Assembly: GCF_000203815.1 (NCBI RefSeq)
Contig: NW_004457737.1
Span: 682,001 to 746,000 of the forward strand
Reading direction: 5' to 3'
Length of the DNA stretch: 64,000 bases
DNA from: Cavenderia fasciculata
Lineage: Eukaryota; Evosea; Eumycetozoa; Acytosteliales; Cavenderiaceae
In this document: in pieces, positions 1-64,000 of the stretch
Layout: each line of letters begins with the position of its first letter
How positions within the stretch are numbered: the first letter of the stretch is position 1
Notes under the pieces: generated by a model
What the model was told of the DNA's origin: nothing
Database searches by the model: none
What the model saw: the letters and a program-made list of their open reading frames with translations, nothing else
Made by a program: the position numbers and the translations under genes

Positions 1-612
1 CGTAGCTGGTTGATCTTCATAATCATCTTCTTTCATTGGTGAACTTTGTTGTGATGATGACATTGTTACTGATGTATTTAAACCATTATTTGTAGAGGTT
101 GTAGAGGTGGTAGAAGTAAGATGATGTAAAGGATTATGTGTTGATAAATCACCCATATGAATATTATTATTATTATTATTTGTAGATGTATTATTAATAT
201 ATGGATTAAATATTTGTTGTTGTAAAGGTTGATTATGAGTATTAATGATAGAAGTAGTAGTATCGTTTGACATTATATTTGAAGTACGTAGAAAAGAGAA
301 TGAAGAGAAACTGTTTGTACGACCACTAGCCCAATCCAAACTATTGTTTGGTGCATCACCTCCATTTGGTAATAAAGATGTAGTACCTGCTCCAGTCAAC
401 CCAGCATTCAACATGTTACTAATAGTATCTTGTTTTGTCAATGGTGTTATCATTGTATTATTATTATTATTACTATCAAAATAATTTAATACATCTGAAC
501 TTGTTGACATCCAATTACCATTGTTTTGTTGTTGTTGTTGTTGACCTCCTTGTTGAAGCTGTTGTTGCTGTTGTTGAAGTTGTTCTTGAAGTTGTTTATT
601 TAATTGATCCAT
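1..612 (-). CDS. N-terminal part of a Gln/Asn-rich protein, cut by the window edge
   Basis: The minus strand is open from an ATG at 612 to base 1 (204 codons) with no stop, so the 3' part lies outside the window. The protein starts MDQLNKQLQEQLQQQ and is built of Gln runs, an Asn run and Ser/Thr patches. A less repetitive island around residues 55-95 contains LDWASGRTNSFSSFSR. No domain is recognisable. Such N-termini are common in dictyostelid transcription and signalling proteins, but that says little about function. It is transcribed divergently from rpl3 and shares the 613-1422 spacer with it. The reading frame is well supported; the function is unknown. Confidence 0.7.
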   Translation of the reverse strand, partial: MDQLNKQLQEQLQQQQQQLQQGGQQQQQQNNGNWMSTSSDVLNYFDSNNNNNTMITPLTKQDTISNMLNAGLTGAGTTSLLPNGGDAPNNSLDWASGRTNSFSSFSFLRTSNIMSNDTTTSIINTHNQPLQQQIFNPYINNTSTNNNNNNIHMGDLSTHNPLHHLTSTTSTTSTNNGLNTSVTMSSSQQSSPMKEDDYEDQPAT

Positions 613-1422
613 TTTCTTCTTTTTCTTTGAACAACAAAAGAAATGAATTTGATCAAGTGTAGTGTGATCTATACTATATCTCTATATCTCTATATTGTCG
701 CTTGTTCTAAATTGAAGAGATGAATATCGAATATCTCTATCTAACAATATTCCTAAACCAACTAAAACAAATAGAAGAAAATTGAGGTTTTTAGTCAAGA
801 ATTCACTTTTCCTCTAATTAAATTTTAAAAACATCCTTCATTCAATTAACCCCAAAGCTATGAAGAGATGAGATGATCGATCAAAGAATATGAATATGTT
901 TTATTTATCGTATACATAATAATAATAATAATAATATTATACCCCATTACTCAACTCTATCACAAATGTAGTAGTAACACATGATCATTGATCGTTGTTG
1001 TTGTTGGTAACAGGGTTACTAGTAAAGTCATTGAAAGTATTAATAATAATAATCAAGTGACAGACAATCACGACGATCGTTGACTTTTTAATTTAATGTT
1101 TTTAAAAGAGATCTAGACAAGAATAGAAAGAAAACAAAGAATAAGAAATAATTTATCAAAGTTATGAGTTTCTCTGTTATCTTTTTTTTTTCCTCGTCTT
1201 GACACGAAAGCGCGTGAACCAGCCCTTATCGCTCTCTATGATGTATCTCTCGCAACCGTTACAATGACAGGCAAATTTTTAAACCAAGTCAAGTGACGAT
1301 GAAAAATTAATTTTTTTTCGTTTTTTTTTTTTTGGCCCTCTGTTCTCGCGGAACGATCAAACTCATACAAAACAAGGCCAGATAAAGTTTTTTTCTAGTT
1401 TATCCTCTTCAAAGCATCTACA
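613..1422. promoter_or_regulatory. Shared upstream region between the partial gene and rpl3
   Basis: This 810-base AT-rich spacer separates two divergent genes. Close to rpl3 it holds T-tracts (about 1180-1192 and 1313-1334) and a GC-richer block (about 1197-1262, with GCGCGTGAACC), a layout usual for strongly expressed dictyostelid genes. No separate gene is seen. The promoter role is inferred from position. Confidence 0.45.
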
Positions 1423-3186
1423 ATGTCTCACAGAAAGTTCGAAGGTACTTATAAATTATAATTTAATATTCTATTTAATTTCTATACTCTCTCTACTCTC
1501 TATTACTATTCCTAATCTACTCTTTAAACTACTACTACTACAATATATTTATATAAAAAGAAAATATATATTATAATTATTATTCTACAGCAACAGCAAA
1601 ACAAGTAACACTCAAAAAATGATTTCAAAAGGCTTCAGGTGATAAATTAAATGGTTCTTTCTAAATTATCATTTTCCTTCATTTAATACCTCACTTTCAT
1701 ACATACGGCTACCGATGATGGTAATTGCTGGCTGTGCTTGAGTGGTTTTTGCTAGGCATAAATGAATACCCTCTCTCTATCTTCTTTTCCAAATATCTTT
1801 CTATCTCTTACACACTACAAACAACAACGTATCCGTGACAATCATTTAACAAATATATCAATCTTTGTTCTTAGCTCCACGTCATGGTTCCCTTGGTTTC
1901 CTCCCAAGAAAGAAGGCCAACAGACTTTTAGGTCACGTCAAGTCCTTCCCAAAGGATGACCGTTCCAAGCCAGTCCATTTGACTGCCTTCATTGGTTACA
2001 AGGCCGGTATGACCCATATTGTCCGTGACCTCGAGAAGCTCGGCTCCAAGATGCACAAGAAGGAGATCGTCGAAGCCGTCACCATCATCGAAACCCCACC
2101 AATGGTCGTTGTCGGTTTGGTCGGTTACACCGAAACCCTCAAGGGTCTCCGTGCCTACAAGACTGTCTGGGCCCAACATTTGAGCAACGAGTTCCGTCGT
2201 CACTTCTACAAGTCCTGGTGCAAGTCCAAGAACAAACTCGCCTTCACCAAGTACTCTAAGAAGTTTGAGGAAGGTACCATCAAGATCTCCAACGCTGTCG
2301 AAGCCATCAAGAGAAAGTGTGCCATCATCCGTGTCATTGCTCACTCTCAACCAGCCAAGGTTGCCGCTCTCCACCAAAAGAAGGCCCACATGCTCGAAAT
2401 CCAATTGAACGGTGGTTCCATCGCTGACAAGCTCAAGTGGGCCGTCGACATGTTTGAAAAGACCATCTCTATCGAATCTGTCTTTGCCGAGAACGAAATG
2501 CTCGACGTCATCTCTGTCACCAAGGGTAAGGGTTTCCAAGGTGTCGTCAAGAGATGGGGTGTCAAGAAGCTCCCAAGAAAGACTCACAAGGGTCTCAGAA
2601 AGGTTGCCTGTATTGGAGCTTGGCATCCAAGTCGTGTCAGCACCACCGTCCCACGTGCTGGTCAAATGGGTTTCTTCCACCGTGTCGAAACCAACAAGAA
2701 GATCTACCGTATCGGAAAGGCTCAACCAACTACCGGTCCAAAGATCCCAACTGGTGCCACTGAATTCGATATCACCGCCAAGACCATTACCCCAATGGGT
2801 GGTTTCCTCAACTACGGTGTCGTTCGTAACGAATTCATCATGGTCAAGGGTTGCGTTGGTGGTCCAGCCAAGCGTGTCATCACTCTCAGAAAGTCTATTC
2901 GTCCAAACGTCACCCGTGCTGGTCTCGAAAAGATCAAGTAAGTACACAAATAATAGAAGAAACAAAGGAATTGGGTCAAATTTACAACTTTGTACCTCTT
3001 TTTCTCATTATTTACGCTCTAAACCATGTAAACTAACGTTAAAACCCTTCATTTCATTGATATCTCAGTCTTAAGTTTATTGACACCAGTAGCAAGTCTG
3101 GTCACGGCCGTTATCAAACCTCACAAGAAAAACACAAGGTTTTGGGTCCATTGAAGGGTTCCCTCCAAAAGAAGCAAAAGAAATAA
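1423..3186 (+). CDS. rpl3: 60S ribosomal protein L3 (uL3)
   Basis: Exons are 1423-1444, 1875-2937 and 3069-3186, giving 400 residues. Exon 1 encodes only MSHRKFE plus one base, and the join restores the universal uL3 start [16 protein letters not shown]. The body carries family hallmarks: [14 protein letters not shown], the [11 protein letters not shown] region and [20 protein letters not shown], which reaches towards the peptidyl-transferase centre. The C-terminus is Lys-rich. The protein belongs to the large ribosomal subunit in the cytosol. Codon use is strongly C-ending in two-fold boxes, unlike most neighbours, as expected for a highly expressed gene. Intron 1 (1445-1874) is unusually long for this window. 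Antisense open frames across exon 2 are shadows of this codon bias. Confidence 0.97.
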
Positions 3187-3817
3187 ACTTCTTCAGCATT
3201 AATGCACTTCTATTAATCTAATATACATATACACAACATTGTCTTGCTCTGCTGCTCTTCTATTCTTTCTTATTACTATCTAAACTATTTGTATACTTTT
3301 TATCTCTAAGTATTTTTTTTTTTTCTCTAAGTATCAATTTTTTTCCCTCACAAATTTCATTTTTTCCCACCAAGTCGCTTTGTTGTTTAATCACGACGAT
3401 CGTCTATTCACTACACAACATTATAATACAGATTAAATATAACTTTAAAGTAATAGCTACTACTACTACTACTCTACTTTCCCAATATCTATATCTAGGT
3501 TCATCCCATATCATATGATCATTTTTTATGTACGATTCCAAATACATTTATAATAGGTTTACTAAGGTAAGTAGTGACATTTGTATAGTAACTTTCATTA
3601 TATTAATTATTATGCTAACTATCTTTTTTTATCATAGGTTTGAAAGAATAGTTCAAAGGGCTGTTTCAATCAATGGTTTCGAGACATATGTAAATGTGTG
3701 ACCATGTCATGTTGTTGGTCAAGACACCATGGCGATGAATGATTTTAATAATAATAATAATCACAATAACAATCTACCTACCATGCAATGGTCTAATAAT
3801 CGTTTCCAACTTCATGA
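3187..3817. other. rpl3 3' flank and AT-rich spacer with a possible coding remnant
   Basis: The first 200 bases are AT- and T-rich and fit an rpl3 3' UTR. From about 3640 a short plus-strand open stretch reads like protein (FERIVQRAVSINGFETYVNV) and follows an intron-like GTAAGT...ATAG segment (3566-3639). It soon meets stops. I see no intact gene here and treat it as possible debris of the same old gene as the next entry. Confidence 0.3.
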
Positions 3818-4057
3818 ATAAGAAAGTACCCATCGACACAGCTGGAAATCGATCAACTTACAGATAAAAGCGATCAAATTCAAAAAGGAAGTGATCAAAT
3901 TATAATTAGACAAGAACATGCATCTGTTGTGAATATCGATAGATTGATTATACATTGTATCAACACTAGACCATCACATTGGTTAAACACAAATGGTAGT
4001 ACTTTTATTGTTTGGAAGGGAAGATTGGTTTATAGGGAAGATATTAGAATAGATTAA
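3818..4057 (+). pseudogene. Isolated coding-like fragment, about 79 codons, no usable start
   Basis: The plus strand is open from just after a stop at 3815 to TAA at 4055-4057. The translation has normal protein composition (for example DKSDQIQKGSDQIIIRQ, then NTRPSHWLNTNGSTFIVWKG) but no start codon, and no splice partner could be assigned. I do not recognise the family. The repeated Asp-Gln-Ile spacing suggests an amphipathic helix. It lies beside another decayed segment (4173-4300), so I call it a gene remnant. It could instead be an internal exon of a gene I failed to assemble. Confidence 0.35.
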
Positions 4058-4172
4058 TCTAGAATTGGTAAGTTTGGTTGATCACTGATTTGCACTATTA
4101 TAATACTTACCAAAAGTCATTTTAAAAGATCAATGGTTGCTTTGGAATGTAATAACTCACCTATCATCTCGA

Positions 4173-4300
4173 ATGGTTACATCATGAAATCCAGATAGAG
4201 TGGAACAATACAAGTGACTCTATGACATGACTTTGAAAGTTGTTGTTTGGATGCATTTGAAATTGTTGATTGTTTATGTTGAATAACCATGTTGATCATT
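4173..4300 (-). pseudogene. Short relic of the lectin/IPT/EGF receptor gene
   Basis: Bases about 4180-4290 match the minus-strand IPT-coding part of copy B around 51960-52100. Shared runs include GAAATCCAGATAGA, GTGGAACA-TACAAGTGACT, GACATGA-TTTGA-AGTTGTT and TGTTGATTGTTTGTATGTTGA-like tracts, separated by small gaps and changes. A block of about 24 bases present in copies A-C is missing. Only about 120 bases remain and no frame survives. It is much more diverged than copies A-C and so looks older. Confidence 0.65.
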
Positions 4301-4582
4301 GACATTTATATTAGTATTTAATTAATTTATTAATTTTAGAAACATTATCCAATTCTCATCATCAATTAAACAACAACAACAACAACAACAACAACCAACA
4401 ATCAACAATGATTAACAATAGTAATAATAATAATGTTTCAAACATGAATCATGATGAATAGCAATCAATATTCTATCATACCCTTATTTATTTAAATTAT
4501 TTATTTAATTTATTTATTTAATAAATGTATATTTAATATCAATGTCTTTATTACTATTTACATTTATCTCTATAGTACTATT
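4301..4582. other. AT-rich spacer with a CAA repeat
   Basis: A (CAA)n tract at about 4370-4395 sits in a short plus-strand stretch that would encode poly-Gln followed by Asn-rich residues, then stops. The rest is ATTT-rich. No gene is supported. Confidence 0.4.
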
Positions 4583-4906
4583 CTATTTAAACTTGTAGTT
4601 ACTTGGTGAACGAGAGAGTCGAGCAATCAAAAGATTCGGACTATCTCTTGGTGATGAACTTGACCTATGAAGTTCATCACCGAGCCGACGATAAAAAGAG
4701 AGTCCAAATCCTTCAAGTCTTTCAAGGTCTTGATCCCATCGATACCTTGTAACTAACCATCATTGACCTTTGGAGTGTGTTTAAATGAGGAGACACGAAT
4801 CTCATTCGACGTTGAAAAGTTTGTGTTGGATCCATTAGCATTTGGAAGAGGTTGACGATCCAATCATTTGTTCGCAATCTCTTCCTTTTTGTGAAGCAAC
4901 CCGGAC
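4583..4906 (-). pseudogene. Decayed or unassembled 3' coding region of an unrecognised gene
   Basis: On the minus strand the frame ending at TAG 4585-4583 is open back to 4759. It encodes a plausible C-terminus: DLERLEGFGLSFYRRLGDEL, then SSSSPRDSPNLL, ending SPSNYKFK. Upstream, about 4763-4906 looks equally coding (SNTNFSTSNEIRVSSFKHTP, and MSGLLHKKEEIANK) but in other frames with stops between, and no GT-AG intron joins them convincingly. Base composition is higher in GC than the surroundings, as in exons. It is either a pseudogene or the last exons of a gene with unusual splicing. The family is not recognised. Confidence 0.35.
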
Positions 4907-5397
4907 ATACAGAGAAAAGAAAAAGAATTAGAGTTAAAAAATGAAAAAAAGGTAATAAATTATGTACTACTACTATTAACTATCTATCTCTTATTACTAT
5001 CTATCTGTCTATTATTATTTATTAAAGCAAAGTAATATAATAAAACAAAAAGTGTGCCACTCTCTTTTAGAGATCAGGGAAAGAATTTGATTTGATGTGC
5101 AAACTCAAATTCAAAAATGATTTTGAAAAATAATAATAATAATAAAAATAATAAAAATAGGAAAGTCGATCAATCAAAAAATGAAGGCGATCAACTAAAA
5201 GTGGTGAGATCAACTAATAGTTACAACTCTGAGATAAAAATGATCAAATAAGAGTTAAGTGACAGAATAAAGAAAAGAGAGAATAATATAAAATGGAGAC
5301 AAAACAACTACAAGACACAATTGCACTGCTCCAACTTCATTGGTTCTATTGAAAAGAAAACAAAAGCTTGGAAAAAGTGATTTACAACATGGAGATC

Positions 5398-5441
<44 letters not shown>

Positions 5442-5682
5442 TGGGCATTGTCCCAAAAAGATCTCAACCAACTAGTTCAATTAATTATTAATAAATTATC
5501 CTCAGAGATTATATTTCTCTTATTTTTTTTTTTATTGTTTCAATTGCAGATAAATATAAATTTGGTAAATAAATGGTGCTGGTGTTTGTAAAAGTCATAG
5601 ATTGAATATCACTATCACATTTTGGGGAACATCATTATCATTTTAGATTATGTACAAAAACTATTATTATTACTTTATTTAA
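4907..5682. repeat. Spacer with an (ATA)n microsatellite at about 5399-5440
   Basis: The spacer is AT-rich. A trinucleotide run at about 5399-5440 produces a meaningless poly-Tyr frame on the minus strand. Several GATCAA words (5165-5250) recall the coding debris near 3850 but no frame is convincing. Confidence 0.5.
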
Positions 5683-7397
5683 TTAAACAAACGATGTTGG
5701 AGGTAAACTACTACTAGTATTTAATACATTATTGGTAGTACTATTATTATTATTATTATTATTTTCATCTTCAACAGTATTATTATTATTATTACATTTT
5801 GAAGAATCTGGAGAAAAAGAGGTATGACGACGAGAGGTAAGAGAACTAGTACTTGTGGTACTAGTAGAATTATTATGATGATTAGAGATTGAAAAGGAAG
5901 CATACTTTTCACCATTGGTGAGACTGTCATTACTAACAGTTTGATGCAATAGATCTGGTGTTTCAACGTTGGTGGTTGGTTCTGAAGATGATTGAACTGA
6001 ATTGGTATCTGTAATGGTTGATTCGGTCAATAGAATTTGAGGATGGTGGACATGACGAGGAGTCTTTTCGCCAATCTTTTCTTGTTCTCTCATTCCACTA
6101 ATAACCGACATTTCTACAACTGGTACGGCTCTTGCACTACTATTCTCATCTGGATGTTCGATTTGATAGACTGTAAAATCAGTCTCAAATTCCGATGTTG
6201 AACGATTGGTAGTCTTTTCAGAGGATCTTGTTGAATCATTGGATTGTCCAACCCCAAGCTTTGAACATATCTTTGATTTCAATCTACGAGCAAGGATCAC
6301 TGGTTTGGTTCCTCTAATCAAATCCCACCAATCGAAATAGACAATCAACTGTACCTCTAGAATGACGACACATTGAAGAAACGATATTCCAAATTTTGTA
6401 GAATCTATATAAAATTCAACATGTGGTAATTGAAAGATACATAATATAATATATGTTGTTGATACTAATATTCCTCTTGCAATCATTAATACCTAATAGA
6501 AAATAGAAAATTAAATAAATAAATAAATAAATTATTATTTGTTTTTTTTAGATTTGATTTCAAATCTTTTCTTACCATTTTTTTACTTGGAGAATGAACT
6601 CTTTTCTCAAAGAATAAAACATATAAACTATAACCAATAAATATAACACATAGTAAAATGATTGATAGATTACTATACATGTAAAGAATATACTTTACAT
6701 AGGTATTGAATTTGAGTGTAACTTGAAAGGTAAGACTACCAATAAAATGAATGACACTCAACACCAAGATGGGAACCAATAATGAAAAATATAATATTTT
6801 GGTACGTCTAGTAAGTAAATTACCTTTTGAAATGGTAAATATATCTTGATACATTCCAATCCTAAAAATTAAATATATAAATAAATAAATCAGTATTTCC
6901 ATTTTTGTTTTCCTTTTTTCATTCTTTTCTTTTCTTTACCAATAAGTTAATAATAACATAAAAACAAATGAAAATAATGTATATGATATAGAGGTAAAAC
7001 AACCCTTTGCAATGTACCATTTTGGTAAACTAAGAGGAAAGTATTGTCCTTTCCAAGCTTCATTTGCATAAACAGTTGGAACTTGGGTAATTGCCAAAAC
7101 TAAAAAAAAAACAAGAGAGAGAGATAATAGATTATATGATTTAGGGGGTTAACAAATTGTTAAAGTAATGTGGGAGTGATAAAAGATCAATCACATGATA
7201 GATCATCTCATTTTTTTTTATCTATACTTACAAAATGAATGAATAGTTGTAATAACATGAATAGCTTCTTTTAATCTATTAAAAGATCTATTTCTTTTTG
7301 TTTTAAATAAATGAATTGTTTTGATGAGACATATAATCGAAGTAACACCTGCAAATACTAAAATTCCAGTTTCTAATTGTCTTCCTTCAATTGCCAT
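5683..7397 (-). CDS. Seven-transmembrane protein, GPCR-like or THH1/TOM-like
   Basis: Exons on the minus strand are 7397-7232, 7099-6940, 6861-6576 and 6492-5683, giving 473 residues; all joins are in phase with GT-AG ends. Seven hydrophobic helices are visible at roughly residues 9-28, 45-63, 90-108, 131-150, 166-190, 208-226 and 236-256. They are followed by a cytosolic tail of about 215 residues rich in Ser, Thr and Asn with poly-Asn runs and many possible phosphorylation sites. The short N-terminus (MAIEGRQLETG) and the basic loop before helix 6 (EKRVHSPSKKM) recall the plant THH1/TOM1/TOM3 group and cAMP-receptor-like GPCRs, but neither is proven. A sensor or receptor role at the plasma membrane or an endomembrane is an inference. 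Confidence 0.72.
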
Positions 7398-8242
7398 TTT
7401 TTAAAAAGATTGATGAATTTAAAATTTCGTACTATTAAAATTTTAATCTAATCTTTGTATCTCTTCTCTCTCTCTATGAATTTAAAAAAAAAAAAACAGA
7501 TAAAACAAAAATAAATAAAATGGAAATTGGAAAAGGTGTCTGGGTCCATATTCATATTACCTATCATTCAATATTTTTAAAAAAAAAGGGAGACACTCTA
7601 TAGATTGATTGATTGGCAAGGGTAGGGTAGGGGGTTCAAGTGGGTGGGGGGAGATGGTTTGCAGAGTCGGGTTGTGTTTATGGTCGCCCTAATCAGGTGG
7701 TGTTGAAAAAAAACTTAAATCAATGTGGTGCCGCGAGATTGAAATTCAATATTATTATTATTATTATGTTTTTTTTTTTTATTGATTGATCGATGGAATG
7801 TGTGATCCTAACACAAAACTTAATATAATCTCAATGGGATGGAGTGGTGGTGAGTGTGTGTCAGTGTTTGTGTGTGTGTGACGGTGAAAGTTAAAGTGTG
7901 TTAAGATGTTGTTGGTTTTTCAATCCACAACCCACCTTTTTCCACTTCTCCCTCATCTTTTTTCTCTCTCTCTCTTCTGACGTTTGGTTGGTGTATGTTG
8001 GCGCCAATTTATATATATATATATATATATATAAACAAACGTCTTTCTTAAACCTTCTATTTATAAATTGATTCGTTCGTTCGTTCGTTCATTCGTTCGT
8101 TCTTTTACTCTTCGTTTGATATTGTAATGTTCATTTTTATCTATCCATCTGTTCTTAAAATAGTAGTTTTTAAAAACTGCAGCTGTTTCCAGAGTAATCC
8201 GTGTGTTGTGGGGGTGAGGTGAATGATTCATTCATTTCTTGT
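7398..8242. promoter_or_regulatory. Upstream spacer of the 7-TM gene with simple repeats
   Basis: The spacer lies between a minus-strand start at 7397 and the 3' end of the next minus-strand gene. It holds CT-rich tracts (7461-7476), a GT-rich block (about 7840-7885), an (AT)n run (about 8011-8031) and a (TTCG)n tract (about 8072-8104). No gene is seen. The part nearest 7400 should include the 7-TM gene promoter. Confidence 0.4.
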
Positions 8243-9125
8243 TTATGAATCAATATCCATGGCAGCTGGTGGTGTTGATGGTGACAATGGTTTACTACCT
8301 TTTGTCATTGTTGTTGTTGTTGTCGTTGTTGATATAGTTGGTGGTGTCATTACAGAGGATGTGGTGGTAATATTACTATTATTATTATTATTATCGGAAA
8401 TAGGACTGGTTACCATCTGATTGTTTTCGTCATCATCTTTCATATAGTATCTTTCATAAATATATTCTTCACGTCGTTTTTTTTCAATTTGTTTACGGAT
8501 TGCACTTGTTATTATATCCTTTGGTTCTGAATAAAGAATCATTGCCATTGATTTACTAAATGTGATAAAAATAGATAGACAAAAAGGTTGGTTAGTAAAG
8601 GTTAGGGTTTTACATTTTGTGTGTTCATATATATATATATATATATATTTGTAACTTACTTTCCGGGAACATCAATAGAATGAGGTGAAAGAGAAGGAAT
8701 TTTACCAGATAGGATCGATTGAATTTGTTGTTGATTCGGCGACGACGACGACGATGATGGTAGGTTATCCAATACTTTAATTTCCTTTATATTATTATAG
8801 TCGATTGGCAATAAAGTCTGAGAGGCAGTAGATGAATGGGCGAGTAATAGAGGTGATGCTTTCTTGTCACCAGCTTCTTCTTCCTTGGCTCTAGAAAGAG
8901 GTGATGGTGATAGTCTTGCACGAGGAGACATTTGTTGTTGAAACAATAAATTCAACGTCGGTGAAGAAGATGATGATGATCCATTTGTATTTGGATCAAC
9001 AGGTATAATTGATAATGATCTATTATTATTATTATTATTATGAATATTTGAATCAAGTTCAATTTGATTCAATGCAATAGAATTAATTGGTTGAAGTTGA
9101 GATTGTTGATTAAAAAATGTTAAAC

Positions 9126-9177
<52 letters not shown>

Positions 9178-9543
9178 GTTATTTGTAAAAGGATTTAAAT
9201 TACCTAAATAACTATTGGTTGGGTTGATAATAGGAGTAGTTGTGGTGGTCGGTGTAATGACAGATGGAGTGAGAAGGGTTGCTTCGTTGTCACCACCCAT
9301 GACAATCGGATCGTTTAGTGACAAGACACCAATGCTTTCAGCCATTGCCTGTGAAAGGAATCTCTTGTTGTTTCGAATACTGTCAAATGTATCTTCGGCT
9401 TCACTCGTCACACCACCAGAGTTTTCGATAGCTCTTCGTTTCAACTTTCCATAATACGATGATGAGGGAGGGTATATACTATCATGACTATTACTTCTAC
9501 TATGCATGCTCCCATTAGGTCCTCCAAACTTGTTCAAATTCAT
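8243..9543 (-). CDS. Low-complexity protein of unknown function
   Basis: Exons are 9543-8660 and 8555-8243, giving 398 residues with an in-phase GT-AG join. The N-terminal 95 residues are the only complex part: MNLNKFGGPNGSMHSRSNSH, then a KLKRRAIEN basic patch and SEAEDTFDSIRNNKRFLSQA. A poly-Asn run of about 20 residues, Ser-rich blocks and SP-rich patches follow. Exon 2 has a charged helix (SAIRKQIEKKRREEYIYERY) then Thr/Ser-rich sequence. The basic patches suggest a nuclear or nucleic-acid-binding role, but no family is recognised. The long ATT repeat at about 9124-9180 encodes the Asn run. Confidence 0.65.
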
Positions 9544-9949
9544 CCTTTTAATCTAATTTGTTGTTTAAATAAACATATATATAAATATATAGTCTCCCTA
9601 ACAGATAAACATAGGGGGGGTATTAATATGTATCTATCTTTGTATTTTTTGTTAACAACATTAATATCATACAACAAGCAACAACTCCTACTCTCGAAAT
9701 TGCATTCTCATTTTAATTAAATTGCAATAAAAATTAAATTAAATTTAAACTGAATTTCGATAATTATTTCAGGTGTGGGATGGTGATTCCCCGTTTTACA
9801 CATCTTTTGTTTGCTTGAATAAAAAAATAATCAATCACAATGAAGATTATATTATTCTTGAAAAATGATATATACTATTGATTTTTTGATACTTTTTTTT
9901 TTATGACTATGTTTATTATTATTATTATTATTAATATTATTCATTTTGA
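9544..9949. other. Spacer between the low-complexity gene and copy A
   Basis: AT-rich. The part near 9544 is the upstream region of the minus-strand gene at 9543. The part near 9920-9949 is an (ATT)n tract that ends in the 3' UTR of copy A. Nothing else is recognisable. Confidence 0.4.
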
Positions 9950-12887
9950 TTAATATTCATTATTATTTTGTTGTTGTTGTTGTTGTTGTTGTTGGTAGGT
10001 GTTGATATCTTCTGTACTTGTTATTATATCCATTTCTATTGGGGCTTCTCTATTTGGTGGTCTGTTTGTTGGTGGTCGTTTTATGAATACAATGACTAAC
10101 ACTACTACTATAATAGAGAGTAGTGCAGCCGATAAGACAACAGCGACTATGATAAATGTCCATTGGTCAGATGTCTCTTCAGTACACTCATATGGCAGAT
10201 TGGAGTCATCTCCAAGAATGAGTGCGTTGAAGACGGGATCGAGTTCAACCGATTGAGAGAATCTAGGTATGTGGAATGTGGTTAAAAGGTTGAATTTTCG
10301 ACTTTTCCAGATTTGTTGAGCGACTGGATCATCGTTTGTGAGAAGTGTTACTTTGGATGGAATGATTGTCGAGTTGTCGATAACCATTCTACTTGCTATT
10401 TTACAGTTTAATAGTGTTCTTCCAACTTGAACTCTGGTCCATATAATCTGATCACCACGAGATATATCACTTCTGACTTTTAGCTTACCACACTTGTCAA
10501 ATTCTACTGAATCTGATTGTGTATGGAATATCACCTGTAATGTATTGATCGGTGATGACCATACCCAATTAATGATTTTAACAGTGCACTTGATTGAATT
10601 TGGTGATACTTGAATATCCTCACCTAAAAATGAACTCGTGTTGGTGTCATGGAATTGATTTACACTGACTTGTTATAGTGTGCGTTGATTGAACATTCTT
10701 GCATTAAATACCAATTCACCAGAAGATGTCTTCTCCTCCTCTTGCGTCCACACGAGATTGTCAATTGATAACGTTTTAATAACCGATTTATCGTGATTGA
10801 TTTCACGAATGAATTGTATACCAGTTGTGAAATTGACAATCACACCACTAATCGTTTGGTCTGTTGATAAAAGTGACATGCCGTTATCCCAAACGGTTGT
10901 GTTTAGTAACTGACTACGATTGACCAACTCTGAACAATCCAATAGGGGTTCATGACCACTGTTACATTTGCATGACCCAAACGTGGTATGCAAAATGCCA
11001 TGTGACGAGCAATTGTTAAGACACTCTTTCGCAAGAGATACAACTTTGGTTGTAAGCATTCCACCAACTCCAATTTTAACAGTATAATTTAGATCGGTTG
11101 AATAAGGTTCAACTCTACCCAATGAACAACTAATTTGTTGATAGTTGTTTTCAATAAACATTGGTGATTTACATTGACTTCCTTGAATCGAAATCAAAAC
11201 ATATGAACTATCTTTTCCAAAATGATTACCATTGATTGTAACCTGTGATGCTTGTCCAGGTATAATACTAGTAATATTGTCAATCATCGGTGCATCACTA
11301 AAATGAAATGTAATCAATGGTGCGCAATAATTAACATTTTCAATCTTGGATGACACGGTTCTATCATTAATATTATATAGAATATTATTTGATGGTGTAA
11401 CATTTGAAGTATCATCATTATAATACAATGGAGATGGTGTCCCTTTGAGTGGACCATTATTTCTTGTAAAACTATTATCACTACTGTTGTATGAGACACC
11501 CTGCCAAAATCTAAATTCATGGTAGTCTTTGATATTCAATGATTGACTAAAACATTGATACATTTCTTCAGATTCTATTGCACCAATATATGGAGCATTT
11601 GGTGTTGCTCCCATTTTTACCTTGTCAATCATTACTTGATTGACTGTTTCATATTCTCCACCAAATAGAATGGTTGAATGGAATTGTTTGTCACATACTA
11701 TTGAAAAAAGACTATTGCATTAGAAATCAAACTATAAAATAATAATATTATTCAATCATTTATATATACATACAAATATAAGGTTTATAGGTTTGAGTAT
11801 AAACATCATCAACTGATATTGAAATGGGAAGCAATTTGGTAGTTGTATTAAGAGATGTTTCGAGTTGACAAAAAAATCTGATTTGATGATGCAAACATAA
11901 TATTACATGGAATATTAGATGTTGAAACATTAACAGATACTATATTATTACTGTGTTATCACCAAAGTTATCACCAATCAGTGTAATCAATCCATTAGCA
12001 GTGAATGATGGATAGACAGCTTTGATAAATGGTGGATATGGTTGCCATGCATAGTGTGTTGAGCTGACTCCACTAGCATCTTGAACAGTGACATTATGAA
12101 ATCCATATAGACGTGGAACAGTACAAGTGACTGATGTTTCATTTGTTTGAGTTATTTGACATGATTTTTCAAGTTGTTTGGATGGATTGGAAAAATGTAA
12201 TGTTGATTGTTTGTATGTTGAATTGTGTTAGATTGTTGATTGTTATTGATCCTCCATTTGTACCGATTGATGGAATATATACCTCTGAAATTGGTTGTAT
12301 TTCACATAATGCTGCATAAACTTGATCATTATAACCATTATCATTATTAAAATTCCAAGTCGGTCTTCTGATGTAAATATATTGATCTTTAGCAGCAAGA
12401 GTTAAAGATGGTTCACCTGCATCGAATGGACAATATCCTTTAATAAAACAAAAATAATTAATACAATTAATTTTATAAAGAGTTGATACTATTAAACAGG
12501 CATACCCCAACATTGACCAGTATACATATTAAATAGTGGTTGATTGGTTCCTGGTCCACTTGAATAGGTGTAATTCCCAATACCTCTGATGTCTTTACCA
12601 GAGACCCATGCTGTTGTACTCAAATTGGTTTTAATAAAATCCCATTCTTGTTTTGATTCAATTGTGACAAGATATGATTTAAATGTACTGCTTTTGGAAC
12701 CCTCACATAGGCGAATCGCCTCTGTGATTGAAGGAGTAGCCAAAAATAATCCTTTGTATGTGTGACCATTCCCTCCTTCTGAAGTTGGCCAATCAAATGT
12801 ATTCGGGTCTTTTTCACAATGAATGTAACTAATATTCAACAATAAAAGCATTAAAACAGCTACTACTATTACTATTATATGTGACAT
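9950..12887 (-). pseudogene. Copy A of the lectin/IPT/EGF single-pass receptor gene, broken
   Basis: Exon 1 (12887-12506) encodes a signal peptide (MSHIIVIVVAVLMLLLLNIS) and a C-type-lectin-like domain (KGLFLATPSITEA, SYLVTIESKQEWDFI, WVSGKDIRG). Exon 2 starts at 12437 and exon 3 at 11697. They carry IPT/TIG-type repeats (IGDNFGDN-, VTINGNHFGKDSSYV-type motifs), an EGF-like module (CLNNCSSHGI...CKCNSGHEPLLDC), a TM helix near 10060-10140 and a tail ending in Gln/Asn. Compared with copies B and C the frame is broken at least four times: an extra A near 12190, small insertions near 11880 and 11950, and a stop-creating change near 10660-10690. Dictyostelid Tgr and related adhesion proteins share this plan. 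It is probably non-functional; unrecognised splicing or sequence errors are less likely. Confidence 0.75.
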
Positions 12888-13540
12888 TGTGATGTATTAT
12901 TTTTATCTATTATTATTATTATTATTATCTCTCTCTCTCTTTTACTTTTATGAGTGCCAAACTATACACTTTATCACTCCTTTTAAATGATGTCACTTTT
13001 GGCGACAGTTGGTTGACTAAACATCATTTTGAGTGATTCCCATCCCATCTATTGACCGATCGATGCCAACAATCAATCAATCAAACCCAATTTCTTTGAG
13101 TCCAAAAAAAATGGCAGTCAGCACCACGCCATAGCTGTGCATCGACAGACACAAACCACCGGTCGATATAAACCATTATATTATTTCGGTTGCTTTGGTT
13201 TATGTTGTTTGGCTTTGGGTGTATATATATATATATGTTTGTGTGTGGCGGTGATGATTAGACAGTTGAACTTCCAACGAGAGAGAATGTATGGTCAAGT
13301 TGTTCTTTTGTTTGTTGACATCATAATCTCGCATACATCCTGTCTTCTCTCTTTCTATATGTTGTTGTTGAAGGGAAGGTAGGATCGGCTATTATTATTA
13401 GAATATTATTATTATTGTTGGGGGGTTACGTGTCTTTGATGTTGATATTCCAAGCAAGATTTCTACTTGCAGGTGTTTAATGATATCATTGATTGATCAG
13501 TCACATTGAAGGTTTGTTGTTAAAGACAATGATGGTGATC
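12888..13540 (-). promoter_or_regulatory. Conserved 5' flank of copy A
   Basis: This flank recurs upstream of copies B (about 52545-53060) and C (about 58040-58738, opposite orientation). Shared blocks include the gene-proximal AAAAGTGACATCATTT segment, the GGGATGGGAATCACTCAAAA segment, GACTCAAAGAAATTGG, and a distal part with CAAGCAAGATTTCTA. Conservation outside the coding region shows that whole units were copied, and it probably includes the promoter. Confidence 0.6.
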
Positions 13541-13889
13541 ATTTGATGATATATGATAAACTCAACAACATGTTTGTATCTGTAGATTGTTGTACAACAT
13601 GTTACTATTATCTATCACATCATTGAATTGAATGAGAAATATCTATCTATCTATCTATCTATCTGTCTGTGATGAAACGTTCATAAATAAGATAATTATC
13701 TGATTGTTCGATTGATAAACAAAATCGAGATAGAGTATTAAAATTTTTTTGAAAAGTATTAATTAAATTAAATTAATACTTTGCACTTTGCCATGATCAA
13801 AATAAATAGAATAAAATAATAATAATAATGATATTGATATTGATATCAATCAAATGATTTATTAAATATACACTGGTTGGTTTGGTTGG
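13541..13889. other. Spacer between copy A flank and gins1
   Basis: AT-rich, with a (CTAT)n microsatellite at about 13640-13665 and a TTAATTAAATTAAATTAA tract. The last part is the 3' flank of gins1. No gene is seen. Confidence 0.45.
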
Positions 13890-14645
13890 TTAGGAAACAA
13901 TATGTTCAACAACACCTTCAGTAATTAAATTGGCAACATCTGAACGCTTCAAAAAATGGCTAGTATTTACTTTGAGATTGACAGTGGCACCGGAATTTAA
14001 GATGACTTCGCCAAACTCTTTGATGACACGTACCTCTATCAACAGGTCTTTGGGCGGTTGGTTGATATCTACTGTTAGATCCATACCAATATTTTGATGA
14101 TACTCTGCCAACAACTTGTCGTGATTGGTAAAGAATTGTATTTCATTGACAGACATGTGTTCTTTAAAGTGGCTATCCAAGACACCACTTCCACTATTCC
14201 ATCTAAATTCTTTAATTCTTTCTAATCTTTCATTTCTACAAATTCATACATATATATCTAATTAGTAATCGGATTGAATCTGAATATTATTATGTACATA
14301 ACATACAAATAAGCCAATATACATCTTTTATTCCTATCAACACTAGTCTTTAAAACTATATTATAAGGACTCTTTGATTTATCATAGTGATGACTACTAT
14401 AATTATCATTGTCATCATCACCATCATCATCATTATATTCATTAAATTCTCTTTCCAATGCTCTTATTTCATCTATTGTTTTCTTGATTGCTGCTTCCTA
14501 CAAAGAACACATTTTTTGATTATTAGTATTACTATAATAATAATAATCCAACCAACCTATATAGTCAGTCTCATACATTATATAAAGGTAAACTTTCTGA
14601 TCTTCGAAGTTCTCGTAATATCTCTATTGCCTTTTCTGTGTACAT
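13890..14645 (-). CDS. gins1: DNA replication complex GINS subunit PSF1
   Basis: Exons are 14645-14577, 14497-14307 and 14235-13890, giving 201 residues against about 196 for human PSF1. The N-terminus MYTEKAIEILRELRRSE matches the family start. The middle has the conserved RNKRCILAYL segment followed, across intron 2, by NERLERIKEFRWNSG, the alpha-helical core. The C-terminal B domain is unmistakable: PPKDLLIEVRVIKEFGEV, then HFLKRSDVANLITEGVVEHI. Between them is a dictyostelid Asn/Asp insert (residues about 45-60). PSF1 acts in the nucleus in the GINS tetramer, part of the CMG helicase with Cdc45 and MCM2-7, at replication initiation and fork movement. The gene seems complete. Confidence 0.93.
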
Positions 14646-15614
14646 CTCTTTCTCTCTCTCTCTCTCTTTCTTTCTTTATATAAGTAATAATCTGATTGAT
14701 CAGATATGATATTGAAAACACTCATAAACGAACCTAACCAAAGCTAAGATTGCTTGAATTTTGGAGGGAAATTTTAATTTAAATCATCGTACATCAAAAT
14801 TGAGTTTTTCGAGTGCATGTATAGTAGTAGTAGTAGTTAATCAGTATATATATATATATATATATTGGTTGATTGACTAATACCAAAGTATTTATTTGTT
14901 ATATTTGTACAAGTACGAATAATAATTAGTATGAAAAAACCCAAACCATCTTTAGATTCTATCGCAAAGATTTTTTGGGAGCGCCCCTTCCCTTGTTTTT
15001 GTTTTTTATTTTTTTGTACACACTCAGCTCACTTCAAAAAATAGCATACACACCTTTTTTTCATGTTCTTTGCTGTGTCGTAAAAGTTAGTTGTAGAAGT
15101 AGTAGAAGTAGTAGTAGGAGTACATCAAAGAGTTTGATTATATAGATCACATCATTGTAATATAGAGATCATCATCAATCATAATAGATAGATAGATATA
15201 GATAAATCTATAGAATTCATACCCAAGGTCATACATACCCCTCATCAAACCAAATCCAAAGGAGATATTTAGCTAGAAACTTTGAAATCAATCAAAATCT
15301 AGATTATCATCACACAACCCAACCTCCTTTTTTTTTGATACTCAATCCTCCATTATCATCAACAACATCTTCTTCTTCTTCGATCAGTCACACAAACAAC
15401 AACAACAACAACAACACCGAATACACAATACATACACACATCTCTCCAACTTGCCTACTTACATACATACAATACAAAAGTAGATATTTTTTCAAATAAT
15501 AATAATAGTAAGAGAGATCTCTCTGATCTGTTCTGATCACCTCCATCCATCCATCCATTTCATTGTATAATAATAATTAATAATAATAATTTGTAATAAC
15601 AAAAGATTCAAGCC
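14646..15614. promoter_or_regulatory. Divergent upstream region of gins1 and the large unrecognised gene
   Basis: This 970-base spacer lies between divergent starts. It contains a CT run just upstream of gins1, an (AT)n run at about 14843-14863, a T-rich block with GGGAGCGCCCC (about 14979-14990), ATAGATAG repeats near 15185 and AAC repeats near 15400. No gene is seen. It must hold both promoters. Confidence 0.45.
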
Positions 15615-18600
15615 ATGTCGTATAGCGAAAAGACAGGCACTCAACGTAGAACTGGTGGCGCCAACACCAGAGCCAAATCCTCTTTATTCCAAGTTCAATT
15701 TGAGGGTGGTAAACAATTAAAGACTGCTCGTAAGTTAATAATAATAATAGATCAACTCTCTCTTTCACACATTCTAACAAACATTTATCTTTCTATTTTT
15801 GTTTTTAGAACAAAAATCATATAGTATACCAAATAGAGCAATTGAAGATTTAGCAAACAAATTAAAAGATCCAAAGGCAACGACAGGAGAACCAATATTC
15901 ATGTCACCTGATGGAACCTTTTACGATATCAACTATCTTCCCGTCTTTAAACACAAAGTACCTGACCGTGCCACACTAAACAACTATGCATCGGTCAATT
16001 TTGACGAAGATGAAGAGGAGTCGTTGCAAGAGCAACTATTCCATCTCTACAACACCATTCCACAGATCGACGAGTTTGACAACTTTTTCGACTATGAACA
16101 AGCCTTTTTGGCGTGGAAGTTTGCCGTAGAGACCATCTTTCAAGACATCCGACTTCCATACGCTGGAGGTCGTGCCTACTACCGTCCCCGTGTCTCAGAC
16201 TATCAACGCGGACGTGACAATAGCACTTTTGACTATCGTCCATCAGTGTCGTCGTTTTCACACGAAGGCGACAGCGACGAAAAGAGCGATCCCCTCAACA
16301 GCAGCGAGATAATGGACGACGAGGTCGGTGGCCTCGCCGACAGCTCCGAGCCGTTTGACGTGTCAATGTTGCGTCAGGATCTCATTGACAGCGAGCCGTG
16401 GGATTCGCATTTGTACCCAGTCGAGCCACAGCCAGCCGACTACAACACCTACGAAGAGTACGAAGAAGCACTCACTCGTTGGGCTTCCGTCTCTGCACAG
16501 TTGCCATTCCTCCCACCACATGCCTCCCAACTCAAGGATCTCATTCCCATCCAAGCCATCTCTCGTGGTGACAATGACTCGTTTATCTCGATTGTCTCTT
16601 CCGAGTCCAAGGCTGAGCAGTTGGCCAAGCAGACGGCATGTATCCGATCGGGTATCCACGAGGTCTTGTTCTTTGACAATGACGTCGGTGTCAACTACAC
16701 CCAAGTCATGACCTCGCTCGCTGCCAACAATCCAACTGTCCTCCCCGATGATGTTGCATCATCGACCACGTCGTCACCTTCCCCCTCATTATTATCTGTA
16801 CACTTTTCCAAAGATGCCATCTTTTCCAGTGCATCTCAACCCATCAAACAAAACATTCGTGGTATCGTCAACAATTTGCTCCAAAAGAGACAACAAAACC
16901 TTACCACCCACAAGTCCTATGTCCTACCACTCCTCCCTCGTATTCATGGTACTCTTTCACCTTCAATGCCTTCACTTACAAAACCAAATAATAGTTTAAA
17001 AAATACTCACCTTAGTATGTTAAAAAAATAGAAACAACAAATGATATATATAATATTAATATTATTTATTTAATTTTTTAATTTTTTATAGGAAGAACAG
17101 ATTTAACACCAGAACAATTAAAAGGATGTCTTGATTGTCCAGCAAAGGTTGGAGGACAAAATGTAAACTTTAAGATTCCAATTCATGATATTATATTTGA
17201 TTTTAATAGATTAAAGACTGATCCATCGTATGCACCTGTCATTATCAATCAATTCCGTACATTGAATACCGCCGATAGACATAATCCACACTTTTCATGG
17301 TACAATCCATTGGTGACATCGTCGACCCACCAAAAACACCGTGATGACATTGACCAAATCATCACCTCGCAACACCGTATCACCAAAGACTCGCTCGACT
17401 ATTCCAACATTTCTGAGATTCTCTATGGCAACATGTACTTGGACAAGTTTTCCGATTTGCTAGACACCTCGTTTTCCGAGGATTTCGATGGTGGAAAGAG
17501 TTATGCCACTGTCATTACCAAGTGTATCAAACCAGAAAACATTGATGAACTACTCAGTCTCGTTCAATGCTCCAAGAGCCCAATGTTTCATGCCAAAATG
17601 TCGTTCCTCGTGATGAATTTGTTCTCTGGTAACCAGGGTAGTCCAATCATTGAGCGATTGATTCAAAACAAGGATGTCAAGAACCTCTCACTCCTCACCT
17701 ACTCGTTTGACTATCTTTCCGATCTCCCAATCGATCTTTATCCATGGTCTGATGAAACCTACACCCTTGTCAAACAAGTTCTCGGTGACTCTATGGAAAA
17801 TCTTATCAAACTTACTTTTTGTTATTATTATCTTACTGTCATTGCAAGAGTATTGGATATTCATGTACATTTATATTATAGTAAATCTGTTGTAAATAAT
17901 TCTAAAGTTGTAAGTAGAAAAAAATAGAAAAAAAAATAGAAAAGAAAAAAAAAGAAATATTTATTTATTTATTTATTTATCTTTTATTTTCTATTTCTAG
18001 TCATTAGCACATAGTATGGCAACTTTATTACAACAAAATACACCAGATATTTTGGATAAATTATTTACAGGTATTAAACATAGAAGTTCGACAGTATCAT
18101 CATTTTGTTTGTTTGTATTGTTGCAATTTATGCATAATCAGGAAGGTATGGCCATCCACAATTGTTTGCGTGCCGATAGTTCATTCCTCTTTGAACGTGT
18201 CAAGGGTGTGTGTGACAGCAAGATGAAGCATGTCCAGTTTGCTGCCCGTCGTCTCTTTTCAGTGTTGGCCAAGGCTCCATGGATCGATTTCATCTACAAG
18301 GAATACACCAAGGATCCAGAGTCGGCAGTCCGCGACTTTTTGGGCGACGATGATAAAAAGCCATCGAATTTGTTGCTCGAAATGACAATGGACTTTTTCA
18401 ATGTTGCTCTTGACCGCACCATGGAAGTTGTCAATGCATCCAACCCCATTTCCAACACGACTATCAATACCACCCCCCCTCTTACACCGGTCGGCTCACC
18501 TCCACCTGCTCCAGGCGGCACTCTCACACCAACCATCACGATTGGTATCAAGAACAAGTTTTTGTTTGTCTTGGACGGTATGTTGTTCCACACGCTGCTC

Positions 18601-19590
18601 CAGTTTGTCTTTAAGAACCCCAAGAACGTGTCGTACCAGATGAGTATTGCCACGCAGATGCTCGCCAAGCTGGCCACCACCCACTGCAAGCTCGGCACGA
18701 TCAATGCCACGCAAGACGTCAAGACATCGCAAAAGAAGTGGGGCAACTGCCTCTTGTCGCTGTCGCCAACCGACGTGCGTAGCATTTCCACCCGTATATC
18801 GGATACCAGCAACTCGACCGGTGTCAATGCACAAATGTCGTACACGATCCGTCGCAACTTGCTCGCTTGTATGCGTCACCTCTTCAAGTACTACCCAGTG
18901 TTTGAGATTATCAAAAAGGAGGAGGATTTCTATTCTCGTTTGCTCTCGTTTTGTCGTGAAGGTTTCTCGCAAGAGTTTAACCGCGAGGCCTGGTGTCTGT
19001 TGTACCAGATCATGAAGAACCACGGTGGCACACTCGAGCAGTTGGCCAAAGACAACCTCACCTCGTTTATGGAGTTGGTCGGTACGAGCTCGCACACCAC
19101 CGTCATTACCAACGGTCTGCACTACATCACCAAGATGTTTACCATCTCGACCACCAGCACTGACAATTCGAAAAAGATCAAGAACGACAAGGTTCTCGAA
19201 AAGGATCTCAAGGCACTCAACTCTCTTTTCATCAACAAACGTCTCTTTATCAAGATTCACATGATCTACAAGAGATACATCAATACCCAGCCAGGTCTTG
19301 CTTTTATCGAATTGGCCAAGTTCTACAACATCATGTACACCTCTGAAAACTGTTCCAAACTCTTTAAAGACACCATCAAAAAGACAGAGTACAAGGAAGG
19401 TCTCGAAAAGATCGGCACCATGTACGACCCATCCAGAGAAATTCAACCAGAACCCGAAAAGCCCTCCTCCTCTTCACCTTCTACCGCTTCTCCCAATCAA
19501 TCTCCTGCTCCATCTCCTCAAATCGTACCTAAACCATCAAGTAGTGGTTTCTCTAACTTTTTGGGTAGATTTGGTAAAGATAAAAAATAA
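15615..19590 (+). CDS. Large armadillo/HEAT-like protein, family not recognised
   Basis: Exons are 15615-15729, 15809-16948, 17092-17909 and 18001-19590, giving 1220 residues with all joins in phase. The N-terminus (MSYSEKTGTQRRTGGANTRA) is basic. Residues about 40-130 hold a compact segment (PIFMSPDGTFYDINYLPVFK). Two short similar motifs appear, FDNFFDYEQAFLAWKFAVE and ADYNTYEEYEEALTRWASV, about 110 residues apart. From about residue 380 the protein is helical with regular Leu spacing, as in HEAT/armadillo solenoids. A Thr/Pro linker lies near residue 850 and the C-terminus is Ser/Pro-rich, ending SNFLGRFGKDKK. The mid-exon codon bias is C-ending, suggesting good expression. A cytosolic scaffold is a guess; no enzyme motif is seen. 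Confidence 0.75.
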
Positions 19591-19687
19591 TATTAAAAAT
19601 AAATTAAAAAAAATATATATATTTCTCAAAGATCCCAAATATTTTTATTATTATGTGTCTCTAATTCCACCTAATTAATTAACCACC

Positions 19688-19975
19688 TCAACTTGAAACA
19701 TGTAAATCAATGTCAATGGCACCATCTTGTTCGTTGCCACATGTAGAATTGTATGGCCAGTCGCATATCTTTTGGTTATCATTCCACTCTAATCCAGAAG
19801 GGCAAGGCATTACAACAGGTGTGCCAGTTTTTTCACCAGGATCAACTGTGCATTGAATGAATGTGTTACAATTGCCAGGGTTCTGATACAGGCAATCCTT
19901 TGGTCCTAAGCACTTGGTAGCCCAATTCATTATCCAATTGGAACTATTTAAAGGTTTTGATTTAATCAAAACCAT
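19688..19975 (-). CDS. Small protein with one chitin-binding type-2 (peritrophin-A, CBM14) domain
   Basis: The frame runs from ATG at 19975 to TGA at 19690-19688 (95 residues). Residues about 22-80 fit CBM14: C-LGPKDCLYQNPGNCNTFIQC, a TG-PVVMPCPSGLEWN loop and KICDWPYNSTC, with the expected six Cys and the aromatic C-x-W tail. Such domains bind chitin or related glycans outside the cell. However, the ORF starts MVLIKSKPLNSSNW, with no signal peptide, and no upstream exon could be joined with confidence. It may be a remnant or single exon of a larger secreted protein. It lies 97 bases from, and convergent with, the gene ending at 19590. Confidence 0.6.
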   Translation of the reverse strand: MVLIKSKPLNSSNWIMNWATKCLGPKDCLYQNPGNCNTFIQCTVDPGEKTGTPVVMPCPSGLEWNDNQKICDWPYNSTCGNEQDGAIDIDLHVSS

Positions 19976-21447
19976 CACTGTTTATTTTAAAATAATTAAT
20001 TAATTTAATTAACAGTGTTCAGCATAATTCAAACTATCCTTTTTTAAACAGCAGATTAGATTGGATTTTAATAGTATCTGGGGGTAGGTTTGGATTGGGT
20101 GATAAATTTTTTAGGGTTGTCATCTTTTTGTGCACAATGCATATTGGTATGTTTGCAAATTTCAGTTATTAATATATATTTTCATCAAAACCAAAGATAA
20201 AAAGATTTGTGGACAGGTTACATTTAGGTCGAAATTTAAAAGAAGAGATAAAATGGTGATAATCTGATAGACTTATTTTTTTTAAAGTTGTAAGTTACAT
20301 TTTAAACCCCTCTTTAGTTGATCAGCTAGTCCTTTCGATTGGGTGTGTTGGGTCAAACATGACCTCTCTTCCACCCACCTATTGGTCTATATATTTATAT
20401 ATTTTTAAATTTGTATTCAGTTTTGAATCAATCAAATAAAGTGTACCGATAAATAATTGATACCCAAATAATTGTTAAAAGAAAGATTATCCAATTAAAA
20501 TACCAATATTACTATTATTTTTTATTATTGTTACTACCATTTTGGTGAGTCTGATATTAGCATTTTCCAACTTCCAATTACATTGTGATCGTCTGTTCTG
20601 TCAGAGTTGCCACCATTTAAAACGAACGACGAAAGTTGAGAGAACCAATTTCGCCAAAAATAAATATTATTTCGATTTTCGTAAACCATGTATGTGTTCT
20701 CTTTTCTTTTTTCTTTTTCATTCATCAAGATAGTTTATCCTTTTTATTTATTCATAATTGAACACTAAACTATCTATGATGGAGGAAGATGATTCCAAGT
20801 ATCTATACGAGTACTTGTAGAACAGATATCTGATCCAACCAATCTAGATTCGATGAAATGTCATAGTCGAAAACAAACAACAAGTAAGAATGATCAACAC
20901 ACTTTGTTGCCAATGACAAGAGAGATAGAGAGAACTCTTTTGTCATTTTTCACAAAGGATCATGATTGCTTTTTGTGTTGTCTAGACAACAAGATTCAAA
21001 TCGATTGGGAATGATTATAACTCGTTCAAATGATTCCTCTCTACCTATTCATTCTCTTGTCGTATTGGTATACCAATAGAAATACTTTTCTTTCAATGGT
21101 GTACCAATACTACAAGAGGAACTGACTGAACAGTGGTTCATATATATATATTCAAAAGAAATAAGAAAGCCTTTCTCTACTACAAGAACAACATTGTATG
21201 TATAAGCTGTGCATAAGAAGAAGAAAAAGGGTTGTTTGTTTCAAACACTAATTTTCGATGAAATTAAATCAATAAAACTTTTTTGGTTGGTTTGGTCACT
21301 CAAAGTCTATTTTATGGTGATCTAAAAATATCTTTATCTTTTATCAACAAACAACAATAATGTTTAAATAGCAACAAGATCAATGATGGATTATTATTAT
21401 TATTATTATTTATTCTTCTTATCTTCTATATATTTAAATAAACCAAT
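19976..21447. other. 1.5-kb AT-rich spacer with an inverted repeat
   Basis: No gene is supported; short frames around 20534-20733 read poorly on both strands. The segment 21056-21116 has inverted arms (21056-21074 and 21098-21116, 17 of 19 matching). The last few hundred bases, with ATT repeats at about 21391-21410, are the upstream region of the Ubl-VWA gene. Confidence 0.45.
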
Positions 21448-23715
21448 ATGTTAATATTAGTTAAAGCAACAACCAATACATTCTCATTAGATGTAGATGC
21501 CAATGATACCATTAGTGTATTGATTACCAAGGTGGCTGATAGAGCATCATTAGAACCATATCAATTCCAATTATTGTTTGCTGGTGAACCTATGGAACCT
21601 ACTGCAACGGTATCATCACATGGCATTAAAAGAGAGTCTACTGTACACTTGAACATCATCAAATATCTTTCATTCGATGTCCAATACGATGGTGAAATCT
21701 ATGAAAATATTCAAATTGCTAATAATGCAGGTGTAACCGTTCGTCAATATAAATCGTATGTTTAGAGTACCAAAAGATTAATCTTTAAAAAGAGACTCAA
21801 CCAACTAATCCATAATCATTATCATTTCTAGTCAAGTAATTGCTCATATTAAAGAAATAAAACCAGAGATTAAATCAAAATATCAATTGGAATTGAAACA
21901 AGGTAATAGTGTTTTACTAGATTCTTCATTGTTACACAAGGTTACAGACAAGAGTACATTGATCCAAGTGATTTACCAAGATACTCCTACACCACCACCC
22001 ATAGCTGCCAACCAACAAGCCCAACAACAACCAACTGAGCCAGAGATTGATAATAGTGAATTTGTTGCTCACTTTATCGAGAATTCAATCTCAAATGATG
22101 TTGAAAGTATGTCATCAATATATATACAAACAAAGACTTTATTTATTAATTATTATTTATTTTTAGTTGTATTTGTATTTGATACAACTGGATCAATGAG
22201 TTCAGTATTAAAAGAAGTACGTACCAAAGTAGTAGAGACTATTACAAGATTGATGAAAGAGATTCCATCGATTAGAATTGGTATTATGGGTCTTGGAGAC
22301 TATTGTGATGGTCTTAATGTACTCAATACTTGTGACTTGACATCTGATATATCAAAGTTGGTTAATTTTGTAAACAAGACTCCATCGACTGGAGGAGGTG
22401 ATGAACCAGAAGCTTACGAATATGCATTACTAAAGGCAAAGGAACTCAGTTGGTCAAAACACACCTCTAAAGCATTGGTTATGATTGGTGACTCTCCCCC
22501 ACATTCTCCTCAATTTACATCACTCAAGATTGATTGGGTTGCCGAGACTGACAACCTCGAAGCCATGGGAGTTAAAATTTATGGTGTAGTTTGTATGCAT
22601 GAAAGACATAGATTCTTTTATCAAACTATCTCTGAACGTACTGGTGGTCTATGTCTTAGTTTTAATAGATTCAATGTAAATATTAATTATATAATAGATA
22701 TTTAATTAATTATATTCTATTTATTAATAATATTATTTATTTCCATATTTAGTTAATTACTGAAATGTTTTTAGCAGTTTGTTTTAGAGAATCATCTGGT
22801 AACAAATTAAAGGAATTTAGAAAGGAGGCAGAGGTTAATGGTGATGCTGAAATGTCAAGAATGTTTGATCAATTGGAAAGACCCAATTATGTAGTGTCAA
22901 CTAAAATGTATGATGATGAGGGTGACCAAGCCAGTAGTTCAACTGCTGCTACTCCAGCAGAAGAAACATCAGGTGCAACTACACCAGAACAAAAGGAACA
23001 AGAACCACCAAAACAAGTCATCAAAAAGAGATTTGGTGTGTTGACCAGCCCTCAATACTTTAGTCATGACTATGGAGGTTCATTCATCAATGTCAAGGGT
23101 AACCTCTTTGTAAATAGTAGCAATCAAAGATATAAATACCTTCAACCAGTTGTTGCCATGGCCATTGGCAATCTCCATATTGGTTTTACTACACTTTCCA
23201 AGGCTGTCATCAAAAGTCATATTCATGGCAGAGCCAAAATATACTTTCACGACTATAGAATGGAACCAGTTGCCACTGCTCCCCAACAACGTTCTATCTA
23301 TATCGCTTGTTATGCCACCAATAATATAGAGTCATTTAACCAATTGGAAAACAGTATTAGAGAAATCAAGAAAATGCATCCAGAGTGCAATATGGTTTTA
23401 GTTGGAATTAAACCAAACACTAAAAAGAAAAATTCTACTACTGATGATATTACATCTAGTACATCTAGTACATCTACAACAACTACTAGTACCACTACTA
23501 CAAGAAGTAGATCAAAATCATTTTTATCATTTGGAAGCAACAAGGATAAATCAAGTTCGGGTTCAGAAGGCACCATTACAAAGGAAATGAGACAAATGTT
23601 GGTTAGAAATTCAGGATTACAAGGTGATATTGAATACTCTATCGATGACTATTCATCTATGGAAACCCAATTGGCAAAGATTTGTAAAAAACTTGGTCAC
23701 AAGTTTGAAAAATAA
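21448..23715 (+). CDS. Ubl-Ubl-VWA protein with a pseudo-GTPase-like C-terminus
   Basis: Exons are 21448-21755, 21832-22106, 22167-22675 and 22753-23715, giving 684 residues. Residues 1-75 are ubiquitin-like (MLILVKATTNTFSLDVDAND, then FQLLFAGEPMEP). Residues about 76-155 form a second beta-grasp-like segment. A VWA domain spans about 195-370, with a MIDAS-type DTTGSMSSV, the STGGGDEPEAYEYAL loop and IGDSPPH. The C-terminal part (about 440-684) shows Ras-fold order: AIGNLHIGFTTLSKAVI in the P-loop place, KIYFHDYR in the G3 place, TNNIESFNQLENSIREIKKM and MVLVGIK, then a Ser/Thr insert. The P-loop Lys and the DxxG motif are absent, so it should not hydrolyse GTP. The Ubl parts suggest a link to ubiquitin or the proteasome, but no function is known to me. 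Confidence 0.82.
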
Positions 23716-23952
23716 ATAAATATAATACTAGGTATACCTTTTTTTTTGTACATTTATTAAACCAATGAACGAATTATTATCAAATCAATGGAATATTTTA
23801 TATCTATAATATTTAAAAGGTTAAAAGAGATTGATTGACCTGAGGGATAAAAAAAAACAAAAAGGTTAGAAAGGAAAGTCGCAAGTGTTATAATATGTTT
23901 TTATTTGTCATTATTGTTTTTATTTATTTAAATTGTTTTGTTATTCGGTGGT

Positions 23953-26642
23953 TTAAACAGGGATTTGGAAATTAGAAGGTAGGAAAAGATTTCTTTTGAA
24001 AGCATGTACAATTGCAATGATAAATATTAAAACATAGATAAAATTTGCAATCGATACAATGATGATCGAAACAATCTTGCATGATACATATGGTGTGTAT
24101 TGGTAGTACAGTAAGCTTGCTGTACCAAAAGCCAACAATGGAAAAGAGAATCCAAAGTATCCCAAATGGAAATAGGTTTGTCGTGATCGTTGAAGATGTT
24201 TAAGCATCATACCACACAACACGACACAGAGAATGAGGTCGACATAGATGAATCCATAGATGAGACGTGCTACAATTGGTAGACTCGACAGGATCCTAAC
24301 CAACCCACTAAAACACAACGATGGAAAGGCTATAAAGATGGTCTGCGATGGAATATTCTCTGCAGTCAATAGACCCTTTCGATGGTATCCTATGATGATG
24401 CATGTATAGATGTATACACAATGAATAGTGCCTACTCCCCACAACACCCATCCAAAATTACTATACTGTTGATAAAATGTTGGTGATGCAATCAGGAATC
24501 CTGTACCACTGAAAAAATAACTTGGTGTAAATCTAATTGGTTGTTTGTTTCTCCATTTTTTATAAACTCTATAAATCAATGCTGAAAATGAAAATACTTG
24601 AATTGCAAATGACTAAAGAATAAAAAAAGAAAGAAAGTTAAATATTAATAAATTGTAGTAATCATTATATTCTATTTATATTTGTATTCTATTCAACTTA
24701 CAATCCAATTTAAAGTTTTTGATAAACCTGAAGACCAATTATTTGCAAGATCGGCAAGTTGAAATAAAGACATTGAAGCAATTGGTAAAAAGGAAATTTT
24801 ACTTAGATCCTTGAAATCATTTAGTTTGGTATGATGGTATTTCAAGATACTATAGACTACAATACCAAATGATATGATCCATAGACCTGCACCAAACCCA
24901 GCCAATATTTTATAGATGAGTGCAGGTGTACCCAAGAGTCGATGCATTGATCGCCAACATATCGCAGCTCCAGTTGTAGAGAGTACCACTGAAAACACGA
25001 CAAATGGGACGAATCGAGACCAAGACAAATCTCCCACATTGACCTTGACACATTGATAATGTTTTGCAATTCGTTCATAGTAGTTGCCATCCAACATGTC
25101 TTGGTTCATCTCTACCTTGTTGGGTACGATCCCAACCGTATTGCCCGGGCCTAATTCATAGGCTATTTTATCGATAATGACAACACGTTCCGTCTTTCTC
25201 TTTAAAAACTTTCTGTACTTTCTTCCAGCCAAATGAGGTCTCTGGTCCATTGCAGGATCACCAAAATCAAACCTCTTTCTAAATACTACAGTTTCGCGAC
25301 CATCCTCATCAGACATTGGAAACGATACCACGCTGTCATCGATAAATGAAGGCAGTGAACTGTTGGAATTAGATAGATCCGTTTGGGCAGTATGGAATTG
25401 GAAACGATGAATATGTCTGCAATCAAAATAAGATGGAGGTAGTGGAGCAGTGAGAGACATGTTGGTATTATCTTGAAAGATAAAGTTTATCAGGTTTTCA
25501 ATACACGGGAAATACCTGTATTGTGTAAATCTAACCTTTAAAAAGTCATTATACAATCGGTAGTCGTCTATAATATCCTCGGGGATAAACGAATATTTGG
25601 TAGAGTTGTCTTTAAAGTTTAAATGTCTCACCTTGACATGATGCGACGTTTCAAACTTGTCTTGGTCATACCAATCTGCATTGATAAAGATATGTAATTT
25701 ACCAATACATTCTGCTATATCCATTGCATAGTGTCTTGTAATCAAATTTTGTTTTGATATTAATAAGAATTCAATTAATTCATATCCTAAACAAATAAAA
25801 ACAAAACAGTTAATACATATTTGTTACAAATAACATTTGTTTAATTTCATACCACAAAAGAAAGTTTTAATAGTATCACTATTACTATTGTCACCTTTGT
25901 ATTTGTGACTATGGTGAGTTTCAGGGACACAATGTTTAAGGAATCGATAGAGAGTAGTGATGAGAGCATGTTGTGGTTTTGTAACGAGTAGGTCTAGACT
26001 GTATATTTCAACATCTTCAATGTCAGACTTTTTAGTTGGCTCCAATACCGAAGGTAATGAAGAGAATGATGAATCATTATAACTTGTATCTTGTCTCCAT
26101 TCATCCAATTCAGCCTCTTCATCCTCTGATAATCCTCCACTAATTACACTATAAACTTGTAGTTCTTTTTGTATTCCTGGTGAATTTGGTTGTGGTTGTA
26201 ATATTTTTTGTTGTTGATGGTTCCTTATCTCATTTAAAATGTGTAGAGTTGTTGCATCACTAATCTTTGGTGATGATGATTGTTGTTGTTGATCACCTTC
26301 TAATATTCTTTGATAATTACTATTCCTTGGTGACAATGATAACTGATAGATTAATGAACCATTCTTTTGAACTCTTTCAAGAGGATTATTTTTTGATGCT
26401 ACACTTTTTCTTCTTCCTCCTCCTCTACCTCCTCTTTTAGGTGATGATGATCTATTATTTGTTGTTGTTGATGATAAAGGTGAAGATGAAGATACATTAT
26501 TATTATTATTTAATAAAGAAAGATTAGATTGAGCAATAGTCTTTCTAAAACCAATCGAATTTTGTTGTTCATTATTATTATTATTATTATTATTACTATT
26601 ACTATTATTATTATCTCTTGAATACTTTCTTGGACTGCTCAT
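23953..26642 (-). CDS. SLAC1/TehA-like multi-pass membrane protein with a long N-terminus
   Basis: Exons are 26642-25853, 25786-24702 and 24612-23953, giving 844 residues; both joins are in phase. Residues 1-150 are low complexity (poly-Asn, SPKRGGRGGGRRKS). Residues about 200-510 are a cytosolic region of unknown fold (DIEDVEIYSLDLLVTKPQHA, FLKHCVPETHH, KLHIFINADWYDQDKFE). From about residue 520 to the end there are nine or ten hydrophobic helices, including FVPFVVFSVVLSTTGAAICW and YFGFSFPLLAFGTASLLYY. The last resembles the FP-L-FA-AS helix of the tellurite-resistance/dicarboxylate (TDT) family, to which plant SLAC1 anion channels belong. An anion or carboxylate channel is the best guess. 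It converges with the Ubl-VWA gene, 237 bases apart. Confidence 0.65.
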
Positions 26643-27137
26643 TCAATGAATCTATCTATGTATCAATCCTTTCTATATATCTATATATATCTATAGTTAG
26701 AAATAACCAACCAATGTAGCCCAATATAAATATATACAACAACCATTCATTATTACTTGGGTGTATGTAAGCACGCACTCGTTTCAAATATTTGTATACC
26801 ACCAAACCATTATTTGTTTTTCATTCATTGATACAACCCATCATCTTTCTTTCTTATCTGTCTTGCCCATTATATGATTGTTTTCGGATGATTAAAAAGA
26901 AAGAAAGAGACTATTCTCATAGCAAAGGTCACCACTTTGTTTGTGTGTCCCAATGAGGTTATGATAAAAAAAACAAGATTTTTGACACCACCGATGACAT
27001 CACATGCGCCACAAGGTGGCACTACTCTCACATTTACGATGAATGTTACCTTTGCTGTATCATTATTTTAGGTATAGATAGATAACAAACAAACAACAAC
27101 AGATAGTTTAGTTGGTTAGTAGTTAGTTAGTTATAGA
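26643..27137. promoter_or_regulatory. Divergent upstream region of the SLAC1-like and GRAM-like genes
   Basis: This 495-base spacer lies between two divergent starts. It is AT-rich, with one GC-richer spot (about 27000-27035) containing GCGCCACAAGGTGGCAC, whose GCCAC and GTGGC halves are inverted. No gene is seen. It should hold both promoters. Confidence 0.45.
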
Positions 27138-28053
27138 ATGTCATCAGACCAAGTACTTGCATATCAAAATGAGATTTCACAACTAAAATTAGGTATGCTG
27201 CGAAACACACAACTGCAACGACAACTACAACGAATATCATCGAATTAATTCAATACTCACACTCTTTATTTATCTGTTTCTCTACACAAACAAATAGATA
27301 TTGAAATATTGAATCAAGATCGTAGATTACTATATACTGAAAATGCACAATTAAAAGAAGAGAATACTAGAATACAAGCTACTGTCACGAGAGTACGTAC
27401 AATACTACTCTATTATTGGTGTCTATTATTATTATATATTAATCTTCTTTATTATTATAGTTGGAATTAGCAATTGATAAATATAGATCATTGGTACAGA
27501 AATCAAATGATGCAATGCAACAAAAATCAAATGATCAAATGGCCGCTGTTCAAAATATAAGGTAAATATATAGATGATAATAATTATTAATATATATTAA
27601 TATTAATGTATTTATTATATTTTTAGATCAATGACATCAGGTGATGAAGATAAAGCATTTTGTGAAAAGTTTGGTCTTCCAAAAGGAGAGTTTTCTATTA
27701 TTTCATATAGTTGTACCAATGATGTATTCCAAGCTGGATCATTACATATTACACCATATTATTTATGTTTTGAATTACATCTTGGTCTATTGAAAACAGT
27801 CGAAAATACAATTACAATGCCAATCAAGGATATAGTTGCATTGAACAAGGTCAAGATGTTTAAATTCTTGCCAGGCAAGGGTGCATGTGCAGAGGTAAAG
27901 ATGAAGGACAATAGTATTAAATTATTCAAAGGTTTCCTCAGACGTAAGGAATGTCTACGTAATATTTATAATCAAGCTCTTACTATTGGACATACCATCA
28001 ATATGTTGAGAGAAGGTAATCCTGATCATGAACATCTTAGTCCTGACAATTAA
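27138..28053 (+). CDS. GRAM/PH-like domain protein with an N-terminal coiled coil
   Basis: Exons are 27138-27192, 27298-27392, 27461-27561 and 27627-28053, giving 225 residues. The first 80 residues form a coiled coil (LLYTENAQLKEENTRIQATV, LELAIDKYRSLVQKSND). Residues about 95-195 fit a GRAM/PH-like fold: GEFSIISYSCTNDVFQAGSL, HITPYYLCFELHLG, then TMPIKDIVALNKVKMFKFLP and EVKMKDNSIKLFKGFLRR. GRAM domains bind membrane lipids or proteins, so a membrane-associated adaptor dimerised by the coiled coil is plausible. No signal peptide or TM helix is present. It converges with wdr74, 123 bases away. Confidence 0.75.
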
Positions 28054-28176
28054 ATATAAATATAAAATATATATGGAATCATTTAAATAAAATGGAACAT
28101 AGTCCATCCCTACTACCTTTGTACTACTATTAATTAATTTAAAATATAAATATATCTAGCTACATACTTATTTGAT

Positions 28177-30140
28177 TTATTTCTTTAATTTCTTTAAAGC
28201 TGAAACTGCAATCTTTTTCTTTGGTGCAGGTGAAGTGGTAGAAGTGGAAGTAGTAGTAGTGGTAGTTGGAGCCTTGGCAGCAGGTTTAGATTTTGGTGCT
28301 GCTGCTGCTGGAGATGGAGATTTTGGTGTTGCTGCAGTTGTTGATGTTGATGGTTTCTTTTTATCTTGTGTATTTTTCTTATTATTCTTATTATTATTCT
28401 TTTTGTTGATATTTTTAGGTTCTGGAGCTATGTATCCAGGTGGTAACTTTGAATTTTTATCTAAACTCTTCCATAGGTTGGCAGCTTCATTGTCTCCAAC
28501 TTGGGTATCGGGAATATCCAAATCTTGACTTTCAACAAAATAGGCGTTGACCATACGCTCGCCCTTTTCATCTTCATCCAATTCATCTGAATCAATGAGA
28601 TCTTCATCATCACTATCTTCCTTGATTTCACCATTATTGAAAAAGTCTACTTCTCCTTGTTCCTCTTCATCCTCTTCTTCATCTTCATCTTCTTCGTCTT
28701 CTTCATCATCATCACGATCTTCTCTCTTTGTCTTTTCAACTCTCTTTCTCTTTACATCTTTAGATGATACAGATGATTTTGGTCTTGGAGGTTCTTCTGA
28801 AGAGAATAATACACTTGTAATTTTTTGTTTCATATACAACTAAAAATAATCAATAAATCAATCAATATTGTTAGTAAATATGCATTTGACAGTTATTTAT
28901 ATATATATATAATATAATATATATATATTTATATTTTACCTTATTAATTAAAGTTCTATTCTTTAAATTATAAATTCTAACGTGTCTATCTAAACCTGCA
29001 ACAGCGACCAATGGTAAAGTTGGATGGATATCAATCGATCTAATTCCACCAGTAGCACCTGCATATTTTCCAGAGAGTCTACCTGTTCTCAAATCGTATT
29101 CTCCAACTTGACCAGACCCATCTCCAGCAATCAATATACTAAAAAATAAGAAGATAAGATAATATTATAAGTATGTTGATACAGAGTATGTGATGTAATG
29201 TAATGTATTATTTGATTTGTTTATGACATACTGTTCATTTAATGTAGTAGTTTTAATTGCATAGATTGGACTCTTGCCCAAGACAGTGTTAAATGATGTT
29301 TGAGATTTATGTGTACGACAATCATATAGTCTTACTTGAGCTTGACCGGTACCAACAGCCAATTTATCACGACTATGGAAATCCATAGAAGTGGTCCAGA
29401 TGGGAACACGGAGACCCAAAAAGTCGTTTTTCAAGTTACGTGCATTCCATACTCTTTGTTGTGTCTCTACGTTGTACAGAGACACTTCCATCTCTTTCAT
29501 ACCCACTGCAACGTTGGTTTCGATCAATGGGTCTGAACGCATACAGTAGAGGTTGTTTTGACTAGTGTTGAAGGTGACCAATTCTTCAGCGGCACCCGTT
29601 TCAATATCAAACTTTCTGACATCGATTCTACCTCTGATATTACCAACTGCTAATCTACCGTTGATCATTGGACACACACCTTTGATTTGTTCGGCATAGT
29701 TGAGTGTTCTAACTACACTACCCGTACAAATATCTTGTTCTTCTTGTCCTTCTTCCTCTGCTTTAATCGTTCCTCTTTCAAATGACCAATAATCTAATTG
29801 TCCTGATTTAAATCCTTGAAGTATCTATAAAAATAGAAACAAATTAAATTTAAATATATGTATATACATTTCATCGATCGTATCATGCTTACATGTTTTT
29901 GATCCCATGCAAATGAAGCAGTTACAACTTCCTCTGGTGCTTGTTTCATTTTACCAAATAATGCAATTGGTTTCTTTTTGTGTAAATTGTAGACTAAATA
30001 TAGATAGATTACAATACATTGATTGATAGTTATATAGATAGATAAGATATGTAGTTAGTATATCTATATAAAATGAAATGAACTTTGCAAACAAACTTAC
30101 CCTTTAAAAGGCCGTTATCTGTAATGACTGATATATCCAT
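28177..30140 (-). CDS. wdr74: Ribosome biogenesis WD40 protein WDR74/NSA1
   Basis: Exons are 30140-30101, 29993-29893, 29824-29232, 29138-28940 and 28839-28177, giving 531 residues. The start MDISVITDNGLLKVYNL matches the first beta-propeller strand of the family. WD-type strands continue to about residue 330, with MDFHSRDKLAVGTGQAQVRL, GDGSGQVGEYDLRTGRLSGK, GIRSIDIHPTLPLVAVAGLD and RHVRIYNLKNRTLINKLYMK. The C-terminal 200 residues are a nuclear-type tail with a long Asp/Glu block and Lys/Ala/Thr/Pro repeats, much longer than in human WDR74. In yeast Nsa1 acts in nucleolar pre-60S assembly; the same role is expected. Convergent with the GRAM-like gene. Confidence 0.88.
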
Positions 30141-31427
30141 TTTCTATCTCTATTTATCTCTCTCTCTTTTTAAACAATAAAAATAGATAAAAGAATGTTG
30201 TGTGTAATGTAATAAAAGTAATGTACAAGACGAAAAAAGGTATATTGGAGGAAGAAAACGACCGACTCGGTTTTTTTTTTTTTTTTCTCCAAGACACATT
30301 ATCATTTTTAATTAATTTTCTACAATGACTCCATTTCATACTTGATGGATTGATTGAATATGATTTTAATCTGATGAGATTAAATATGATCACCACTCCA
30401 CCCAGTCCAAATCAATCAAAATGGTCACCCTAATTAATTCAAAGTAAATAATTTAATAATATCTTTCACCCTTAAATCTACACCTAACCAAAACACACAA
30501 ATATCCAAAAAAGGGTGTAACCTATTTTTAATTATTGACTATGACAAAGATGGAATATTCTTGATTGGTTGGCAGTACTGTTACTATTTTTTTTTCTGTA
30601 TTCAACGAATTTGTCATTGTTGTTGTGGCAGATAATAGATGAAGCAGTGGTGGGGTGTAGCAGTCTTGAGGATAGCTTGAATACAATGAATAAAAAAGAG
30701 GTTTTGGTTCCATCTCACTCAATATCGAGAGTAGTAATTAAAAGTATTGGAAGGCTATCCAGATCAGTGCGAGGATCGGATATACACACACGTGAACGAT
30801 TACCAAAAAACCAGAAATTGTGAAATATCTAGACCCTTTTTTTACCTGATTTAGAGCGGCGCATGGGTGCTTTTTTTTGGGCGAGGCGACGCATAAATCA
30901 AAACAACTCCTTCCCCATCTAATTACAAAAAAAAAGTTTCTTGTGAACTGTTCGGTTTTGTTTGATTACGGTCATCCTCCTCTGATTCTTTTTCTCATCA
31001 TCCTCCCTTTGACCCTTTTTTGTTGTTGTTGCAATTTTATCTTACCGCATCTTATCTTATTTTTATTTATTTGTAGCACTACTACCATACCATCATCTTT
31101 GCTGGTCATCGTTCGATCGAGCCACTCATTACTCATCGCTCACACTCAACAACTTACTCTGACACACCAACCCCCCACATTAACATAACATAGCACATGT
31201 GTGTTTATTCAAAGAATAATAAGAGACTCGTGTAGTAGTGTAGATAGATATATATATTATTAGATATATATATTAGATATATTAGATAGATCTATAGACC
31301 GTACCATCACCATCATATTCAAAACACTTTCCCCTCTTCCATCTTCACCACACCCACCAAGGCAACATTTTCAAAAATAATCAGGCAAATCATCATCATC
31401 ATCAACAAAAAAATAAAATAAATAATA
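30141..31427. promoter_or_regulatory. Divergent upstream region of wdr74 and the surface-protein gene
   Basis: A 1.3-kb spacer with a T-run (about 30271-30286), TATAGA-type repeats near 31230-31295 and a GC-richer patch at about 30855-30895 (GAGCGGCGCATGGGTGC). Small frames here, such as about 61 codons on the minus strand ending at 30528, lack any family support and were left out. Confidence 0.4.
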
Positions 31428-34146
31428 ATGACAACAACTATACAACAAATCCTATTAATACCATTATTGGTTGTATTTATATTATATAGCAGCACATCAG
31501 TGTTGTCTCCTCTAACAGTAGTCAATGGATTAGATATATCTGACACGGTACAGGTAATCAACGATCCATTTGTATTGGGAAACAATGAGAATCTCAATCT
31601 GGTCAATGCCACCATCATCCTAAACACCACCAACATTTACATTTCACCAACCTCTAGCATCACCACCCGATACGATTGTGCCATCAAATCGACATCCAAT
31701 CTCAACATCACCATTGCATCTCTCATTGGTTCTTTTAACGGTTCCTTTGAAATTTCAACTATTTATCTTGAAAAGTAAGATAGAAAATCAAATTAATTAA
31801 TTATTTAAATAATAATTGTATTTACATTTTTAATTTAATTTTATTAGTATAACAATAGAAATGACAGCCAATTCAACATTATATGATACAATTATTGAAA
31901 TGAATAATTCAAGTGGATTGATCGTTAATTCGGTGAATTTAATTGGCTTGTACAATTATTTGGGTGATGGAGAGTCGATTTTCAAGGGCGGACGTATCAC
32001 TACTCAAAGTTATAATCCTCAATTTTGCGGTGTTTTTATTCACCCTGGTAATGTGCTCAAGGCATCGGGTATGCCGTTGCCGACATGGGTGCTCCGTACA
32101 ACCGTCTATAACAGCAGAGTCTTTTCGACGGTGCTGCCTATTTTAGTGCCATCAACCGAGTATCTAAGGGGAACAATGACAGGGAAATACAACTTTTTTG
32201 GTAAACTCACCACTAGTCCTCGTACGACACTACTTTTTACCGACTTTGGTCTGACCATTTATGACATGGATCTACAGGGTGGTGCTATCAATGTGACCAA
32301 CTCTGTTTGGGATTTGTCGTACAATGTGACACGTGTTGTCAACTCGACCATCAATTTTAGAACCAACAGCACGTTTGTCATTAACCAGATCGCTCCAGAC
32401 TTGGGTGTATCGCCTTTTGGTGTGTTGCAATTGGACAATGTGTCCAAGGTCTACTTTGACGACCCGCTCACAACAACGTTGGCATTCAACATTTACTATG
32501 CGCTCATCAAGTCGAGCAATGCCTACGAGACCATCCAAATCTCTTCAATCGTGTCGGACGACGGCGCCATCCAGTGCAATGGGATCACCAGCACGCTCTA
32601 CCAGCCCATTCCCACACAACGTTATAAGCTCAACCTGATCGGTCAGTTCCTCAGCGGCACAAGCCAGCGTTTCATGGGCGGCCTCAGCTTCTGCGGCAGC
32701 CAGACTTTGGCTCTCCGACTCTGGGACGACACCTACAACAAGCAAGCCAACCCCATCACCAACATATGTGACGGCGACAATGTCTTTTGCTTTGCCATCC
32801 GTGCTTGCATGTCGCTCGAACAATGCAACCACTATGGTGGCCTAGCTTGTTCCCCTTTCGACAACCAAATCTACTCAACTGCTGCCCAGTTGGGCATAGC
32901 CGGTCTACTCGACTCGAGTCAAGCCGAAAACAAGACACTATTTTGTTGGGACGGCAAGTGCGTTGAAGATATCAACGAGTGCGACCCATACCCCGCGTGT
33001 CCGCCCAACCTCCCCTTACGTTGTTCTGGGTACTGCGCCCCCATCGGTGCCGTGTGCGAGGCTTGTACCCTCATAACACAAGAGTGTCCTCAATCATGTC
33101 TCAACGCCACCACCCTCTGTTCGCCATACTATGGCTGCAATGTTGGCCAGATCCAATGTCTTGGCAGTCAGGCATGTGTCGACACGCTCGACCAATGTGA
33201 CCTCTACGGCTCCGTTCCCCTCCCCTTCTCGACACGTTTCATAAAGTCTAACTCGGACGTTTATGCTGAACACCGATCCAATGCTGCCATTTGGTCACAA
33301 GCCAACTCTGAACTAGAAATCAAGAGTAATTCCCATTTGGTCATTCCAAGCGGCCTACTCCCCTCCACAATCCAATTGGTCCAATACAGTTCCATGGCCG
33401 ACTCTCTTGCACTCCAAGTAAATGGTTCAAAAATTAGATCAGATTTTAGTTATTTTAATCATATCATTTCCCCTCCTTTAAAATTACAACTTTATAATGG
33501 TAAACAAAATCCAAAACAAATGTTTCCCCTCAAATTATTAACTATTTGTTTTTTTGTTTTTCTCTATCTCTATTTTAATTTAGCAACAACTAAAACCTTC
33601 TTTAAACATTGGAATTTCCAAAATAATACTGTATCTTTGTATTATAATTTAGGTGCAGATTTCAAACATGTAAGTTCAAACAAAAAAAAACCAATTCATG
33701 CACTGCGCGCCGAGTTTCCTTTTTGAAAATACGTTTTATACAACTTAAACTTATACCTTTTTATCTTTCTTTAGGACTTGGATGCTATATGTTTGGCATT
33801 TATCAATTCTAATAATGAATGGGAATGTACACCATTTACAATTACACCTCGACTCAACGGTATTCTTGAGACCAAGACAACACACTTTTCAAGTTTTGCT
33901 CTTTTGTTAAAGTATGACAAAAATGGCGAGCAAGAAGAGAGCAAAGAAGGTACAGTCTCCAAGCAAAAGATGATCATCATTGCGACATCAGTTGTTGGTG
34001 GCATCGTGTTGTCTGCTATTGGTGTAGCGTTGGTTGTCAACTTTAAGATCAAAAATCATTCCTTTAGACGTTGGAGTGTACGTGTCAGCAAAGAAGACAT
34101 TTCTGATTTAGACAGATACAAACAAAAGAATTTTAGAGCCACTTAG
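31428..34146 (+). CDS. Single-pass surface glycoprotein with a Cys-rich region
   Basis: Exons are 31428-31774, 31848-33499, 33584-33669 and 33775-34146, giving 818 residues. A signal peptide covers about 1-35 (LLIPLLVVFILYSSTSVL). The N-terminal half is a beta-rich repeat region with many Asn-x-Ser/Thr glycosylation sites, as in parallel beta-helix or adhesin-like ectodomains. Residues about 435-580 are Cys-rich and EGF-like in places (CVEDINECDPYPACPPNLP, CLNATTLCSPYYGC). Near the membrane is a segment like a GAIN/GPS end (NNEWECTPFTITPRL, then THFSSFALLLKYD) but without a clear cleavage motif. One TM helix (IIIATSVVGGIVLSAIGVAL) and a basic 40-residue tail follow. An adhesion or receptor role is inferred. 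Confidence 0.75.
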
Positions 34147-35777
34147 TGATAGATATATATAGATATATAAAAAGCAAGCATTAATAATTATTTAGGCATA
34201 TCCAAGGTTTGGTTTTGGCTTAATTGGGTAATCGACAATAACAACAACAAATAACAACAAATAACAACAACAAAAAGATGATTTCATCATTCATTCATTC
34301 ATTCATCCACTCATATCAATTCAATCAACGAGCCAACCAATGACCAATACCAAAAAAACATTCATCAATTTCATTCATTCATTTGATCACGACGACCAAC
34401 CCTAACCCGTCAGAACAAAAAGAATGCAAGCTTGCCATATTAATAGAGACAATAAACCCTTTTTTCTTTTCCCAACTTACACGCACAGGTCCCTCCTCCC
34501 CTCTCTTTGCATAAAACCTAAAATCTTAAACCATGGTCTTCACGAGCTTGACAAATCAAGTGCGTTTAGAAATATCCTATGATTGGCGTTTTGCGAGTCA
34601 TTAGATTTTGTGTTCAAAAACGCTTGACACTAAAATAATTTGTTTTTTGGCGTGATGACGGATTTTTTATGGTGCTGTGGTGGTTCACGGGTGCCAAGCA
34701 CTTGGGCTACGTCAAGCATAGGGGTTGGTTGCTTGATATTATCGCTCACAGCCCGCTCGACACACCCCCTCCTTTCGCTCCTCTCTATCTTTAATGATTG
34801 ATTCCTTGATTGTCTCCCCCATTCGCAAAGATTCTTCATGTCATAGACAAAACAAACTACTTGTGTTTTATTGTTGTCTGTTCATACTCGCTGGTTCTTG
34901 GTTTCAAGTGGTGAGGGAGCCCATTAATCTATAAGTGTGTCTTGTGTTCGATGCAACCAATCACATAACTCATCGCATCCTATAGGTTGCTCGATATTGT
35001 CCTGGTTTTGTGACAGAGGAGGGGGTTGCAAACCCAACCCACCTGAATTTCCAGTTCAGATTTCGAATCACCAAGTTATCCACCCCCCGATCTATCATAA
35101 TGCATCCCTATAGCCCCATCATCATCTCTCAACTTGTTTCTTTGATACATACGCTCTGTTGTTGGTTGGGATGAACGACGATGTAGTGGATACAGATGAA
35201 GGAGGAGTGTACAATTTTTGGTTGGAACCTTGAAAATGATTCTTTGCACTGCTGCTGTCAGGAGAGTAGGTAACTAGTTTCAGTTATCCCCCCCTGTGCG
35301 CAATCAACAAATCAATCAAATAGTAACCAATCCCGACACTACCATAGTTTTTCACTCATTGCGATTGCGATTTAGGGCATCAGAAAACTCACTCTTCGAT
35401 CAAACTACCTTCCCGTTTTAAAAACAGACAACACCCACCTGCAAAGATTGGCTCCTTCTGTGAGCGAAGAGGCCGCGCGCAGTACCAAATTGACTTTTTT
35501 GCAAATCTCTCGTTGGTAGAGAGGGAGCAACATCCCGATTTGGTAATTCCTTTAAAAATCACAATTTCGAATTATTCTTTTTTGCGCGTGGGGGAAAGGG
35601 CCGCCCTTTAGCCTCTTCAACACCTTTAAAAGCAATGAGCGGGTCATTCTCATTTCCATCATCAAAAACAAAGTATTAAATATATATATATATCCAAGAG
35701 ATTTATCTCAATCAAACAAACACACAAACACACAACAATCCACATATCTTTTAATCTAATTAATCCCCCATATAACA
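34147..35777. other. 1.6-kb GC-richer spacer without a gene
   Basis: No convincing frame exists on either strand. The segment from about 34430 is clearly richer in GC than usual spacers. It ends in the promoter region of the thioredoxin-fold gene, with a palindrome at 35595-35609 and a TTTAAAAG box at about 35623. A fold with several stems is possible at 35484-35544. The high GC and lack of ORFs leave room for a non-coding RNA or an old eroded element. Confidence 0.4.
35595..35609. promoter_or_regulatory. Perfect 15-base palindrome upstream of the thioredoxin-fold gene
   Basis: AAAGGGC-C-GCCCTTT is a perfect palindrome around one central base, about 170 bases before the ATG at 35778 and just before a TATA-like TTTAAAAG. 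Its position suggests a transcription-factor site; no known factor is assigned. Confidence 0.3.
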
Positions 35778-36244
35778 ATGTCCATCCCAACTCCAACTGG
35801 TTTCGGTGTCCTCACCACGTATGTATAATACAGATAAACCCTCAGATATATTACTCCATCTTACTAACTAGTACATGCGTTCTCTACACTTTTTTGAAAA
35901 TTTTTTAATTTTTTCTAAATTTCACTAGATATGCTCAAGTCCAAACTTTATTGGTCAATGCTAATCCGACCCAATTGATTGTATTCTACCTTACTGGTTA
36001 CCCATGTCCAGCCTGTGCCATCATTGCACCACATGTCAACAAGTGGGTTGCAAAGTTCCCAACTGTTCAATTCTACCACATTGATTTCAACACTGATGCC
36101 GGTCAAAACCATGAAGCCTGTCAAATGCCATCGATCCCAATCGCCAGATGTTTCAAGGACTACACCAACACTGAAATCATGATTGCCGAATCTGGAGGTA
36201 CCAACTATGGTTACATGGAGACCATGATCAACAACAACAAGTAA
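35778..36244 (+). CDS. Small thioredoxin-fold protein with a CPAC motif
   Basis: Exons are 35778-35818 and 35929-36244, giving 118 residues. The strand TQLIVFYLTGYPCPACAIIA carries a CPAC dithiol in place of the usual CGPC, followed by the helix PHVNKWVAKFPTVQFYHIDF. The expected cis-Pro is in MPSIPIARCF, where thioredoxin has TPT. The length (about 110-120) fits a single thioredoxin domain, and there is no signal peptide. Codon use is rich in C-ending codons, like rpl3, which points to high expression. A cytosolic oxidoreductase or redox-regulated binding protein is likely; the substrate is unknown. Confidence 0.82.
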
Positions 36245-36894
36245 ACTATAGTTACCAGTTAGTTTATTCATCCATCAACATCTACAGTCTTGACAATGTT
36301 TAACCTTTGTACAAATAACCCCATCACCTCACCCACCCACCTACCCATCACCTTATATCATCCATATCATATATTCATATTCACAACTCCTCTGTTTGCT
36401 TGCAAGAGCCAACCACAACCAATTAATTAATAAAATTAAGAACAAAGCTGTACACTATAATAGTTTATATACTATTCATTACAATACACAAAACAAACAA
36501 ACAAACAAATAGTCTTTCTTTATTTCTTTTCTTTTTTTTTTTACTAGGCCTAGAGAGGTATCTATCTTAACCCAATAAGTTAAAGTTTACTGAGTTACTT
36601 GATTGTTCAGGGTACTCTTGTCGTTCCCTTTGCACACCTTTGGGATAATTATAAAAAAAAAAGATATTTTTTCCACGACCTGAGTGAAGTTCACACATTT
36701 TTTGGGAAACCCTCATTGGATGGTTGTTGTCTAATCACACGCCGAAAAAGGAATAAAAATGAAATTTTTTAATATTTTAATTTCTTTTTTTTTTGAAACC
36801 TTCCCCTCACTGTAATCAAATAATAGTAATTGATTGAAGGTGATTGTTATCTTGTCTTTTCTTTTTTTACAATTAGCACAGAGTTAACAATACA
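36245..36894. promoter_or_regulatory. Spacer between the thioredoxin-fold gene and glgB
   Basis: AT-rich, with CACC-rich 3' UTR-like sequence near 36320-36350, AAAC repeats near 36490, and several T- and A-tracts near 36527-36800. No gene is seen. The end should hold the glgB promoter. Confidence 0.4.
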
Positions 36895-39309
36895 ATGACA
36901 AAAGGTAAATAACAACAAGATTAAACATCATCGTCACATTAATACTAACTTGTTTGTTGTTCATTGCTATGATGATCTATAGATTTTAGTAAAGCAACTG
37001 ATGGTACTAAAGTCATATCAGACGACCCATGGTTAGAACCATATGCACAGACACTTCAAAGAAGACACTCACATATCGATTACATGGTCAACCAATTTAA
37101 AGAAAAGGAAGGTGGATTAAAGGCATTTGCAGAAGGTTACAAATTCTTTGGTTTCAATATCACAAATGAAGGTGTACATTATCGTGAATGGTTACCATCT
37201 GCTCATGGTGTAACTTTGGTTGGTGATTTTAGTATGTATACAAAAAAAAAGATAAAGAAAGATAAGACAAGATAACGAAGATTAAAAAGAAGAAGTTTTA
37301 CTTTTACAATACAAATACTTATTTATTTATTTTTTTAAATTATTTTTTAATTTTTTAATTTTTAGATGGATGGAATAAAGAAAGTCATCCACTTGAAAGA
37401 GATGAATATGGTAGATGGTATATATTTTTAAAGAATACAGAGGATGGTAAATGTGCCATTCCACACGGCTCCAAGATAAAGATATATGTAAAGTTGCAAA
37501 ACGGTAATTGGGACTACCGTATTCCAGCCTGGATCCATAGAGTCGAGCAAACCAAAGACAATCCAGTGTTTGACGGTGTATTTTGGAACCCAGCTCAAAA
37601 GTATACATTCAAGCACAAGTCACCTGCCCCTCCAGCCGCCGGCTTGCGTATCTATGAGGCTCATGTTGGCATGTCGAGTGAGAACCCAGAGATCTCATCC
37701 TACAAAAAGTTTAGAGAGACCGTGTTACCACAGATCAAAGAGTTGGGTTACAACTGCGTCCAGTTGATGGCTATCATGGAGCACGCCTACTATGCATCGT
37801 TTGGTTACCAAGTCACCAACTTTTTCGCCATTAGCAGTCGTTTTGGTACACCTGAAGAGTTGATGGAGATGATTGATGCTGCCCACGAAATGGGTCTGCT
37901 CGTGTTTTTGGACGTTGTTCACAGTCACGCTTCAAAGAATGTTCTCGACGGTCTCAACCAATTGGATGGTTCCGATCACCACTACTTTCACTCGGGAGGA
38001 CGTGGCAACCACGATGTTTGGGATAGCAGACTATTCAATTACTCCAATTGGGAAGTACTTCGTTTCCTCCTTTCCAATCTCCGTTTCTTTGTAGATAAAT
38101 ATCATTTCGATGGTTTCAGATTCGATGGTGTCACCTCTATGATTTATTATCATCACGGTTTAGCTCCTGCTTGTTCCTATGATGATTATTTTGGTCCTGC
38201 TGTTGATGAAGATGGTTTATATTATTTATCTCTTGTAAGTAGTAAAACAAATATATATATTTATTTATTTATTATTAATTAATTTATTAATTTATTTTCT
38301 ATTTTTATTTTTTAGGCAAATACATTATTAAAAGAATTAAATCCAAATATTATAACAATTGCAGAAGAGGTAACTGGTATGGCATGTCTTTGTCGTCCAA
38401 TTGCAGAGGGAGGATATGGATTTGATTATAGATTGGGTATGGGTATTCCAGACAAATGGATTGAATTGGTAAAGACAAAGGATGAGGAGTGGAGTATGGC
38501 AACCATTTCCCATATGCTTTCAAATCGTCGTTACAAGGAAAGAAACATCTCTTATGCAGAGTCACATGATCAGTCGTTGGTCGGTGACAAGACACTTGCC
38601 TTTTGGTTGATGGACAAGGAGATGTATGATCAAATGTCGACCACCAGTCCCATCACACCCATCATTTCTCGTGGCATGTCACTACACAAGATGATTAGAT
38701 TGATCACATCTGCTCTTGGTGGTGATGGTTATCTCAACTTTATGGGAAATGAATTTGGTCATCCTGAATGGGTTGATTTCCCAAGAGCTGGCAACAATGA
38801 ATCCTATCATCACGCCAGACGTCGTTGGGATTTACACCGTGATAAATTACTTCGTTATCACCAACTTCGTAATTTCGATATTGCAATGAATCAATTGGAA
38901 GATAAAACTAAATGGTTAATTGATTCTCAAGTATGAAAAAAAAAAAGAAAAAAAATATATTTTAAATGATAAATGTATTAATTTATTATTTATTTTCATT
39001 TATTTATTTTTTTAGGCATTTATATCATGTAAACATGAAGATGACAAGGTGATTGTATTTGAAAGAGCAGGACTTATTTTTGTATTCAATTTCCATCCAT
39101 TCAAGAGTTTCTCAGATTATCGTGTTGGTAGTGGCTCGAGTGGCAAGTATGCCAATGTTTTGGATTCAGACAGAGAAGAGTTTGGAGGTTTTTGTCGTAT
39201 CGGAACCACTCCCCATTTCACTGAAGCTGTTCCATGGCATGATCGCACCCATTCACTCAAGGTTTACATTCCATCAAGAACTTGCCTAGTTTTACAAAAA
39301 GTTGATTAA
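36895..39309 (+). CDS. glgB: 1,4-alpha-glucan (glycogen) branching enzyme
   Basis: Exons are 36895-36904, 36983-37231, 37366-38234, 38316-38930 and 39016-39309, giving 678 residues, close to human GBE1 (702). Order: an N-terminal helical segment ([15 protein letters not shown]), a CBM48 domain ([20 protein letters not shown]), a GH13 barrel and a C-terminal all-beta domain. GH13 motifs are clear: [11 protein letters not shown] (region I), [11 protein letters not shown] with the nucleophile Asp (region II), [10 protein letters not shown] with the acid Glu (region III) and the [13 protein letters not shown] region (region IV). It transfers alpha-1,4 chains to make alpha-1,6 branches in cytosolic glycogen, a reserve that dictyostelids use during development. 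Exon 1 is just 10 bases. Confidence 0.95.
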
Positions 39310-40080
39310 TATTATCAATCCAAATCATCATCATCATCTATCAAACCCCCTCCCCAACCCGTTCAACCATATTAATTTAATAATTTAATTGGTAAAAAAA
39401 AATATAATTATATAAATCTAAAAAAAAAAAACAATAAATAAAAAAACAGCCACATCCTTGGATGAAAACTGATTATAATGTACATTATAAATTCCTTTTG
39501 TCCACAACCTCTTTTCGTCTCATCTCTCTTTTGTATGATATTTACATAAACCTAATGAAAAGAGTACTTTATCAGTGATAACTTCTACATCAGTATCAAC
39601 TTCTTCTTTTGCCAACATAAAAACTTGATATAATTAACATATCATATCTTTGTGTGATGTATGATTCATCATCATTAGGGTAGTTTACTTCCTCCTCTTC
39701 TTCATCTACGTCCATCTCTGCAGATTCAGCTATTTCATTTGAGGATTGTTCCTCTACAACATCATTGACTGATTCGTATCCAACTTTGTTCTTTCGCTAA
39801 CTAAGCGTATCCAATCACCAAGTTTCGGTAATCGTGACATACTCTCCAATCTCCATTCGCTTTTGGTGTAACAATTGGTTTGTCCAAATCACATGGCATT
39901 GACTTGGATACATTAACACTATATGATGTTAATACGTTGAAAGGTAGCAGTATTGAATAATAACCAACACGTATGTTATGGATCAACAACAACAACAAGA
40001 TCTTATTAATTACTTTTACAATTACAAAAAAAATTAATTTATTAATGTGTTGTGTGATTATGATCGATTGTGGATTGAAT
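39310..40080. other. Spacer with decayed coding-like segment, possible retroelement fossil
   Basis: The 3' flank of glgB (A-tracts to about 39445) is followed by a decayed minus-strand coding-like region at about 39660-39900. Part of it (about 39819-39890) has the spacing W-R-x-C-x-D-Y-R-x-L, typical of Ty3-type reverse transcriptases. If so, it is a very short fossil of an LTR retrotransposon and clearly broken. Neighbouring acidic sequence may belong to a different old gene. Weak evidence. Confidence 0.25.
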
Positions 40081-43000
40081 TTATCTTGGCGATTGTCGTG
40101 GAGAGAATCTATTATTATTATTTGCTTGTTCCTCAATGATTGAAATCATTCTACCGATACGCTCAATCTTGGACATGATTGGTGACAGTTCAGCCATATT
40201 GTTTACCTTTTGAATATTGCTAGACAATTCTTGGAGTTTGGAAATGACAGTGTTGTCACGTTTGCCTGCTGCTGTTGGTAGTTGTTTGCCATCGAGAATT
40301 AATTCATAAAGTACAGTTACTAATTTAATATCTACATCGATTACTCCACTGCCTCTTAATGGAATATTAATTCCATTATTATTATTATTATTATTATTTG
40401 GTTGTTGTTGATTTAATTGTACATGGTTATTGTTGTTGTGGTTGGTGTCATTGTTGTGTAATTTTGTAGTCACAGTATTGATAAAATATATGACTGTAGA
40501 TTCCAATGTTTCTTTGACACTTGAGAGTGGGTCATATAGGGAGTCATGGTCACGAAGACTGTTGGAGATTTGGTCAGATACGTCAGCCAACAACTCGGAA
40601 ATATCATTGCTCTGAGAGAATGAAGCAATGTCCATAAAGTCTAAAAACTTAATAGTCTCTTTTTCAATGGATAGGGTGAGTGCGTACAACTCTTGGAAGG
40701 TTGGGGCATAACCAGACAAAGAGGTTGGCGTCAAGCAGTGCACTTGGTGGTTGCTAAAGAGCTGCACTTGTGGCTTGATGGCGAGTGATGGCTTGTCTTG
40801 TGCACCAGATCCACCCGACATGGTGGCCGACTTTTGCCACTCATTGAATGACAATTGTCTGGTAGCACGCTTCAAGATAGCCAACACACCAGACACGTAT
40901 TTAATGTCAATCGACTCTGCAATACGCTTGACAACGTCGTTCAAACTAGAGAGGATGGATTTGGTCGAAGACTGAGCACTCATACGTAACGAGTTGATAA
41001 GTGTCAATGCTGTAGAATCCTTTTTAACGGTTGGTGCCAAACGGTTTCCATGTGTTAAACTACGGCTCTTACGACGGTTGACTCTATCACGATCAAATGC
41101 AGAGTTTGATGACAATTTCATCATTGGAACTACTTGAGTGGTGGTAGAGGTAGGGTTGGCCGTGACGACTGGAGATGCAGATGGTGAAGGTTGTACCACT
41201 TGGCTGTTGGGAACGGTCAATGGTGATGATAATGGAGTTGTTTGAGTTGAATCCATTGATGGTGATACAGTTGCAGCAACATTTGTAGTAGTTGGTGACA
41301 AAGATGGAGATGTTTCAACTTTGACTTCCTCTGTACGTGGGGTGTTTGGTGAACTAGTAGAACCACCACCACCATTTACTTCTGCTGCTGCTTGTATAGT
41401 TATAGCAGATGGTTCTAAAATAGTAACAACTCTTGGTGTTTGGGGAAGTGAAGAAAAGTGTGGAGACGAGTTGGCAGACGATGATGATTCATTGTTTACA
41501 AGATCGGGTGAAAGTTGGAGAGCGAGTGGAACAACCAGTTGGTCTGAAATACCATAATTTGTTTGATGTTCGAGGGATGGAGACTTGGAGAGAGAGTCCA
41601 GGATAAACTTGGTCTTGTAGGTGACTGGATTCCAACTTTCGGAACGGTACAAACAAATGTAGGATGGTTTCTCGAGTAGATCGAGCAACTCGGTACGCTT
41701 GGTGTGAGTGAGGAATTGGAATAGCCATTTTAGCATTTCGGAACGACTCTTTCCAAAGTCTGTACCAAACTGGGAGAATAGCTTGGGCAATGAGATTTCC
41801 TTCTTTTTCAAACAAATGTCAACCTTGCTTGAACAGAATTCCTCGCCAGCGCGATGGAGATCTTCGACCAACATCTCGGCGAGCATGATACGCAGACATG
41901 GGAGAGTGACGTTGACGGCAAACAAGACAAAGTGGTAGCGGGGGTCGAGTGGGATGACAAACTGTCTACGCTTGTCGCCACTACGGATCTGACGCACACG
42001 CGATAAACTATTCTTGGGGTTGTTACGGAGAACACCATGTTGAATATCGGCCAACGAGTAGAGACATCCAGCAATATTGTACTTGTGCATTTGATAGGAT
42101 TTTCTTCGAATGTCAGAGTTGGGTGGTCCCACTAAAAAGTGAAGATGTAGTACCAATAGATTAAATGCATTGATAAAGAATGCTGCGATATACTCTGGTG
42201 ACATATTGTCAAATGTCACAACTTGCAACTCGCACACATCTCGACCAAACTGAAGGAAATCTGCAGTCTGCTGTGTCAATGCCCAATTCAAAGGTTGTCC
42301 ATTAAACTTTATACTCTGTGCGTCTGACAACTTATTGTTTTTACATATAGTTATCAATGTCTTTAATAATTGTTGTACTACTATATGTGCTGATCTTGGT
42401 TCACTTCTCCATTCACTATCAATATTAATTACCTTCTAAAAAAAGAGAAAATAAAAGATTAATATATTTTTAAAAAAAAGAATAGAATTAGTTATTTTTA
42501 GATTTACATACAACTTCTTCTTCAGATTTGTTTGCAACATTTGAAATAACATTTAAAGTTGGAGTGATGACAGTTTGCTTTGCAATTTTAAGGTTCTTTG
42601 TGAGAGATGACCATTTTGGAATGGTGTTATTGTCAGAGTTGGAACGTTGTTTGTTTTTGAGTTCTTTGACACTGCTGTGGTGACCACCAGCAGAATTGGA
42701 ACGTTGCTTGTTGAGGAGATGGTTGGATGAGATGGGGGGAGCAGAGAGAGCAGCACGTTTGGATGATTCGACCGAGTTGAGGATGGTGTCCCACTTGGCA
42801 GCGGTTTGGGCAATGCTTGACTTGGCAACACTCGACTCGTAGGTACGTTGCACCTTTTCGGGATTCTTGTCAATGAATTGTTGGAGGTAGATGATACCGT
42901 CGTGAAGCGAGTCTTCCGACACCATCATACCGTCAATGGTGTGGTCTTCGGCTGGACGAGCAGCCAGCTTGGTGAAAAACTCATCAAGTGCTTGTACATT

Positions 43001-44818
43001 GTCGGTGATAAAGTCGTTGACGTTTTCCATGTATGGTTGGTTGAATGTGGCTTGGTTGGAGAGATTTTGTAGACATTTGGCGACGAGTACAAGTGCACGA
43101 CGCTCGGTGATACCTACACGGCCAGCCGACACGATGCCGGCATTCTCTGGCGACACGCAGGCCGGACAAAATAGACGCAAAAAGACAAAGCCGCCAACAG
43201 CCGCCTTCCAGTGATTGGGGAATTTGCGAGAGACGATCTTTTTAAAGTAAAAGCATACCTCGGCGATACTCTTGGGACACTGGTCAATCGACGCGACAAT
43301 ACGATCGAAAAACTTTTGCGAGACGATACGCAGGTTGCGCTGGTTGGTCTCGGCGTCCTCGCCGGGTGGCAGTTTGATGGGGTCGACCTCGAGTGGTAGC
43401 GGAGAGTTGCACAACTCGACTACGAGTGGTGTCAACGTCTGCTGTAAATAGTGTTGTGCAGTCTTGTGTCCATACGCAACCACCATCTTCATAGCCACCG
43501 AGTTGGACCGGAACAAAGTACCCGGGTCATGACACGCAGCCACCTCCTTTTTCAAAAATGATTTTAACAAGTGCAAGAGTTTGTGGTGACTGTGAAAGAC
43601 GTCGACCAATGACTTGGCGATCATCTGCGCGGCCGTGATATCGACAGAGTCACACATGGCATGTACCAACGACAACTTGGGTGTGATCAAGTGGTCGAGC
43701 ATCTCCTTGTGTGTGGCTTTCAAACGGATCAAGTATGGCAAGTTGGTAACCTCGTACGATATTTGTAGTTGGATCTCTGGATCGTCGCTAGTGTATGATG
43801 ACTCGTCGTCAATGAGGTTGGTAAATGATGACATTGATGTAGATGGTGCAATGGTTGGTGTGACTGGTGTAGATGCAGAGTTGGAACCGGTCACAGTCAA
43901 CTTGTACCACTTTAACGAACTCTCGATACGTCCATTATCGAGATCGGTCTGCTCACTATTATTGATGGTCGCAAGTGTAGGCGACGAAGTAGAGTTTGAC
44001 GCAAATATGGGGATGGGGTTGGCCTGGATACGCTGGCCATTCTGGTACGACACAAATGGTGGTGAGTCCATACCCGATGGTGACGATGGCACCGACAACG
44101 AGTATGGTGGTGGCATGGCCATCCCATACAATTGCGGTGACCCCGATAATCCAGGTGTACCATTACTATGTGCACCAACCGACGATGACGATGCTGCCGA
44201 GTTGGTTGATGATGAAAGTGTATTATTATTATTATTATTATTACTGCTATTATTACTATTGTTGATTGGAATTGGTACACTCGTCGATGAAGTACCAATC
44301 ATAATGGGTGAAGGTGGAAACACGCTGTTTCCACTCTGGCTCAATGTCTTTGGTGATTGTCTAGGTGATGGAGGTGGTGATGCTGATGAAGTGGTTGATG
44401 CGTCCAATATCGGTGATGAGTTTGGTTGATTTTGATTTACAATGGATAAAGAGTTATATGATGATCGTCTAGGTAGACTGATTGGGATTGAAGAGTATTG
44501 TAGTACGACACTTGTCTTGGCGAGTGCGGCCGGTCCGTCCACGACCGATCCATCCGACGATGTCTTGCCGAGCTTGTGGCCACTCTTTTGCTTCAAAAAG
44601 GTAATGTCAAACTTGTTGGACACGATCGGCATCTGAAACACCAACGAGTTCTTTTGCAGACCGTGATCGGATTTGGGACGGCGCAAGACCACGTCGATCG
44701 GATGGTAGTCGTTGCCATCGACGTGGACCGTGCACACCAATGCCCCATCTGTGCCATTCAGAACCTTTGTATTCTTTGCATTTATAATCTTGATAAAGAG
44801 TAATTGTGGTCCATCCAT
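40081..44818 (-). CDS. Ras GTPase-activating protein with C2-like and DUF547 domains
   Basis: Exons are 44818-42512 and 42435-40081, giving 1553 residues; the ATG at 44818 is the first in frame. Residues 1-90 look C2-like (PQLLFIKIINAKNTKVLNG). A Ser/Pro/Asn linker follows to about 330. The RasGAP domain spans about 370-680, with the arginine-finger region TLFRSNSVAMKMV, the helix HYLQQTLTPLVVELC and the FLR-type motif FVFLRLFCPACVSPE. Exon 2 opens with a DUF547 domain (about 785-960: FDNMSPEYIAAFFINAFNLL, HKYNIAGCLYSLADIQHGVL, PLDPRYHFVLFAVN). A long disordered linker and a helical C-terminus follow. It should switch off Ras at the membrane. It is preceded by a long spacer. Confidence 0.9.
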
Positions 44819-45883
44819 CGTCAAATAAATATTTGTATATTATATATATATATATGTTGTTTAATAACTCGTAGTTGGTTTGAGTGAGTGAGAGAGTGTG
44901 TTGAAATAAATAATATAAAAATAAAATAAAATAAAATAAATAAAATAAAGGTTTCTAGAAAAAGAGTTTTACAAGTACTCTCTTTTTTGTTTGTGGGTAG
45001 TAATAAATAAATAAATAAATAAATAAATCGATAGATATGGTATAGTATAGTATATGTATGTTGTATGTATAATTATATAATATTCTAAATTGATTGATTG
45101 ATTGTAAGAGGATGAAGGAAGGGATGGAGGGGAGCAAGGAGGAGAGGGGAGGTTAGTCTACTTGTACTTTTTAATCAATTATATTTATATATATATCAAT
45201 CATTTCATTCAATTCATTTACTACTAATGCATGAACAAGCAAAAACAGGTATTGGATTGGTTGGTCAGGTGTGATTAAAGGTGGTGTGTTGTTGTTAATG
45301 TTGATCGACAGACCAACAACAAGAAAAGAGGTCGACATATAGAACAAACAAATGTCGGTAGGCAGATAGATAGGCAAGTAGAGTAAAAGGGTGGGTAAAA
45401 AGCAAAGGTGGGTAAATAGTAAACAACAAAAAAAAGATAGGAGAGGACAACATCAAAGCAAAAGAATAGGTAGGGATAGAGGGATTGTTATTCTCCTCAT
45501 ATCGAGAGGAGTAGATAGGGGGTTAATTTAACTTGAAGAGATTTGAATCGATGAATGGAGGGTGTAGTAATAACAAGAGGAAGAAGCCTCTTGACAAAAA
45601 AAGAAGGTTGACTCTATTAACAACATCCATCCTTGTTATTGTACAATGATGTTTGATGATGATGATGTTGGATGTATGATGTTGGATGTATGATTGACGA
45701 GATTAACATCAAGCAAACGTCGGAGTAGTTAGGGTTGGTGAATGTAATGTAAACACGCACAGGTTGTGTGGGGGTGAAACATCGTTGTGAGTGTGCATGT
45801 TTGTGAATTTGTGGGGGTGGTGGATTGACTTATGACTGATTGACTGATGCATAAAGTCAAAGAGATGGAACTAACTCTATCCC

Positions 45884-45920
<37 letters not shown>

Positions 45921-46922
45921 CTTTGATTTTAGCTACTGATGATTGTTATTGCCTGTGTCTCTAATACTAGTAGTAAGTTGAATTTAAATGATGTTTGTCA
46001 TTCATACCTTCTTTGAATGATCTTGTCTCCACAATGTGCACAATCTATCTATCTATCTATCAAATCTAAATCTAATCGCAAGTAGTTGAGTTGAGATCTT
46101 CGATCTACTTGTTTCTTTATTCTATGCTTCAAGTACTACTAACTAAATTATCTTTAGTGTTGTTGGGATAAAGAAATATTAAAGAAGAATAGAACAAGGA
46201 GAGGATGAAGAAGAAGATTACTAAAAAGTTAATGTGTATTTTGTGGAATAAGGATAGAGAAGAGAGGATGACTGTTATAATATCCTCACTCTTAACTTGG
46301 TTTGAATAGCGGACCTCGCAAATGTTTTTCTTTTAACGCTTCTCTGCTACGCCCAAGGATCTGTTTTTGCGTGCAAAGTATTGTTTTTCCCAAAGAAGCG
46401 GCCCGTTGTGCTTGCAGAGGGTACGGAATTTCATCAGTTTTTTGGTTTTTTTACGTTGTCCAATGGATTGACCTTTTGGCACCCCTCACATAGTGTGTCG
46501 AGCCATTAATCTTTGGTACTATTTATAACTTGGCTTGACCAAGTCTACTCAAACTTCTCATCATCCAACTTTCCAACCTTTTGACTGATCCTAAACATCA
46601 GAACACACATATTTTTGAACTTTCAAGAAGTGTCTTAATTAGTAAATGATACCACCATACAATTATAAAATTATGAACTAATGAAATGAGAAATAATATT
46701 ACAATATTTATAATATTTTTAATATTTATTTGATATTTTAATACAATGTAACTTTATCACTCCATCCATTAATGGTAATTTAATATACAATACACAGATG
46801 GTGGTGAAAAGAGAGAGAGTCAAAACTCCAATTTGACTTTAAACTCCAAAAAAAACTTCATGAAGTTTCAAGTTAATAGCTTTCTAACTAATATATATAT
46901 ATAATACATAATATAATAAAAG
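44819..46922. other. 2.1-kb spacer without a recognisable gene
   Basis: Contains ATAAA repeats (about 44920-44950), (AAAT)n near 45002-45030, a CT run (about 45890-45914) and TCTA repeats (about 46045-46060). A GC-richer island at about 46305-46560 has no credible frame. The first few hundred bases are the RasGAP gene upstream region; the end is the srp14 upstream region. Nothing else is supported. Confidence 0.4.
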
Positions 46923-47602
46923 ATGGTATTATTAGATAATGAAGGATTCCTCGATCAATTACATAAGCTTTTTCAAGCTAAAGCAAAGAGTGGGAGTGTT
47001 TGGTATACAATGAAGAGATGTATGTGAATCAATAATCAATCACATTCGCATGCGATCATCAATCAACTCGATCAATCAATCACAGAACAGTCAAGTAGTT
47101 TAGTAACTATGAATGGATGATGATAGGTTAAAGAATGAATCAGTGATTGATTGAATATATGATTGCTTGAAAGAATGATTTTGAACTAAAACTCAAATCA
47201 TTATTAACATTATTTATTCATATTCTAGATGTAGGAGGTATGGATGGTAAACTCATAAAAGGAGATAATAAAGAAGAAGAATCTAAATGTTTAATTCGTG
47301 CAACTGCTGGTAAAAAGACTATTTCAACTATTGTATGTGAAAATGAAGAACAACAATGCAATATACAATTTATTGTATCAATGTATATTGTCTCAATGTA
47401 CATAATAAGATGTAGATCATATTAACTCTAGATATTATTATTATTACAACAACAATAGGTTTTAAAAGATAATCTATTATCATTCCAATCAAAGTTTAAA
47501 AATGTATTAATATTAAATTTGGATAATTTAAAGAGAGATAAACAACCAGAAGAACCAAAATCAAAGAATACTAAAAAGGCATTGCCAATGAAGAAGGCTT
47601 AA
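46923..47602 (+). CDS. srp14: Signal recognition particle 14 kDa protein
   Basis: Exons are 46923-47019, 47229-47332 and 47459-47602, giving 114 residues (human 136 with an Ala-rich tail). The start MVLLDNEGFLDQLHKLFQ, then SGSVWYTMKR and, after a basic loop, CLIRATAGKKTISTI match the SRP9/14 Alu-binding fold. Exon 3 gives the C-terminal helix (DNLLSFQSKFKNVL, DNLKRDK) and a Lys-rich end. I placed the exon 2 donor at 47333 (GTATGT) because this aligns with the family; reading on meets a stop after about 30 codons. SRP14 with SRP9 binds the Alu domain of 7SL RNA and slows translation during ER targeting. Confidence 0.88.
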
Positions 47603-47865
47603 TGAATAAAAATAGCAACAAATATATATAGATCCCAAAAAAAAAAAATAACTCCTCCTCTAAAACATAGAATCATTTTTAAGAATGGAATGGATCAATT
47701 AATATATTTATACGTGTATAATATACCACTGGAATACATATATTTAGATATAGAAATAGGAATATTTATTATTTTATAACATGGTTTGGTTGGGTTGGTT
47801 TGGTTTGGTTTGTTGTCGTTATTATTATTTATGATAGTATTATTATTATTATTGATTATTATTTT

Positions 47866-48890
47866 TTATACAATTCTTTCAAGTTCCTTTGCATAATGGA
47901 GAGTTTGAGCGATAAGTTGTTGTGATGGGATTTCAACAGAAGATGATCCAGATTGGAAAATAATTTTGTCACCTTGAACCTTCCATCCACGCTTGACAAT
48001 AAAATCATTAAGTTGTTGTGGATTGAATTGAAGTAATTGTTGAGCTTCATTCAATGAAAGATATTTAAATGACTTTTCACTACAATTGGCAATATCCTCT
48101 CTATTAAATAAATAAATAAGAAATGGTTAGTTTATGTGTTTTTGTTTTTGTTTCTTCTTCTCAACATACTTCATAGAATCAGATAAAAGATCAATAAATA
48201 CAAGATAATGTTCACTTGGTACTTGTGATCTTGACGAAAGTACCTTTTGATAACTACCTTCAGTAATTGATTTCTCTACTAATAATGGGTACCTAAAAAA
48301 AGAAAAAAGAAAAAGAAAATAATTATTAAGTGTCTCCTCTATCTATCTATTCATTCATCATCTAATCTATATTTCATACTTGATAAATGGATTATCCAAC
48401 ATAGAGTCTGGGATAATTTCAAGTTCAGCATGGAATCTTGGAGTGTTGTGAGTGGCCAACAACTTCATCAAATGTAAACCAATGATATTGTATTGCAAAG
48501 GAGATGGTTGAATATATTTTTGGAAATCGTAATAATATGGTGTCAACTGTGCATAGAATCGATCAAATGCCTTAATATCCTTTTGTTTAATACTATACAA
48601 TGCTCCACATTCCAATATTTCTCCTACAATGATTAAAATAATTATTAGTCGCAGTTGATAGAGGTTGTGTGTCTTCTCCTTCTTCTTCTATGTGTTTACA
48701 TACTAACTAATAAAGTTTCTTTTACGATTTGTTGATTATGATCTTTCTCTGTTGGTATGGAAGCTTGAATGATTGCAATCTTTAAGAGAACCAAAAGCTC
48801 ATTGATTTTCTTGGTGTCTGTGCTTCCACCCTCTACAAGCTTCTTAAATTGTGTAAAGTTTGATTCGGTACTACTAAAATCTAAAGGCAT
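47866..48890 (-). CDS. psmD8: 26S proteasome regulatory subunit PSMD8 (Rpn12)
   Basis: Exons are 48890-48704, 48623-48380, 48292-48170 and 48100-47866, giving 262 residues, close to the usual 255-270 core. Helical repeats include [32 protein letters not shown] and [20 protein letters not shown]. The C-terminal PCI winged-helix is seen in [20 protein letters not shown] and [11 protein letters not shown]. The exon 1 donor is GTATGT at 48703; the nearby GTTAGT at 48707 would break the frame. Rpn12 is a lid subunit of the 19S particle in cytosol and nucleus. Divergent from txndc17 with 284 bases between starts. Confidence 0.93.
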
Positions 48891-49174
48891 CTTTTATCTT
48901 TCTATCTGTATATATATATATATATATATGTATGTTAAAAAAAATGATTAATTAAAAAAAAAACAAGTAAATGTGAAGATCACAACAAGCAAGAAAGGGT
49001 GAACTCTCACTCTCTCAATTTCTAAAATTTTTTAATTTAATTTTAATTTTAATCAGAGACCAATCAATCTTGTTCCTTCCTTCTCTTGATTTCATTTAGA
49101 TGGTGTGTGCAAAAAAGATAATAATACAGATACTATACAAAACTATACCATACTATACTATACTATAAGATAGA
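48891..49174. promoter_or_regulatory. Short divergent promoter region of psmD8 and txndc17
   Basis: Only 284 bases separate the two ATGs. It holds an (AT)n run (about 48910-48928), an AAATTTTTTAATTT tract near 49023-49045 and CTATA repeats (about 49135-49166) just before the txndc17 start. A shared promoter is inferred. Confidence 0.5.
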
Positions 49175-49796
49175 ATGAGTAAAACCATTATTGTTAGTGA
49201 AACAGGAGTATTCCATGATACTTTAAATAAGGTGTTGGCAGAGACTGCAAAGAAGATCTTTGTTACTTTTGTATCTACAAAGAATGCTGACGGTACTTTT
49301 TGGTGTCCAGATTGTCAAAGATGTACGTTGTTCCAGATATAGATAGATAGACATACATGTACTCTAGAGAGTGTTTAATTAATGACCATCATCATCATAC
49401 TACTACATTCATACACAAAATTACAGCCGATCCAGTATTAAACAAGGTATTTAATGAAAATGGTTCAACTGTCATTGAATGTGTTATTCCAAGAGAAGGG
49501 TATGTACAGAGAGTATTAGATAAGCGATATAGTACTTTTGTTGGGATATTTATTGTTTATATTTATTTAGATACAAAGGTAATCCAGAACATCCATACAG
49601 AACTGATTCTCAAATTCAATTAAAATGTATTCCAACTTTAATTGCTTGGTCAAAGGTATGAAATATAGATATAACAGAAATGATGATGATGTTTATTAAT
49701 TTATTGTTCAAATAGGATGGTCCAGCTGATCGTTTAATTGATGCCGATTGTGCCAACGAAGAGTTGGTTACCAAATTTATTAAATCACATCAATAA
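49175..49796 (+). CDS. txndc17: Thioredoxin domain-containing protein 17 (TRP14)
   Basis: Exons are 49175-49322, 49427-49499, 49571-49655 and 49716-49796, giving 128 residues against 123 in human. The active site is FWCPDCQR, the WCPDC signature of the TRP14 family, preceded by KKIFVTFVSTKNADG. Later come VIECVIPREGYKGNPEHPYR and the cis-Pro loop LKCIPTLIAW. The protein is a cytosolic disulfide reductase distinct from classic thioredoxin. It reduces small disulfides and certain protein thiols in animals. All four exons join in phase, so the gene seems complete. Confidence 0.93.
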
Positions 49797-50029
49797 ATAT
49801 CATCTATCGATTATAATACGATGATGATAGACACAATAACAGAATTATTCTGTTTATTACTATTCCAAAAAAAAAAGATAATAAATAGGTAGAATAAGTA
49901 TATTGAGAACCCAATTACATCTTCGAACGGGGTTGGGTTTTAAAAAGAAAAACAATACAGATATATGGTATTAAACATTACTTTAAATTTACATTTATTT
50001 AATATTTATGAATTAATTAATTATTTTGT
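49797..50029. other. Spacer between txndc17 and copy B
   Basis: 233 AT-rich bases carrying the 3' flanks of two convergent units. No other feature is seen. Confidence 0.5.
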
Positions 50030-52545
50030 TGTTGTTGGGTATTGATTTCCTCTGAACTTGTAATTATATGGCAGATTGGAGTCGTCGCCAAGAATGAGTG
50101 CGTTGAAGACGGGATCGAGTTCAACCGATTGAGAGAATCGAGGTATGTGGAACGTGGTTAAAAGGTTGAACTTTTCGACTTTTCCAGATTCTGTTGAGAG
50201 AATGGATCATCGTTGGTGAGAAAGTGTTACTTTGGATGGAATGATTGTCGAGTTGTCTATAACCATTCTACTTGCTATTTTACAGTTTAAAAGTGTCCGT
50301 CCAACTTGAACTCTGGTCCATATAATTTGATCACCACGAGATATATCACTTCTGACTTTTAGCTTACCACACTTGTCAAATTTTACCGAATCTGATTGTG
50401 TATGGAATATCACCTGTAATGTATTGATCGGTGATGACCATACCCAATTAATGATTTTGATTCGATATTTGACTGAATTTGGTGATACTTGAATATCCTC
50501 ACCAAGAAATGAAGTGGTGTTGGTGTCTTGGTATTGACCAACTGTGACTTGTAATTGTGTGCGTTGATTGAACATTCTTGCATTAAATACTGATTCACCG
50601 GCAGATGTCTTCTCTTCCTCTTGCGTCCAAATGAGATTGTCAATTGATATTGTTTTAATGACCGATTTCTCATGATTGATTTCACGAATGAATTGTATAC
50701 CAGTTGTGAAATTAACAATCACACCACTGATCGTTTGATCAGTTGAAAAAAGTGACATGCCGTTATCCCAAACGGTTGTGTTTAGTAACTGACTACGATT
50801 GACCAATGATGAACAATCCAATAGGGGTTCATGACCACTGTTACATTTGCATGTCCCAAACGTGGTATTGCAAATGCCATGTGACGAGCAATTGTTAAGA
50901 CAATCTTTCGCAAGAGATACAACTTTGGTTGTAAGCATTCCACCAACTCCAATTTTAACAGTATAATTTAGATCGGTTGAATAAGGTTCAACACTACCCA
51001 ATGAACAAGTAATTTGTTGATAGTTGTTTTCAATAAACATTGGTGATTTACATTGACTTCCTTGAATGCTTATCAAAACATATGAACTATCTTTTCCAAA
51101 ATGATTACCGTTGATTGTAACCTGTGATGCTTGTCCAGGTATAATACTAGTAATATTGTCAATCATCGGTGCATCTGTTATATTAAATGCAATTAATGGG
51201 GTATAATAACTAATATTTTCGATCTCTGATGGCACTACCATTCTATCATTAATATTATATAGAATATTATTTGGTTGATCCATATTTGAAATATTACCAG
51301 AATAATACAAAGAAGATAGTGATCCTTTGAGTGGACCATTATTTCTTGTAAAGCTATTATTATTACTGTTGTATGAGACACCCTGCCAAAATCTAAATTT
51401 AGGGTAGTCTTTGATATTCAATGATCGACTAAAACAATGATACATTTCTTGTGATTCTATTGCACCAATATATGGAGCATTTGGTGTTGCTCCCATTTTT
51501 ACCTTGTCAATCATTACTTGATTGACTGTTTCATAGTCTCCACCAAATAGAATGGTTGAATAGAATCTATTGGCACATACATACTATTGAAAAAGGGTAT
51601 TGCATTAGAATTATTAGTAATATTATTATTTAATCATTATACATACAAATATAAGGTTTATAGGTTTGAGTATAAACATCATCAACTGATCTTGAAATGG
51701 GAAGTAGTTTGGTACCTTTAGCAAGAGATGATTCGAGTTTACAAAAAATCTGATTTGACGAAACAAAAGTAATATGACATGGTACATTAGATGTTGAGAC
51801 ACTGACAGCTACCGTATTATTGGTGTTATGACCAAAGTTATCACCAATCAGTGTAACCAATCCATTGGCAGTGAATGATGGATAGACAGCTTTGATAAAT
51901 GGTGGATATGGTTGCCATGCATAGTGTGTTGAGTTGACTCCACTAGCATCTTGAACAGTGACATTATGAAATCCAGATAGACGTGGAACAGTACAAGTGA
52001 CTGATGTTCCTTGTTTTGATGTTATTTGACATGATTTTGAGAGTTGTTTGGATGGATTGGAAAATGTAATGTTGATTGTTTGTATGTTGAATTGTGATAG
52101 ATTGTTGATTGTTATTGATCCTCCATTTGTACCTATTGATGGAACATATACTTCTGAGATTGGTTGTATTTCACATATTGCGCCTGCGACATCATTAGCA
52201 CCAACATAAATAAAATTCCAAGTCGGTCCTCTGATGTAAATAAATTGCTCCTCAGGAGTTAAAGATGGTTCACCTGCATCGAATGGACAATATCCTTTAA
52301 TAAAACAAAAATAATTAAACAGACATACCCCAACATTGACCAGAATACATATTAAATAGAGGTTTGATTTGATTGTGGTCCAGTTGAATAGGAATAACTG
52401 CCATTCCCTTCGATGTCTTTACCAGATACCCATATTGTTGTTCGATTGGTATTAATAAAATCCCATTCTTGTTTTGAATCAATTGTGGGCAAGATATGAT
52501 CTAAATGTACTGTTTCCGAACTTATAAACTACTATTAAATGTGAC
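50030..52545 (-). pseudogene. Copy B of the lectin/IPT/EGF receptor gene, truncated and broken
   Basis: The longest intact part (about 51514-50207) encodes the IPT region (IIPGQASQVTINGNHFGKDS), the EGF-like module with its Cys intact (CLNNCSSHGICNTTFGTCKC) and the membrane-proximal region. The TM helix is missing: TGCCATAT of the ectodomain runs straight into AATTACAAG of the tail (minus-strand sense, near 50065-50075), a loss of roughly 170 bases relative to copies A and C. At the 5' end about 170 bases are lost (near 52505-52530), removing the signal peptide and half the lectin domain. More small frame changes occur near 50205, 51580 and 52350. It cannot make the parental protein. Confidence 0.78.
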
Positions 52546-53060
52546 ATATTGTGATGTATTATTTATCTATTATTATTATCTCTCTTTTACTTTATGAGTG
52601 CCAAACTATACAGTTTATCACTCCTTTAAATGATGTCACTTTTGGCGACAGTTGGTTGACTAAACATCATTTTGAGTGATTCCCATCCCATCTATTGACC
52701 GATCGATGCCAACAATCAATCAATCAATCAACCAAAGCCAATTTCTTTGAGTCCAAAAAATGGCAGTCAGCACCACGCCATAGCTATGCATCGACAGACA
52801 CAAACCACCGACCGATCGATATAAATCACTATATTATTTCGGTTGCTTGTTGTTGTTTGGCTTTGGTATATATAAATAATCTCGCATACATCCTATCCTC
52901 TCTCTCTCAGTCGTTATTTTATAATATTACTTGTTTTGGGTAAATATGTTGTTGTGGTTGTTGAAGGGAAGGTATGATCGGCTATTATATTATTATTGTA
53001 GGTTGTTGGGGGTTTGGTGGTGTCTATGTTATATCATTGATTGATGTCTCAACTGTACAT
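52546..53060 (-). promoter_or_regulatory. Conserved 5' flank of copy B
   Basis: Same blocks as the flank of copy A (12888-13540), with internal deletions: AAAGTGACATCATTT near 52625, GGGATGGGAATCACTC near 52680, GACTCAAAGAAATTGG near 52745, and the AGGATGTATGCGAGAT block near 52875. It marks the 5' limit of the copied unit, next to the BRD8-like gene. Confidence 0.55.
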
Positions 53061-53234
53061 TGTTCTATCTATCATTATATATAAATAAGAATGGTCTCTC
53101 GTCTATAAAAAAAATGGTTTGTTGGGTGTATTTGTTTTTTGGTAAGCCAATACCTCCAACATCTACAAGATATCTATCTAATCTCATCCACAAAGATAAG
53201 AAGAAGAGTAGCGTTAAATATAGTACAGTATAGA

Positions 53235-55249
53235 ATGGAAGACGATGGAGATGTAATGATACATGATATCGATAATGACACTAGTAGTACATCAACAACA
53301 ACAAAGAAAGATAGCAATGAAAATGACAATGACAATAATGATGTAGTCATTGTTGAAAGAGATAATAATAATAATAAACCAACTACAGATACTAGTACCA
53401 GTACAACAACTACAACTACAACATCACAACCAAAGACACCAAGACGAATAAAAGAAGATGATGAGGATGACGTTACAATAGTAGATAACATCGAGTTGGG
53501 CGGCGGCGGTGGCGGTGGTGAACATCAACATCCTCAACATTTAAACTTACAATCACCTGCATCACCAAGATCATTGAGTAATGATGACATTATAGAATAT
53601 TCAACCAAGTCACTTGTATCTTTACTACTTGTTAATTGTATAACAAAAGTACAACAATATAAAAAACAACAACAACTAATTAATAATAATAATAACAGCG
53701 CAACAGAGAATGGTGATACAAGTACATTGTCTTCATCATCAAATACAAATACATCAAGTATTGAATGGAATATAGTATATGAATTGTACATTCAACAAGC
53801 CAAATATCTAAATCAAGTGTCACCCTATCATATAAGTGATGGTCAATTACAAATCATTCATTCTTCTACAACCTGTAAACAATATTATACTAAATTGGTA
53901 TCAATCTATAAAGATGAAGAGTAAATATAAATATATATATCAAAGAAACAAACAAAAAGATTAGTTATTAATACAAATATTTAAATATTTTAGAAACTTG
54001 GAATCAATAATAAGGAAATCAATTATTGATAATTTAAAGATATCTATTAATCAATCAACTTTGGATGATATATCGTATGTAATATATAATATATAATAAT
54101 ATTATTATTTGGTTACTTACTTTTGTTTGTTTGTTTACTTTTAGGAAACTTAAAAATGAAATCAAAATATTAAATGAAGAGATTATAACATTGGAAGACG
54201 ATAATGAAAAGGAGAGGGAAAGGGAGAGGGAGAGAGAAAAGGAGACAATGACACCATTCAGTCCACCTCAACAACAAACCAATGTAAATGCAATCAATGT
54301 AGATGATGATGTGACGACATCAACCACTTCAATAACAACAACCAAATCATCGTCGTCAGTACCACCATCACCAATAATAAATAGTGATGTAGATGATGAA
54401 GCTTCTAGAAAAAAGGAAGAGGAGGTTGCACGAGCTAAAAAGGCTGTTATGCAATCACTACAAAAGGTTTGGAAATCAATCAATTCGCACAAGTATTCAG
54501 AGGTGTTTCGTCATCCCATCACTCGAGATGAAGCACCCGACTATGACAGGATTATCAAGCATCGAATGGACCTAACAACACTGAAAAAGAATTTGGACAA
54601 GGACACGATATACCAGACGTGTGCTGATTTTAATGTTGACCTCCAACTAATCTTTTCCAATGCCATGGAGTATAATGAGCAAGGGTCAGAGGTATATAGT
54701 ATGGCACAGACACTTAAAAAGTTTGCAGACAAGGAGATGGAGATTGTTTTGACCACCGAGTTGATGATGTCTAATCCTCAGGGCACTACCACACGTCACC
54801 GTGCAAATACATCGACTCAGTCAACCCCACTTCCATCACCGTCGGTAAGAGGACGCAACAAGACCAAGTCCAAAGAGCCATTATCGCCAGGTTCGAGTAG
54901 CACCCCTAATATGACACCTATCCTAACCGAAGAAAAGGACCTGTTTACAGATGATGGGACTGCATCACCATCCAACAACGCTGCACAGTCACCATCGGCA
55001 TCACCACTCTCATCATCCTCTTCGTCTTCATCTACTACTGGTGGTGGAAAAGAGGAAAAGGACAAAGAGAAAGCCAGCACCAGCACCACAACAACAACAA
55101 CGCCAACAACTAGAAGATCGACTAGACTAAGTAAAGCATCAGCAGCAGCAGCAGCAGCAACTATTCCACAAGAAATGAAAAAGGTTTCAAAGAGACAAAA
55201 AACATCTAAAAGTGAAGAGAAAACTACTTTATCTTCTGATGAAAGTTAA
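53235..55249 (+). CDS. Bromodomain protein resembling NuA4 subunit BRD8
   Basis: Exons are 53235-53920, 53994-54074 and 54145-55249, giving 623 residues. The ATG at 53235 is the first in frame. The N-terminal half is acidic and low complexity, with a helical segment at about 115-225 (SLVSLLLVNCITKVQQYKK, WNIVYELYIQQAKYLNQVSP, CKQYYTKLVSIY) like the SANT-like start of BRD8. A coiled coil follows (KLKNEIKILNEEIITLEDDN). The bromodomain is at about 350-455: VWKSINSHKYSEVFRHPI, the ZA loop DEAPDYDRIIKHRMDLTTLK, FSNAMEYNEQGSEVY with the acetyl-lysine-binding Asn in YNE. A Ser/Thr-rich basic tail follows. Human BRD8 sits in the NuA4/TIP60 acetyltransferase complex; the same is likely here. Confidence 0.85.
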
Positions 55250-56470
55250 ATTGAAAGATAGATTAATAATAAATCAATCCTAAAATGATAAATACCTTTT
55301 TGTTTCTTTAGAATTATTATTATTCTTTTTCTTTTTTGTTGTGATCGATACGTTATCAGGCACTACCTAGGGTATGGTGTACACACTTTGTAGTAAATGG
55401 TGTACACTATATAAATAGCTCTATACCATAGGTAGTGCCTGATGTAGTAGACAGGTCGTGACACTAAATGCAAGTACTCGAGTTTTCCAAAGTCATTTCT
55501 AGTACCATTTAACTAGGCATGTCTTGAATACCACTGTTTGTACTTGTTTGATAGGTAGTCAGCCATTACTAGGCGAGACCAGTGGAAAAAAGAGTTAGAG
55601 TATCAGATACAGATGTCTTGTTGTAGTGGTCCCAGATGTTAATTGACGAGGTTCCATGTGACTCGCTTGTTTGACTGAATCTAGTTGTGACATTTAAATG
55701 AAGATATTGTTACAATATAATAGTGATAAAATAGTAATTTTATAGAAACAGTATGTATAGATTGAATTAGTTTACTGAATACTGTTTAACTTGGTTCTCT
55801 TTTAAAGATATCTTTTTTTATTAAATAAATAACTATCTCCTATCAATGAATCCATTCTCTACCTTGTTCGACGTACTTCAGGAATACGTAGTACAATTTC
55901 AACAAAGGAGATAACAGAACAACAGGAAAATTGGTATCAATAAGATACAACCAATGATCACAGTATTAGCCTCTAGTTTCGTTTGCCCTACTAACAAATT
56001 TCCTAACCTACCTCTGGTTTCAAACCTTATAAAAGGTCTCTTGATCTTTCCTCTACTCTATCTATCTCGTATCTGATATCTTTATAAGTTATTTAAATAG
56101 TATCTTATCTTTTGTTGTAACTGTATTTATCTGTTCTCAAGGTCAAACAACAAACTAAAATCAACTCTCCCAAAAAAGGATAATTTTAGAGATCATCACT
56201 TTTTTTCTTTAGATTAAATAATTTAATATATTTTGTGGTACCCTAAGTAGAAAATGTGGGAAGTGTGATGAAGAGGTAAACACACACGCTACGGTGTGTC
56301 ACACTGACCACTCTACTGCTTTTGTTCATAAACCATTCATAGCAATAGAGTGCATCAAATACAAATTTCTACATACTATTTATTTGTTTCAAATTTACCT
56401 ATACCAATATTATTATCACTATTACTATTACTATTACTATTACCATACTTTAGACAACAATTAGAACAGA
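55250..56470. other. 1.2-kb spacer with a small inverted-repeat element
   Basis: Apart from the element at 55357-55441 there is a moderately GC-rich stretch (about 55440-55680) without a frame, a short inverted GTACT/AGTAC pair near 55870-55892 and the ldhA upstream region after about 56200, with CACACACGCTACGGTGTGTC near 56281-56300. No gene is seen. Confidence 0.4.
55357..55441. mobile_element. 85-bp inverted-repeat element, MITE-like or structural palindrome
   Basis: The ends are CAGGCACTACCTAGGGTAT and ATACCATAGGTAGTGCCTG, complementary except for one base. Inside are two GGTGTACAC words about 14 bases apart, each containing the palindrome GTGTACAC. No clear target-site duplication is visible (GTTAT on the left, ATGTA on the right). 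A non-autonomous DNA transposon is one reading. Another is a hairpin or regulatory palindrome in the 3' flank of the bromodomain gene. Confidence 0.45.
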
Positions 56471-57769
56471 ATGAAATTAGCTATCTTTTCAAACAAAGGT
56501 TATTGGGTTGATCATTTTAACAAGGTCAAGATTCCATGTGAACATCAATTCTTTGACTCCAAGTTAAACAAGGAGACTGTATGTCATACTAGTGCAAGCA
56601 GCTGCCACAAACTAATACTATTACTATTTTTAATTAACTTTGTATTTTTTTAATCTTTTATTTTATTTCAAATAATAGGCAATGGTAGCAAAGGGATATG
56701 ATGCAGTTTGTATCTTTGTCAATGACATTATTTGTTCTGAAACATTGACCATTCTCAAAGAAGGAGGTACCAAATTGATTTTATTGCGTTGTGCCGGTTT
56801 CAACAATGTCGACCTGGAAGCTGCCAAGAAATGTGGTATCACTTGTCTAAGAGTTCCAAGATACTCTCCAAACGCTGTAGCTGAATATGCTGCTGCTCTC
56901 ATGATGACTTTAAATAGAAAGATTCATAAAGCTTATAATAGAGGTAAAACAAACCAACAAACAAACAAACAAATCAAAAAGATATAATATTAATATTATT
57001 TAATTAATTTAATATTATAATAGTAAGAGAAGGTAATTTCTCATTAGAATCACTTGAAGGATTTGATTTCTTTGGAAAGACTGTTGGAGTATTTGGTACT
57101 GGAAAGATTGGTGAATTGCTTTGTAATATTCTTGTTGGTTTTGGTTGCAAGATCATTGCCTATGACGTCGTTGAAAATGAAGCTTGTAAAAAGATTGGTG
57201 TTAAATACATGTCTCAAGAAGAAGTATTTAGACAATCTGATATCATTTCTCTTCATACTCCATTATTAAAGGATACTGTAAATATATTAAAAAACAAACA
57301 AATACAAATAATAATAATTATAATTCCCCAAGTTAAACAAATAATTAATATTAATTCTTTTTTCTATTTTTCTATTTTCTAGAAACATATGATTAATGAT
57401 AAAACCATTTCATTAATGAAAGATGGAGTCATGTTGATTAATACGTCAAGAGGTGCATTGATTGATACCAAGGCAGTGATCAATGGATTAAAGTCGAAAA
57501 AGATTGGGTATTTGGGAATCGATGTCTATGAGAATGAAGGAGGTCTCTACTTTGACGACAATAGCGGTCAAATCATGATGGACGATACATTGGCTCGTTT
57601 GATGACCTTCCCCAACGTTCTCATCACTGGTCACCAGGCTTGGTTCACTCAACAGGCCCTCGACGCCATCTGCCAGGTCACCATGAAAAACCTTAATGAT
57701 TTTAAGAATGGTACCATTGACAAGGGTAATCTTGTTGAATATGAACCATCTGGTTGTGCTGCCAAATAA
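56471..57769 (+). CDS. ldhA: D-lactate dehydrogenase (NAD-dependent 2-hydroxyacid dehydrogenase)
   Basis: Exons are 56471-56578, 56679-56943, 57024-57277 and 57383-57769, giving 337 residues, the normal length of the family. The catalytic-domain start [16 protein letters not shown] is followed by [19 protein letters not shown], with the substrate-binding RCAGFNNVD motif. The Rossmann segment has [20 protein letters not shown] (GxGxxG). Catalytic residues are Arg in [10 protein letters not shown], Glu in [10 protein letters not shown] and His in LITGHQAW. It reduces pyruvate to D-lactate with NADH in the cytosol. All joins are in phase, so it should be functional. Confidence 0.94.
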
Positions 57770-57926
57770 ATAAAGAAACAAAGGTACCAACTCAAACAAA
57801 CCCTTTTGTTATTAATAAATAAATAAAAAATCAATAAATCAAAGGAAAAAAAACACCAAAACATAGGTAACTCCTTTTTATATTGATCAATGAGGGGATA
57901 GCGAGAGAGAAACAAACTATTAAAAC

Positions 57927-57959
<33 letters not shown>

Positions 57960-58039
57960 ACATGGCTATAGTAAAATGATTAAAATTTTAAAATAATTCT
58001 CAGACTACACCTATCCTCATTCTACGTCTTCTCATCAAT
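57770..58039. other. ldhA 3' flank with a (CAA)n tract
   Basis: AT-rich 3' flank holding an (ACA)n repeat at about 57928-57957. The copy C unit seems to begin just after it. No gene is seen. Confidence 0.45.
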
Positions 58040-58738
58040 GATATTGAGACATCAAACCTTCAATGTGACTGATTGATCAATCATTGAACCCCAAAAGGAG
58101 ACAACAGCAACAAAGACATCAATCAATGATTTCATTAAACACCTACAAATAGAAATCTTGCTTGGAGTATCAACATCACAGACACGACCAAACCCCCCAA
58201 CAACCTACAATAATAATAATAATAATAGCCGATCATTTCAACAACCACAACAACAATATATATATATAGAGAGAGAGAGGATAGGATGTAGGCGAGATTA
58301 TGATGTCAACAAACAAAAGAACAACTTGACCATCACATTCTCTCTCGTTGGTAGTTCAACTGTCTAATCATGACCACCACCAACACACAAACATATATAT
58401 ATATACCCAAAGCCAAAGCAACATAAACCAAACAACCGAAATAATATAGTAATTTATATCGATCAGTCGGTGGTATGTGTCTGTCGATGCACAGCTATGG
58501 CGTGGGCTGACTGCCATTTTTGACTCAAAGAAATTGGCTTTGGTTGATTGATTGATTGATCGATCGATTGTTGGCATCGATCGGTCAATAGATGGGATGG
58601 GAATCACTCAAAATGATGTTTAGTCAACCAACTGTCGCCAAAAGTGACATCATTTAAAAGGAGTGATAAAGTGTATAGTTTGTCATTCATAAAGTAAAAG
58701 AGAGAGATAATAATAATAGATAAATAATACATCACAAT
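58040..58738 (+). promoter_or_regulatory. Conserved 5' flank of copy C
   Basis: It is the reverse-orientation equivalent of 12888-13540 and 52546-53060. It extends farther than in B: the CCTTCAATGTGACTGATTGAT block (about 58058-58078) and the AGAAATCTTGCTTGGAGTATC block are shared with copy A. The gene-proximal part (about 58600-58735) matches both other copies closely. Confidence 0.6.
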
Positions 58739-61645
58739 ATGTCACATTTAATAGTAATAGTAACAGCTGCTTTAATGCTTTTATTGTTGAATATTACTTC
58801 CATTCATTGTGAAAAAGACCCGAATACATTTGATTGGCCAACTTCAGAAGGAGGGAATGGTCACACATACAAAGGATTACTTTTGGCTACTCCTTCAATC
58901 AAAGAGGTGATTCACCTATGTGAAAGTGCCAAAAGCAGTACATTTAAATCGTATGTTGTCACACTTGAATCAAAACAAGAATGGGATTTTATTAAAACCC
59001 ATTGGTTACAACCAATGATATGGGTCTCTGGTAAAGACATCAGAGGCAATGGGAATTATTCCTATTCAAGTGGACCAGGAACCAATCAACCACTATTTAA
59101 TATGTATACTGGTCAATGTTGGGGTATGTCTATTTAATAGTATCTATCAACTCTTTATAAAATTAATTGTATTAATTATTTTTATTTTTATTATAGGATA
59201 TTGTCCATTCCAAGCAGGTGAACCATCTTTAACTCCTGCTGAAGATCAATATATTTACATCAGAAGACCGACTTGGAATTTTAATAATGATGATGGTTAT
59301 AATGATCAAGTTTATGCAGCAATATGAATTAGAACCAATTTCAGAGGTATATGTTCCATCAATCGGTACAAATGGAGGATCAATAACAATCAACAATCTA
59401 TCACAATTCAACATACAAACAATCAACATTACATTTTCCAACCCATCCAAACAACTCTCAAAATCATGTCAAATAACATCAAAACAAGGAACATCAGTCA
59501 CTTGTACTGTTCCACGTCTATCTGGATTTCATAATGTCACTGTTCAAGATGCTAGTGGAGTCAACTCAACACACTATGCATGGCAACCATATCCACCATT
59601 TATCAAAGCTGTCTATCCATCATTCACTGCCAATGGATTGGTTACACTGATTGGTGATAACTTTGGTGATAACAGTAATAATATAGTATCTGTTAATGTT
59701 TCAACATCTAATATTACTTGTAATATTATGTCTGTATCATCAAATCAGATTTTTTGTAAACTCGTATCATCTCTTAATGCAACTACCAAACTACTTCCCA
59801 TTTCAATTTCAATTGATGATGTTTATACCCGAACCCATAAACCCTATATTTGTATGTATATATAAATGATTAAATAATATTATTATTTTATAGTTTGTGA
59901 TTTAATTCTAATGCAATACTCTATTTTCAATATAGTCTGTGCCAATAGATTCCATTCAACCATTCTATTTGGTGGAGAATACGAAAAAGTCAATGGATTG
60001 ATGATTGGCAACATCAAAATTGGTGCAACTCCAAATGCTCCATATATTGGTGCAATAGAATCACAAGAAATGTATCATTGTTTGAATCGATCATTGAATA
60101 TCATTGACTACCCTGACTTTAGATTTTGGCAAGGTGTATCATACAACAGTAATAATAACAGTTTTACAAGAAATAATGGCCCTTTCAAAGGGACACCATC
60201 TCAATACTTCAAATGTTACACCATCAAATAATATTCTATATGATATTTATGGTGGGACGATTTCATCCGACATTGAAAATGTTAGCTATTGCACACCATT
60301 AATTGCATTTAATATAACCGATTCACCGATGATTGACAATATACTAGTATCATACCTGGACAAGCATCACAGGTTACAATCAACGGTAATCATTTTGGAA
60401 AAGATAGTTCATATGTTTTGATAAGCATTCAAGGAAGTCAATGTAAATCACCAATGTTTATTGAAAACAACTATCAACAAATTACTTGTTCATTGGGTAG
60501 TGTTGAACCTTATTCAACCGATCTAAATTATACTGTTAAAATTGGAGTTGGTGGAATGCTTACAACCAAAGTTGTATCTCTTGCAAAAGAGTGTCTTAAC
60601 AATTGCTCGGCACATGGCATTTGCAACCAAACATTTGGGACATGCAAATGTAACAGTGGTCATGAACCCCTATTGGATTGTTCATCATTGGTCAATCGTA
60701 GTCAGTTACTAAACACAACCGTTTGGGATAACGGCATGTCACTTTTTTCAACTGATCAAACGATCAGTGGTGTGATTGTTAATTTCACAACTGGCATACA
60801 ATTCATTCGTGAAATCAATCACGATAAATCAATAATTAAAACAATATCCATAGATAATGTCGTGTGGACGCAAGAGGAGGAGAAGACATCAGCCGGTGAC
60901 TTGGTATTTAATGCAAGAATGTTCAATCAACGCACAATTACAAGTCACAGTTGGTCAATACCAAGACACCAACACCACTTCATTTCTTGGTGAGGATATT
61001 CAAGTATCACCAAATTCAGTCAAATATCGAATCAAAATCACCAATTGGGTATGGTCATCACCGATCAATACATTACAGGTGATATTCCACACACAATCAG
61101 ATTCGGTAGAATTTGACAAGTGTGGTAAGCTAAAAGTCAGAAGTGATATATCTCGTGGTGATCAGATTATATGGACCAGAGTTCAAGTTGGACGGACACT
61201 TTTAAACTGTAAAATAGCAAGTAGAATGGTTATAGACAACTCGACAATCATTCCATCCAAAGTAACACTTCTCACAAACGATGATCCAATCTCTCAACAA
61301 ATCTGGAAAAATCGAAAATTCAACCTTTTAACCACGTTCCACATACCTCGATTCTCTCAATCGGTTGAACTCGATCCCGTCTTCAACGCACTCATTCTTG
61401 GCGATGACTCCAATCTGCCATATGAGTGCACTGAAGAGACATCTGACCGATGGACATTTATCATAGTCGCTGTTGTCTTATCGGCTGCACTACTCTCTAT
61501 CATAGTAGTAGTGTTAGTCATTGTATTCATAAAGCGACCACCAACAAACAGACCACCAAATAGAGAAGCCCCCATAGAAATGGATATAATTACAAGTTCA
61601 GAGGAAATCAATACCCAACAACAACAAAATAATAATGTATATTAG
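58739..61645 (+). pseudogene. Copy C of the lectin/IPT/EGF receptor gene, broken
   Basis: Exon 1 (58739-59123) encodes a signal peptide (MSHLIVIVTAALMLLLLNIT) and a C-type-lectin-like domain. Exon 2 (59197-59851) and exon 3 (59936 onward) carry IPT repeats (LVTLIGDNFGDNSNNIV), the EGF module (CLNNCSAHGICNQTFGTCKC), a TM helix (WTFIIVAVVLSAALLSIIVV) and the tail EEINTQQQQNNNVY. Compared with copies A and B the frame breaks at about 59330 (two bases lost), 60200 (about 19 bases lost), 60345 (one base) and 60938 (two bases). The C-terminal part from 60950 on is open and nearly identical to copy A. It is the most complete copy, with all domains present, but cannot be read through. Confidence 0.77.
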
Positions 61646-61885
61646 TATTAATAATATGTGCCTAATTAATAATAATAGTTAAATAAAAATAAAACCATGT
61701 TTTCATCAATTGTACAATTGATACTACTATTATTAGTCTAAAGAAAAAAAATAAAAAGTAATCCTTTAGTATGATTTGAGGATTCTCAAAGAAGAATAGA
61801 ATTGGGTAGATGAATCAAAGTGGAAAAAAAAGATATTAATCTCTTTATTTTATGCCTTTATCATTGCAGGGTTTGGTCGGATTGC
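61646..61885. other. Spacer between copy C and the kinase gene
   Basis: 240 AT-rich bases containing the 3' flanks of two convergent units. Nothing else is recognisable. Confidence 0.45.
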
Positions 61886-63635
61886 TTATTGTCCTCCAAT
61901 TGAGAATGATGATTTATCTGTTGGGTTTGATGGTGCTGGAGTATAGGGTGGTGTCTCGATTCGGTCTGATATCTTTTGCCAATCAACGCCCTCAAAAAAT
62001 GGGTGTTTCTTTATAGCTCCGGAATCAATTCTTTTTCTTTCTGGTGCAATTAAACTAAAATAATAGGAAATATAATTAGTATTTGTAAATCAAAAAAAAA
62101 GTCTTTCTTTAAGGTGTAAATTAAATAATTAATGGAATGAGAGTGGAAATGAATGAATGGTAAAAATAATTGATAGAGTAGATATGAATGAAATGAGAAA
62201 TGAAATGAAATGGAATGGAAGGAATGATAGGATAGATAAGAAGTAGCAAAAAAAATGTTTGATCTTTAAAAATTATAATATTTTTGGAAAATAATAATAA
62301 TTTAAACAAAAAAACATATTATATAGTTATATATAAATTATATATTAAATAGATATATATGGATAAATATATATAAATAGGATATATAAAAAATAATAAG
62401 AAATATAATATATACTATGTGATGTGTTTCCACAAGACAGTGAGTGGGTGTTTTTTTTGTTTGTTTTACAAAAAGATCCATACTCTCTAATTAAAGATTC
62501 TGCTACTTTTGAAATTGGTTGTTGGCTTTTGGAAATGGCAGTGTTTAAAAGTCCTCTCCAATTGCCAATGTTTTCTCTAATCTTTTGTTCGGTGGTGTCT
62601 GGCGATTCTACAAAAAGGGCTTGGCCGGCTACCAATTCGTAAAGGATAGCTCCCAATGACCAATAATCGCATAATTTGGAATAAACAATTCCTTGTACAA
62701 CTTCGACTGCCATATACTGTGGTGTACCAATATAAGATGTATATGACTAAATAGATAATATAGGGTAAATTAGTAAATGAATTATGAAATGTGAATGGTT
62801 GTGATATTGATTGATTGTTGTTACATACACAATTGGGGTTTCTTAAAAATGAAGTAAAATTGGGTGGAGTATTATTGTTGATGGTTGCAGCCAAACCACT
62901 AAAACCGTTTGGACCACTACTGCTACCACTTCCGATGCTAGGGGGAGAGGAGCTAACGATTTGTTTGGAACTACCAAAATCGCATAATACAAGATGACCA
63001 TCCTTGTCGATCATAAGATTCTCTGGTTTGACGTCACGATGAAGGAAACCAAGATTGTGAAAGTTTTCTATACAGACGACGAGTTCAGCCATGTAAAACT
63101 TGATCTCCTCGAGTTGGAATGGGTTATTGTCACACATACGTTTGTAACAATAACTGTTAAAGTCACCTCCTGAAATATACTCCATCACTAAATTGAATGA
63201 TGTATCATCTTGATCCAAAAAGGCATAATATAATTTTGGTGCTCTTTTACTATTCTTATTACTACATATTATCATTGCATCTCTTTCTCTTTTTGCTCTT
63301 TTTTTCTACAAAACAAAAAAAATTAATATTAATATATATTATTATTTGGAAATATATATTTCTTTTTCTTTTTGTTTTACACTTACAATTAATTCTGGAT
63401 CAGATGATAAATTGTACAATATTTTTTTGAGTGCATATATAGATTGAGTTGATTTTTCTTTTACAATAAATACTTCACCAAAGGAACCACTACCAATGGT
63501 TGAAATGATTTCGAAATCGGTGATGTTTGGAATCTTGTCATGACAACCTTGATGATGATAATTGAAATCCTCTTCTGAAAGTTCACTTGGAACATTGATT
63601 CTATTAGCAAATGATGGAATGTTGATTGGTTCCAT
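61886..63635 (-). CDS. AGC-type serine/threonine protein kinase
   Basis: Exons are 63635-63387, 63305-62829, 62746-62484 and 62054-61886, giving 385 residues. The exon 3 donor is GTATGG at 62483; this restores LIRDLIAPERKRIDSGAIKK. Kinase motifs: glycine loop GSGSFGEVFIV, Lys in YALKKIL, catalytic loop HRDVKPENLM and CDFGSSKQ (DFG). A Ser/Gly/Asn insert sits between DFG and the activation segment YIGTPQYMAVEVV, then CDYWSLGAILYELVAG. The APE position reads AVE. The end HPFFEGVDWQKI and a Pro-rich tail resemble AGC kinases such as PDK1, without a PH domain or a hydrophobic motif. The exact subfamily is unclear. Confidence 0.85.
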
Positions 63636-64000
63636 TGATGTTTGTTTTTCACAAAAAAAAAATTGATTTTAAAAAAATGGTTTCTCTTTTTTTCTTGTTT
63701 TGGTCTAGTTTGTTTGTTTGTTTGTTTGTTGTTTCTAATAAATTACTATTGAAGAGTAGAGTTGAAGGTTAATAAATATAAATAAATAATACTTTGAAAG
63801 TAAAGCAAGGAAGAGGAAAAAAGGTTGAATTTATAATAAAATATTATTTGTTTGAGGTGAGTTGGATTGGCTGGGATGTTGACGACTACGACGTAAAACA
63901 CAACAAAACGCAACACAATACAATGAAATGAATGAACAGTAATGTGTTTTTATGATTACGAAAATTTTAAAACAACCACAATTAATTGTTGTTGTGAGAC
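63636..64000. promoter_or_regulatory. Upstream region of the kinase gene
   Basis: AT-rich, with (TTTG)n at about 63708-63731 and A-tracts. Directly 5' of the minus-strand kinase start, so it should include its promoter. No other gene is seen to the window end. Confidence 0.4.

Follow-up and report, generated by a model that had tools for sequence, protein, structure and literature searches.

The window, a stretch of 64,000 nucleotides from the genome of Cavenderia fasciculata, carries three damaged copies of a receptor-type gene, designated A, B and C, none of which is an intact gene. They are probably pseudogenes of recent origin within a family of single-pass dictyostelid surface glycoproteins, the intact members of which would act in adhesion or recognition and the copies of which would be turned over by duplication, decay and gene conversion.

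Three damaged copies in the window

Three related copies had been proposed in an earlier note from the letters of the sequence alone, and pairwise blastn confirmed them at the same positions and on the same strands (90.4–90.8% identity over the longest stretches, E = 0). Given this identity and the DNA 5' of the copies, which was likewise common to them, a chance resemblance was excluded. The upstream stretch of copy C is in good part common to the seven other copies of the recent clade with the 5' end kept. A fourth, small fragment of the family was also detected (69% identity over 130 bp, E 7e-12; 83% over 66 bp). The window has an A+T content of 65.5%. No transposon-type domain that would explain the duplications was found by Pfam search (E up to 0.01) of 20 other reading frames of the window. 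The features are compiled in the table. Two introns, a ComC-type domain between the EGF-like module and the transmembrane (TM) helix, and the small fragment are absent from the earlier note.

Table. Coordinates of the window copies, of a further family fragment and of the intact genes elsewhere in the assembly
Feature	Position	Strand	Content
Copy A upstream stretch	12911..13476	-	common to recent clade; 86% identity to copy C upstream
Copy A exon 1	12506..12887	-	signal peptide and first two thirds of C-type-lectin-like domain; frame open
Copy A intron	12438-12505	-	GT-AG
Copy A exon 2	11774..12437	-	end of lectin-like domain and two IPT-type blocks
Copy A exon 3	9950..11697	-	X domain, IPT3, EGF-like, ComC-type domain, TM, Gln/Asn tail
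Copy B exon 1 remnant	52329..52514	-	signal peptide and start of lectin domain deleted
Copy B exon 2	51647..52294	-	end of lectin-like domain and two IPT-type blocks; open in one frame; exon end placed by eye
Copy B exon 3	50021..51583	-	X domain, IPT3, EGF-like, ComC-type domain; TM segment deleted; both ends placed by eye, approximate
Copy C upstream stretch	58139..58738	+	main blocks ~330-630 bp, 83-92% identity
Copy C exon 1	58739..59123	+	signal peptide and first two thirds of lectin-like domain; frame open
Copy C first intron	59124-59196	+	
Copy C exon 2	59197..59851	+	
Copy C second intron	59852-59935	+	
Copy C exon 3	59936..61645	+	X domain, IPT3, EGF-like, ComC-type domain, TM, Gln/Asn tail
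Small family fragment, 130 bp	4155..4284	-	end of head / IPT1 region
Five intact genes	C1:571857-574759, 349020-351863, 341967-345036, 591935-594085, 530595-532720		

Lesions were called by frameshift-aware alignment to an intact paralogue, and a frame open through all exons was absent in A, B and C alike. Copy A has three frameshifts in exon 2 (near 12192, 11954 and 11877) and one nonsense codon in exon 3 (at 10675), the latter a TTA-to-TAA change. Copy B has six frameshifts and one stop, with frameshifts near 52490 and 52366 in exon 1 and near 50224, 50190 and 50177 in exon 3, and has lost most of exon 1 and the TM segment; the calls at amino acids 348–351 may represent an intron artefact. 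Copy C has four frameshifts, 2-base losses among them: two bases were lost near 59325 in exon 2, and exon 3 is shifted near 60202, 60341 and 60937.

Inspected by eye, two of the three frameshifts in A are one-base differences in T runs, which could therefore be sequencing errors, and one of the four in C is a one-base difference in a short run. These would fit the explanation that A, B and C are functional genes with frameshifts introduced by sequencing or assembly. We nevertheless consider this highly improbable, since the nonsense codon and the 2-base gain in A are lesions of another kind, C also carries its 2-base losses, and in B the signal-peptide and TM regions are hit by large deletions. 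Furthermore, the same assembly contains five relatives with frames open over 664–975 codons, which speaks against a high error rate. The statement in the earlier note that the window copies encode receptors is not confirmed; the receptor plan it described can be read piecewise in A and C and holds for the intact relatives, but not for the window copies themselves.

The family across the genome and its domains

When the 31.0-Mb genome was searched at the DNA level, approximately 38 places related to the window copies came up, 29 of them in a 1.1-Mb part of the window's contig. Automatic merging gave 35 places, which became 38 after two tandem runs were split and two C7 pieces were joined by hand; this number leaves out more distant relatives found by protein search alone (90 exon-level matches). 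Alignment comprised 28 of the 38 places, the other ten, all short DNA matches, being left out, and L021 and L028, which are one locus, were counted once in the dN/dS and dS figures. Five of the 28 aligned copies are intact from ATG to stop (three long and two short forms), with two GT-AG introns at corresponding places in all five. The remaining 23 are broken, a count which may be slightly too high, as sequencing may account for some frameshifts in one-base runs and the aligner for some isolated frameshift calls in diverged copies. It should be noted that some stops at amino acids 127–133 and 347–348 (L012, L014, L023 and L024) are introns read through by the aligner; each of these loci has frameshift calls besides.

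The long form consists of a signal peptide, a C-type-lectin-like head, three IPT-type blocks around an unassigned domain X, an EGF-like module, a ComC-type domain (the stalk), a TM helix and a Gln/Asn tail. With the Pfam model TIG, scores above the curated cut-off of 20.9 bits were obtained for the intact L011 (59.4 bits, two stretches), L022 (52.0 bits, three stretches) and L026 (46.7 bits), and also for pieces of B and A. The EGF_2 score of L011 was 18.8 bits against a cut-off of 22.1 (E 0.0021), with the cysteine pattern visible. ComC_SSD was matched by all six stalk sequences (best E 9.6e-7); it was not listed in the scan of whole L011, and the L011 stalk scanned alone reached 23.3 bits, just below the cut-off of 24 bits. 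Profile–profile comparison of the stalk with ComC_SSD (hhalign) gave a probability of 98.1 and an E value of 8e-14. Of four loci that are short-form or truncated, L022 alone showed a remnant of the ComC-type domain further downstream, and it is weak.

For the head (amino acids 26–178 of the L011 protein), the sequence support for a C-type-lectin-like domain is fair. With a profile of 12 heads, a search of the PDB brought up C-type lectin domains at best E values of 5.6e-5 (whole chain) and 0.0016 (single domain), with similarity to animal C-type lectins spanning about 75 residues; among the best 60 of the 63 PDB sequences with E up to 1, we take 59 by name to be C-type-lectin-like and one to be a designed protein. 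Individually, 8 of the 12 heads matched Lectin_C at E up to 1 (best E 6.1e-6). An older relative, C8:368259, scored 28.2 bits, above the Pfam cut-off of 22.6, and the L011 head 19.5 bits, below it; the short form L026 alone gave an E value of 0.13, and the Pfam scan of the joined exon 1/2 piece of copy C found no family. The first and last cysteines of the head are invariant. Calcium-dependent sugar binding by C-type lectins relies on the motifs EPN or QPD plus WND. Where EPN or QPD would be expected, all 12 heads instead have a tripeptide ending in PS, and WND is absent from all 12, which leaves the proposal that an N-terminal lectin domain would add carbohydrate binding unsupported. The anticipated repertoire of intact relatives with a variable lectin-like head and many pseudogenes was nonetheless found, both the intact relatives and the lectin-like and IPT domains being detected.

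Divergence, possible exchange and selection among the copies

Synonymous divergence (dS) between clades was 0.18 [0.12–0.24] in IPT1 and 0.99 [0.83–1.21] in the stalk, a difference which is best read as gene conversion. The likeness of IPT1 between clades might instead reflect protein or codon constraint, and this seems rather unlikely to us. Fourfold sites are more biased in IPT1 (A 0.66; heterozygosity 0.51 versus 0.67 in the stalk), the recent clade holds together in IPT1+2, and the IPT1+2 data reject the stalk tree only at the margin (p-AU 0.052), all of which speaks for constraint. On the other hand, a fivefold drop is more than the base bias can account for, synonymous change drops together with replacement change (IPT1 dN/dS 0.55 at that dS), and IPT1 shares 37% of residues with an older paralogue (head 31%, IPT2 42%, IPT3 41%) and is thus not specially conserved.

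Trees of the domains rejected each other with p-AU below 0.01 in 11 of 12 cross-comparisons, the twelfth being the marginal case above, and differed by 26–259 log units. In a control with odd versus even codons within a domain, each side on half the data, the differences were 1–23 log units with p-AU down to 0.018, so that the smallest cross-domain difference (26, stalk tree on IPT1+2 data) is not clear of the control. Halves of single domains conflicted as well (11–62 log units), which fits fine mosaics or model misfit. In the tree of the head, L012, L013 and L014 fall outside the L009–L011 group. A head exchange between clades was considered and dropped, because forcing the stalk clade on the head data cost just 2.6 log units (p-AU 0.20).

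Exact runs of at least 60 bp shared between the two groups of copies lie in IPT1/IPT2 in 23 of 24 cases, which are not independent events. Together with the strongly conflicting domain trees, these runs would be consistent with a further reading, in which IPT1 (exon 2) would be a recombination joint that keeps copies pairable and exchanges heads and tails, the broken copies being a reservoir of variants for the intact receptors. We regard this as improbable: the test for head exchange between clades was not significant, and no case was found of a broken copy passing sequence to an intact one.

For the head, dN/dS within the recent clade was 0.64 [0.47–0.87], against 0.18 [0.13–0.25] for the stalk, with the other blocks falling in between. 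The head was not distinct from X (0.53), IPT1 (0.56) and IPT2 (0.46), and low values were seen for the stalk alone, apart from the EGF-like module, whose interval is wide. The first third of the head gave 0.89 [0.59–1.40] and the signal peptide 1.19 [0.55–3.73]. All these recent-clade values are inflated, because 9 of the 10 loci are broken. Among the five intact copies, the intervals of head (0.50 [0.37–0.63]) and stalk (0.32 [0.23–0.43]) overlapped. Positive selection was sought in the head, where dN/dS did not exceed 1 (upper limit 0.87); given this value, the overlap in the intact copies and the inflation by broken ones, diversifying selection on the head is unsupported.

Possible role and relation to known systems

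The intact relatives may serve in recognition or adhesion, which would be their most likely role. They would sit on the surface of the amoeba, with the stalk holding the head away from the membrane and the variable head, perhaps together with X, contacting a ligand carried by another cell or by a bacterium. Turnover of the family by duplication, decay and gene conversion would leave pseudogenes such as those in the window, which itself represents an ordinary outcome.

Two narrower roles are conceivable, and we hold each of them to be doubtful. If the proteins were phagocytic receptors for prey, the lectin-like head would bind sugars of bacterial surfaces during feeding; according to a review, lectin-like receptors are presumed in D. 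discoideum and only a few receptors for phagocytosis have been identified (PMC5758549). The C-type-lectin-like head and the presumption of such receptors agree with this, but the missing EPN/QPD motif does not, and the IPT modules are common to Tgr adhesion proteins, as the stalk is to ComC-type proteins. Alternatively, the family might work in allorecognition in the manner of TgrB1/TgrC1, the pseudogenes being by-products of local instability. The pattern is alike, with many copies, many pseudogenes, recombination within genes and dN/dS below 1 (PMC12324515), but a ComC-type stalk and a lectin-like head are not among the Tgr features named in the relevant parts of that paper.

With adhesion or recognition in general as the preferred reading, the family is a candidate for a further set of such receptors in a dictyostelid, beside the Tgr proteins. 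Its five intact members are a small testable set against some 38 mostly broken places, and the homogenised IPT1 between faster-changing parts leads to a specific prediction that concerns population data.

Animal C-type lectins (mannose receptor 2, CEL-I and others) share with the heads the profile similarity and the invariant first and last cysteines; the heads differ in lacking WND, and EPN or QPD at the expected position. With TgrB1/TgrC1 and the Tgr family in general, the family has in common IPT/TIG repeats, a transmembrane segment, high copy number, pseudogenes and recombination among copies (PMC12324515); it differs in the lectin-like head and the ComC-type stalk. The Tgr-type likeness drawn earlier does not seem to extend to Tgr proteins in the strict sense: the only Tgr-named Pfam match was Ig_TgrO1 (E 0.47, one piece), with none in L011, L022 or L026, and the membrane-proximal domain is of ComC type. 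This domain is homologous to that of ComC and other ComC_SSD proteins, of which the present genome has at least 150 matches (150 of 282 candidates were scored and all 150 matched). ComC also has EGF domains listed. The family differs from ComC_SSD proteins by its lectin-like head and by stalk scores just below the Pfam cut-off.

The closest published counterpart is OG5_153020, described as dictyostelid proteins with IPT/TIG, EGF-like and C-type lectin domains (PMC4334915, Table 2). The relevant section of that paper has no mention of pseudogenes, short forms or homogenised blocks, and among the titles and abstract openings of the literature found, none concerned pseudogenes or gene conversion in this family. 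The group is published there as counts and not as single named members, so the match is one of architecture; its three domain labels are those of the intact long members, with the EGF-like and lectin models scoring below cut-off in L011. It has 50 members in D. fasciculatum, 43 in A. subglobosum, 35 in P. pallidum and 9 in D. discoideum (PMC4334915), and 'species-specific', as the repertoire had been called, is therefore too strong a term. Judging by the agreement of the three domain labels, the receptor family is already in print as OG5_153020.

Family copies in the genome and in the window

With copy C as DNA query, the genome (30,995,898 bases in 21 contigs) gave 62 matches, which were merged by script into 35 places and became 38 after manual splitting of tandem copies and the joining of one split copy; 29 of the 38 fall within C1:209,000-1,316,000, on the contig whose positions 682001-746000 make up the window. 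Loci were aligned to an intact reference of 922 aa, L011, with a frameshift- and intron-aware aligner that we wrote. At least one frameshift was called in 23 of the 28 distinct aligned copies; the other five (the long forms L011, L020 and L029 and the short forms L022 and L026) have neither a frameshift nor a stop call in the aligned span.

The positions and strands given in the earlier note for copies A, B and C were borne out (see table). In blastn the longest stretches they have in common reach 90.4-90.8% identity, and the similarity extends to upstream DNA. The claim that the three encode receptors is not confirmed, since frame lesions were called in each, and in three-frame reading no copy is open throughout. 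Aligned to L011, copy A has frameshifts at aa 211 (+1), 290 (+2) and 315 (+1) and a stop at aa 690, and copy C has frameshifts at aa 173 (-2), 438 (-2), 490 (-1) and 689 (-2). Copy B, with most of exon 1 and the TM segment missing, has frameshifts at aa 74, 117, 800, 811 and 815, and calls at aa 348 and 351 may reflect a changed intron end. As the called lesions differ among the three, their decay looks independent. The lectin/IPT/EGF feature is real, yet A, B and C are, from their reading frames, pseudogenes of an already catalogued family.

Ten loci, with A, B, C and L011 among them, make up the recent clade. The stretch upstream of copy C is conserved in all seven other recent-clade copies that have a 5' end, whether they are intact or broken, with 83-92% identity over main blocks of roughly 330-630 bp; the rest of the family holds at most short pieces of 51-101 bp. 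The window has 65.5% A+T, and the eight neighbours tabulated are, judged by Pfam, ordinary genes.

Coordinates of family members and of neighbouring genes in the window
Feature	Location	Strand	Remark
Copy A	window 9950-12887	minus	broken
Copy B	window 50030-52545	minus	broken
Copy C	window 58739-61645	plus	broken
Copy C upstream DNA	window 58139-58738		
Another small family fragment	window 4155-4284	minus	
L011	C1:571857-574759		intact, long form
L022	C1:591935-594085		intact, short form
L026	C1:530595-532720		intact, short form
Relative	C7:1466371-1468981		
L069, older relative	C8:368181-369293		
Older relative	C8:371851-372967		
Ribosomal protein L3	window 1865-2938		Pfam
VWA domain	window 21887-22702		Pfam
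Alpha-amylase	window 37494-38279		Pfam
DUF547	window 40084-42357		Pfam
RasGAP	window 42491-44824		Pfam
Bromodomain	window 54131-55246		Pfam
2-hydroxyacid dehydrogenase	window 57389-57766		Pfam
Protein kinase	window 62580-63275		Pfam

Intact members and their domains

Each of the five intact copies opens with an ATG, carries GT-AG introns whose places correspond, and encodes 15-22 N-glycosylation sequons and a single TM-like stretch close to the C-terminus; the N-terminus is hydrophobic, with no segment of L029 above the threshold used. Long forms span 905-975 aa. The short forms (664-666 aa) end in a TM-like stretch shortly behind IPT3, and Pfam found no ComC_SSD in them; a weak ComC-type relic downstream of the L022 stop suggests that they arose through loss of the 3' part. 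The C7 relative (about 51% identity) has a single 929-residue open frame where exons 2 and 3 would lie, which looks like the loss of an intron; in L069, so far as it was read, both introns lie at the places that correspond.

Searched against PDB chains, a profile built from 12 heads matched 63 sequences with E no higher than 1; the best E was 5.6e-5, and 0.0016 for the best single domain. Among the best 60 of the 63, 59 are by name what we take to be C-type-lectin-like, and one is a designed protein. Singly, 8 of these heads match Lectin_C with E no higher than 1; the L069 region (C8:368259; 34% against the family in exon 1) exceeds the Pfam cut-off and at E up to 0.001 is the sole such place in the genome. 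All 12 heads have PS at the position expected for EPN/QPD, so the motif lends sugar binding no support. IPT blocks score well above the Pfam cut-off for TIG, and the EGF-like module scores under its own. For X, which lies between IPT2 and IPT3, there is no domain assignment. ComC_SSD matches 6 of 6 stalk sequences (best E 9.6e-7), and profile-profile comparison with the ComC type gave 98.1%; the domain was absent from the listing when the whole of L011 was scanned, and the stalk matched nothing in the PDB at E up to 1. It is plausible that the intact members act as receptors in adhesion or recognition.

ComC_SSD exceeds its cut-off at no fewer than 150 places in the genome (150 of 282 candidates were scored; 150 of the 150 listed pass), some in regular tandem runs, such as C17:384297-443961 (open frames of about 300-340 aa) and C14:2087753-2112078 (about 460-580 aa). 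This repertoire is far bigger than the lectin-IPT family.

Divergence among the domains

In the recent clade, the head (0.18) and X (0.13) have the highest dN and the stalk has a low one (0.05), while dS is similar in head (0.28) and stalk (0.30). The dN/dS ratios, to which nine broken loci of ten contribute, are 0.64 (0.47-0.87) for the head, 0.53 for X, 0.56 for IPT1, 0.46 for IPT2 and 0.18 (0.13-0.25) for the stalk; as the head lies near X, IPT1 and IPT2, it is the stalk that stands apart, and the ratio does not single out the head. Intervals overlap among the five intact copies (head 0.50, 0.37-0.63; stalk, from three long forms, 0.32, 0.23-0.43), and head dN/dS exceeds 1 in none of the sets computed.

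Between the recent clade and twelve other loci, dS rises from 0.18 (0.12-0.24) for IPT1 through 0.33 for IPT2 and 0.53 for the head to 0.99 (0.83-1.21) for the stalk; intact copies alone gave 0.13 for IPT1 and 0.81 for the stalk. Fourfold sites repeat the IPT1 dip and add a second short one at the end of exon 1, and 23 of 24 exact common runs of at least 60 bp between the two groups (counted per copy pair) lie in IPT1/IPT2. The dip is best read as gene conversion in exon 2. That constraint instead keeps IPT1 similar between clades seems to us unlikely: a base bias does exist at fourfold sites but looks too small for the dip, and an older paralogue has no special conservation of IPT1 (37%; head 31%, IPT2 42%), although the IPT1+2 data reject the stalk tree only marginally. 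This marginal rejection, together with a dN/dS that does not single out the head, tempers both our doubt of constraint and our confidence, still reasonably good, in the overall reading, namely pseudogenes in the window and intact, putative adhesion or recognition receptors elsewhere, within a family that probably undergoes gene conversion. Domain trees conflict, mostly beyond the within-domain control; for head exchange between clades the direct test was not significant.

Relation to known recognition systems

To the catalogued family the analysis adds a list of its intact genes, a stalk of ComC type, the existence of short forms, the lack of the sugar motif in the heads and a homogenised IPT1 block. 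In PMC4334915, OG5_153020 consists of proteins with IPT/TIG, EGF-like and C-type lectin domains, with 9 members in D. discoideum, 43 in A. subglobosum, 35 in P. pallidum and 50 in D. fasciculatum. PMC4931340 lists comC with developmentally essential genes of limited conservation. PMC12324515, which covers D. discoideum AX4, describes tgr genes that recombine internally and have dN/dS below 1; its authors speculate that the working locus is supplied by decayed neighbours.
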